Made by a program: the position numbers and the translations under genes. The notes under the pieces are model-generated. The model had not been told where the DNA came from. It worked only from the letters and a program-made list of their open reading frames with translations, and made no database searches. Shown piece after piece: positions 1 to 64,000 of a stretch of DNA of 64,000 bases. Within the stretch, counting starts at the first letter, position 1. Each line of letters opens with the position of its first letter. The stretch spans positions 9,801,001-9,865,000 of the forward strand of contig NC_134025.1 in assembly GCF_964204645.1 (NCBI RefSeq). The letters are read 5' to 3'. Origin of the DNA: Tubulanus polymorphus (taxonomy: Eukaryota; Nemertea; Palaeonemertea; Tubulaniformes; Tubulanidae).

Positions 1-580
1 AGAAACCCGTTATCGCTGCTTTGTAGCTATATTTTTATCTCCGTAACTAAGATGTATAAATGCGCTTTATCAAATTGTGAACTACTCACTCATAGTAATG
101 GGAACTACTGTGAAAACTCAAGGTAAAACTACATCTGGTTCAAAAATATTTCCTGATATAAGTATAATTAGTTCACAGTGCCTTTAAATAATTCTGTTCA
201 GAAAACAAGTAGTCATAGCTTGAAATATACTGACGTCAATACAATCCAATCAAAAATAAATGTTGCTGGATGTATCATAGAACAATAGTCAGTCTGTCTT
301 TGTCAATCCGTGTCATCATTGTTCCACCTATAAATTGCAGTTTATTTCAGAAAATGTGTCCCCTTTTTGTGAAAACAAAAGATAGCATAACTAACTAAAA
401 CAAAAATTTTATTTCATCACGCTGAAACTCTTAAATGTCGTTCTAACACGATTCATAACACGGAAGGTAAACGGATGATGATCGCGACATACGAATACGA
501 ATATTTGTTACACTCCAAACATTTCCATGGTATCAAAAATTAATCAATTACATAAACATTAATAAAATCATTTAAAACTT
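1..580. other. AT-rich non-coding stretch
   Basis: I see no gene, RNA or clear repeat here. The stretch is AT-rich, with stop codons in all frames and no exon-like block flanked by good splice sites. Confidence 0.5.
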
Positions 581-619
581 ATGGACTCATATGGACTCAT
601 ACTCTACCACAGAGATTCA

Positions 620-830
620 GAATTACGATTTAGACCAGACCTGCCACTGGTTTCAGTCCACATACATAGATTTGGACCGGACTTGGTTCGCTCTTTTAGA
701 CCATGCCAAATAAGACCGGTCTACACTAGACCGGTCCAGTTTGGAAAGGTATTTTCGTCTGTGGGAACGCTAGGTCAATATTTGACCGGACCAAACTTAG
801 ACCAGTCTAAATTTCGTCGTGTGAACGCAC
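620..830. repeat. Diverged foldback repeat with GACCGG words
   Basis: Variants of the word tagaccggtc recur: gaccgg appears near 675, 714, 729 and 783. The left arm around 668-683 (tagatttggaccggac) is the approximate inverse of the right arm around 783-802 (gaccggaccaaacttaga). The short open frame across it is repeat sequence and resembles no protein. It is probably an old MITE or other foldback element. I cannot define its ends or target-site duplication. Confidence 0.45.
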
Positions 831-894
831 CTATTATCTCGACATAAAATAATTTACAAAGAATGAAAAAAATTTGGATTTATGTCGCAACAAT

Positions 895-1147
895 AATTCG
901 ACATGATATCGGGACGACATAAATAAAATTTTTATTTTTCACAAATGATATCCCCAGGTCGGCAGCGGACCTCAACGGAAAAACGAATTTCGAATTAAAG
1001 ACACAAAATTTCTGAATTTATGTATATATAATAACTCGACATGAAATCGGCAAAACTATTTATTAATTGTAAATGATTTTGTTGAAATATATCTCAACTA
1101 AAAAACTAAAAATAAAATTTTCATTTCTCATAAATGATGTCCCCAGG
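895..1147. repeat. Two diverged direct repeats ending in AAATGATRTCCCCAGG
   Basis: Unit 1 (about 895-957) begins aattcgacatgatatcgg and ends aaatgatatccccagg. Unit 2 (about 1032-1147) begins aactcgacatgaaatcgg and ends aaatgatgtccccagg. The shared start and end words with different middles suggest a decayed tandem duplication or two nested copies of one element. Confidence 0.5.
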
Positions 1148-1904
1148 ACGCTTTCGTAGATTACAATACAAATCACTTTTTCAATACATTCCATGCTCTA
1201 ATTTTCAAAATTAAAGAGTTGTCTTTGAATCCGCAGCCAAAGAGGAAGCAGCAATGAACATCGGGGGCGCACCTGGAATATTGGATCACTATGTGGCATG
1301 TGGCATGTTACTGCGGTCCAGCTGTCGTCAGCGAGCTTCGCAGGCGCGAAATACCAAAAGGCTGTCTGGGCAGCCTCCTTACGAAATATTGAAAAATCAG
1401 ATGAAAGTTGTTGCATTCTGAGCGCTTTCCTGGTTGAAATTAGGAATGAAATACGCTCACAATATCACCGTTTTGTGAACAATTCTTGGTGAGAAAATTC
1501 CAAGATCGTGACCCCTCCTGGACCGCCACAGAATGTGGACTGCATCTCAAAAAAAGTCCTCCTACTACAGTTCTTTAACTACCTACAGTCAGTATTTTGA
1601 ATGATATTCAAAGGAGCATATAAGAAAGTAGAATACAACTTTCTACTGGCAACATGTTCAAAAAGAAGCAGTATACCACCAGCTTTCAACAGCATTACGA
1701 AAATAATTGTTGATTAATTCAATTGCTCATTAAGCTATAGGCCTATATTGACTGACCGCTATCAGGGAGCAGTTTCTAATCATTCGAGTAAATTACTCAT
1801 TTAAGACCAAGTTGAATAACGGCCCTAAAGATTTGAAAAGTGCCCATTCAAAAATCAGGGGCAATTATCTCTTTAACGATTTAAAGAGAAGCAACAGTGA
1901 AATT

Positions 1905-1995
1905 ACGCGCTCTAACCGGGGATCGAACCCGGGTCTAGTTGAAATCAATGCTATAAACCAGTAAAACTAATAGAACTAGCCCACTTAACCAGCTT
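1905..1995 (-). repeat. tRNA-derived SINE fragment or tRNA pseudogene
   Basis: On the minus strand there is a B-box-like GGTTCGATCC (1920-1929) in a perfect 5-bp T-arm stem (ccggg/cccgg). An A-box-like TGGTTAAGTGG lies about 60 bases upstream. The acceptor stem does not pair beyond three bases and the spacing is too long for an ordinary tRNA. This fits the Pol III head of a SINE or a decayed tRNA better than a working gene. Confidence 0.45.
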
Positions 1996-2159
1996 GTCAT
2001 GCGAGTGTAACGACTATAAAATTACATGTTCAAGTCTTGTGTGACGATGCCTAACAGCAAAGGTGTTTTATACTAATCCTATTGGTTATTAGAATACAAT
2101 AAATAATGGGACACATTTTCTGAAATATCCTGACTAAAGATTAAAAATAAATACGACGA

Positions 2160-2490
2160 CAAAATCTGACCCTAAATCCCCACCCACCTAAACCCTTCAC
2201 TACCACCCACCCATACCCTACCCTACCCCACCCCACCCACCTACACCCTTCCTCTAAAGTCCTGCCGCCACCCAACCTCCCCAACCCACCCTCACTCCCA
2301 GACCCAATCTCTCCCATCCTCCCTAACCCTACCCTCCCATCCTCCCAGGCCCCATCCCTCCCCCCTCCTAGACCCATCCCTCCCGCCCTCCCAGACCCCA
2401 TCCCTCCCGCCCTCCCAGACCCCATCCCTCCCACCCTCCCTCTACCCCTGCCTCCCCCCAACCCTACCCACCCTCCCAAAACCCCGCGGT
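2160..2490. repeat. C-rich / G-rich low-complexity tract with minisatellite
   Basis: This is a nearly uninterrupted pyrimidine-rich tract on the plus strand. It includes an imperfect repeat of about 25 bases (ccctcccagaccccatccct) around 2340-2440 and runs of CCC separated by one to three bases at 2206-2240. The minus strand is therefore G-rich and can form G-quadruplexes. The glycine-rich frame opposite it is a by-product of composition. Confidence 0.8.
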
Positions 2491-3020
2491 TAGATGAGTT
2501 GAAGTGGTACGATGTTTTAGTTAGATGGATGGGAATAGTGAAAATGAGAGAACAAATCACTGTTCAATCACAGGATGAAGTAATGCAGTGATCTGTATTC
2601 TGTATCTGCACACAATGTTACATGTATCTGTAACTGTTCAATCAGTCTGATATCTACAGTAGTATAATCTAGAGAAATTGTGAACACACCTGATTGTGAT
2701 GAAGAAACTTGATTGATAACAGTTGAGTTATTGATATCAGGGACCAGTTTCATATTGACTAGAAATAACAAAGTTGATCACAATTTAGAAAACCTGTTAA
2801 CCCGCTTTACCCTTTATGTATCCCTGAAATAACAATCCCAACTATGAACTAACCCTTACCAAATATACACCGATATAAAGACATTTGAATGGATTTAAGC
2901 CAAGATTTCATTTCAAAACATTGTTTATAACAAACACTATAAAACTGGTCCCTTAAAATCAAACCAACAACATAAATTATAAATGAGATAAATGTAACTT
3001 ATCTTGAATTTCCATTTAGT

Positions 3021-3340
3021 GAATCCTGATGTCGTGTGCCGAATCCAAGACAGTCTTATTGTCAAACAATGATTCCAGATGTCCTGCGCAGAATCCAAGA
3101 GTCTTATTGTAAAACATGGATTCCTGATGTCCCTGTGCAGAATCTAAGAAAGTCTGATTGTAAAGCACTGTTTCATTGTCCTGTATTGAATCCAACAAAG
3201 TCATGTAAAGTACCGATTCCTTGTCCTTAAATCCAACGAAGTATTACTTTAAAGCACTGATTCCTGGTTGTCCTGCGCTGATTCCAAGAAAGTCTTATTT
3301 GTAAAGCGCAGATTCCTTGTTGTCCTGTACTGAATCCAAG
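3021..3340. repeat. Tandem array, seven units of about 48 bp
   Basis: Units start near 3021, 3070, 3118, 3169, 3214, 3258 and 3310. Each has the pattern gattcc-TG-tgtcctg-cgcagaatccaag followed by aagtcttattgtaaagcac. Units range from about 44 to 52 bases and have diverged by point changes and small indels, so this is an old minisatellite. Short open frames on both strands within it are products of the repeat. Confidence 0.8.
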
Positions 3341-3764
3341 TTCCCATTGTAGTGACCTACGATAGACAAATCAAAGATTGTTTTCTTTGCTTAGATGACT
3401 GCAGAATTATTAAATTCAAAATTCAAACTTACAAATTAAATTGTTCGCTCCAATCTGTAGTTCATTTATCCAGGGCTTTCTTTCTATGGTTTAGGTTTTG
3501 CCTCCAGAGTTCAACATCAAACATAAAAGAAAGTAAAGATACATGAATAGATGAATATTATCTTTTTCTGAAACAGATGAAGAAAACATTTAAAAGATGA
3601 AATAAACTTACACTGTTTCTGATGTAAATTCTTTATGAAATGGTTTTACACATCTACAAATGAAAATGAAAGTATTAAAATTGATACTGGATAAAAACCG
3701 AATAAATTCATCATATAGGCCTACAAGGCAAAACTAAAACTGAAGTCGCGAAAATCTCGTGCCC

Positions 3765-4020
3765 TTTTTTTTCATATCCAAAGTAGAAAAGGGCACTTTT
3801 TTACAAGACAAGATAGATAATTTTGAACAAAAAGCACATAATTCTTCAAGATTTTGTCTTCATTTCCTGGAAACTACATCCCGATGCAGTTAAAATGCTT
3901 GAAAGCACTTCACGTCAGGACTTTAATTGCCTGGAATTTGCAGCAAAATTTTTTAGAATGCCCTTTTTAATTTCAAAATGCCCTTTGTGCTACCCTTGAC
4001 AGTGGTCCCTGGATCCGCCC
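3765..4020 (-). repeat. Probable transposable-element remnant with GGGGCGGATCCAGG end
   Basis: Read on the minus strand, the block opens cagggg-cggatccaggg (plus 4003-4020), contains several agggcattt words and ends near 3765. A second copy of the end motif (ggatccgccctgg) lies at 4213-4230. The same style of opening occurs in the pair at 27857 and 56637. Family assignment is uncertain. Confidence 0.4.
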
Positions 4021-4229
4021 CTGTACACTATGTTTGTAACGAAATTGAAGTAAATTTGAAGCGGCAATAATAGAACCTGTCAAAAATCGGCAATTGGCCG
4101 CAGCAATCAAAAGTTGCTTCCTTTCCAACGTGCCTACAGCAAGACCAAGCCTATGGTCTAGAAATATCAGATGACCGTCCGCTCTTGAAGTTTTGGGCCC
4201 CATATTCTAAATTCCTGGATCCGCCCTGG

Positions 4230-5828
4230 TCAGTCAATCCATCAATGGCCTTTTTTAGTTTTTCAAGTTGTCTTGCTTGACTGATTTTCACCATGTGCGC
4301 CTAGATTCACCTCCGAAATATGATTACCCGCAATGATCTAAGATGAAATATTTTTCGCCATTTTAACTTATGTTACGAATACTTACCGAATATTGAAAAA
4401 CTGATTTTTGGGGTCTTAAAGGAGGCTGCCTATGTTTGAAATTAGGCGAGGTTTTTGTTTTTCGCGTTAGTTGAGCACGCCATTTTGATATAGATATTTC
4501 ATGTGTCTCAGATAACCGCGCGGCGCATGTCAAATGTACAATGTCGGTATCGAGTTTCAATCGAGGTCGAATCCTGGATGGGGAGATTCTCGTGCAAGTC
4601 TCAGAAATCACCGGTCCTCATCAGAGTAACGAGTTCAGCGGAGTTAACAGTAATGCCATACCAAAATTCGTTATTCCGGTGGCTAGATGTAGGCCTAACA
4701 GTTGGTTATCTGTTCATTATGAGAACGCTCCAGGGCCTGGCACTAAAACCGAAAAAAACGAGAGATCTCTTGGCCAAAACTACTGCTGAAATTTGTTTTT
4801 GTTTAGTCGTGGAATCATTTTAAGCATACTATGCTCGCTTTCCCTGGGATACAGCAAACATGCAAAAGTGCCCTTCAATTTAAGAACGCCCCTTCACAAA
4901 ATCCTGGCTACGGGCTTGCCGGGACACGAGACACTCGATCACGGCGGGGGAGAAAAACGTCCTGGCCGTCGTGATTCGTTTGAGACAATAAACGAAGAAA
5001 TAAATTCCTGACCGAAAACTAAAGCAATCGCTGTGGCATTTTCTATGGCTGGGGGTATTCCCCTTGGCTGAAAGGTGTGTCTTTCACAGAAAATGTATAA
5101 TTTAATCAGCAAAAAATATCAGAGATCCCCTCCTCGGAACCGACGGGACTCGAGTCTTTGGCCGGCCGTAGCTATGGGTTTTCCACGATTCTGGTATTTT
5201 CGGAGCCACCCTTCCTCTGCTGATCGCCGAGTTTCGCTTTCGCTTTTACGCAAAGGAAGACTTATTTTGCCTCGAAAAGAAACAGTTCGATCGTTTAAAA
5301 GGTTGAAAGTCTCTGACAGGCTCGCTTTTCAAACTCTGTGAATTTGTTAATCCCAAGCTTTACGTGACAAACTACTCGCTCCAGTGTCCATCTACCACCC
5401 GTAGTCTAGTACCTAAATTCAAACAAACTTTATTGCTCATTTAAATATTAATATTGCGATATATAATCCCCGTTTGATTCAAATTCACAGACTGCACAGT
5501 TCAGTGGTCTGGTCATATAAAGTGAAATAATGCAGTCCAGTCGCGTTGGAAGCAATTTTTGATTGCCGCTGCAAATTGCCGATTTTGACAGGTTAAAAAA
5601 TGTTGCCGCAGCGAATTTACTACAATTTCTTCAGAAACATGGTTTTCAAAAAAAGTCATTCAACACCACTGCAGTCATGATCAATCACCTATGGATGGTG
5701 GCATGTGACTTGGGTTGATTCGAGAATATGTTTCAAGCTTGAAAATGTTCCTGAGTTGTAATAGGCCTATACAATTTTAAACACTGAATTACAAATTATA
5801 TCGATGCTTTTTTGTTTTAATATTATAG
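4230..5828. other. Non-coding stretch upstream of the ankyrin/SOCS gene
   Basis: No coding region supported. Several overlapping short open frames (for example 4503-4823) show no recognisable domain or splice context. The sequence just before the downstream gene (ttttaatattatag at 5814-5828) looks like a splice acceptor, so a 5' untranslated exon and the promoter are probably somewhere here. I could not place them. Confidence 0.4.
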
Positions 5829-8042
5829 ATGGGCATGGACGAAGAAGAAACTGATGATACTGACTCGGCAACTGAATTACGAAAACTAGGATATGCTTAC
5901 TATTGCGCTCAACGAGCTGATTGTGAGAATCTGAGAAAACTGATTAATCAAGGGTTTGATATCGCCGAAACGCTCACTGCCGAATCTCATTGTCCGCTGT
6001 ATTTTGCTGTGCTTTACAATCACATCGATGTGGTTGAGTTACTCTTGCAATATTATGTACCGAAAGTAAGTAGGAAGAGTAACTATTTACTAAACATAGC
6101 GATCAACGGTGAGAGTTCCGATCCGAGGACCAATCGGATGGTCGACGTTCTGCTGAAAAGCGGAGTATCTTCGAGCGACGGTTCATTCATATTCATCCCT
6201 GAAGGAGAAACATTGACACTGGTCGAACGGGAAATTCTAAGTCTGTTAGAAAATGGCGGTAAATATCCGCGGAAAGAAACCTGTTTGAATAATGCCGTAG
6301 AGAAGAGGAACCGTGAGGCAGTTGATATAATTTTAGATTGGAATTATCCACAAAATATCGATGATCCATTTACCATTGAATCGGTCAAGTCTGTCCTATA
6401 TTCAGCTTGTAGACCGAATACAATTACAATGCTCAATCAACTTTTGTCGCGTAAGGAGATGAGGACAAATTTGCCGATTTGCGTCGTAACTACGATGTTC
6501 AACGCTGCAATGCAGGCCGGAAACAAGGACGCCCTCGAAGCCCTATTGAATATTGAAGGAATGAACTACAGCAAGCTAGTGCAGCTGAAGTCATATTGCG
6601 TTCTTGGAAGGGTCGCTGATGTTGAAAAGTTACTCGAAGATCTATCGGAAATTGTCAAAAAACGTCGCGATAATGAATCCGGTTTCGAGAGACTCCTTTT
6701 CTTGTGTGCTAAAGGAGGAAATTGTCGGGTGTTTGACATGGTTTATGAAGCAGCGGCTGAAGAAATTGACAACGTTGTGTTATCAAAATGTACCTCCTAT
6801 GCTGCTCAGCATGACCAAACGGATATGTTCAAGCGCCTTGTAGAGCTGGGAGCGGATCCTTTTATTGTAGATGAAAATGAACGAGAAGAATGCTCTGCAT
6901 TAGAGATGTGTTACAAGAGTGGAAGTTTGGATATTTTGGACATTCTCTTGGAAAAGAGAATGTTGGAAAATATGGATTATGAAAGATGTGTCATACGCGG
7001 ATGTTACACTAACCCATTTTGCATTTTACCCATGTACGCTACTGATGACAGTTCTTCAAGATTCTATGCGATGGCGGTAAGACTTATGGAATATTTAGGG
7101 AACTTAGTGAATATTGCCGATAGACAAGGTAGAACTCCGTTGATGATGGCTTGTTCGCACGGCAATATTGCCATGATCGAATTACTCCTTGTGAATGGTG
7201 CCGACGTGCTCTTGTCCGATAACAAAGGAATGTCTTGTTTTTCACATCTAATAGATTTCGAAGATAGACGCTTCAAGAGACACAACCCGGATGATAAGAC
7301 GACCCACATGCCATCCGACACGCATATTCAAAGTCAAATCCGAATTCTGGAATTACTACGTAATCATATCCCAAAAAAACCAAATACAGAACTTCAATTG
7401 TTGAGCGGAATCTTAAGTTGTTGTCTTAAGGTGCTGAACTTTCGTTTGATTCATTACTGTTTTGAATCATTTCCAACGTACGTTTTGAATCATTGGATAA
7501 CGTGTCAGTCTTACTGGAAGTTCATGGTATTATGGAATACGAATGAGTTGTTTGACACGAGCGTGCGCACCAAGGATATAATTGACCTGTGCGATATTAT
7601 GATCGACGTAATTGATCAAAAGGAGCTTTTCCTCGCGCATTTTTCGCACGATATTTGCAACATGAACCCGTATGTGCTGTTGTACATCATCGAAAAGGGT
7701 TGCGGCGTTTTGCGCGATATTCCTGTAAATGTCATTAGCGATTTGCTCTCGTGTCGAAAACCCGATCTCGGAATGATACGTTTCATGCGCGACTGCGGTT
7801 ACGATATCTATACAACAGTCATCAAATCGGTGAATGATTCCGACAGTTTCTGCGATTCTATTGCAGCGACGGCAAAAATTCTCGTCTCTACACCGTTATC
7901 GTTGCAGTGTTTATGTCGTGTCGTTGTCCGGCGACAACTGTTTCTCGTCCATCGATGGTCGGGATTTACGCAAAAAATTGCCGAGTTAATGCTGCCAAAT
8001 ACCGTGAAATCATTTCTCACGTTCGAGGGAAATACTTTTTAA
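5829..8042 (+). CDS. Ankyrin-repeat and SOCS-box (ASB-like) protein, 737 aa
   Basis: This probably encodes the substrate-recognition subunit of an Elongin B/C-Cullin 5 ubiquitin ligase. Ankyrin repeats are diverged. The clearest are about residues 50-76 (PLYFAVLYNHIDVVELLL) and 432-466 (GRTPLMMACSHGNIAMIELL), with further helix pairs near 215-250 and 325-390. The last 47 residues form a SOCS box. The BC-box SLQCLCRVVV starts near 691 and matches the S/T-L-x3-C-x3-hydrophobic consensus. LMLPNTVKSFL near 720 matches the Cullin-5 box. The whole frame is one exon. The ATG directly follows a good splice-acceptor sequence, so a non-coding 5' exon is likely. An AATAAA lies at 8068-8073. The gene converges on RPAP1. 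Which ASB family member it is, and its substrate, cannot be told. Other ankyrin proteins are excluded by the SOCS box. Confidence 0.85.
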   Translation: MGMDEEETDDTDSATELRKLGYAYYCAQRADCENLRKLINQGFDIAETLTAESHCPLYFAVLYNHIDVVELLLQYYVPKVSRKSNYLLNIAINGESSDPRTNRMVDVLLKSGVSSSDGSFIFIPEGETLTLVEREILSLLENGGKYPRKETCLNNAVEKRNREAVDIILDWNYPQNIDDPFTIESVKSVLYSACRPNTITMLNQLLSRKEMRTNLPICVVTTMFNAAMQAGNKDALEALLNIEGMNYSKLVQLKSYCVLGRVADVEKLLEDLSEIVKKRRDNESGFERLLFLCAKGGNCRVFDMVYEAAAEEIDNVVLSKCTSYAAQHDQTDMFKRLVELGADPFIVDENEREECSALEMCYKSGSLDILDILLEKRMLENMDYERCVIRGCYTNPFCILPMYATDDSSSRFYAMAVRLMEYLGNLVNIADRQGRTPLMMACSHGNIAMIELLLVNGADVLLSDNKGMSCFSHLIDFEDRRFKRHNPDDKTTHMPSDTHIQSQIRILELLRNHIPKKPNTELQLLSGILSCCLKVLNFRLIHYCFESFPTYVLNHWITCQSYWKFMVLWNTNELFDTSVRTKDIIDLCDIMIDVIDQKELFLAHFSHDICNMNPYVLLYIIEKGCGVLRDIPVNVISDLLSCRKPDLGMIRFMRDCGYDIYTTVIKSVNDSDSFCDSIAATAKILVSTPLSLQCLCRVVVRRQLFLVHRWSGFTQKIAELMLPNTVKSFLTFEGNTF

Positions 8043-8568
8043 GCCTATGGATACTGTTAGGCCCTGAAATAAAATTATGATCGCATAGCATTCCATAAAT
8101 TTTTGTAAATCATAGACTACTTTGCTTCTCATGTGATATATGCTGTTTGCTGATACGGCTATGCTCACCACCAATCTTGTTAGCCCCAGTATAGGGGCAG
8201 ACAGGTTTTGGCTTGCATATCATGTTTGCAGTGACACTTTAAATCCACAAATTAAGCATAGCAAGAATTGTTATGAACTTTTACTGAAAAAACTGTCTAC
8301 AGATAAATGCTCTATGGATAAAAAGTGAACACATAATATTGTGATTCCTAGTGACGTAGTAGGCCTACTGCAAATTATGATATGCATTGCATTAATAAAT
8401 TATTGTCATTCCAATTCCATGTTTTGATAAATAAAAGAAATGAAATCGATTTAAAATGCATATACTGGTTATTTATTCACAAAAAGGTTTTGAAATACAC
8501 AGCACTGAACCATTCTGAGCCACAAGTAATGGCCCGTAATATCACAGAATGTTTGATGTCTGTTATGT

Positions 8569-11500
8569 TTAGCTGACGATAGCTTTCTCCAGCATAAGTT
8601 GTCGACTCTGCGGTAAAGAATCGTATAAGTCAAATCCGAGATCACTGGCTTCATTTGCTTTCAAGTAGAATAAAACGTGATGACCAAATTCCTGTCAGAT
8701 AGAAGAATATAAACATTAGTTTATGCTATTCACTAGAACATCTACAATTGATTCTGCACTACTTGTTAACATTGATTTGAAATGACAAAATTTGATGGTC
8801 GCTTGGCTGGGTTCCAAAAAGAGGACACCTCTGCTCATAGCTGCCTCAGTTTCCAAATTCCCTATCTTTATGCATTGTTTTCCCCGGTTCTTCAAAACAA
8901 ACCAAAAATGAAGGTCCCAACTACCGGATTAGATGGTGTCTACTGTAACGGAAATTTTTAGCCCACTTGGGACTTTAGTCCCAGCGGGCTATTGCATTCA
9001 CTTTTCGTCCATCGTCCGTCCGTCCCTCCGTAGACGGAATCCAGTTATTTTGGAAAGTTTTGAAGACGCTTCAAAGTAATGTCTTGATATTTGGTTCATA
9101 CATGTACCTACCCTAGACACATCTTCAGCCCAAAAACTGGCCCTGCCAAAATCAGCATGTTTTACACATTTTTGAACGTTTTGAGGGAAATTTTGAAGAC
9201 TCTTAAATCAATTACCTTGATCTTTCGTAAATATTTGAATCCCCAAAGGGCCCATCACCATAAGAAAAATTGGGTCGATCGAACTCAAGATGGCCATCCT
9301 GTGACCTTTTTAGTGCCCAAAAATGTAAATTTTGGCCCGAATTCTGAGTTCTGTAGCTTCCTACTGGTTTGCCATTTCTCATTGCAATTTGTGATATGAT
9401 TATGGTGAGTTTCAATGTCATTGGGCTTTGCATATGGTCACCAGGGGGCGCTGAATAGTAGAATAACTTAGTATTTCCATATCATATTGGTACCTAGGCA
9501 TATTTTGTTACCCCAATCAATTACAAAATTGTAGCTGCTGACATGTGCTATGATTGTGGTGAGTTTCAAGGTCATTGGATTTTTTCAAGGTCATTAGATG
9601 GGCATTGAATATTGAAATTGTTAGATCATCTGAAACCACTTCCCAAGTGGGCATGGTGTCCCTGGACCCCTAGTGTGTTTAGTTGCTATTGGTCATTTTC
9701 AATAACTACATCAATAAATACTTAGCCGTTTTAGGCTTAAAACATGTTTGCAAAACAGAACCCTGATCCAAGGAATAACTAGAAAGATATTTACCTTATC
9801 TTTATTGTTGTTTGCATGTTTCATCATTTTCAGTTTTATTTGCTGGTATTTTCCATCTTGTAAATAGATAAATCGATTGACATGGTGAATGGCTATGACA
9901 TACATCAGCGGTGACCATTGTCTTCTCACACTTGGCATCACTAAAGCTTTGTAGTACATTTCTAGCAATTCGACATCTGATTCAACTGGTTGCAAGAAAC
10001 TGTTTAGGTTGATTGGCAGCTGAAAAAAAGATTTATAATTTGAAGACCAAACATCTAAATAGGAGAGGGAAAATCTAGAAAGCTCCATACATACTGGCTT
10101 TAATACACACTCGCACACACAATCTTTTCTTTGCTTAACCTACGTAATGTAATTTAGTTTCATACTTGAAAATGGAAACAGAAAATTTACCTCTTTCGTT
10201 GTTAAACTCATTGCGCGAAGCACACTGGCATATTCACCCCATATAGCTCTGCGGTACTTAATATCATAACGTTGTTGAATCGGCATTAGGACAAAGGAAC
10301 CAAAAACGGCATCACCAAACGACACTGCTTCGTATTGCTGTAGTAATGACGTATACCTGCAAAGAAATTGAGGGAATAGAAAGCATAATTTTGTATTAAA
10401 AGTAAAACATCAGGGTTCTTTATGTTCCAATAGTTTGTTACATCCTGCATAAAATCATGGTGAAAAGTTTTGATTATATCTGTTCAATCGAATGCATTTT
10501 TGATGAGCTTCTCTACGATATAAAAGCGAACTTACAAGTCATAGAATGAAACTATTCCAGGAATCTTCTCTTCGTAATCGGTCTGATTCTGTAGAAGTGG
10601 TTTGCAGTATTCTTTTAGCAATGCGCACAGGTAACAGTGTATGGTACTGTCAAGGAACAAGTCACTACCTAAAAGTAAACAATTTTGAAAAGCTGTATCG
10701 AGCTTAACACTTGCTACGTGGACTTGTAATGTAAATATAGCATTGCATACCAGCAATGAAACAACACATGAGTCTTGTAATTCGAGTGGCGACTGATATC
10801 TGATTCATTGTTTCCGGTCTCCATACATGAAGCATATAAATCCATCGGAGCATATAAGCGACCATACTAATCTCGGCTGAACTGATCGTGTCGGGAAGCG
10901 TCTGACTAGGGTCACTGGAATAAACGGAAACACAGTTTAGAGGAGTCAAACACATAGGTTAACATCTATCGCCATTCTACTGTACAGTGAATTTACATTT
11001 TCAACGTTTTCTGATAGAGCTGAAGTACAGGGTAGAACATCCAGTCTGTTGGCAATAATGTCTGTCCTATAGGTCCAGTTTGCATACTGTTAATACCAAA
11101 ACAAATATGTTCAACAACACATCTGAAAGAGAATTTTAAAATACTAATTACATCATCAATAAATGCTACACGCTTCAGAGATGAAAGCTTTTTTATCACG
11201 ATATGATAACGAACCTGGATTCGTAGAGACGATTTTGAATTTCTGGAAATGTCTGTAGGTACATTGCTCTAATACCGATTAGGTTTTCCACGCCATCTTG
11301 CAGCAGTTGGCAACGTGTCCGATGCAATTCTTCTCGCGTAGCGCTCGGTAAACTTTTGACCGATAAGCTCAAGTCCGCTATATCGAAACTGGATAACTCA
11401 TCGGACTCATTTTCCCTGAAGAAAATAATGAATACCCTAATTCAATGATTCAAGGATTATCAATAGCTCCAGGTTTAAGGCACCCCTCCCCAGATGTCGT

Positions 11501-14474
11501 ATGATAAAATACGTGTCTCTAATGAAGAACAAGTACTGACATAAACTTACATAGACAAACGTTACAACATAACAAATGACATAAAACGACATCTACTTAC
11601 ATGAAGAAGTCTTTATTGAATAGCACCGTAGAAAGCAATTTGTTAGCTAAATATTCGTCACCACTTTGAAGATGAGGAAGTAAATGTAATGTGAACTGAT
11701 GGACAAATTTCATATAAATCGTACGCTGAAATTAAATCAATGAAAATAAAGAAGTGTGTTTTAACTGGTCCGTTTACTAAGTACAATGTATACGCATGTA
11801 CCGGTACATACATCTGATGATGTCTGAAGAGCCATTTGCGCTAGAAAACACTGAACATTGAATTCAAACTTTGTGAAATAGTTTAACACAAGTGCCATCG
11901 GTCTGGAATGAACTAACAGCCTCATATACTGTAGAGTGTCGTCATCGGTCAGTACAAGTGGAAATAACTGTGATGAAAAAAACATGCAAATTTTTTGATG
12001 ATATCATACAAATGAAGATGATTCTTAGCGATTTTTATTCATAGATACGACTTTGTTTTGATTGTAGTAGCTGGTTTATCTAATTTTTCCAAAGACCATA
12101 CCTTGTCTATCATGCCCTTGTGAAGACTTCCTAACTCAAGCAGTAAACGTAGTACAGCTAAGATAAAATTATAAGGCGATACTTCAGTTAAGACAGGGGT
12201 CAAAAGAATAGATTTCTCCATGAGAGTGGATGATGGCTGCAACCGATTGCTTTTGAAATCCACTGGTTCGACTATCGCGCCGTAATCGGGATTGTTATCG
12301 CAGCGTTCACGAGACTGACGCAACGTCGACGACAGCTGTGACGAATATCGCCTATATAAGAAAAAGTGAAATGAGACTTCATTTGAGTCGTTCATAGCAC
12401 CCAGTTTCGTGACATTGCCTATTCAACAAACCTTAACCCAATATAATGTGATTTCATCGCCTGGCAATTCAGACATGGTCGAAGTAAAAGGCTGAAATCT
12501 TCTGCTAATTGAGTAACCTCAACAGCATTGTAGCCTGGCTATAAAAAGACATGTTTATGTTATTCAGTTTATGTTAGAGTAAGAGCTGGCAAATATGAAC
12601 AGGCGTTTATTTTAAGAAGTGAACAAAACCTCACCTGAGTTTGTATTCTTGATAAGTAAGAGGATAGCAAATTTAACAACGAGGATAACAGCATAGTGTC
12701 CATCCTCTACAAAAAAAAAATTCCAAATTTTGACTCGTAAATCCATTCTGAAAAATTTTATTGACACCCAACTTATTGGTTGTAATGAAGAAATTAAATC
12801 GATTAAGAGTTCAAGACTTTTTCGTGAAACCCTGTCCAGTATTTGCTCATTAAGGTAAAATATTTTGGTTCTGAATGGTTATATCCGTAGTATGTGATAA
12901 TAAAGTACCGTATGATAATAAAGTACTGTATGTACCTTTGCAGGTGTTGTCAGTTGTGAAAAACTACGCAGAGCTTTTTCAACATTGAGTAGAACTGGTT
13001 GCAGTAAGCCAGCTACTTGGCTCCATTGAATTGCTGGACCAGCCAGCTCTTCATCATCAGCATCTACATCCATATTATCAGCATCCAGTGATCTGAACAT
13101 AAAACATACCAGTATATTCATTTCTGATGAAGTTTATGCACCTTATATTTATGACTGTCGAGACAATTGCAAACGAACAATTGAGTTGTGTAGCGCAAGC
13201 TGACACTAATCTATTTACACAAAATACCTAAATTTGACTTTCTTTGAAGGATTTGGTGAACTAGCAGTGAGAACCATTGCCTCGAGTAAACACAGAATAG
13301 AGGCAGCCTGCGTAATCTCTAGTGGATCATGTTCATTTGACATCGATGAGACTTGCTGCAATTTTTTCATCAATACCGCATACAATTCACTAGAATTACA
13401 CAATCACATTAGAATTTATGGGTATTGCTGAATATTCTTTTTGGGAATCCAGATTTCTCACTGGATGGAATAACCTACCTAAATGATTCTGTTGCTAACC
13501 CATAACATGTAAGCACCGTCCATGTCCTATAGCTTTCGATCACTAAATTAAAGGCCTCCGAGTGGGGTAATTCCAGATCGCTGAAAAAGATTGTACATTT
13601 ACTTTGATATCAGTGCAGATATGCTATAGTATCCAAGTTTTTTATGTATTCAATGGGTTATTGAAATGCTAAGATGATTCAAACAGAACTTACCTTGTTT
13701 CTACAGCAACATATCGAGTTATACAGTTCATCAGTTTATATTTTGAAACCTACGAATGGAATAAACATGATAAACTAAGTCCTACACTAAAATGAATCTA
13801 TGATTAATTAAATTAGATTAAGCCATGTATCAATAGCTCTGTCATAGAACACTGTCAGCTTCTTAAAACAGAAATGAGAGGACTCACCAGCATAGCAGCC
13901 ATATGTCTTCCCATTGAACAGATAATTCGAACGAATTTCATAGCAGTTGGGACAGGAATTCCGTAGACTGAAGTCACCGGCGATGTTACCGATTTCCAAA
14001 CGACGGGCAGAAATTCTACCATTATGCAATCGATCAATGTAGAGTTCGTGAAGATCTACAAAGTATCCAAAGGGAAATGCGAAAATGAAGAATACGTTTT
14101 GAGTAAATTATATACAAGTCATTTCAGAACAAGAAATGGAATTGCTTACAGATATGTTGTCGACAAGAATGAAGAAATCAATACCTGATAAGCGGTTTGC
14201 TTAGAATGCCGGGCGATTCTGATTAGTACTTCCAGCGCCTGTATCACTGAGTCAGGAGGTGGTTTACATGTACATATTATGTACTTCAGACGTTCAATAA
14301 GCATCATTCTCAATAAGCCCTAAAACAATAATTTGTCCGTAAGTGATATCTTCAGTACTGGTATGCCAATTCAATGTAGTTGCGAAAAACAAAATCGTTT
14401 ACTTTGATGAGATCTTCCTTGACCACATCGGCATCAGTTTTCTGCGGCTTCTCTGGGTCGTCATCATCTTTGTT

Positions 14475-14513
<39 letters not shown>

Positions 14514-17039
14514 TTCGATAACAGGTTGCAGTGTTGAGAATTCTCTACCTCTGTACCAGGTGAAAACGCTGTCAATGCATTCCTACAGTTAGAACCATGG
14601 ATATGCACACAATAAATGCTAATGCAAATATCTATAGGTTTTAGTATTCGATTTTTAAAAAATATAGTCAGTTTAACTGTAGTTTTTATGCAGGAAACAT
14701 TCAGAGACTTTCCATACCTCATCTATTGAATTCGTCATCAGAGCATGCAGAGTCTGCAATGCAGCACACATTACGGATTCAGTGCTATCATCGAGCGCCC
14801 AACGAATAAGAAACGTTATTCCCGCGTCGAGTAATGTAGGAACTAGACACTTCGCTAGTGATGACGTAAACATGCCCAATTTGGCCTGAAAATAAATGAT
14901 TATTCAGACTGTAGAAGGAAGGGTATGTTCAATCGAAACGAAGTTACACGGAATTGCACTTACGTTCGTTATGATTTTAGTTAAAACATTCAGAGCCAGA
15001 ATACGTTGTTGAACGATTGCGCTGCGCGCCAGTTGAAATAAGTCTTCAAGAGAGTAGCCAGCTCTCTGCAGACAGGAAAATATTTCTGACATTTCATGCG
15101 AAAAATGTACATATTACAGAAAATGCTGTTAACTGATATAAATTACACTGTATTACCTCTGGTTCATCACCATGGTGATGTAATCCAAGATGAATTGGTA
15201 TATCAGCATCGCTAGATAAAACTTCCCCTTGTAGATTAAATCGGGCTTGAGTTGCTTTCTATGAATAAGAAATTGAATTTCGCTATAAAGCAGTCGATAG
15301 TTCAATTCTCAACATTTGTTCAATACATACCTTACTGTCAGCTGCGTCAGGCAGAGGAAGGTCTTTCATCATCCATTCAAGTTTGTCTTGCTCCATTTTA
15401 TTCATGTTCACCCAGTCTTTACTTGGTTTCACTGGTAATGGTATACCATGATCATCTAAATTGATATAGGCTCTCAAAATCAAAAATATTTTCATTAAAA
15501 AAATAATCATGACTGAGACAAACATTTTGCACAGTACTAACTGGCTTCCTTCCTTTCATTATTTGGTCTTAGTTCCTCGGAAAATGTGATGTTTTTACTT
15601 GTAGAATCCATTATCTCAATTTTTGGATGAACTTCCGATTCAGATTTTCTTGCATGTTTTGCTTTTAGAAATTCAACAATTTTTGGGTCTGGAAAGAATA
15701 ATATAGGCTTATAGTATGAAGCACATAGGACATGTACCGGGTATTTACTGGTATTGTATTATTACAGTCATGAATACCTAATGTTTCCATTAGGTTCTTC
15801 TGCTCTTCAAGAATTTCCGACTCAGACATCGCAGTCAACTTTTCGACGTTTTCTTTGTGAATCGTTTCCATATCTTTAGCTATATCTGGCTCTACCTCAT
15901 CTCCCTGACTAGATACAGCCGAGTTCTTATCATTTCCAGCTAAACAAAAATAAAATAGTAAGTTGGACCATTCAAAACATCCAGTTGAAATTGCACATCT
16001 CCAGATCAGAGCCACCAAAATGCAATTAAAATCCTTACAGGCTTTTTGAAAACACGAATGAGTTTTGTTTGAAAATCTGCTCGTTTTCTGTGTTCTGACA
16101 ACTACTCCGAGTTCTTCCGGTGACATTTTCGTCAGAGACTGGGCGAAAAGACTCTTCTTTTTACTTCCTTTTTCTGCTGGATGATGCTACAAACGAACAA
16201 AGTTGTTAATGAAAATCGACAAAATCACAGAGAAACTCAATCTATGGAAAGAACTCGATTCATACCTGATGTTCACCAATCTGAAAGGGCTTTGGGAATG
16301 CGTGACCTTTAATGCCAATAGGAACGCTGATTGGAATCTCAGTAGTATCCCTTTCCACAATTTCTGTGAGTATCTTACTTATGTGACGATCATGTCCTAA
16401 AATCAAACATAAGATATTAAGTGTCTTACAGGTAGGAATGAGTAACTGTTGAAATTCGAAATATCTGGTATCTAATACTGTCTAAACGTGATTCTGGGTC
16501 ATCAATTTCTTCATCCTGCTCTAGATCAGTTTTACTCCTTTGTTCTTTGAATCTCGACTTTTTTGCCGGAGGCTTGTTGACTGGTGGTGCCGGCAATGTG
16601 GATGGCAAACCTATGCAAATATATCAAAAGACCTTACTATCCCTGGCTTTCCCATTTCAACCCAAAACCCTACTACTTGCTGTTTACTCTCCTCCTACCA
16701 TACCATTATCTATTCTAATCTAGTAAGTGTGAATTCAGGTGTAAAATTGGTCTAACTAAACTATTTTTTAGGAGAAAACTGTAAGTTTTTCTGATTAGGC
16801 CTTCTTTTTGTGCTTCAAGGAAACTTGCCAGAACAAAATTAATTATTCACTGATTAGATATTACCATCTAACTGGACAATGTCTTTTGTCAGTTTTGAGT
16901 CTTTCAACACTTCATCTGACAATTTATGCTTATCGGCGCGTTTCACCACAGTTGCTGCTGGTGTAACTTTTCCGGATAGAAATGCTTCTTGAAGAGCCAG
17001 CAGGTCTTCTTCGGTTTCTTTCGTGGTGGGCCGCTGCAT
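8569..17039 (-). CDS. RPAP1: RNA polymerase II-associated protein 1, 29 coding exons, 1402 aa
   Basis: RPAP1 helps assemble and import RNA polymerase II and links it to Mediator. Coding exons, high to low: 16865-17039, 16479-16610, 16266-16396, 16039-16186, 15778-15939, 15542-15688, 15331-15470, 15157-15258, 14964-15065, 14718-14885, 14403-14582, 14185-14319, 13888-14055, 13694-13749, 13479-13580, 13228-13389, 12936-13092, 12635-12706, 12438-12538, 12102-12351, 11812-11967, 11601-11725, 11215-11415, 10997-11122, 10751-10914, 10536-10668, 10191-10356, 9795-10019, 8569-8691. They sum to 4209 bases with every junction in phase. Diagnostic stretches are [14 protein letters not shown] at the N-terminus, [11 protein letters not shown], the RPAP1_C signature [32 protein letters not shown] (exons 8-9), [15 protein letters not shown] and the C-terminal [12 protein letters not shown]. 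The exon 6-7 junction uses a GTTAGT donor and a weak acceptor and is the least certain. Exon 11 carries an in-frame (GAT)n run. The start methionine aligns with the family start. An upstream acceptor at 17053-17054 implies a 5' UTR exon. Antisense AATAAA at 8472-8477. Confidence 0.95.
8955..9674 (+). mobile_element. Non-autonomous element with inverted ends, copy 1 (RPAP1 last intron)
   Basis: It starts tttttagcccacttgggac and ends cccaagtgggcatggtgtccctggacccctagt. The motif GCCCACTTGGGA near the start is repeated inverted near the end. The interior holds the phrases gtgagtttcaaggtcattgg, accagggggcg and aacttagtatttccatat, which are repeated in tandem in copy 2 (59364-60329). It has no transposase or other coding region. 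It lies wholly inside the last RPAP1 intron (8692-9794), in antisense orientation to that gene. It could be a MITE or a Helentron-type element with a central tandem core; no clear target duplication is visible. Confidence 0.8.
14468..14514. repeat. (ATC/GAT)n microsatellite inside RPAP1 exon 11
   Basis: About twelve consecutive ATC units occur on the plus strand, GAT on the coding strand, in frame to encode a poly-aspartate run followed by [12 protein letters not shown]. Vertebrate RPAP1 has an acidic linker at the equivalent place, so the acidity is probably functional while the length may vary between individuals. Confidence 0.9.
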
Positions 17040-17737
17040 TGCTCTTTGCGTTCTGTATGAAAACAAAAAACCAATGCAATACCATACGAGTTAATGCTCA
17101 GCTAACATTAGATAAACATCGAGTAATCTTTGAAGTACATACACTCCAAGAGATTGAGCACAACGCTACACTTGACAATTTACGAATAATTCACTAATTT
17201 TCACACGAATTTCGTTTTTGTGGGCGCAACCATCTTGAATCTGCGTACGAGTCCGGATCCTGAATTTAGCAGTGCTTTTTAGTGCTTGCCCGAAATCGGC
17301 GTCCTGAATTTAGCGCTTGCCGAAACCAGGAAGTAAAGTACATGACAACAGAAATAAACAAATTGTCCCTGAAACTGCTGGTACTGACGCTAAATTTGAA
17401 GATTCTAGCCCCTGTATTCAGATAGAAGGTGCGTCAATGATATTTTCCCAAAGAAATGAATGAATTGAGAAGTTTGAAATTGTTTTTGTTAATTTTCTGG
17501 ATGCGTAAGCATTGTTTGGGCGCTTGTTTCGGTCTAAACTTTCAATCAAATTCAATTAATTGTATTCCCAGTTTTGTTCTATCTATGAGTTTTCACCTTC
17601 AGTTATGAGTATCCTATTTATGGGTTATTGTTGTATGTTTAATCTAACCCTTTGTTCAAAGGAGGAGCCTACTACACTTTATGTACTACACCAATCAAGC
17701 ATACACAGCATTGCTTCATTTTTTCTAGCATATCACA
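17040..17737. promoter_or_regulatory. Divergent promoter region between RPAP1 and DRC5
   Basis: The two start codons face away from each other across about 700 bases, so both promoters must lie here or the region is a bidirectional promoter. On the RPAP1 strand a YY1-like AAGATGG occurs at about 17229-17235, and a splice acceptor at 17053-17054 points to a non-coding first exon near 17150-17230. No TATA box is obvious for either gene. Confidence 0.55.
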
Positions 17738-20700
17738 ATGGTTCCAAAACCAGCTGAGACGGATTCGCCTATACCTGATGGTAAATCGGAGGCCGGCTCG
17801 CAAGCTGCTGGGGAGGACGACAGTAAGAGCGTCAAAAGCGGTAAAAATGTTGCATCGAGAGCGTTGTCCGGAAAGTCGGGAAGAAGCAGCGCCACGAGTA
17901 AAACCGTTACGCCGGAGCCATCGGTCGACGGAGACGCGTTACTCGACTTGCGCAACATGCGTCGAATTATAGCTGAAGATCCGGAATGGTCGTTAGCTAC
18001 GGTTCCATTGCTCGGAGAACTCTGCGTGAAGCATATTGTTGGCAATTTTGAATGTAAGCTATTCAGATTTTCGTTTTCAGTATTCTATATCAAAGTCTCT
18101 AGAGTTTGATATATGAAGCATTTTTGGAAGCTTTAAGATGTCGAACTACATTTGATGTTGATAAGCTTCAACTGCGGCCAATGAAGTGGGCCCCTGAAAT
18201 AAGAACCCATTTGGGTTTTTTTAGTTCTATTTCGATTATTAAAAACTCGCAGTTATAAGGATTTACCGGTAATCAAAAAGGTTATGCAGTAAACTCAAAC
18301 TCTAAACCTCAACGAAAAGTTTGATTGAATTCATACTAGAATAATGAGCTCTTGCTTAGGTTCTTAACAAGGTACCGTGGTAGTTTTATTGAAATTTTTA
18401 AGCCTATAAAAACACGTATTAAGATTCAAATTTCTCTATATTTCATTTCCAGTCAATTCAAAGATAATCAACGACCTTCTGCCTAAACACAAAGCGAAAG
18501 TTTTAGACAAGATTGCTGTTGGAATTCCGTTGAAAGTCACCGCTCAGCTCGTCGAAGACGAAGGCTACTGGAAACGATGCTGTAAATCGCGTTGGGAAAT
18601 CTGCGACGTGTCACGGTACGGCGCCAGCTGGAAACGAATGTACTTCGAACGAAATCTCGAAGAGATCATCGAACACTTCGTTCCCGAACAGACCGACCCG
18701 ACGAAACTGCAAGAAACGCTGCCGTTGTCGACGAATTTTGTCCAGCGTTTAATCGTCCGGCAACTACTGCCGCCGGTGAAAGAATGCAAAGACGTCGACG
18801 ACGAGGGTTCAGACGCGGGCAGCGACGCTGGCGAAGGTCCCGAAACCGATCATTTCGACTTCTCGAATGTGTTGCCCGCGTTGCCCAATCTCGTCGAGTT
18901 TCGCGTGACGTACGGCGTACGCGACTGCGGCATGAATTTCGAATGGAACCTCTTCCAGTTCACGGCGAAAGACTGTCTTCTGTTGGCGAAGTGCATCGCG
19001 AACTGTAAGAACTTGAAAGTGTTTCAGTTGCATCGCAGTAAAGTTGACGATGATAAAGTACGCGTTTTAATCAGTCACATCTTAGACCACCCGGGACTCG
19101 TCGAGCTCGATCTGTCGCACAATATGATCGGCGATCGCGGAGCGCGCGCCATCGGCAAGTTTTTGAACAATCGCAGTAAGTTGGTGAAATTGGACATCAG
19201 CGATAATCAGATACGAGCTCAAGGTGCGCAGGCAATCGCTCACGCGCTGATGAAAAACACGACTTTGACCAGTTTGAACGTTAGATTGAACCGTCTGGCG
19301 GACGAAGGCGGCGCCGCGATTTGTCGCGCGTTGTTGAAAAATTCGACGCTCGTCGAAATCAACCTCGGCAGCAACGAAATGACCGAACCGACCGCGGCGA
19401 TGCTGTCACAAGTCGTCGGTAAAAACTCGACTCTGACGACTTTAGATTTGTCTTGTAATAGATTGGGACCGGTAAGTGTATTGTTCTCTATGCAGGAGAT
19501 CACGCGTTTGGGAATCAGCATTTTAATGGTATAGATTTTCATTTGGGTCCAAGCAATGATTTCTCTTTTGGTTTCAAATATATAAAATTTTGGCCAATGA
19601 GAAACTGGTTAAGTTTCATGATCGAATATCTTCACACTGACAAGCCCTTCCCATTCCATATAAAAAGCCTAACACTAATGATTAGGCTACTTACCCAGTT
19701 CCCCAACTTAGTATGAAACCGAGGATCCAGAATCATATTTCTTAGAATAGGGGTTGACCCTGTTGTTTATTTGATTGGTTTCCCTTACAAACCCACCACA
19801 CCAGCCGGGAGTGAAACAGGGGGTTTGATTTTAAAATCAGAAATCCGTGTACTTGTATAGTTGTGTGATCGGAAGTGGAATTTACAGAATTTTTTGTTTA
19901 AATCAAAGTACATAATTGGGAAATTCTATTACGATTCATTCAAACAATCTTCCAACCAGTCTGAACCGGCAATCGACTGATTGGGGTTAGTTTCATTGGC
20001 TGCCTAATCTAAATACATCAAATTTTGGAATTTTGTCAATTTTCATATTTTGTTGGTCATTTTCCCACGTAGGCCTATAGTCTGGAAATTTATTAGTTCT
20101 TTAATTACTAAGAACGCAGGATTTTTTCAAGAAAAAAATGGGAGGGTGAAGGAAAAAAATGAAAATGAAAAAGAATTTTTTTTGTAGTAGGCATTTCAAA
20201 ATGGAAGAGAACAGGGAAAAAAAAATTGCTTTGTCATTTAAGTATTTTTCCACATTTTATTTTTGAAATTTGATGGTTTTTGCAAAATTCTGGGTGCAGA
20301 TCCGTGCTCCAAGTAATTAGAAAAAAATGCCTAACCGTTTTAGGGAGTGGATATTATGCAAATGCGGCAGCATTGTGGTAAAACGTTATTCCTTAATAAA
20401 ACGGTACGAATTTGAGCGTTTTTTGTTGGTCAGCCATGCTGCTCCATTGATAATTCGAAATCTCTGTTTCACTACTACTTCATTCACTCGCTCAAAGATG
20501 GCACGTGAAGTGTTCCTACAGTCGTTCTTTCCTTCTCACCAGCTCGCGAATCTAAATCCGAAAAATTGATTCCTAGTTAGATATTTTAAACCGCACGCTT
20601 TCAAGTTCGCCGTATATGGGCGTTTCGTGTTACAACGTTTATTTCATCATCAAATAACAAATGTATATAAATAGATTTAATTTACTGCGACATCGAACGC

Positions 20701-23700
20701 AAATAATCTTTCATAAACTGCGTCAATTGATTTTTCATTACATCGGAAAGATGCTATTTACGCAGGTTTAACCGTCGGTTAAGTTCACGATCGAAGCTTC
20801 TGAGCTTTTCTTTGCCTGAATGCAGAAATCAATATCAATAGCCACCCGAAACCCTACTCGAATTGCAAAGCACGTCTGCGTGAAGTCATTTTTCTACGAA
20901 ATCAATTCGACTCGTTCCATCATTTTCCGAGCGCATTTTTTCGGAACTGAATGCAGACACGGTTTATCAAATTTTCCAGCACACTTGTCGGGTGGCAGTT
21001 GTCTGTATTTCTTCCGTTTAAAGTTTGAATAGCTCCGTAAATAGGGTATAATGCCGTTGCGTAGAATTTTCAGCCGATGGCTTTTATTGTCGTCACGTAG
21101 TAGCTTAGCATCAATTTGTCACGCCGGAGTTAGATTGCGGATTATTATCGTACGGATGGGGATGGGCTAGTTTAATTGTACCCAAAAACGACGATAGAAG
21201 CGGCACGATTTGTCTTGCCTAAGCCGGGGCTTAGGTATCAATTATCTCGGCCAGTATGTGCCTTTGTAGTTATGATTTATAGCCTAGCATCCCCGTGTTG
21301 ACATCGGTTGATGGAAAATATAAATCTTATACGCTTAAATCAGACTTGTTGCAATATTTGGCAAGAAAAGCCATAAGCGATGTTAGTCTGAATACCAGTC
21401 GTTGTTACGGTCCCTCCCAAACTTTGGGGAACAACGCCTAGATACTAGACCAAAGTATATATGCATTAAGAATTTCTAAAATTTGGAGTTAAGCCCTCGG
21501 TTTAATCAACTGTCACGTTAATGATTAGCTGTTGCGTTGCGCGTGATATGCCCTTGGAATGAACTTTCTGTCGGTACCAGATTACCGTTCGTTGCGCTGC
21601 CGAACCCGATCCGCGTATAGAAAAATGAATAGATGTGCTAGACGGTTGGAATGAATTTCAGAATTTAATTCTCGAAGACGATCCGTTTATTTGCCCGCGG
21701 GGCAGAGCTGAGAATGTTTGAGATGCAACGTGTGACTGACATCTTCAATTGGTTTCGTCGCCTCGTGTCGGCAGACGAACATCATTGAATTAGCTCATTT
21801 GATTAAAACCGGTCTCGGATGAACAGCGACGAAACTAGCTACGCGATTCCGTATTATGATTTTCAGGGATACCTGCTGCCTCTACGGTGGTAGATGCGCT
21901 TTGCGATGAAGACATTTATGGCGACGATAACCTGCGGCGGGCCGTAGAGTGAAATTACAATAATGATTGCGTGCGAAACCTTTATTTATCCAGGCTCGAC
22001 AAGTTGACACGTATTTTTCTTTTTAAACGTTCACTAAAACTGCCGCTTGAACGTTGCGTAGGTGATTTGTTGGCGAGCGTTTAAGTGACGCGCACTGACA
22101 AAAACGACGTTTCTTCTCCGCTCGATTTCGGTGTCATTAAATGTGCAAATGGTTCGATTGACGAGAAAATTCGCCCCGATAGACAATTCCGCGCGAAAGC
22201 CAATACTACTGTCGCATCGTCCCGTGTAGTATAGCGAGGAACTTATGGATTATTCCGAAAACCGAAAAAAACAAGAATATCGATAATCCATAACCTGCTA
22301 GATGAGGAAGCTTTCGGCATCCGAGCGCGGAATATTATTGAATTATAATTGAGTTGTAAACCATATAGGCCTCCTCGATGATCGCTAGAATATTCGCGCG
22401 GAAGTCCTGTCGAATAATATATCGTTCACAGTTGCCATAATACGCGATTGACCGAAATCCAATAATAACTTCGGGGATCAAATCGATTTCGCTTGTGACC
22501 AGATAAATAATTAAGAATAAAAATCGATTGATTTGTGTGATGTGATGGACGTCTTGCACCGATATGTAGTGAATAGCTAGCAGCAGGGTGCTCCATTTGA
22601 TCAATAGTTATATACATATATAACTACCACGCCGATAAAGCTAAGAAGCCGTTTCGTCCAAACGGTTTTGGTTTTCATTCAAGCCCCATTATGATGTATG
22701 CCCTTAGTTTTTGATTGAAAAAGGTCCCTCTCTGAATGGGCATCCATTATACAGATCGATCAAATATTCATTCATCAAGATTCCGTAGTACGTATCTGTG
22801 ATAGCTATGGAGAATGCGATCACGCTGTGTCCTGTGTGTTGAGATCGCACGGTGATCTGACGCGCCGAATACGTTTTCAAGGCCCCGAACGATGGATACG
22901 TTACCGATAATGCGAAGATTAATGTTGGGAAAAGCGTGAGAATTCCTTAGTCATCGCAGATACGACACGCAGGCTTCACGACTTGATTACGTTCAAGGCC
23001 GCGAATAAAAACGAAACACCGTGTCGCTTTCTCGGCAATCGACTTGGGTATTCTGTTTCTTGCCTTTCGGCGAGAATTCTCCGGGGCTGCGCACGATTAA
23101 CAGTAACTGCCATCCATTCATCAACTCATTTTCGCGAGATAAAACTGTTTAGTCATGTCGATTCCCAAATGCCCGATTGCTCATTTTGATAACACTATAC
23201 CTTTTGTCGTGATTCATCGTCTGTTTCGTCATTGTTTTCCGGGCAAAACGATTTTCGTCGTTGTTTATCGGCCGATTACGCACTTCCCCGCGATTATGGT
23301 GCCCGTTTAATTGCTCGGAAAGGTTACGATGAACTGGTACCCACCGAGATCTTACTACCGACGTACCTGCCTACGCCCCGGGTGCAGGAAGGGCAGTTGC
23401 ACGGTAGTTGACCCCGGCTCTAAAGCACGCCCATTAACCCATCATACCACCTACGGCAATTACCCGTGTCGTAAACCCGAAGCATGTCTCTGTCACCGTG
23501 ATGAAATAGACGTTTGTATGTTTTGAGCTCTGCTGTTAACTTGGGCTTGGAGTAATCGTCTAGATGATTCAGGTGATTACTCCAAGGCTTGGGCTATGAT
23601 TTTAACCTGGTTGTATCGCAAGACTATAGTATACGAAACCACCATGGGATCAGTATTTTGGTCGATTCACGGGTTCGAAATAGCGGGATTAGTTCCATCC

Positions 23701-26700
23701 ACTGTCGATACTCGTCTTTACAGACCTGTCTAAGTCCATTTTGGGTCAGCTGCTTTTCGAATGATTTAATGCCCGGCTTTTGGCCGCTAGTTCGGGTGGT
23801 CGCATAATCAACGCATAAGTAGCGAGGTTGTTTCGGTGCAATTCAACAGAAATATGTCGTGTTCATCGACGGAACGAACAGGAACGAACTCGGCGTTCAT
23901 CTTCAGGAAATGGACATTTCATGCTCGATCGATTGGAGATAAAATGCATTGTTTCTAATCAGTGAGAGCATGCAGAAATCATGCTCAACTACGTCGCAGA
24001 TATTACTCTGTCCTCGCAACCGTACTCAGTAACTCGGTATCGCTCTCCTTTGGACTATTGTTTATAGAGAGTAAAATCAAAGAAAAAGATGAAAAAGAAA
24101 TAAAGATCGAGAATACAAAATGAAACATCAGCATACATTGAATAGACGCGTGATGGCCGTGGCCAAATTTATTTTTAAAAAGGTCTCGAATATGGTACAA
24201 TTCTTTCTAGAATTCGAATTTGTTTTTACTAGTGCTTGAACTGGTGCTATTTCTATCCGGGTTGTGGACAAGCGGGAATCGAGTCGAGTGGAATGCTCGT
24301 TGGGCGGTCGAATCGGAAAGACACCGCCACGAAACGTCCCTTTTAAAAGTTCTCGTACACGTGTTTCCATCTTGGCTAAGTGCATTTGACTGTACTCATT
24401 AAACCGGCATGGTTTAGATCAGTGTTTCTACTTTTCACTTTACATTCACTTTCCATTGTAAGTTATAACGCCGATTTGGTTTTTAATTCGCCTTCTATAA
24501 GTCCATTAGTTGATTACATGCGCATGCTATATAAGCGGTTTTAGGGGACAGGTTTTATTATTTTTTCACCAGGCGTAAATGATAATGCTTCTATTCATTA
24601 GCGCATAAATAATAACTCAATTCTCTCTTCGTGAAACGCCGTGTGTACTACATCTATGAACGAAGCGGACAATATGAAGGCAGTTTTCGTGTTTCTTTAT
24701 CTTCACTTGTACCGAATGAATTGTTAGTAGCCTTCATTTATTGCGGTACTCGGCCATTGCAAGACTGATTTGATGGAATCTTACCGAGAAGTTTTATCAG
24801 AAATAGTGAATATCGGCGCCTCTTATTTATTTGATTACTTGGTTGATTTCTATAGTTTTGTCCCTTGCGAACGCCACCACCACCTGCGTGGAGCGAAACC
24901 GGGGGTTTGAATCGAAAATTGAAGCACAGAAATAGTTGGATGGCCGGTTGAATTTGCTTTTTTTCGTGCTTAATCGAAGTACAAAATTGAACATTTCGGT
25001 TCCGGTTCATGTACAGCCTTGAATTAGCAAGCGACTGATTGGGCTTCATTTTTGTTGACTGTGGAATTTAATACATCAAGATTTGGAAAGATCATGTATT
25101 TTTGGGGGTATTTTTTGTCATTTTTCCACGGAGTAGAAAGTTCAGAATTTTTCCTCGAGTAGATAAATACTGTAAAGTCCTCTATGTTGTTTGTCCCGCG
25201 TGTTGACTAAATCCCTTATGATAGAAGCGCATTCCGATACGTAATATCCAGGACCCAGTTCCACAGTTGTGAGTTAGTTTAAGTTAAGGACCCAGATGAC
25301 AGTAGTGTTGTCCCAGTGTCCGAAGTGAAGTTGTTGACATCCGAGAGTTTTTGTCGCTAGTCATATTTGGAAAGTCGTGGCACTCGACCGTGGCTTATCT
25401 CCTTCGGTTCTGGCGGTTCCGGATAGATCGGACCCCTGGACTTTGATATTCAGGCTTTTGATCGTGTCACCCTTTAGCGGTGAATCATTATACTCAATAT
25501 GTATCTTCGCCCAGCGCTGTGGTGGTAATTCGCTTACCAATACCCAAAGTAGCAATAACGCGAACGTTGCCCTGACATCATTTTTCCAGTAAGCTCGTGT
25601 GTTTCGCTGGTCAGCAACCTTTCTCGACCTTTTCATATTGACGTTGTCGTCAACGCTTGTTGATCGATGACAGTTATGGAAGGTTCATCATCGGCAAAAC
25701 AAGCGTGCCTTGATTAGTTTCTTGTTTTCTTGTCTGGATACGTGGATTATTGGCGTGGCCAGCGCTAACACTTATAGAATTATTGGACCGGCTTACAGGG
25801 GAATAATATACAGGTAAACTGATTTCACTTATGAACAATGAGACACCGGCTAATAGTCGCACGCTTTCGTAATTTCGGAGGATTTTTTGTCGTCCCCGGA
25901 GAAATTCAGCATCAGTTCAATTCAAATTTTTTTTTATTGCACCTTGATATATACTCAGTATATTACAACGGAACCTCGTTATAACGAATTCGGATACAAC
26001 GATTCATCGGATATAACGAATATGAAATTTTGTCCTAAGAAGACAATTTAATTAATTTTATACTGGATATAACAAACTATTGGTTATAACTGACGGATTT
26101 TCTGGTACAATGAAGTTCGCTGTAATGAGGTTCCATTGTATCGGTTAACGCAGTATACCGGTGATAAAGTTTAGAACAAAACGAATATTAAAATAGAATG
26201 AACAAAAGAATGTCAGATATTCTAGGCTAACGTCGATGTACTGCTGCACTAGCACACCTGGTGGATCTTCGATTGCCACAGTCGGCTGTCCTTTGACGAG
26301 AGCTCATAATTTCAAAATTCAGTTGTCCTATAATCAATCTTTCTTATCGTCGCTACAAGCATATGAAACGCAGCTTACATTTTTAGGGTAGTCAATTTTC
26401 AGCGTTTTCGTGGCGAATATCGATCGAACGATGTTTTTCGTGTTATGCAATGAAGATATGAGCTCGTAGATTTTTGGATTAGTTGCCACAGGCAACTTAA
26501 CCTTTTCAATATAGACCGAACAAGTTAATCATTCTACTTGATACTTAGCACAGGCCCGGTGCCTGGTATTTATAGCACTTTAGTCCGCCGTTTTTGATAC
26601 CTTTGTCGTAACACGAATACGTGGATCCTTTTATTTCGCTTCGCATTATATTGTAGCTTTCGTTTTCGGTATTTTTTCTCTAACAATTTCTACACATTAA

Positions 26701-27451
26701 CATCGTCGGTGATGTCGCGTCCAGAACAGAGCGGAATCTGACACTAAAAGTGCTTCTTAGCGTCGCATTACTGGGGCTGAAAGCCTCTCCTGGTCTGGTC
26801 ATATACGTCATATGATCGTATCGACTGGAACTTTTGTTCAACGGAAACAACAGACTATGTCTCAGGAGATTATCTTCTCTCCGAACTGATAATGAATTAT
26901 TAGTTTTTTTCCGTCTGACTTTTGTCTTGAATATGTCCCTTGTATACGTATATATATATGAAATAAAACCATACGTAGCTTGCAAGTGACGATACCGATT
27001 CTCTCCTTTATCTCTAAACCCAAAGGGGGATAAAATTACGAGTATTTTACGGCAAAATATTACTTTCGACGACGAAAACGCCTACACTGATATGTATTTA
27101 GTTCCGATGTCACGAATTCAACTCATTTAACTCCGCATTCGAATTCAAATTGAGAATTGCTTAAGAATTGCATCGCGGGACTACAAAACCTGTCGCTGAA
27201 GATTTTTAGAAGGTTTTGTAATAATTTGAAACTGCATTTTCAAATGTTTCAGAAAATAAGTAAGTTTTTTTGTTTCGATATATTTTCAGGACGGCGGCAA
27301 GCAACTGCAGGAAGATATGGCTGATAATAAAACTATCGTTCATATGGATTTGCGTTTGACCGAATGCGGCCAGGAGTCCGAGTACATCATCAACCAACGA
27401 TTGAGCGCCAACCGAGACCTGGCCAGAGAAAGAGAGCTCGACGATGACTAG
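17738..27451 (+). CDS. DRC5: Dynein regulatory complex subunit 5 (TCTE1), three coding exons, 498 aa
   Basis: This is a leucine-rich-repeat subunit of the nexin-dynein regulatory complex, which links outer doublets and controls ciliary or flagellar bending. Exons are 17738-18053, 18453-19471 and 27290-27451, all GT-AG and in phase. Residues 1-75 are low-complexity and Ser/Lys rich. RRIIAEDPEWSLATVPLLGELCVKHIV (near 80-103) and DEGYWKRCCKSRWEICDVS (near 138-156) are TCTE1 signatures. An acidic loop follows near 220-235. From about 289 there are ribonuclease-inhibitor-type LRRs (LVELDLSHNMIGDRGARAIG, LVKLDISDNQIRAQGAQAIA, LTTLDLSCNRLGP). Exon 3 closes the solenoid and ends with the family motif DLRLTECGQESEYIINQRL. 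Length is close to mammalian TCTE1 (about 500 aa). The reading frame also runs on past the exon 2 donor for 21 codons, so a retained-intron product would lose the last repeat. Confidence 0.93.
19752..20020 (+). repeat. Interspersed repeat family R1, copy 1 (DRC5 intron 2)
   Basis: It begins near ttgaccctgttgtttatttg and continues through cccttacaaacccacca, acagggggtttgattt, caatcttccaaccagtctgaaccggcaa and gactgattgggg. It matches the reverse complement of 38543-38822 over nearly its whole length and, more loosely, 24815-25095. No coding capacity. The type of element is unknown. Confidence 0.8.
20040..24800. other. DRC5 intron 2, unassigned part
   Basis: No gene supported. The longest open frames (about 70-90 codons, for example a cysteine-containing one at 23311-23526) lack homology I can recognise. 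The stretch is not obviously repetitive and has fairly balanced base composition, so enhancers are possible but not shown. Confidence 0.4.
24815..25095 (+). repeat. Interspersed repeat family R1, copy 2 (DRC5 intron 2)
   Basis: This is a more diverged copy of the repeat at 19752. Landmarks in the same order are tcttatttatttgatt, gtcccttgcgaacgccacca, gaaaccgggggtttgaat, aatcgaagtacaaaattg, gcaagcgactgattgggctt and aatacatcaagatttgg. Similarity continues weakly to 25130 (gtcatttttccacg). Confidence 0.7.
25966..26138. mobile_element. Tigger/pogo-type MITE, 173 bp, with TA target duplication
   Basis: The left end is caacggaacctcgttataac and the reverse complement of the right end is caatggaacctcattacagc. 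These form terminal inverted repeats close to the GTGGAACCTCGTTATAACG ends typical of Tc1/mariner-Tigger elements. TA dinucleotides flank both sides (25964-25965, 26139-26140). The interior (gatacaacgattcatcggatataacgaa) repeats the ataacga word. No coding region. Confidence 0.85.
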
Positions 27452-27856
27452 AAAACCAGAAAACTTCAATCAACTAAATGAACTATGAATATGAATATCA
27501 TCGTGTATTTCGCTATATTATTTAATTGTCATGTATATGGGTTGTGTATTTATTTGCCGAATAAGTAAATGCTTTGTAACGAAGAAATTATGATTAAGAA
27601 TTATGTATGAATTGAGATAAACGTCGATTTTGGCCGTCATTTGTATTTAGGATAGATACATTTCTGTTGGTAGGATTTCATAGATTTGAACTTAAGAAAT
27701 CTGAATACACCAGAATCCGCTCAAATTGGACCTTTTGGGACCGTAAAGATGTGTCCGACTTTATATTGATTACCGAGTTGAATGTTATGAACGGAGTTAT
27801 CCGAGTTGATCGGATCCGACTTTGCTTATTCCTTGGAAGGTAGATACAGATGACGC

Positions 27857-28090
27857 AGGGGCAGATTTACGGGGTGGTTTCGGGTGTCCGGGCCCCTGGC
27901 TTATTCGTCAAGACATAAATTGTTAAAATCTGTAAATTTGACAATTATATCTTCTCGGAAATTGCATCTTTTTCGATGTATTTCTTCAAAAATTTCTAAC
28001 ACCGCCTCGTGTGGTCTTTCCGAGAATATATTTTCTTTTTTTCCGAACCCAGCCTTCCGATTTTCCTGTAGACCCATCCCTGTAATTTTC
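27857..28090 (+). repeat. Interspersed repeat family R2, copy 1
   Basis: Its opening aggggcagatttacggggtgg with tttcgggtgtccgggcccctg matches 56637 onward (ggaggggcggattcagggggtgg, tctcgggggtcaggacccctg). The matches continue: tgttaaaatctgtaaatttgaca against cgttaaaccctgctaatttgaca, and cttcaaaaatttctaac against cttcaaaaatatctata. Neither copy encodes a protein I recognise. Confidence 0.65.
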
Positions 28091-30558
28091 ATTTCCGAGA
28101 AGTCCTTTGCCTATATAAAGCACGCATTCTAAGCATCAAATAACGTACATATAGAGAATTCCTTTGACATCATAAAGGTTTTGAATAAACGTTTGAACCC
28201 CCTGGTTTTTGCACAGCTTGCTATACTAACCATCTATTTGATCATTATTTGACGCGATAGTAGTATTCTCTGTTCTTTCTTCCATTACATTTCAAAGTGT
28301 AAAGCCCTTGCGGCGTTTCATCCGACAGCAATGCCGCATACTTCGCGTGATCGCATTTTTATGTCGACTGGCGGCAATATTTTTGCTTGTAGCTATATCT
28401 ACAGCAGCCTGGGATCACGTAAACGAATATGTATGTACACGTGATCGTTGTTCTAGGGTTCGGATAACGTTTGACGTATTGATCGGTGATTTTTACTAAA
28501 GCTGGAAGATTTAGAATCGCGGTCTATTGTCTAGCATATATGCATCGATATAGTAGTGTTTGTTTTAAGAAGAAACTCTTTTATGAGATATGAAATCGTG
28601 CTGGTGCTTACGTTTGTTCGCCATTGATTTTCTTTTTACATGCGCACGACTGCTTTACGTTTTTATCTTAAGGGTGTCTTTTTTCGTCTTGTTCGCAACG
28701 TAGTGATGACGATATCTGTATTTATCTAATATAAACAAAGAAAACCCGATTTTAAGTTCAATTAATCTAAAATTGGCTTGATACTTTGTAATTGTAAATA
28801 TTTTTCCATCGGTTACGTTCTTTGCCGTTATTGATATTGACTGAATAATTTGTGATTAGATTATGAAAATTGTATGTTCGTTCGTTATTCAAGGCTCTCA
28901 CAGTCCAGACTCGCCCCTAATCGGAGAATGGGCTCAACCCTGCTGTTGGATTAGGGGTTCTAAAAGGTTGGTTTAGTTGTCGCTATATCAAATATCCACT
29001 GGTTTACTCTAACTAACCTTTGAGCAACTGGCCCCAGTTCTCCAGGTCAATGACCTTCCCCGGTCTTAACAGAGATCAGTAGGCAAAGATATAATGGGAA
29101 CCCATGATGAAATTTTGATTTGTTTAAATACGTTGTTGTTCATAATCTGATCTTAACTTCGTGTGAACAAATCGTTCGTGGCAGGTTTTGTGAAGAGAAA
29201 ACTTGTGACGATCGACTCTTTTCTACACCGGCGAGCCGGCGGTAATCAAGGTCTTTTCTGCCTGTTCAGTTTTAATGTTCGTTATTTCATCCAGTTTCGT
29301 TATTATTTATGCGAAGGTAAAGATTCGCGCGTTCGTCGCCGGGCTCTCGCGGGAAAACACGGCACATTAACTTCCGTCCTCGTGGCGCGTCTCGCCGGTC
29401 GCCGACGGCATTTTCGCTATAGTGTTTGCATATGGAAATTCATTAGAAATTTATTCACTTTCAGTCACCGCAAAAGAGCAGGAAGCTGCCATATAGAAAA
29501 AGCCTCTTAGTTAGAATTATGTGGCGCCTTCAGGGAGTGCACCAACTTCTAGCGCATTGTTGTAAATGACCTTTTTTTCAAAGATCACGATATTATCGAA
29601 ACTCGCTTCTCTATATTCAACAAACTTGCTAATAGTCCACATATATCTTCGATGTTAGGTTTAGGGGTACGATGGGTGATATAAATTATAAATTTCTATG
29701 TTGTACATCTAAGTCTTACGATAAGTCTTACGCTTTCGAAGGCCTATTTAGTACTTTTTTACAAATCGATCCGTCCAAGTTTTCGAAAACCCCCAGAAAA
29801 TTTCGGTGCTTTGCTTTACCGTATAAGGTTTGTGATAAAGCTGTGAAATGTACCTTTTTGAGTAACGCTGAAACGCTATAGTGCTGCATATAAATGACTT
29901 AACCGCGGCACCAAATGTTTGAATGGTTTGTGTCATAAAAATATCGAGAATAAAATTTGATTTTAATATTTGTTCATTTTAGTCTTTGTTACTCGATGAC
30001 TACTTTATAATATCCAGGTCGTTGGGGCAACGTTTGATGCAATGAAATATGATTTTATTTCTCTTTGAATTCTTGTCAGTAGGTGCCTGAGACATAATAC
30101 ACCAACTTCAATTGAAATCAAAACTACTCGTCACTCGTAATAGAGCTAGAACTTGATTTTTCCGAAGAAATCGATTTCTTCCGTTATCATGATTTGAATT
30201 TCTAATTTGATATTCCCTGCGCGCGTTCGCCGCAATTATTTCTGACGTGAAGAAGACGTTGCCGACAGAACTAGTAGCTTTCAGTTGTCGAATACGTTCA
30301 TTAAAGCAACAAGTCGATGTATAAATTCGATTGAACCCAATTTGTCTTTCTGTCGCCCCGGATAGCGCTAAATCTACCGAGACTATTCCGCCTATAATTC
30401 CTGTTGATACGGCTTTTCATTGGAACGGTCCCAGTGTGTAACTATTCAATTCTCACTGGCAGAATGTAAAGCTAAGGCGGTAGGGATTGAAGGAATTCAG
30501 TCAACATTCGATAAGCTAGAAAAGTTGGTATACGATGGTAATGGTGGCCAAGGCAATG

Positions 30559-30665
30559 CTAAGCGGCCACCAGTCTATGTATCTAGCCAATAAGATGCGT
30601 AGTGAAACTGCCGGTGAAAACCAACGTATCTGATTGGCTTAATACATAGACTGGTGGCCGCTTAG
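30559..30665. repeat. 107-bp near-perfect hairpin (foldback MITE-like)
   Basis: The arms 30559-30600 and 30624-30665 are inverted copies. They start and end ctaagcggccaccagtctat / atagactggtggccgcttag and differ at only a few positions, around a loop of about 23 bases. Pairing continues imperfectly outside the arms (caaggcaatg / ttggcaacttg region). It is too long and symmetric for chance, and is either a recent foldback element or a hairpin RNA source. Confidence 0.85.
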
Positions 30666-33600
30666 TGGCAACTTGTCCGCCCAAGAAATCATGGGCAATG
30701 TAAATAGATCAATGAAGGGTTTGCGGCTAGGGTTTGTGTTGGTGTGAGCTTCGGCGGGAGGTAATCAAACCCTGGCAAGCGAGGATGCAATTCTTAGGCA
30801 CTTTCTTAATTTGAGTCCAGATTCTTCTTCAATGAAGACTCCTTGGCTACATCATTGCCATCTTCATATATAATATTTGTATCATCCTCCATCGAAAAAT
30901 AAGAACGTGGCTCGAATCAGACACCTCGTAGGAATATGGACTCATATATATTAGAAAAAGAAAATTGCTGCAATAACCTCTATTTTCAATCAAGAACAAC
31001 CGAACATGGCTGCGTTTTCACGGACTTCATCGTTCAATAGTGATCGTATATGTATTTTTTCTGGTTTCTTTTTCCATGAAGCTCCTACGTCTTGGCCTAC
31101 ATAACATCAACAGCGTATTACCGCACTCGGAAAGCACCGATCATTCGTTTTAGAGTCCATGATCAAATCTATGAATCTATCGTCGCACAATCCTATTTAT
31201 TAGCGCTTAATGCGCCTTCTTAATCAACTATTAGTCGTCCCAGTGGGGACCACAGATCACCAGAGTTCATAACTTTCCGGCAATTCATCTTCCGAACGCG
31301 CGTTTCGCTGTAGGGAATTAATCCAGCGCACTTGAGAATCCGGGCAACTGGAACAAAACACGTTTATAGAAGATGAATTAATTCGAAAAGTGAAGTGCAG
31401 CGTGCGATGTTTTTTTTTCTTAAAATGTCATCGATCCTGACTGCCGTTTTATGTTGACGGATAGCTGATTTGATAGTTATTTGATGGCAATTGGGTGCTG
31501 TAAACTGGCGTGAACACATATCACAATCCCATAGATCCCCTTTCGCATTCCACGGCCATTAATCAGTTCCTTCCACAGTCGCAATCATCGCAAGGGTGAT
31601 CCGAGCTCGACTTTGAGTTCCTACAAAAGCGATTTCATTTTGAAACCTAAGATAAGAGACATATATAGCTAAATAATCTTTAGAAATCCATTCAAACTCA
31701 CCACGTTCTGTAGTTCTGACGTACAAGCAACGTTGATAATGAATAATAGTAATATCCAGTACCCGAAAAGTGTAATATGTATCTTCCCGGGCAATCAAAA
31801 TAGCTATTCAATAGAAGGATGGGCTGTGATACTATCGATATTTTTGTGCACGGGAGACTGAGCTTCATCAAAGGCTAAATGTCCACGCATTCTTGCGTCA
31901 TGATTGTGCAAATTGCCGTGAAATTGAACAGTACTGGCTCAACCACCAGTAAGATGCCCTCGCCGATTGTGCGAATATAGTGCAATGCATTACCAACTAT
32001 GGAAGCCATTTTTCGACAAATGCTAATTAAGTTAGTCGAAAAATCATGATTTGTACTGCACGATTTCAAGGGAAGCCGCTCTTCGATCTTTTTATCAAGG
32101 TATCTATTCGTCTAGCGTCTAGCTTTGCAGATGACTGATCGTCTTTTTCAATCGTCAAGCTGATTTCCGTCTAAATAGAAAATAACCACGTGATAAAAAC
32201 TCATTCTATGGTCACACACGCGATGCAATACACGGGTGCTTTGTTATAGTTTCTGATGCATGGCTAATTAAGCCGATTTTCGAGCTTGGAATCGAGTTGA
32301 CGAGTTAATTTGCGTCGCTCCTAATCGCCTTACATTAAGCATTCTCATCATCATCATATTGCCTGTTGCTCCTCGCAACCGTTACGGTGAACTAGGCGAA
32401 GAACCTCGCGAAGAACTGCGACGGGCAAATTTAATCGGATGCTTCCCGAATCCTTCGCTCGTTTTGCCGTCTCGACCATGCTGTCTCTCTCGGTTGGGAG
32501 ATCTCGGACGGCAAGCGCGAAAAGAGCCCCGAAGCAGGAATAATCGGTTTACTAGAACACGGTGTTTTATGATACACTATCCGTCGCCGGCGATATTTAC
32601 TTAACCGACTATCGCCAGCGATATAATTCCTAACAGTGACATCATCACGGTCTCATGATTGAATCTATTATCAGTCGCAACAGTCGATCAGAGTTTTCAA
32701 TACAGACGTAATTTCCCTATGATAACACAAACTCACGAGACTAGCCCGTGATCGTATACTTTATGCATGTACGTAGGCATGCAACGACATTTATTACCTA
32801 ACCAACCGTCATATTCTCTTTTTTATCATGTCATGTATACATCAAGTAACCCACTGTCGCAGACGATCAGTACGAATCTGAACTTCACTGTACAAAAGAA
32901 TCCATATGAACATTCCCTTTTGGCATCATGTCTATGTATGGACATTTTGTTTGTTGCGTGGAGAGACTCAAGGCATTAATCATTCGTTTCACGTCGGTTT
33001 GCTGCGCGGCATGGTTACTAATGTCCACTACACAGACTGAAAAAATTCCTGAAATATCTATAAGGTATTAATTTATGCATTCTTCGTCAATGAATCGAAG
33101 TTTGAGATTCCCCTCGGCAATAAAGCAATCAGTAAGAGTTAAACACGTTTGCTACTAAATTGTCGCGAGATCTCGATTTTCTACCAGTTCTGGCTATTAT
33201 TAGTGCCAACCAATATCGAGTCATTGGCGACGACGCTGGCTGATTTTGCTTACTCTGGGGGGAATGCGACCTCGCTGGCACTTTCTGTTCATAATACATC
33301 TTTATCACAAGAAATCATTGACTCGTTCGGAGGCAAATGTCAACCCTTATCAAAATTCCCAGTGAAAGCTACAAGATTGCCGAAAGAGCGCCAGAAGTAC
33401 GCACGTGATCGACTATCGGCCATTATCAATGATTGAACGTTTCAGCAAGGGAAGCAGGCGGCAACGAGATATGCGCCAATACCAGCAACTTCAAATCAGG
33501 CTCCGCAGTATCGGTAATCGCTGCAACTGATTCGGGTAATCGAGTCCCGTATCGAGTGTAGAAAATTTGATCAAGCATCCACTTTTCGAAGGGATGATCA

Positions 33601-36600
33601 GGACCGAACTGTGTGCGGTAGGTTTATTTCGAGATTGCCCCGGGTGCGGCGAGTTATGGATTAGTGACCACTCGATGGCCTGGCTTTAAGTGCGGCTAAT
33701 AGGATGATGATATTACGGAGCAAGCTTCCGTCGCGTACAGCCTAATTTAATGTATATAGACAATTCGAAGGATTTAGTAGCCAATTTCAGCCATCTTTCG
33801 CCGTCGTCAACAGCAACACACGACTCCAAAAATAGCCGGATTATGGCCATTAATTTTGTAGAAGATTTGTCAGACAAGAATTTACTGGGTGCTTTTTGTT
33901 CCTGGCCTAAAAACTCATTAGTCTTTGTGTTGCAGAGGCAATAATGCATGTGAAGTACTGTTTTTTTTCTACATTCTTTGCCGTCATTTCTGCAAAGCTC
34001 GTATACTCGTCGTTTACCGAGCGTTTTTTGCACTCGGGATTTTCTTGCAAACGTCCTAAACGATAATCACCATCGTTTCTGTCCTGGTCCGCTGCCTATC
34101 GAATGAAAGCCCGGCAAAGAGAGTTTTTCTCGCGGGCAACAGATTATAAGCGCGCTAGAATTGATGATGAATTTCATTGTCCCGACAACGCGCAGAATCC
34201 ATTCGTCACAGAGGCACAATATACATACATGGTCCTGATCCCCAGACGGATCCGCCAGATCTCGATATACTGCCCGGATTACAAGACATGATGAATGGCT
34301 ACGCAATTCAATACGGATACGCTTAAAAGTTTATTGCTGGTTGCGGCGGGTCATTAGTATTCTTAAATCGCCATCAAAGCTGAAACGGCGTACTGAAATA
34401 TTTATGTTCGGCGAACGTTGAATGTGTAAATCGATTTTGCGAGTATGCATCGTGAAATCTGTCGCGGAATAAAGGCAAAATCACAACGCAGGATCTATTA
34501 CGAACGAATCAAGCCTGTTTTGGGTTCTGATTTGACTATGAACTAAATGAACTAAATTTTACAACGTTAGATTGCATGGCCGTCAAGCCATCTGGTAGGA
34601 GAGCTGGTGTTGCAGTTTCCCATTCTATAGTCAAATCTAGAAAGAAATAGATTATTTAGTTACTTGAAAAAGTTGTAACATCGCTGGGGCTCTAGATCGG
34701 GCTCTTTCACACTGAAGGGGTATGAAAATACTTGATACACGCTTCATAAGGTCGAGTGAATTTCTGAACCTGGCTCCGGATATTGCTGTGTGCCAAACTG
34801 AAAAAAATCCGAATAAGTAACTTTTATACGAACTAATATATCATTATGTCGATTTTGTTTTTATATTCGGGAAAAACTCGATATTACGTGATCGTAGACT
34901 CGTTCTTGGTCATAATACGGTGTATTTACATTCGAGTCACCTGACTCAGGGCCCAGAATGAGGAAACACGTCGGTGATTTATTAGAAACAACAAACGTCG
35001 TACAAACGAAATAGCCATTTACTTAATTAGTGCTGTAGCTGATGGATACACACGCTATGGAACTAATGGTCATTTCCTAAGGCACCGAGCACTATCATTA
35101 ATTCAACTCGGTGGATTCCACCCACCTTTATATATGTACCCGCTATACATGTTCACAAATTGATCAAACGCTTATTTTTATGCTATCTCAATGTATCGAA
35201 CCGAGTGTGTAAAGGCCTTGTAAAGATCATCTTCAGTGGAAAGAGAACACGCTTCCCGCGAAACCATACGAAGACAATTTTATGTGGCGTTTTTCTTGAT
35301 AGATGAATAATAATGACACACGGAGATGAAGGTATCAATGGAAATCGATGCCGTATTGGACACGGAAGGCATCATCTCCAGACATAGGGGTGTTTGAAAA
35401 CAGACAAATGAAGTAATTTTCTCACCGGATTATCGAAAAAAAATGTATTGAGGTAAATGTTAATAATGGACTCAGGATCAATGTAATCAGAGGTGCATTA
35501 TCAGCCGCCTCGATCCAACAGACACACTATTTGCGCATCGGTACGCAAATGGCGTTCCTATTCCTATCGACAAACCATTACGAGTCTGTGATTTGATTTT
35601 CTACTTCTTCGTTGCGAGAATGAGAACCTCTTTTTTCAGCGACGACTTCGTCTTAACGGCATAACCAGTCGCCCGACTCGATATTACCAGGCTATTACGC
35701 AGGAAGTTTCGGAATGTACCGACGACAGGGAAGATTATCTCAGAAATAAGCACCATTTCGCGAGCAGCTGGCGTTGTGCCTTAATACTACAGGCGTTCAG
35801 TACTTAACTACTCGAGAGTCGTGTAGTAGTATTTATTTTAATGCATGCATACCTCTTGACAATGTTATGCCGGGGATTGACGATTGCGGATATACTTTGT
35901 ACTCTCGAAAATATTGTCTCAGACATTCCACGAAAATCGGGCCGCGCGTATTTGTCTCAGCTATTATATCCGTCGCGAAGAAAATACGAAATAAGAGGAA
36001 AATTCCATCAACTGAATCGATTCTTCGCTTTCTCTTGGGCTTTTACAACAATCTTGGCCAAAAATGAAGACGAAATTAACCACCCATAACCATCTAAACC
36101 GATGCAAAATTCGTGAATATTCTAGACATTCTGAGACGAAAAAATGGAATGTCAACGTTTTTGTCACGGCAGATGATATACGAGATTTGATCGCTCAGAA
36201 TTTTGAGGGACTGACAATGGAACCCGACGAACTCGCCTCCATCTCGATGATGAGGATAATGATGAGAATGATGACGATGATCATACATATCAGTTCTGGA
36301 CGCCGGGCAATCAACAAACCGGCAACTGACGATACGGCGCATCACGTTATCATCTCTCTTATTGCTACTATCTCTGGGGAAACATTATTTGGCCAATTTC
36401 ATCAACTCGTCTCGAAGCAAAGACAAGAGAGCCAAGTTCGAGTCATCACTGCCGACCATATATACGCATATAACTCGGAAAACATCACATATCATTAGTT
36501 ATTCGACGCGCACTTGGGAATCATAACATTTCGCCAAGACGCAACTCAGTACCGACCATCGGAGATAAAACCCGTTTATAAATTCAAGTTAAGACAAACG

Positions 36601-38542
36601 ACAACTGGCCACGCAAGAAGTGCATCTCGTCTTATTTATCGTATTCCAAATAATTTTTTTTCAAACATGATCGTGTTATCTCCAATAAAGTGAGTATGAA
36701 ATGTTCACAATAATGTTGATTCCTTTTAAATTCTTTGTTCGGATCCGAAGCATTAGACCACTTCGATATGTATATCCCTGGCGTTCCAAGTATGAGTACA
36801 TTTTGTACTAGACCTAACCTAGACCCAACTTGTAGGGCTAGTTATTTTGGTGTGTTTGGAAATGAATGTGCTTTATCCCCTTGATAAGCATCGTTGTATT
36901 GGTGCGTTATTTACTGAAGGGCGACGGAAAATTTTTCTCTCTTTGTTCAGCCATGCTGCGGGGAGTAGGAATGAATAACAGCCAAATCGACTCCTCTTCT
37001 CTCCCGTGCGATCGCCACAATTTCATGCTTGTACACGCGAAGCATTATAGACAGACCTTTGAAGTTTTGATGGATTTGTTGATTAGCAAAGAATGGTTAA
37101 CGGAATGAAAAACAAAAATCATATATCAAACGATCTCAATTTCTTTACAAAGTTTTGGCGAATGCGGATATCATATTAAAAGCGCATCGCATTTCAAATA
37201 GATATTCAATGTTTCATGTCTATTTATATGTCATATTTTGAATTGGAATATACCCCGGGCTTTTGAGATTATTTATCTTTTCGTGGTAAATCATATCATC
37301 TCAAGACGATATGCTCTTTCAAAGCGGTTCACCCGACATAATTATCTCTCATTACATTCGTAGTCATGATTATAATATGTTTCATTTTATCAAATGATGA
37401 TCTCCCCGTTGCTTATAATTGGCAATTTGAAAAATTAAGGATTCAACGTAGTATCTCTAGAAGAACACCTACATCCTGAAGAAGCGGCACGGCGACATTT
37501 CGTCCAGGCTCATGTTCCATCTGTGTATCCGAGTATGTTGTCCACTAGCGCGAAGGCGAATAAATAATCTTTTATCGATGATGTAAAGAATGAGCTTATG
37601 AGCTTAAAGCTCTTAGGACAGACGAATCATTCTCATAGGTTTACAGCTGAACTGTAGCTGTTGTTATTCGGTCTAATTACAACAGCTTCAATCATGCATA
37701 CTAATTAGAGATGAACAGTCGAGGTCAAGTTGCGGATCACGATGATGTATCCGTCGTTCGATTTCTTTGATTGGCTCCATTATTTGGTCCGACGAGCTAA
37801 TGATGAATGTTATTCGTTCGCCCTGGGTCTCGTAATATAATATACATGAATACTCTGCTGGGCTAATGGGGGCGGAATGAAGAAACCTGATGCCGCATGG
37901 TATATACTCTATTATAAACAGGCAACACCCGTCGTTTTCTGAGATCCTTTTATATGGCATTTTACCATGGACTATACGAACTTTATCTTTGGTATTCTCG
38001 ATGGATATATTCATTAGAAGTTAGAAGTTACGAGCAAGATAAAGTAAATGATATATTTTCTAACGAGAAGTTGAAATATTTTCTGGATTCTTTTCATTAA
38101 AATCGGACGCGTTCGTTCGTGTACGAAAGTTATTGTGTGTTTATCATTTTTACAAAAATTAGTGAATTTGTACGGAAAAAGAATCCATTCGCCAATCATT
38201 TCAATTTGTATAATGGCAATCTTTCAGTCGTAGAAAAGCTTTTAGACCGGCGAACTCGGTTGGTCAATGTAGGCCAAATGTAAATGCAACTCCCGAGCCG
38301 CTGTACGGCCAAGATAGATGCAGCAAAACGCGACGGTATGCGAGTCACATATTCCAATGACGTGAAATGACCCTCTCTGGGTAAATAAAGCTTTCTTTAC
38401 TCTCGCAGTATCATCGACGGAACGTCGTACACACAAATTTACACAGGGACATCAATGTGTATCTCGTCGAAGAAGAGGATCCACTACTTCGATTTGCCAT
38501 TTTATTGCGTAGGTTCAAACCGGGCAATCGTGAGAAGCATCG

Positions 38543-38822
38543 CTAAAAGACCCAATCAGTCACTTGCCGGTTCAGACTGATTGGAAGATTGTTTGAATGA
38601 ACCGCAACCAAATTTCCCAATTGTGTACTTCGATTTACACACAAAAAAATCTGTAAGCTCGACCGCCGATCACACAACTTCATCTGCACTTCGATTTCCG
38701 ATTTCAAAATCAAACGCCCTGTTTCGCTGTTTCGGCAGGTTTGGTGGGTTTGTAAGGGACAGGAAATCAAAACGACTCAAACGAAATCTACCAATCAAAT
38801 AAATAACAGGGTCAATACCTAT
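38543..38822 (-). repeat. Interspersed repeat family R1, copy 3 (reverse orientation)
   Basis: The reverse complement runs attgaccctgttatttatttg, cccttacaaacccacca, cgtttgattttgaaatc, gttgtgtgatcgg, cacaattgggaaattt, caatcttccaatcagtctga, gactgattgggt. It is the closest relative of 19752-20020. The overlapping open frames on both strands are repeat sequence. Confidence 0.8.
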
Positions 38823-39670
38823 TTTAAAATAAGGAAACTCGACAACTCAAACAAGAAAAGAAATTGCCGTGCGTTTGATTGATACTATTAACTTATCTAG
38901 AATATTAAAGATTGCTTTGCTGGATAGATTTTAATGGTGGTGTATACAAGATCATTATGATATAAAGAAAATTGATATCTTTCTTGGTAAAAATTGATTT
39001 TTGAAAGTAGATCATCGCGTCGTTATTTGGCGAACCATCGGCGTATTATATTTCTTTCTATTGACGTGAATGCCGGCATCGGGTTAACTTCCCAAGCAGG
39101 AGATACTGCTTTCTTCGGTGTGAATAACAGGTCAAGTACGTTCGTTATACAGAACGCTTCTTTTCAGAAGTTCCGTCGCTTCCGAAGGATCGCGTTCGAG
39201 CTATAAAGGGAAACATGAGTATCGTTTCTCCAGAGGAGGGTATAATTCTAGGACTTGTTCTCGGATATTCTTGCGCGCTACGTGAATACATAAGTATCGA
39301 AAAAAGGGTCGAGTAGCAAATAGTATCGTAGAAAAATTATATATTTATTAAAACCAATTAATAACAAGTCCACCGCTAGAGCCACGAGACATAGCGTCTA
39401 TATCGTTTAAAGATTATTTCACGTTGACAAACTAATATAATCATTTTGAAAATAACCGAAGCGATTTTCGCAAGATAACGGTTTCATGATCGAAACATGT
39501 GATATCGATTCGAATGCAAATGATCCCGTTTCCATCAGAAAAGAGCACTACTCATCTTTTTTTCTTGAACTGTTTTGAACTATTTGCTGAAAAGCTTTAG
39601 AAAAGCTCTGGGAATTATGCGTATTGTATAAATCAAATCATGTATATATCATATTTCTACTCGGCTATAT

Positions 39671-42600
39671 TCATAAAGAAGTTTCCATGCAGCCATACTG
39701 AGGCTGCGGTCTCGTTGCAAGACTGTCACCTTCGTCAGTATTTCTCACGTGAGGTACGTGACGTGGTGAGTTATTCTGCGAATTCGGAGCACTAGCATGT
39801 TGGATAACCTGCATGGTCAGTGCCGTTTCATAAGGCGGGGGCTCTTCTTCGGAAGACCTCGTCCTTACTTCCATTTCGCCTGGTCTGAAGTCGCCAGGCG
39901 TGTGGATACTCGAACTAGGAGTTTGTGCAGGTGACGTGGGTGTTTGGGCGTGCGGCGTATTTTCTGCCTGCCCGTCAACAGAGTCCGGACTAGTGGCAGA
40001 CGATGGCGTAGTGCGAGCAGCCGCACATGACGCCATGACACCATCCTCGCCTACGGCAATATCTGAACGACAACGCTTCGATTTCTTCTTCTTTTTCCGG
40101 CGTCGTTTTCCTCTGCCTCGCTCGGATTGCATCATGTCATTGTCGTCACTAAAGCTGTACACGTGACCAGAAGCACCGTTTGGTATATTGGCGTTGTATG
40201 GAATATGCCCGTTTGATATGAAACCGTTCGGCACAGCGTTTGCGGTCGTAATAAACGTATTCATCATAATTCCGTTGGGTGTGATAGGTGTGATGTTGCC
40301 ATTGGAGTCTTCACGGGTCATTTGCCCGCTCGCGCAATCCATCAGTAATACTTCGGAATAACTGGGAACCATCGTAAAATTGTTTCGTATATTCATTTCT
40401 AAATCGGTGCTGCACATAGTACTGACTCGGGACATTTGGCCCGGTATATATCCAGGGTCGAGGTAGTTTGTTCCGAACAGTTTATGCGCGTGAAAGTGCA
40501 GGTACGCCGTTTTGTATTCGATTAGCACCCTTATCGGCCACGACATCATGAATATGGAAGCGACCCAAAATACTGGGTGGGATATATACCATGGAAGATT
40601 ATTTGGATCAGCAAATGCAATCAAGTATTCCTTGAAATTGATATTTAATAAATCCATGCCTTCCCGTGTTTCCATGTAGTCGTCACGGCGCTCGTGATCT
40701 TGGAAGAACTGTGCTCGTTGGTCCTCGAACTCGCTCTCTGCGTCGACAGTGGCGAACGAGAAGCCTTTCGTGAATCGGATTTTGGTCGCCGGAAAATCCT
40801 CTAATCCCCGCAGCGTTTTTGAAATATCTTTGTAGCCGCAGCGGGTGAAATTAAAGGCACACCCGGCAGTGTGCGAGTTAACCCTCTCGTAGTAAACCTG
40901 GGTTGTGGTGAAAGCGTCACCGTTACGATATCGCGTCACCTGCCTCGTTCTTCGGACGTAATGATAACAAATCGCCTTCCACCAGACGATCGGAATTGCT
41001 TCTCGAAGGAATTGCACGCGTTCGTATATCGAGGAGATGTCAACTTTACACTGAAGTTCCAATCGAGTGTGGCAGTGCCAACACTCGACTAGATATACCA
41101 AATATAGCATCACGACGAAAGCAACCGGAATGTAGACATAGCCGTCATCACATGGCCCCGACTGGTGCATGTGGGATACAGCTTCGTCGAATAGATCCAC
41201 GAACAGTTCCCAGTCAGTGGCCATGCGACACCACGTAATGGCGGCCATGCATCCCCAAATCAGCAGTGTCAAGATTAGGCATTTCCAATGAGTATCTCTG
41301 CGTAGTGAACCACAGAAAGACTGTCTAATTGGCCTTTGCTGAAAGATATAAGAATGAAAAGATACATTAGAAATTAATATTATTTAGATTTCATAGATTT
41401 TAAAACCACTCCCAATATATAATTTGGATCTATATGATCTATGTGTGGTGCATTTTATCGATATTTAGGCATCCAATTGACGAGCGAACTATGAAAATCC
41501 TTTCCAATTTTCGAGTACTCAGAAATCAAGGATCTGCACGTACAATTTCATATTACCGATACTTCATCAATAGTTGATCACATTTTTCACCGCATACCCG
41601 AGCGAATTTATTGCACTCGAGGTTTGTGTTTTCTAGATTTCCGACAAAAAGTGCAAGCTCTTAACCCATCCCCTCTCTTGACGTGGTCATGATGTACAAC
41701 CGAAACCCCATCCTACGATGATGATTGTAAAATACAATTATTCCGATGTTTCATTTACAACTTCTTCGCCGCACTCTTGTTATCTCGTAGAGGAAACCTT
41801 GTAAGTCCCTCATGAATTTATTTCGCACATTTCTTCGTTTGCGTCAGCTTTCCAAAACGAGAAATAAAGATTGTCGTCTTCGTGATATCAGTCAATCAAA
41901 CACGCTATAATATCAGTGTATTAGCCAAGGCAGGTGGGCATTAAGTTATGCAAATTTTCACGCGACCCTCTTTTCAAGAAGTGTTCCGTTACAGTTGTCA
42001 TCGAAACGTTAGGAGTGAAATAATTATTACACCATATCAAAGAAACCTGTCACGGCAAGACGCACTTGGCCTGGTATTGCATCGTCATTGGTGGTAGATT
42101 TAAAACGTCATTTAGCACCGAAAGTGAGCCTCTTTCCTGAGAATCGATCAGTAAGCAACAGCTGTTTTCACTCAAAAAATACTCCGTCAATAATGTATCA
42201 TCGTAGAGACTGTGACTTTCTAATAAAAGAAATGCTTTTACCGGTCGCAGTAATGTCATAGGCTTATATATATTTTAGATTCCACATTGATTCTCGGAGA
42301 CAGAGGGATGGGAGGGAGGTGTGTAGTGAGAGTACGCAAAACGAAACTACGGTTCGATAGAATGGGAGAAACGTGAAGTTTAGTATTAGATTGATTTTAG
42401 TGCGAGTGCACACTAAGAAATAAGCGAAATCGTCTGTGCATAAACTTTCTAAATTAAACTATTATGATTTTCTTGAATATTCGCCTATGAATTAATCGGG
42501 AATGAAATTCAACCTGATCGGCTCGTACACGAGATATACCGGACTAACAACCCAAATAAAATGAACGCATAACCTTAGTTTTCATTTTCGGTAGACCGAA

Positions 42601-45600
42601 AACATCCTGCAAAAATCATATTCAACGACATTGAATATATAGCTGATTTTCTGCGTACATTTCCATCGACGAAATCACAGTACAGTTCGAAAATACTGCA
42701 TAGGCCTACTTATCATCACACGGATGTCGAACATATTCCAGCCGGAATCACGAATGCCAGTTCCGTAAAAGGCAATAATAAAATATTCATTGCAATCGCT
42801 TGACGACTCGGATTGTTTCTATGTAACTTTTATTGGCAATATCTTAGCGACTGCGGATTCGTTCGTGTATGCGGATATTTCACGCAGGCCGTCATGTTTA
42901 TACGGATAGCGTATATCGGTACCCATTAAATAAACTCATGCATATGGAAAAATGACTGTCATAGCTTTATCTAATTCTAATGGATCGGGCGGAAATAAAA
43001 TGAACGCGACAATCTTCAACTCTATACGACATCCCACGAACCGTAATACAATTGTGTAATTGAGGATTTAGGGACGTATTTCACCGAAATAGAGCTAGCA
43101 TTTTTAGTATGTTATGGATATTCTGAGTAGTAAAACACTACATATTTGTGTAGTTGTTTGTGTAGATATATCTAGATATATTTAATATGTATGTGTACAT
43201 TATGTATGTGTTATAAGTAAGAATAAAGTAATTCAAATTCATATTCGTAAATATGGATTCCACCTGACAAATATTGGGATGACTCCAACGAAATTTGCAT
43301 CCGAAACGTCGGGGTTTCAAATAAAATCAGTTTGCGATCGTTTTTATTCAATGTGCATTTTAGACGGAGATTCGCTGTAAACGGGAGCGCAAAATATACA
43401 TTCGGATACAAAAATGCATTCGCTTTATCGGTCGTAAAATAATATTGCTGTATGCGCATTTATCTTTACTTTCAGATTTATTTTTGTCTGTTGCGTATCG
43501 ACACAATATTGACGTTTCGTGAACGTGTCGAATTGAAATGTCAAAAAGCAACTTATACTAGATTGGAGACGAAATCTTGAATTCGGACGTGTATAATTCC
43601 TGTTCGTAGGCGACAACAACAGAAATGTTATCCCAAAAGCTTCCGCATTCTAAGGTGGATGTAATGGCCGAGCAATAGGAATTATCCGCATAAAAGCCAC
43701 ATTGCATGTATCAGTGATGGAAATTCTCGATTCCGTATTATCGAGGCCGTTTGCATTCTTGAGGATGAATTGATGCCCGTTCAGCGCTTAATGGGTTCAC
43801 GATTCACAACACTGAAAATCCATATCCCCCATAGTTGTTCTTTATAGAAATGCGTTTTCTTTGATCTTTCTACGTATTACGTGAGTTAACTATACTCAAT
43901 GGCCGTATCCGCAAAGAACGGATGCGATAAACGTCGGCGCGAAATGTGTTGTGGTCATCCGATATATCTCGCAGCACCGTTGGTGAATAAGGTGAATACA
44001 CCGCATTCACCGGCGACTCGTCGACGAAACGACGGAGCTAAATCATCCTAACGTTCCATGACCTATGCCGTCTGCAATGACCGCTTCGACGTTTTATTCG
44101 TCAGCGTCGCCGCGGCGCAATTACCTGCGCACTGTTCGGGTACGCCATCAAAGTCATCAGTGTCACGGTTTACTGGGGCCTCGAAGCAACTACCTGTCAC
44201 GATGTAAATGATGGATAATTCGAAGCGGCGCGTGACTCACGTTATAAGCTATGATAAATCTCGTGTCAAAACGTTAGTTATGCGACGGTGCTATTGTTTT
44301 AAACGTGTGTTGCCTCTGATGAACGGAAGTACTAATCACTTTTCTGCTCTCACACACATACATTGCTATAACTGTCAAGTAATCGCCGCAACTAAAAGTT
44401 TCCGCTTATGAGGATTGTAAATCTCAAAATCCAAATATCAATACACAAACTCGGTTTAAGTGTCAACGTCAACGTCACTATTAAAATGACGTTTTTTTCT
44501 GATCAAAGACGAAGCCTCAAGATGCAACATTATCGAGTATGCATGCTCAGGAAAGCAAGACATCGAATCAAAACCGATATCCCGGTAAATAATCTAATTA
44601 AGCCCGAAATCAGATACAACGAAACGTGACTCGTCCTTGAGGGTAATTCTATCTGTTCGTATGGATCGAAATCGGAAATAACGAATGAATAACGTGATAC
44701 ATCATCATAAATTGCGTACACATTTCCCTAAATGCACTGGTAACATGAGCCATATATTATTGATAATTACAATGTGTACAAATATACGTCATATATAAAT
44801 ATACGTAATATGTGTCTAATTATCGAATATTGTCAACAGTTCTATTATTGCATTGAAACAATGGCCCGAATATTTAACTATCACGAGGTATTTCACTTCA
44901 GAGAGCTCAAGTGTGCACTTGGAGTAAGTACTATGTTTTTCAATCATTAATTCGTGTCAAATATAAATCAAATGAAAATGTCAAAGTTTTCGCTTTTACG
45001 TGAATGTTGTTTCCTTCGTATTCTGAATTTAGATCGATTTCAAATGTAAAAACATGCCACGGAACGGAAGATAAAGAAAGGAAATACGGTTGTTTTTGTT
45101 GAATATGCAAGAAATCAGAGATCAAACCTAAAGGTTTCGATGACGATCTTCACGACTGAACAAGCGCGTTCACGCATACAGTGCGAATACATTAGCATTT
45201 CGAATTCCGTTTTCTTCGATTCCTGGTAGCAGAAATCATTCTTTAATCGATATCCGAAACTTCTAACTTTCTTAGTTCCGATAAAGTAGAAATATTTCAT
45301 CTGTTTCTGTCGGGGCAAGTTCGATTATGTTTAATTAGATGATTTACATTCATGGATGGTTTTATATTCTACCACGTCATGGTATCACTCTTTATTCCTC
45401 GTTGGGAAGAACTCTTGACACAAATCCAATGGCTCGGTGTCTTTAAATCAAAAGTCTATTCGCATCGCTGCACATTTCACGCATTAATCAGATTGATCAC
45501 GAGGTTTTGAGAATTTCATTGCCATGCATGACGAGTCGGCGCTGGAGCCCCCTCCTCGCTTACAGTGCGCAACAAATGTCTGTCATAAACAATTCCCAGC

Positions 45601-48600
45601 GACGCTTTCGAAGCAACATGTAATCACGGCAAATCCTGCAAAAAGTGAAGTTAAATATTTGTTCTGCCGCGGACTAATGAATGTTTGTTTGGGCAGAAAC
45701 AAATCATTATTTCCGACGACTGCGGGCTGTTAGATGCCTGCTGTGAATATATGATATTTGCTTTCGTTATGGACCAAGAAAGTGCTGTTCGTCTGTAACC
45801 GCGATTCAAAAGCAGTCTAGAGGAAAATCGTCGTTTGTGCTTTTTTCAACGTTATCAACGACTAAAAAGATCCTCGTCGCAGGGAGATGAGTTACCGTCT
45901 AGATCAATGCCGCCATCGAAGAGATTTACTCTGTAGTCGAAATGGGGAAAATGTATATCGTGTACGTAACCGTGGCATTCTAGGCTTGCCACAGTACGAA
46001 GAGTACTTTTTGACATCAGGAACATTGAATTTTGGTCTAATATAAGGCTTTATCTCAGTCTAACCAGGGCCGTACAGAGCATTTGAATTTAAGGGGTTAG
46101 ATATACAGAAAAAGAGCAATTCTATAGGATACAATAACATTTGCAAAAAGGGCACTTTTCCAAAATTCCTAGGTGCCCCCTGCTTAATAAGGCCCTGAGT
46201 TTGATTAGTCAATTATTGTGTCCATGTAGGCCTATTCTCCGTAATCTATGATCTTTACTGTTACTTCGAAAAGAAGGCATCGCGAGTAAATTACTAAACA
46301 CAGAAGCTACGTGCCGCGAAAACAAGTCAAAACGCCGCGACTAATTCAGCAAAATGTAAGATTATTCCATAAATTATTTACTCAGATCCGGAGGGAGCGT
46401 AATCGTGCGTTATTTCTGCTTGCCACGGAGGATCTCACCCGATATGGATGACGACGGTTTTATACGTCTGGAGAAGGAAATCGCACCAAAACGATGTATA
46501 CGGGGTAAATTAGATTAACAGCAGCACGAGGAGTCACCCGTAACGAGTACGTCGAATGAAAGAACCGTTATAAATTAAGCGCATGTCTTCTTTTCCTATA
46601 ATCGAGCGCAGACATTCAACGAAACAATACATCTTTTTGGCGCCATAAAAACCGTTACAATAATTTTTATATACATTGTTAACTTAGTATGCGCTATTTA
46701 AGGGGTTCCGTGTAAGAAGATGTGCACTACGTCATCAGTATTAACGTTTCAAAATAACAATGACAATTGTGAATTTTTGCGTTTTTCAGTGATTCAACAT
46801 ATTTTACAACTCTTATTTTATTTTTGGTACATTTGGGTGATAATTGTTGAGAGGATGTACACTACGACATCAATACATCGGGGCTAGACTGGTTGCCGGT
46901 CAATTCAATTCAATTATCGATATATACCCAAATCCGAAATAACTGAATAATGATCCTTGGTATGATTAATATTATACTATTTATTGTCGAGAATATTAAG
47001 CAATTTATGTGTTACTTTGGTGTCAAAAAGGTTACTTTTGTTGTTACAGTTTCCAGGCGCCATGTCGAGTGAAATCATCTGGGTACAAAACAGGCAGTTT
47101 ATGTACATTTGCTAGTGATAACAAAATTAAAATTCCACTAGAAATGATTTGAACATTCTTAAACGTTTTTCGTCACTCAACCATCAGTTTTACGTGGTGA
47201 CGATTGAACCTATAGTTTAGGCTACGTAACATAGCTTGAGCTCATTCATGCTCCTCGATATTGATAACTGATTGTATCTGTCTTTTTTTATAAGATTACT
47301 TCTTTAAGTTATTTTAGAGCAGATTTGCATTTGCGACAAAAATGTTTTGATTACGCGCGACGAGAAAGCAGTAATAGATTTTTCAAAAAGGCTTGATACT
47401 CATGTAGCTTATAATGAGACTGAAATAGCAGTTTTTATCGACAAAAAGTCGTCAAAACTCAGGCGGAATAATGAAATATATAGATTACCGATACAATGAA
47501 TAAAAGCTGATGGAGTATTAGTTGAGTGAAAAATCTATATAAAAACAACCGATAATTCCAGACGTGGAATATACGTGTGAGATCAATCAAACCCAACACT
47601 GACGAGACTCACGGTGCCGAACGGGACGATGGAGTATAATTATCACGCTAATAAGAACATAAGCAGGAAACGCAATTAATATACACGTATAACTCGACAA
47701 ATCCATTCAATTGACATGGTTAGTTTGCCATCACGCCCAGTGATACGCATTCGCGATGCGAACGGCTTCGTTAATGAATATATTTACAGACGCTTCCAGC
47801 CTGCAATTCGCCGATAAATACCGTTATAATCCAATTTAAGCCGGGCCCGAGTCCTCAAATACATACTCGAGTTGATGAATCGCTGTACGCGATGAATTCG
47901 ATTTCGGAATTACTGATGTATTACACTTGTCGCAACAAGCATCATATCTTGGAAACAATTTCCGGGCCCGATATTATGTGGTCAAGTGATCATGAAACAT
48001 CCTCCACGCGCATCGGTGGAGAATCTATTTCCTATTTTCAGCAATATATAATATAACGAACGAGGCAGTTTCGCGCCAGCACCGCTTATGGTTGGGGTTT
48101 CAACTATGCATTGCACAACTCACGTAGTGAAGTCGCCTGTACCAAGGCATATCATACCGGATTATGCTGCCATTTTCCTTTTCAAGGAAATCATCTAATA
48201 ATGAATAGAGCTCTGAAATTTACGGAATGGGTGGTGATTAAGCTATAATATGGATGTAGTCCAAGTTGGTCCGTCGCCTAGGGCGAACTTCGGTTATCGG
48301 AGTAAGTTGACTATAGTCGAACTAAACGAAACCTAATGTCAGTTAGTCGGAACTATGGTCCGGAAATGGTCGACCACGCGATAGAACACGGTCGTTGTAT
48401 AGTTCCGACCTATTTCCAAGATGGTCGACACTGGGAAATACGTTACCACTGAACTATAGTACATGCGGTTATTAGTTTCCGACCACAATCGACTAGCGAA
48501 AACTTTAGTTGGTCCTGAACGTCGGAACTTGTGTCCAATGAATTTGGCCATGTTATCGAAGGCGCTATTCAAATTTTGAAATGCAAAATAAATTCAATTC

Positions 48601-51600
48601 AAAAACTTAGTATCATCACATTGGTGATACAAAACCAGTTTTTATAACCAACAAACACATTAACTACGGTCTCAAGATCTAAGTATAGCTCAGACTGATA
48701 CACCATGGTAATTTCTATCTTAATATGCATATCATACAGAGCTGTAATTCATTTCGTAACGAGCGGAAGTCATCTCGTACACAAATCACTGCGCGCGCTG
48801 AGGTTTCAATCTGTGGGATTCGGAGAAATATGAAAATGACATCGACACGCAAATTTACTCCCGTTAGACAAAAACCTAATACGCCGAGTATAGTGTCTCG
48901 CCCAGCAGTAAATTGTGTGTCACGTTGCGAGGTGATGGATGGTGCCTTAATGAGTATAGCGCTAGGTGGTTTATCAACAAGGATTCGGGTAGATATTTCA
49001 CCGTGCCACATCATGTGATTAACACATCCTTCCTGGTAAATATTCGAGTGAAAACACGGCCAATTATTAAACTTTCCCTGTCAGACCGACGCAAAACACG
49101 AATACCAATGACATGTCGGACGACGCGTCGGTGATATCTGCTTTACGTTTTATGAACTGAATTAAGAAAAAAAACCTCGCTATTTCGCGCTTCCGGAATC
49201 GCTAACAATCACACCGTCGTTCGTCGTAAAAGCTTTTTGAAATTTACGTTAAAACAACTTCTCGATTGAGCCAACGAAATGAATGACCGCGCGTCGGCTT
49301 TGGTTACGATTAACACAAAGTAGCACTTAGCGATCATCATCGATATTAAAGTTCATCTCCTTTGAATATCAAGGACCGAAATGTTTTGGTCTTATATCGT
49401 TTCGTAGTTTTGCTTATTGCCATGGTCAATCTGTCGGTTTCTCACGGCATCAAGTCTCGGTTAAATTGGCTGGAATAGGATCTCCTGCTCAAGAACAACA
49501 CACACTCTTCATTTGATTACTGACTGATAAAAATAGATTACGGACGACCACACGTATTGGTAACAAACCTTCTATGGAGAGGCCTGGTGTGTATATTGTC
49601 GTGGAGCTCTTGCGTGGCTTCGCACAGAGTCATTTTGTTTTTTTTCCGTTTCGGTTTCGGGATAATCATTACACCGAAATGGTAGAGCGCCTACGGGTGT
49701 GATGGCATCATCCGCGGCAAGTGATTGAAAATCGGTGAATCCAGCATCAGTTATTTTGCGCGGTATTTGATCGCATCAAAAAGGTGCGTACGTGATCGGC
49801 TATTCTCGGTATGTTCCGACGGTTAACGAACAAAACGACGCGGGATTTAATCTAATTTCCTATATTTGCCGAGCGATACATGCGACTTTCGGTAAAACCA
49901 ACAGCAGCGGAACACGACTACGGAGTCATCGTGTCAACGAAGTGAAACTAGTGATTTGTCATTTTATGTTTTCCGTCGTAATAAATGTAATTGACTGACT
50001 GCCGTGGGGAATTTAGTCGATTTTGCGAATCAGAGATAATGCACGAAAAAGCGCCGTGGGTGTATAGACTTACTAAGGCACAGTCTACAACTCGGCTTAG
50101 ACGTCACGTATCCATTTCTTTTAAGTTTCCCCAAGACTGATAATGAATATTGGGTACTATTTGAAATTAAATCGTGCATTCCAAATCTTAACATTTTCCC
50201 AAGAAAGTTTACATTTGCCCCGAGTTCAAATTCTACAGAATTCTAGAGTTGTCGATGTCATTTTCTGCTACGCAGAATAAGCCCCATATTTCTTCATTAG
50301 CGCTTGTAAACGCACTGATAAATTATGAATTTATGCCGTTTTAATGTTTCTCTAACCATGCAAATATCCGTGCCACCGTAATCACGTCGACGAGACGAAT
50401 TGAACACGATTCATTCACCATAAACATCACGTCATGAACGTGACCGGCTAATTTTTCAAAAATACGTATAATCGCAGCGCACGATGAAACCAAAATAGCT
50501 TTTAAGTCTCGCAATTCAAAGCCAATCAAAATCGCATCCTCGCCTTCAATTAAAACGGCGTTATTGGTCACGTCTGCATTTTTCGGTGTATTTATTGACG
50601 ATGATCGCGACGCGCGGTTGACGTTTACGACACTTTATCTATAATTGCCTGTTTCCTCGCAAATCCTTCCTTATACATATCGCGGAGAGAACGGACGAGC
50701 CTATCGCACGGGGCCATTCTGTACGCACGCCGGGGCATTGATATCACCGTCAATATACCGAAGGCTTTTGCGACCGCGTTCTCACCCAATCAATCAGTAT
50801 CGATCATCAATCATAGGCACCGCTCGATGTTGCCATAAGTCGATATGTAGCCAATATCGATGACCGATAAAATGCGGGAAGTTTACGCACCAGGTCGACT
50901 AACTTCCTTGTATGTATATATTGAATATAGACTCGTGCAGAGGAGCCGTGTTTACCAGGTGCGGAATAAGAAATACGAGGCGGATAGTACTTTGAAGGTT
51001 AACTTAATAAATAAACAAGCTTATAACTTAAATAAACAAGTTAACCTATTAAGTACCGTCCATCGCGTTTTACTTATTGAAAATAGACTGCAGAAATGAA
51101 TAACCAATGGAATAGTTTTGAAATGAAACTGAGAATCGGTTTCGGCGGTTTCGTCCAAGTGGTCGATAAGTTTGGAATATTTCGTGAACGGACTAATATC
51201 ACGGATCGTTTTCTGTCTTCAAACGGATGTCCAACAACAGCATCACCCGAATCTATAAAGCGACAACTGAAATTTGTGGAATTGATCAGAAACTTTGCAG
51301 TTCATCCAAACGATCGGCAATTTTTATTGTTTTCTATCGTAAAATGTTTAGGAAAATGCGACGCAGCATAGTCTTGCTCACTCGCAAGGGAAGAGCCTAG
51401 CAAACGCTAACAAGCAAATTATATGACTGTGGTCGTTTGCGAAAGGACACAAAATATGCCAGACACGCACTGGGAGCAATTCGGGGAATTTGCGGCTATT
51501 GTATGTCCAGCAGCAATTAATTGCCTGTAGATATTGTCACAATATAAGGCCAGTGCCACATATGGCGTTCGGATAACCATGAAAATGTTCACTTCATCAT

Positions 51601-54600
51601 TCACAAGTAGCCAGTGTCAATATTGGCTGTGGCGACCGCGATGTAATAACGTCCGGTGTTCCTGACCGTACATAACTATTAGCCGATCTATAAATGGACG
51701 TGACGAACATACAGCAGTGGTACAGTTCAAACAGTTCTAGCTCATTCCTGACCCCCGGAACCCTTCAAATTCGATTTGTATCGATTAGCGGTGTGGCGAT
51801 TGGGGATTGAATGTTTGTATTACTCGTGCGAACGCGATGAAAATAGATTCAATTAAACAATGAGACGACAATATTCTGATGTTCCGGTCGGATATTGAAT
51901 TGGCAATTGGTGGCTGTTACGAATCAGCATTGTATCCGCCACACTCTCATAGGGCTAATATATTTCAAATTTAAACTTTTATTCATCGAATCACCGGAAC
52001 ACGGTACATGGAAATAGAAACAATTACCGGAATACGGTAGATAGAAATAGAAGATATAAGGCAAACATGCATAAGTCGTCTTGAGGCCCAAACAAATATA
52101 CTGTTAAAGCCGACGCTATATTTTGCCCAGGTATCATTTTTCCTGTAAAGTAACGGCGACAGAATCACATCATCGAAGATGCATTATTGACGATCGTACC
52201 TCCCTCTATGATCCTGGGTTCAGTTTCAAAAAAGGATTATTTCCTGAACTGAATAAAGAAGGAAAACCACGATCGATAGATTCTTGATGGCGTCATCGCC
52301 ATCGTAGTCAGTCTCGGATTTCTCATTTTCAGGTATCATTGATTCGACACTTGATAGCAGACTAGTGCGTTTCTGTTTCTTTCAGTCCCAGTTTTCTTTA
52401 CTTATGATCTTTTGATTGAATTCCCGTCGACGATATATTGGCTTCCAATCGGGCCCGCGTTCACCGGATCGATCGTCTAATCGCGCGTAATTGAATCTTC
52501 GACAATCGTTTCCACTTCTTACCGCAATTTCTCCACACAAATATGTCAATAATCATTATATTAATGGGCGCATTCCAACATGCCAATTCTCTAGTTCTGT
52601 CGACTTCAATTCGTTTTATAATCATCGTCGCCGCTGAAAAATTTATTTCTTCGCCGCATTGAACGACGTCTCAACGGTTATAGCCAGGTAACCGTCGGAA
52701 TTTCAGTGCCGAATCAACATCTACTCGAGTCCGTTAAAGGAAACTGCTGTAGTTCGCTCAGAAGTGTGTGCGTATTCGTCGTCTTTGGTGGCTACATCTC
52801 AAATTACCGGAATAGCTTCAGCTTCGCGTTGAATATTTCCAACGCTCACTCGAGCCAAAACAACACCGCTAATCCACGAATATCGTCGTGTATTCCCTCT
52901 TTCGTCTTTAACAGTTCTTATGGCTGGTTTTATAGACTGGTATTAATCCGGCAGTTAATTTAGGTAATATGATTCAATCCTAGGTGGAATTTAAAACCAA
53001 GCTATTCAAATGTCTACTGGGGTTTGAGTTATATTTTTTTGATATAACGAGTCATGCAATTCATCGCAAGTTTTCCGAAAATGCTAATGAGTCAAGCCAC
53101 CAACGTGAGTCATCCGAAGGTTGTATTTTCTAGTATATGTATGATGGCGGTAGGATGAATCAAGTTTTTTTGAACTTTTAAATCACGAAAGGTCACCGAC
53201 GATAAATGTTGAAATACTCATTCTTAAATGATATGCAAATAACTCGTACAGGTCTAATATATTTACCGAATGCCTGTTACGACGAAAAGCTATTTCCAGT
53301 ACACAATCAGATGCATCGTGACCGGACTAAATAATAGACGATTCGATTCTAACTTGCATGAAAGTGTTGTATTCGCATGAATACAAATTAATTAACAGCA
53401 AGTCGCACACAGTACACGGCATTCTTCGTCCCGACCCTGGCGGCGCTTTCACCACGTGAACCCGTGGGAACGCATCAGGTCTGACCCCAATCAATTCTGG
53501 TTATTAGCTTGTCATTTTTCATATGTGACCGACCGTGTATGTATTGAAAACTATACAACACTCAACTGCGTCGGATTCCCAGCGGAGCGCATTTCGCATT
53601 CCGACGTCGTCGGTTTTTGTTTTTCGCGGTGGAATATCTAATTCGGCGCACGTGGCTTGTCAAATCGCTCGGGACCCTCTGCACGAAATAACCAAATGCT
53701 ATTTCAGAACCTCTGAATTTTACTTCCAAACTAGAAACGCATAGCCTATAGGCTACAAATGATAAAGCGTTATGATTATTTTACAGTATTTCGCTTTATA
53801 AACACATAAATTATTATCATTATCATTATGGTTATTATAAATGCGATGCAGATGTAACATATACAATAATTGCCGTAGATAATTATATGCATTCTCTAAA
53901 GTAATCTTTTCCAGTTTTTTTTCTCTGATTTTATCATAAAAGGCGTAAAAGATCGCAGTTTTGATGATGAAAAGTTTATGCGTTTTCACTTTCATACATT
54001 TATTTTCAATCTAAAAATTTTAGTTGAAATCATTACCTTTCAATCGTGTTGCGTATATATGTCTAATTTTCGTTGTTCATAAAAGTGAAATAGAAGAGAA
54101 ATTCAAAGCCTTACCGGTGCCGGCATCGCCGTAGACTCATGTCAACTGAAAGCACACCGCCGCTGCTAGCTATTCCACATCTCTCTGAGAGCAAATGCAA
54201 CACCGGTCTGCGCGCGAGCCTCAGTACCGTCGTATAGTACGTACGGTATCGGCTACGACAACGGAGCGGGCAAAACGGTAGGAAAACATTTGGTAAATGA
54301 ACTGAGTTAATAGCCTGCTCTCTCCTCTCTCAGTTTGTCTCTCTCTCTGTGACACCGCATTCAAGACACGTCATATATGTTGAAGAATATGTATTGATCT
54401 CGTACGGGAGAGACAGAGCGGAGGGAATCTTTTATTATAGCCGCCGGCCGTAGCCACAACGACGATTTTACTCGGTGTCTTATCCGGTAAAATGCTTTAA
54501 TCCGAGTGCATTGGATGGAGTATAGTAGATTGCGTTCATAAAAAGAAGCGACGTAATAAATTTGCTAGCCTTCTATGATCTAATCCCAAGAAATGGAAAC

Positions 54601-55660
54601 GTGCAGCTGCTCTAGAGCTAGATTATTTTTTAAAAAGCCACGAGAATATATAATTTTGAAAACAAATACGTAGATTCAATACGTGACCAGGTGTTTCGGT
54701 GACATGAGATATAAAATACCAGTTCAGTCACGACTTACGTAGATATACGTTTTTAGTACGACGTTAGCCTATTCCGCTAATAAAATACAGCAAATGACAC
54801 TTTTCTGTTCGAGTTGATTAGCCTAAATGGTCAAACTACGGTCAAATTACGGTCGTTAGCCAAATTTATTCATGCAATCATCCAATTTGATCACTAGCAC
54901 CACAATTACGGATTTGTGTGCCATTCTGTTAGGTAACTAGGTTAAAGCAAATCACGACAACTCTGAGATCTTTTTGCTGGAACTTGATACTAAATACTAA
55001 GCGTTTTGTGAATGATCTTATCGAAATTTTACCCTTGGGCGCGTAGAGGGTTTTCTTTTTGTAGGATATGTATATATATATAAGTAACATTGAAGATCGC
55101 CTTGAGCCACTAAGTGTTCGAACGAATACGATATCATTCGATTCATTATTGGTTCAGCCTATGGCAGGTAAATAAACTACAATACTATACGTGCCGTGAA
55201 ATCCTATATAGACCCTACGAATGTAAATATCTTACGGATTACAAGAAAATACACGGTTCCAACTGTTATTCCTTTAAAAAAAGAATCTTATTGATGGATT
55301 CGCCTCGCGATAAGAACTGCGTTATTGCCCATCGATAAATCCTTTGCGATGAAAGCTTAATATTACCTATATTACCATATTACAATGCGCGATCGGCAAT
55401 AGTGTCAGGAATTATGTTCATTATGTTCGTCGATGAAATTAGACCACGTATGCATCGAAGACTTTGTTTGACGAACGAAGTAATTCGAAACGCAGTTCTT
55501 TGTCAAATACGTCACCGAGAAATTCTTTTATGGCATGGGAACATTACCTATTGCGTTATTCATGAAAACTAAGCTCGAACCACAAATTCAGAATTTGCAG
55601 TCGAAATACGATATTTACCTCATCACCTGTAACTGGATCTGTCTGTTGGTCGAGTCTCAT
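39671..55660 (-). CDS. TMEM151: TMEM151-family transmembrane protein, 569 aa, two coding exons
   Basis: This is a multi-pass membrane protein of a family expressed mainly in nervous tissue; biochemical role unknown. Exon A (55619-55660) gives MRLDQQTDPVTGDE. Exon B (41338-39671) continues in phase with QRPIRQSFCGSLRRDTHWKC, and E-QRPI matches the vertebrate TMEM151 N-terminus. Two membrane segments follow (CLILTLLIWGCMAAITWC and YIPVAFVVMLYLVYLVECW), then the family core WWKAICYHYVRRTRQVTRY, GDAFTTTQVYYERVN and YMETREGMDL. A second hydrophobic pair lies near HPVFWVASIFMMSWPIRVLIEY. The tail has VPSYSEVLLMD, a Lys/Arg run (GKRRRKKKKKSKR), Ser/Pro-rich sequence and a terminal ETSL, a class I PDZ ligand that vertebrate members also have as I recall. 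The intron is 14.3 kb. Exon A has its own acceptor (55696-55697), so a non-coding exon lies further upstream. Which paralogue it is cannot be said; invertebrates may have one. Confidence 0.92.
46065..46197. mobile_element. Possible hAT-like MITE, 133 bp
   Basis: The ends are cagggccgta and taataaggccctg, giving a CAGGGCC inverted terminus. This is a common hAT start. The flanks agtctaac and agtttgat agree only partly as an 8-base target duplication. The interior has agggcac words similar to the block at 3765. Confidence 0.4.
50986..51056. repeat. Small foldback repeat
   Basis: Left arm agtactttgaaggttaactt (50986-51005) and right arm aagttaacctattaagtac (51038-51056) are inverted copies with a few mismatches. 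Inside the loop taaataaacaag occurs twice. Possibly a very short MITE. Confidence 0.5.
54115..54126 (-). other. Possible alternative first coding exon of TMEM151
   Basis: A minus-strand ATG reading MPAP ends in phase 0 at a strong donor (CACCG|GTAAGG). Joined to exon B at 41338 it would read MPAP-QRPIRQSF, a family-like N-terminus. The sequence upstream is relatively GC-rich. It holds a GAGA tract at about 54319-54351 and a TATAATAAAAG on the minus strand at 54429-54439, which suggest a promoter. The 55619 exon is the better match, so this would be an alternative start or nothing. Confidence 0.3.
54300..54440 (-). promoter_or_regulatory. Possible internal promoter with GAGA tract and TATA-like box
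   Basis: On the minus strand, TATAATAAAAG (54439-54429) is followed by a purine-rich stretch that becomes GAGAGAGAGAC and GAGAGAGGAGAGAG near 54351-54319. This is the kind of layout found at animal core promoters, and it precedes the candidate exon at 54115-54126. Evidence is motif-level only. Confidence 0.25.
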
Positions 55661-55699
55661 GATTCTTCATGACTGCCGCTGTGTTCATGAGCAGCCTGA

Positions 55700-57415
55700 A
55701 AGAAACGAAACGCCGTGATTCGCATCAGTGTCGATTTTAAAAGAACATCCCGACGTTTTGACTCGAAAAAGGGTTAGATGTTTAACCCACACTTTTTGAA
55801 AACCATCGCACCTACTCGAAATGTTAGTCATTCGATTGGTATATCTGCACGAATTTATACCGTCGCAAATTGAAGCCGATTGGGAATTGAAGCAATTATT
55901 CAGCTATCACTTTAAAACTTACACGCGTTTCTCGATGATGTCAACACATTAGCAAATCAATTGCAAATAATTGATATGCTGTCGCTATATTCATTTCCAT
56001 CGCGTCTCAAAACGGATAAAAACAATTAGTCAAATTATTTCCATTTTGCATATGGCACCCTTTTTCGTGACCGTGCATTCGTAATTTTTTCGGAATTTCA
56101 TCGACAAAAATCTCGAAAATATTTTGTTCGAAAGCACCAGAATGCCGTACCTTACCTTTGGTTCTTAATTCCCAGAAAGTGACTTAGTTATTTATTCCCA
56201 GAAAGTGAAAGTCAATTAATTCCAGTTTTAGGAAAAAAGTTATATATACGAAATCCGATGAATTCGAACCGGATTGCGCGAATCTATCTAGTATATACCC
56301 TTGTAGAATTCTTCGTTAGTCTAGAATATTGCCTCAATTTTCAGTTTCATTTTAAAAACGTACTTGTTTGATTGTTTGCATACTTTCTGTTTCATCTGTA
56401 AATGTATCTGTCTCCCACGTTAATGAACGATCATAACCGATCGTTCATGGTTCCCATACGCGCGCGTCTCGCTGGGCGAAACGTTCGTTCAATTCGTCGC
56501 GTTGAAGTATCAGAAATTGAAGCGCTATCTGGGGATAACATTTTAAAACACGATGTATCAATGGCTTGTAAAAGTGAAGCATCACTGACGCTATAATGAT
56601 GGAGATAAATGCAACATTGTTTGAGAAATCTTACGGAGGGGCGGATTCAGGGGGTGGTCTCGGGGGTCAGGACCCCTGCCTTCCCGTTGGGGGTGCCTTT
56701 TTAAGACTTAGATCGTTAAACCCTGCTAATTTGACACTGTTACTTCCGGAATTTGCTTATTCGAGGGATTCCTTCAAAAATATCTATAACCGAGGGAGGG
56801 ACGACACCTTTATTGCCCGCTTTTGACAGTGGCAGCTTTATATCAAAGAATGCCTTTTCTTTTCTTCTGGACTCAGGCCTTTCCCTAGATCGGCCACCGG
56901 ACTCATTCGTAAATAGGGATAACGTTAAACTATTTCACCAGAATAAAGTGGAATATATCGTAAAAAGCGTTTTATTCTTGGATAAAAGTAAAACTCGGCT
57001 AGACGTCGAAAAATCAATGTGGTTTAGTTAGTTCCAATAAAGCTGACCCGACACAAAAAACGTAGCGTAGAATTACTACTGTTCAATCCGATCTCGAAGA
57101 CCAAGAATGAAGACTAAGCGAACGAATGTGTCTTCACGGGCCCGTTTATGGTCAGAATATTTGAAGAAATAAATTTTATGATTGGATAATGCGGAGATTA
57201 TTGATAGAACGCTTGCACAGGGAAGTGAGCGAAGGACCGGAGCCGGCCGGCTATCTATCGCTGAAAGGCGGCGTCCGCGTTTAACCAGTCTTCCGTACAC
57301 CGTTTGCCGTATTTTAGCGTCACTCAACTACACAGCTTTCGATGACGTTTCGATTTACGTGTAGAGTAGGAGTACCACCGAAACCAGGAAATAATCGAAA
57401 TAATCGTCGAAAATA
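55700..57415. promoter_or_regulatory. Divergent interval between TMEM151 and SNX3
   Basis: The TMEM151 upstream exon(s) and both promoters must fall here. No convincing core promoter motif is visible for either gene. It also carries repeat R2 copy 2 (56637-56900). A doubled word attcccagaaagtga occurs at about 56170 and 56200. Confidence 0.45.
56637..56900 (+). repeat. Interspersed repeat family R2, copy 2
   Basis: It matches 27857-28090 from its first bases (see that entry). The alignment has several indels and fades after about 200 bases. Open frames of 76-92 codons cross it but do not match each other's reading in the other copy, so they are not conserved. Confidence 0.65.
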
Positions 57416-60400
57416 ATGGCGAGTGGGGTTACCGCACGAATAAATCCCACTAAAAAGCAGACTTTAGAGGATGCATACTCTGCCCCTGCTAACTTTTTAG
57501 AAATAGATGTAAAAGATCCGCAAACTCACGGCGTTGGCAATAAAAGATACACCGATTATGAAATAAAACTACAGGTACCAACATTTCTTCTTGCCTCACT
57601 TTCTTTCTACATTACATTTGTTACTGTTCTTTGATATACTTATAGCGACTGTATTTTGGTGGAGTGCACCAATGACGCATGGGCACATATAGGCCCAGTT
57701 AACCTGATCGTTGGTGGTAAGCTTTTTATAATCGGATGGGCTTATACCGATTATACCATTGAGTGGTTTGTGAAAATATCCGATCGTGAAACTACACCAC
57801 AGACAGGTTACTGACTAATATAAGCCTAGGCTATGAAAATTTGTTTCATGAATATAGAAAAGTAGTAGGACAGTGTTCTTCAACTCGTTGATTGCACAAT
57901 TCTTGGTTCATTTGACTCTTTGGGTTTTAACATTGCGAAGTTGAAGCAATTTCTCGACTCCGCATAGTGAAATTTAACCTTTGGTTTTAGATCCAGTTTA
58001 TTCATGAGTAGTTTATATGTATTTTTGCTGAAATTGTACTGTTTTTATCTTATTGCAGACGAACTTGCCAGTATTTCGAGCGAAAGAGTCCAGTGTTCGA
58101 CGACGTTACAGTGATTTCGAATGGTTGCGAACTGAACTTGAAAGAGATAGTAAAGCAAGTGTTAATATAGGGCCTGTGATTCTTTAACCCATTAGCACTC
58201 AAGCCGCCTGTATCCGCCCTGCCTATTACTCCTCTAGCCGCCGGAATACGCCCTGACAATTTTCTCCTATGCTGCACGAAAATGGTTATTGTGGGATTTG
58301 AACCCAATAGCATATGATAAACAAGACGCCCAAGTCCTCGAAATACCATACAGAAATCAACATCTTCCCATTTGAAATTCTCGAGTATTTGGAGTAAGAA
58401 CATGACAGATCTGAGCGCTCACTTCAAACCCAAGTATGTTTGGATGAATTTAGGGGGGGGCACAATTTTGGTGGCCCACCTCATCAAATCTTATATCATA
58501 TGAGAGACTTGCCTATTTATTATTACAAAATAACACAAACTTGTAATGTATGAAAATAAACAGCAAATGAGCCATTAGGTATCATGATTAAATAACGACT
58601 TTCCCTTGAGTTTTCTGAGGAGTAATTGACACTACATAGTCTGAGCGCTGATTGGTTAAATAAAGATCAGTTTCGAAAAAATGATAAATAATCCTCAGTT
58701 TGTCAACTGAACCGCTAGAACTTAGTGTAATACCCATCCAGTGGTTTCAACTTTTTGTTGTTGACAAAAAGTAAAACAGGCCTAATGCTTGTCATGTTGT
58801 CTAAGATGTGAATACCGTACTTCATATTTCCAGATAGTGGTACCTCCGCTACCGGGAAAGGCTTTGAAAAAACAATTACCTTTTCGGGGTGATGACGGAA
58901 TATTCGAGGATGAATTCATCGAAGAACGGAGGAAAGGATTGGAAGGCTTCGTGAATAAGTGAGTGCCAAACTTGAATTAGAAATCGATTATTGAATGTTT
59001 CATTATTGAGATTTAATTGACGTGAGCCGTGCTTTGCCTTTTAAACGCGAAGTACCCAATCATTAGGCTAAACAAAAATGATACCTTGTTTCTCCGCAGC
59101 GGTCGGGTCATTTTTGTAAAATTTGATAGAATTTGTAAACAGTTCATTTCTATAGCGGCCGGGTCTGTTATGGTAAAATTGATCACGATTTAAAAAAGTA
59201 ATGTATAGGGTAGATAGGCGGCCGGCCGGGTCAACATTTAAGCTCAGCAGAGCGGAGAAACAAGATATCAATTTTTTTTAGCCTTATCTACATTCACTCC
59301 TGCGCATGGAACAGGCTTAATCAAATTGGGTGGCGGGACCTTGAAAATTGGGTAGAAAATGAATTTTTAGCCCACTTGGGACTTTAGTCGCAGTGGGCTA
59401 TTGCGTTCACTTATCGTCCGTCCGTAGACGGAATCCAGTTATTTTGGAAGTTTTGGAGACGCTTCAAGGTAATGTCTTGATATTTGGTTTATACATGTAT
59501 CTACCCTTGACACATCTTCAGCCCAAAAACTGGTCCTGTCAGAATCATGATCTTTCGTATGTATTTTAACCCCCCCCCCCCCAGGGCCCATCAGCATAAC
59601 AAAAATTGGGTCGATCGAACTCAAGATGGTCGTCCTAGGACCTTTTCAGTGCCCAAAAATGTCAATTTTGGCCCGAATTCTGAGTCCTGTAGCTTCCTAC
59701 TGGTTTGCCATTTCTCATTGCAACTGCTGATGGGTATTCTTTGGAAAGGGATGTTTTATACCTGAGACAGGTATTTTTGATCAGGCAACTATGACGCAAT
59801 TGGCGGCTATCTTAGTGTCATCAGTACCCATTCATAGGTGGGAAAAAGTTTTTCGACATTATATTGAAACCTAAGCATATTTTGCTACGACAATGAATGA
59901 CAAAATTGTAGCTTATAACGTGTTCTATGATTGTGGTGAGTTTCAAGGTCATTAGTTTTGGTATATGGCCACCAGGGGGCGTTGAATGATACAATATCTT
60001 AGTATTTCTATATTCTATTTGTACCAATAAATATTTTGTTACCACAATCAATTGCAAAGTTGTAGCTCATGGGTTTTGAATATGGTCACCAGGGGGCGTT
60101 GAATAGTAGAATAACTTAGTATTTCCATATTAAATTTGGTAACGAGGCATATTTTGTTATCACAATCAATTACAAAATCGTAGCTGCTGACATGTTCTAT
60201 GATTATAATGAGTTTCAAGGTCATTGGTTTTTGTATATGGTCACCAAGGGCATTGAATATTGAAATTGTTAGATTGTTGAGCATTTGAAACCACTTCCCA
60301 AGTGGGCATGGTGTCCCTGGACCCCTAGTTTCAGTCAGGGTAGATAAAGCATTACCAACAAGCTTCCACAGGTCTTTTGGCTTCAACAGGTCTTCTTTGG

Positions 60401-60707
60401 ATGCGCTGATAAAGTGCATTGATTTGACAGATTTAAGCAAAATGTAAAACTTTGGAAAAATACGTTTATAGCGTCTGCCCTGTTGGTCCTCTCCTCGAAT
60501 ATTAGGTGTATAAGATCATCGTTGAATTCGACTTAACATCAGTGTGTATTGTGAAGCCATTATTAAGAATGCTGTAAAAAAATCATCCTTTTTCATTTCA
60601 GAGTTGCTGGCCATCCATTAGCGCAAAATGAGAAATGCCTTCATATGTTCCTGCAGGAGCACGTTATAGACAAAAACTATGTACCGGGAAAAATGCGTAC
60701 GACATGA
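57416..60707 (+). CDS. SNX3: Sorting nexin 3, four exons, 161 aa
   Basis: SNX3 is a single PX-domain protein that binds phosphatidylinositol 3-phosphate on early endosomes and recruits retromer for recycling (for example of Wntless and transferrin receptor). Exons are 57416-57574, 58059-58154, 58834-58958 and 60602-60707, all in phase. The sequence is strongly conserved: N-terminal LEDAYSAPANFLEIDV, YTDYEIKLQ, then the PX lipid site RRRYSDFEWLRTELE with the R-R-Y-S-D-F motif. It continues with VVPPLPGKALKKQLPFRGDDG, FIEERRKGLEGFVNK and VAGHPLAQNEKCLHMFLQE. Vertebrate SNX3 has 162 aa. SNX12 is a near-identical paralogue of vertebrates, and an invertebrate single copy is conventionally called SNX3. 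Intron 2 starts AAA|GCAAGT, a GC-AG intron. Likely AATAAA at 61919-61924. Confidence 0.96.
58283..58345 (-). repeat. tRNA-like (SINE head?) fragment in SNX3 intron 2
   Basis: On the minus strand GGTTCAAATCC (58294-58304) is a good B box, flanked by a mostly paired T stem. No acceptor stem forms and the A box is unconvincing. Probably a SINE remnant. Confidence 0.3.
59364..60329 (+). mobile_element. Non-autonomous element with inverted ends, copy 2 (SNX3 intron 3)
   Basis: Same start (tttttagcccacttgggac) and end (cccaagtgggcatggtgtccctggacccctagt) as copy 1 at 8955, same strand. It is longer because the central part is a tandem array. Units carry aacttagtatttccatat, catattttgttacc-acaatcaatta-aaaattgtagct, gtgagtttcaaggtcatt and atggtcaccagggggcgttgaat, and run about three times between about 59840 and 60260. 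A run of 12 C lies near 59570. No coding sequence. It sits in SNX3 intron 3. Confidence 0.85.
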
Positions 60708-61689
60708 TTGAACGGAACAGGTGTATGATTAATCAATTGTAAACACAAAACTTTTACCGGCTGTTTGACGCCCGCGGCAATTCTGATATATTATAAAATA
60801 GCGTAAAAATACGAGGATATTGTGATTTCTAGCATTCATTTCTTACATTTCTTCTCGGAAAATCTTACTACTTTCAACTAATAGAACTTGAATTGTTTGC
60901 TGTGTGTGCGCGTATGACATCATTAATACTAATATATACCTCTATATATCATAGGCTATACATGTACGAACATACTTAACTACACTGGTTAGAAAATTCC
61001 GAAAATGCATAAGAACGGTTGTGAATTCTGATTCTGAATTCTGTATTTCTGAATTCTGATTAGCTTAGTATCGTTAATGTCCCTCTTATATCATCGAATA
61101 CAGTCAAACTCGCTCAGAGTCGTTACGTACATTAAAAGTTGCATAATCGCCTAGGTCGTATGAGGTTTAGAAACCTGTTTTTCCCCATTCGAAATTCCAT
61201 TTGTAAGTCGTGTAATTATCGGATTCGACGTCCTGATTCTCTGTTTTTCCCAATTTGGCGGAATTAGATCTAATTGCCTCAGTCGCTGGTCCCTTTTCCT
61301 ATTGGTTCTCAGTTTTATGGAAGCCGATTTTTTTCCGAACTGAAACAGTTCGTAGTATGTTGCGAGCGAGTAAAAAATCAGTTGAAATTTGTCGGAAATA
61401 TCCGAGGGGGAAATACTAGTTCGTTCAATAAGTAAGTTTCATTTTCTTACGCATAAATTTTGACAAATACGGTAAAATTCTACCTATTCCGCAACTCGTT
61501 GCCCTGGCAATTCGCCGAGTTAACGACTTAAGCGAGTTTGACTCAACACATAAGGCTTTCTGTTTTATGAATTTATCTTCGTTAATTTAATGTTTTCTAG
61601 TTGGGATCGCTTGTTTGCTAGGGGTATCGCGTGTGGATGGGATTATTTTTAGAAATTTTGTTCGACTGCGACGATTGATAGCCTCGTCG

Positions 61690-61765
61690 CGTCGTCGTAC
61701 TGGGATTCGAACCCGATGGTATCTCGACGCGATCGAGTTCAAAGTCCCCGTCGAGGGTCCGTTCG
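61690..61765 (-). repeat. tRNA-like fragment
   Basis: Minus-strand B box GGTTCGAATCC sits with a partly paired T stem. Upstream is a 7-bp hairpin ctcgacg/cgtcgag where an anticodon-side arm would be. No acceptor stem pairs, so a functional tRNA is unlikely. Confidence 0.25.
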
Positions 61766-62572
61766 TTTAAAAAATTCCAACGTTAACTATCATGTCCATA
61801 TACGATAGAACGACAGATGGCGCCTAAGTCAACTTCATCGCGCGCGGCTTTCCGATTTTAATATACTGTTTATCTGAGTGTCAAAGCTCTTATTTTATAA
61901 TGACTAATCGTTTAACTGAATAAAAAAAGGTTGAGTGGACTGAAATTTAAAGCGATGAACCACTTCTCGAATTATCTGATATCGTTTTGCACTGTTCGGG
62001 ATTGATTGGATTTTTATGAAAGTCTTTAACAATTCTAATCCTCTGCAGCCTAAAATGTATTGTATAATTTAATAGCGAAACTGTTGTAGTGTACGGTGTC
62101 CTGAATGACGAATGAATGAATGAAGTTGATAATAAAAGGTACATCGATATTTCGCTTTACCTGTCTCGATGCGATATGATGCAATGATGATTATTAGTAT
62201 ACGCTACGATATTTATTGTGCCCCGTATAAAATTGTTATTCTACAATGTAAATGTAATAGTAAATAATAGAAGATTTTTTATATTGATAATAATTATTGT
62301 AACAATTTAAAACCCGCAACTATTCCGATGGCGCTCTGTGCGTTTTTTGCTTTTATTCGTGTGCATTGTTTCGCTGATTATATAATAATTCCGCGTTTTC
62401 TCGATATTGATATAGTCGATTTGCGCCTCGAATTGCAGAAAATGATATTATATGTGTTCACTTCTTGGTTGATATCGTGGTCAAATCGTGAAGTCGAGCG
62501 TAGGTCGGCCTCGCGACGCAACGCGATCGTCGCTGGCGGTCGCAAGGCCGACCTATACGCCCGGTTTGTCAA

Positions 62573-62590
62573 CAGTGGAACCTCGTTATA
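62573..62590 (+). repeat. Solo Tigger-type terminal inverted repeat
   Basis: The cagtggaacctcgttata sequence is the standard left end of this element family, also seen complete at 25966-26138. No matching right end is found within the next 1.4 kb, so it is a fragment. Confidence 0.5.
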
Positions 62591-63513
62591 GAAAGTGTTA
62601 GAAATACATTCGAACTTGAACAAGAACTTTTACGTGAAGCCATTTTTATCGGAAACATAACAAACCAAACGTATTGAGAAAATTTGCCCGGCAACCCTGT
62701 TCTAACTGAAGATGTCACATCGTCAACCTTCCGCTCCCTTATCTAAGGCTGTGGTAGTTTTGCGTCGTAGTTTGGTATCAGCTTCGGTCAGTGACGAAAA
62801 CAATTTGATCGATTCTCATATTGGTTGTAACTGTCTTGCGGATTCCAATTCTGACCAGTTTCCACTGTGTCGGGCGGCTAGATTCGAAATTATTTGCAGT
62901 GGTTGAGGTTGAACTGAACACGAAGCTAATTTCGAGGTCACTTGTGTACTTATATACTATCTCCGACCATACCCCAGTATGATTATGATCATGGTTCTTT
63001 TTTACCGATGGAAAAATGATCACTGGTCGTATAAACTGAGAGATTCAGCCACATTGATTGATTGATTGATTGATTGGCCAGATATAGGTTCGCTACGATG
63101 TATGTTTTCTCTCAACTATAATTTACTTGTTATCAGTGGGTGTTGAATGTATGAATGTGAGAAATAAAAACAAAAAAGTAAATATATAAATGTATATATC
63201 TATATAAATTTCTACTCGCGGCTTTGATCATTCGTTTGTTCCGCGAGGAAGGCTTTCATTAGCGAAAGAACTTTAATTTACGGTCAAGCCCTTACAGTTT
63301 CTGATTGTTTATTTATCGGCTGCGGAGTTGAAATTACCCCCAAGATGACGACGGAATAGTCACCATTACGGTATGTCGGGTTATTTGCCTGAAAAAAATC
63401 GGCTTACCTATCGAAACCACTTAAAGTCATCTCGCTCACCGCCACACCTGCGGGATCGTCATTCCGACATTCGCGCGCATGTCTGAGGTCTAAACGCCAG
63501 ACGACATCACAAC

Positions 63514-63740
63514 ATGTCCAACAACCGGCAGCGATACCACGCGTCATTAGGTGCGCTAACGTTGTTTCTATTTCTAATCTGCGGGGTATTACGGATTCGT
63601 ACGCTGGAGTTCAAGATCGGTTTTTTCGCGCCGAAAACGTCCGACCAGGCGTTCACGGTTTCGTCGAGCATAGGCGCGTTTTACTACGGCCTCGAATTGA
63701 TCAGTCAGGACGATACGCTTCTAAGAGGGCACTCCTTCAA
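63514..63740 (+). CDS. First exon of a receptor-like protein (ANF-receptor-type extracellular domain), partial
   Basis: It starts with ATG and runs to a strong donor (TTCAA|GTAAGT, phase 2), and the gene continues beyond the window. Residues about 12-28 (LGALTLFLFLICGVLRI) are a signal peptide. The sequence then reads LEFKIGFFAP, about 20 residues, and GAFYYGLELISQDDTLLRGHSFK. The order strand-IGxxAP, G-A-x-x-x-G-L-E-x-I, LLxGH is how the ligand-binding domain of receptor guanylate cyclases and related family-1 periplasmic-fold receptors begins. A receptor guanylate cyclase is my best guess, but only about 45 residues of domain are visible, so glutamate- or GABA-B-like receptors stay possible. 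Confidence 0.5.
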
Positions 63741-64000
63741 GTAAGTAATTTGCCTATGCGGTAGATTTTTTCAATTTCATTTAAGAAGGGAGAGGAATGA
63801 AGTATATGAATTTCGGTTTCGAGTAAAATAACAAAGGTGTCATTCGTTTTGTTAAGTTGTTGCTAACGTGTACCCACTCAGTAAGAATGCTTCTTAAAGC
63901 CCAACACAGGAAAAACTGAAACACGGAATCAAACAAGCTTTCTCTCGGAAATATATACTGTTTCTCGAAACCATGTTTCATACGTTTCTCGTAAATACAC

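Follow-up and report, generated by a model that had tools for sequence, protein, structure and literature searches.

A Helentron/HINE family in the nemertean Tubulanus polymorphus with a coding partner that carries the same ends and tandem array

Helentrons and their non-autonomous relatives, HINEs, are known from mite, mosquito and Drosophila, where they display palindromic subterminal inverted repeats and strings of T at their boundaries, and published Helentrons insert at T-rich sites without modification of the target (Thomas et al. 2014, PMC4067079). HINEs bearing tandem repeats are common in invertebrates, the Pacific oyster being the well-studied case, in which an autonomous partner could not be tied to Cg_HINE (Vojvoda Zeljko et al. 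2020, PMC7492417). Here we describe a family of this kind in Tubulanus polymorphus, two copies of which lie within a stretch of 64,000 nucleotides (contig NC_134025.1, positions 9,801,001 to 9,865,000 of assembly GCF_964204645.1; hereafter the window). The family is ordinary in kind, a Helentron/HINE with an identified coding partner, and is unmatched in the literature searched, a search with the element sequence having returned no match. Two of its features are uncommon: an array common to coding and non-coding forms, and the fact that most of the CTCF-like core words sampled belong to it. New here are a coding partner whose genes are flanked on either side by that array, and a CTCF-like site in every array unit.

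Copy 1, which is internally shortened, lies in the last RPAP1 intron at positions 8955–9674 (+ strand, 720 bp if the bounding Ts are counted), while copy 2 occupies 59364–60329 (+ strand, 966 bp) in an SNX3 intron, between an exon ending near 58962 and the next starting near 60567. A sequence-only reading of the window had reported two related elements at these coordinates, and its limits, orientation and ends are borne out, as is its placement of both in introns, since host exons were found on either side. Those of RPAP1 are TPR_RPAP1 exons at 10140–10406 and 9711–10136 (minus strand) and an ORF at 8569–8694 (minus strand) which, judged against the human C-terminus, we take to be the last exon; those of SNX3 are PX-domain exons at 58032–58187 and 58786–58962 and the next exon at 60567. 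Adjoining RPAP1, an apparently intronless 737-codon open frame at 5829–8042 (+ strand) shows ankyrin-like repeats by eye. The elements were said to encode nothing, and indeed an ORF search of both copies found no long ORF in either, nor does the consensus of full-length copies contain one of more than 94 codons. In a BLASTN comparison the two copies are 86–87% identical over three blocks (best E 4e-90), with no alignment beyond the limits of the element; the flanks, which if shared would have spoken for segmental duplication rather than mobility, are therefore unrelated. The ends of copy 1 are identical to those of > 1,000 copies elsewhere in the genome.

Both copies have the same plan, on the + strand throughout. 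In copy 1 a 5' hairpin, AGCCCACTTGGGAC-TTTA-GTCCCAGCGGGCT (8960–8990; fold -9.9 kcal/mol, z -3.8), contains the subterminal inverted repeat GCCCACTTGGGA (8961–8972); the remnant of the tandem core (9394–9635) amounts to ~1.5 units of 154 bp, with the CTCF-like core CACCAGGGGGCG at 9439–9450 in the remaining unit; and the 3' module (9636–9673) consists of the stem CCACTT-CCC-AAGTGG, the subterminal repeat TCCCAAGTGGGC (9641–9652) and the end ...GGACCCCTAG. The corresponding parts of copy 2 are a 5' hairpin at 59369–59399 (-11.5 kcal/mol, z -6.7) containing the 5' repeat at 59370–59381, a tandem core at 59838–60290 of about three units, one of them shortened, with CTCF-like cores at 59970–59981 and 60087–60098, and a 3' module at 60291–60328 with the same stem, the 3' repeat at 60296–60307 and the CTAG end at 60325–60328. 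The two copies thus differ in unit number as had been noticed, about one and a half against about three, although the period is about 154 bp and not the 130–150 bases first given.

A search of the window's own genome (267.8 Mb, 77 contigs) with both ends, as the sequence-only reading had suggested, uncovered a dispersed family. The 3'-end 25-mer CCAAGTGGGCATGGTGTCCCTGGAC occurs exactly 1,059 times, a firm lower bound on 3' ends, and the 5'-end 59-mer 265 times, against 0 occurrences of either word reversed, numbers well in excess of chance; the proportion of copies in which these words are intact leads to an estimate of roughly 800–1,500 recognisable copies. We read 42 copies with both ends. 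Among C1 copies picked by the 3' end alone, 14 of 22 measure 1,200–1,300 bp, with a median of 1,251 bp. In the typical copy (~1,255 bp) four 154-bp units stand between a 5' module with a hairpin and a 3' module. The size of 0.7–1.0 kb reported earlier is thus correct for both window copies but not for the usual family form, relative to which they are shortened. The family 5' end, TTTTTAGCCCACTTGGGACTTTAGTCCCAGCGGGCTATTGC, forms a strong hairpin in which GCCCACTTGGGA lies within a few bases of the end; this repeat recurs in inverted form as TCCCAAGTGGGC, ~22 bases short of the 3' end CCCCTAG. The 'inverted ends' of the earlier description are therefore real inverted 12-mers, but subterminal rather than terminal. 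The 6-bp 3' stem CCACTT/AAGTGG is present in most copies, with a fold energy not below that of shuffles. Full-length HINEs differ by 6.3% pairwise and by 3.6% from their consensus, which points to a fairly young burst. Among the matches listed, exact 5' ends lie at 8.1–24.4 of 32 Mb on C1 and at 6.4–24.1 of 31.9 Mb on C2, exact 3' ends on C1 begin at 6.3 Mb, and family ends avoid the outer chromosome parts on C1, C2 and C3.

The array (period ~154 bp) comprises mostly four units, with a range of one to five. Comparison of 22 copies with four units each gave a mean difference of 7.5% between units that occupy equivalent positions in different copies, compared to 21.3% for units at different positions within one copy and 21.2% for different positions between copies. 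The four-unit cassette must therefore predate the copies, each of which inherited it whole from a common source. Array length varies mainly through loss, the short copies being deletions. This overturns the earlier suggestion of a central minisatellite that expands between copies.

The mode of insertion could be read from a copy on C6 (L009, 5' end near 11228020) which is nested inside another family member. In > 40 uninterrupted members the empty site reads ...AATCAGCAC-TTTTT-ACACATTTTTGAAC..., its left part reading ...CAGCAC, while the filled site reads ...CAC-TTTTT-AGCCC...CCCCTAG-TT-ACATG...; this empty site is paralogous, a single position represented by > 40 relatives. The filled site has five T before the element and two after it, compared to five in all in the empty site. 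The two additional T are either element ends or a TT duplication, and nothing longer is duplicated at this site. The C6 comparison and the base frequencies at the ends together indicate insertion at T-rich or TT sites with no ordinary target-site duplication, so that the check for target duplications or empty sites proposed at the outset came out as insertion into T runs, with nothing duplicated beyond a possible TT. A second empty site, 85% similar, lies at window positions 64–185 and corresponds to a family copy in L031. These positions belong to a repeat unrelated to the HINE, of which the relative at L031 carries a family copy and the window version is empty. At one locus (L002) two copies are joined head to tail by CCCCTAGTTAGCCC, a junction as expected of a rolling-circle dimer; adjacent insertion also fits.

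The mover, which the sequence-only reading had left as unknown, can now be named. A profile search returned 58 Helitron_like_N matches in the genome. (The scores of the Helitron Rep matches form at least two classes, one near 195 and one near 100 bits, and several rolling-circle lineages thus coexist in this genome.) The proposed search for a longer relative with Rep and helicase between the family ends led to coding copies on C2, C1 and C5. The C2 copy (C2:17225543 to about 17236924, 11.4 kb) has both family ends exact and contains, in order, the 5' end, array, a partial second 5' segment, Rep/helicase/endonuclease ORFs, array units and the 3' end, so that array units stand on both sides of the coding block. 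Its Pfam matches are Helitron_like_N (4e-25), PIF1 (3.5e-27) and Exo_endo_phos (2.2e-5), the last at 24.7 bits just above the Pfam cut-off of 24.5. The Rep is an HUH nuclease with two Tyr and the helicase is PIF1-like, and in the copy read the AP-type endonuclease follows the helicase directly in a separate frame. Motifs in the coding copies include HIH, YIVSY, Walker A/B and, from the endonuclease, GDFN and SDH; upstream ORFs gave no Pfam OTU match for the OTU-type protease that some Helentrons encode. The reading frames are interrupted in the coding copies seen. Compared to the HINEs, C2 is 85–87% identical end to end over its first 1.1 kb and about 90–92% over the last 0.13 kb.

The C1 coding copy (minus strand) runs from a 5' end at 12821799 to an exact 3' end at 12735011, a span of 86.8 kb, and shares its array and spacer with C2 at 93–99%; the 5' modules of these two are 98% alike and ~93% like those of HINEs. 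The C5 copy has an exact 3' end near 13001227. As the flanks of C1 and C5 differ immediately after CCCCTAGTT, the two are separate insertions. In a degraded coding copy at C1:12887149 the family 5' module breaks off after its first 259 bases and continues directly into the same coding region. Family ends were absent from four other Helitron-Rep loci (L061–L064, 10 kb of each read), and the family 3' end from a divergent C6 endonuclease fragment (L075).

The C1 and C5 copies represent a larger form, with an extra segment common to both at one internal point and missing in C2 (L066:792–811). Its left part (1.35 kb) is 97.5% and its right part (0.85 kb) 98.1% identical between C1 and C5, and it spans 21.3 kb in C5 (12979149–13000412) and 61 kb in C1 (12735818–12796802), where it is lengthened by nested family copies. 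Given the different outer 3' flanks, the segment probably travelled with the element. We considered the possibility that C1 and C5 were sisters devoid of the family 3' end, and rejected it when the exact end was found beyond the common segment. Both copies have been disrupted in other ways. The C5 copy is split, the parts matching L065 2560–3119 and 3111–3330 lying 0.4 Mb apart on opposite strands (C5:12964768, +; C5:13368267, -), which resembles an inversion of ~0.4 Mb with a breakpoint inside the element. It also holds a 5.4-kb insertion (L069 313–5691) with a 506-codon ORF, which may be another transposon as its ends share a 31-base inverted repeat. The C1 copy is interrupted at L067 (C1:12804300–12810299) by DNA with several ORFs on the opposite strand, one of which (~405 codons) resembles, by eye, a stretch of B-family DNA polymerase from a large DNA transposon.

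We are highly confident that the window copies are HINEs and that larger elements with the same ends supply in trans the Rep, PIF1-like helicase and AP-type endonuclease that move them. For this we have exact common ends, a coding partner, a position-specific cassette, insertion into T runs and unrelated flanks, and the original proposal of a non-autonomous mobile family of Helentron/HINE type is upheld by the partner with the same ends, the T-run target and the dispersal of copies. Points that weigh against it are the 3' stem, which by itself does not surpass shuffles, the endonuclease match barely above threshold and in its own frame, the interrupted reading frames of the coding copies, and the two additional T, which could be a TT duplication. 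The sequence-only reading had allowed that inverted ends would also fit a MITE, a short TIR element that a DDE transposase moves by cut and paste, and both the 12-bp inverted repeats near the two ends and the lack of coding capacity are compatible with one. However the repeats are placed asymmetrically, one arm at the 5' end and the other set back ~22 bases from the 3' end, the empty site reveals no fixed-length duplication (at most a possible TT), and the partner encodes Rep, helicase and endonuclease instead of a DDE transposase, making a MITE highly improbable. A canonical Helitron, rather than a Helentron, would share the Rep/helicase partner and a 3' end of CTAG, which fits CTRR, but should begin with TC and not TTAGCCC and enter A|T rather than a T run; as it is Helentrons, moreover, that feature an endonuclease domain and subterminal inverted repeats (PMC4067079), we regard this assignment as quite unlikely.

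Spread without transposition, as a satellite array carried by segmental duplication or unequal exchange, might be suggested by the tandem units and by some copies lying adjacent head to tail. It is scarcely conceivable for a family of > 1,000 dispersed copies with sharp ends, flanks unrelated right up to those ends in the copies read, an empty site, and units that are position-specific and not homogenised. It is also unlikely, if slightly less so than a canonical Helitron, that the coding copies belong to another Helentron family which merely picked up these ends: the extra internal segment in C1 and C5 and the different point at which degraded C1:12887149 joins the 5' module could be so explained, but the family 3' end is exact at three loci and the 5' end at two, and the same array and spacers are collinear at 93–99%. 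Thus the large coding elements most likely move the window copies, and the HINE family as a whole, in trans. From known Helitron biology, the Rep would nick at the 5' T/AGCCC end, the helicase would then peel off one strand, replication would proceed to the 3' hairpin and CTAG end, and the single-stranded or circular product would be joined into a TTTTT target. As the genes of the partner are flanked on each side by array units, a single deletion of the coding block would suffice to leave a 5' module, an array and a 3' module, which is a HINE.

Every unit consensus contains TGGYCACCAGGGGGCGTTG, which agrees with the JASPAR consensus for CTCF at 16–17 of 19 letters, compared to at most 13 of 19 in 3,000 shuffles of the unit; we therefore call the motif CTCF-like, a candidate site by resemblance. 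A typical copy has four such sites in one orientation at 154-bp spacing. Genome-wide, the core CACCAGGGGGCG is found 4,686 times and the reversed word 4 times. Among the first 100 occurrences listed on C1, 65 have an exact family end nearby on their own strand and another 10 are in 154-bp register, hence at least three quarters of the sampled exact cores belong to the family. Nine isolated occurrences in the first 1 Mb of C1 are unlike the family. The genome encodes a zinc-finger protein (C3:3431265) whose best solved match is CTCF, ~52% identical with fingers in register. The unit consensuses share an invariant run of 20 (P 0.09 for one run, P 0.003 for two runs together), and it is weakly supported that the CTCF-like block may be under selection. 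A second conserved block, CTATGATTGTGGTGAGTTTCAAGGTCATTG, e.g. around window positions 9400–9425 and 59930–59960, contains TCAAGGTCA, the extended half-site recognised by ERR/NR5A nuclear receptors.

It is conceivable, though we consider it doubtful, that the Helentron spreads a ready-made insulator, i.e. four same-direction sites at 154-bp spacing that would be bound by host CTCF. One rolling-circle family would then have scattered thousands of potential loop anchors mid-chromosome, and the array might be kept for the benefit of the element, via open chromatin, protection or a transcription boundary. If bound, the cassette would make it possible to ask whether chromosome folding can be rewired by a transposon of the rolling-circle type.

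Like the published HINEs and Helentrons, this family has non-autonomous copies that outnumber coding ones, a Rep/helicase/endonuclease partner, subterminal inverted repeats, T strings and a T-rich target; it differs in its fixed four-unit 154-bp array with CTCF-like sites, present also in the coding partner, and in a 3' subterminal repeat located ~22 bases from the end, compared to 38–60 there (PMC4067079). Cg_HINE and the pearl elements of bivalves are alike in having two modules with subterminal inverted repeats around a satellite-like tandem core, and in inserting at oligo-T targets without duplication. In contrast to Cg_HINE, the partner here is tied to the HINEs and the array is common to both, and since the coding and non-autonomous forms share both ends as well as the array, the origin of the small form and of the array can be studied in one genome. 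DINE-1 / INE-1 of Drosophila is likewise a high-copy non-autonomous Helentron with a preference for TT and enrichment in part of the chromosomes, but has no four-unit cassette, and to our knowledge its sequence is unrelated to the family described here. The rodent B2 SINEs are a mobile family that has spread a CTCF-like motif in bulk; these however are retroelements with one site per copy, whereas a copy of the present family carries up to four candidate sites in the same orientation.
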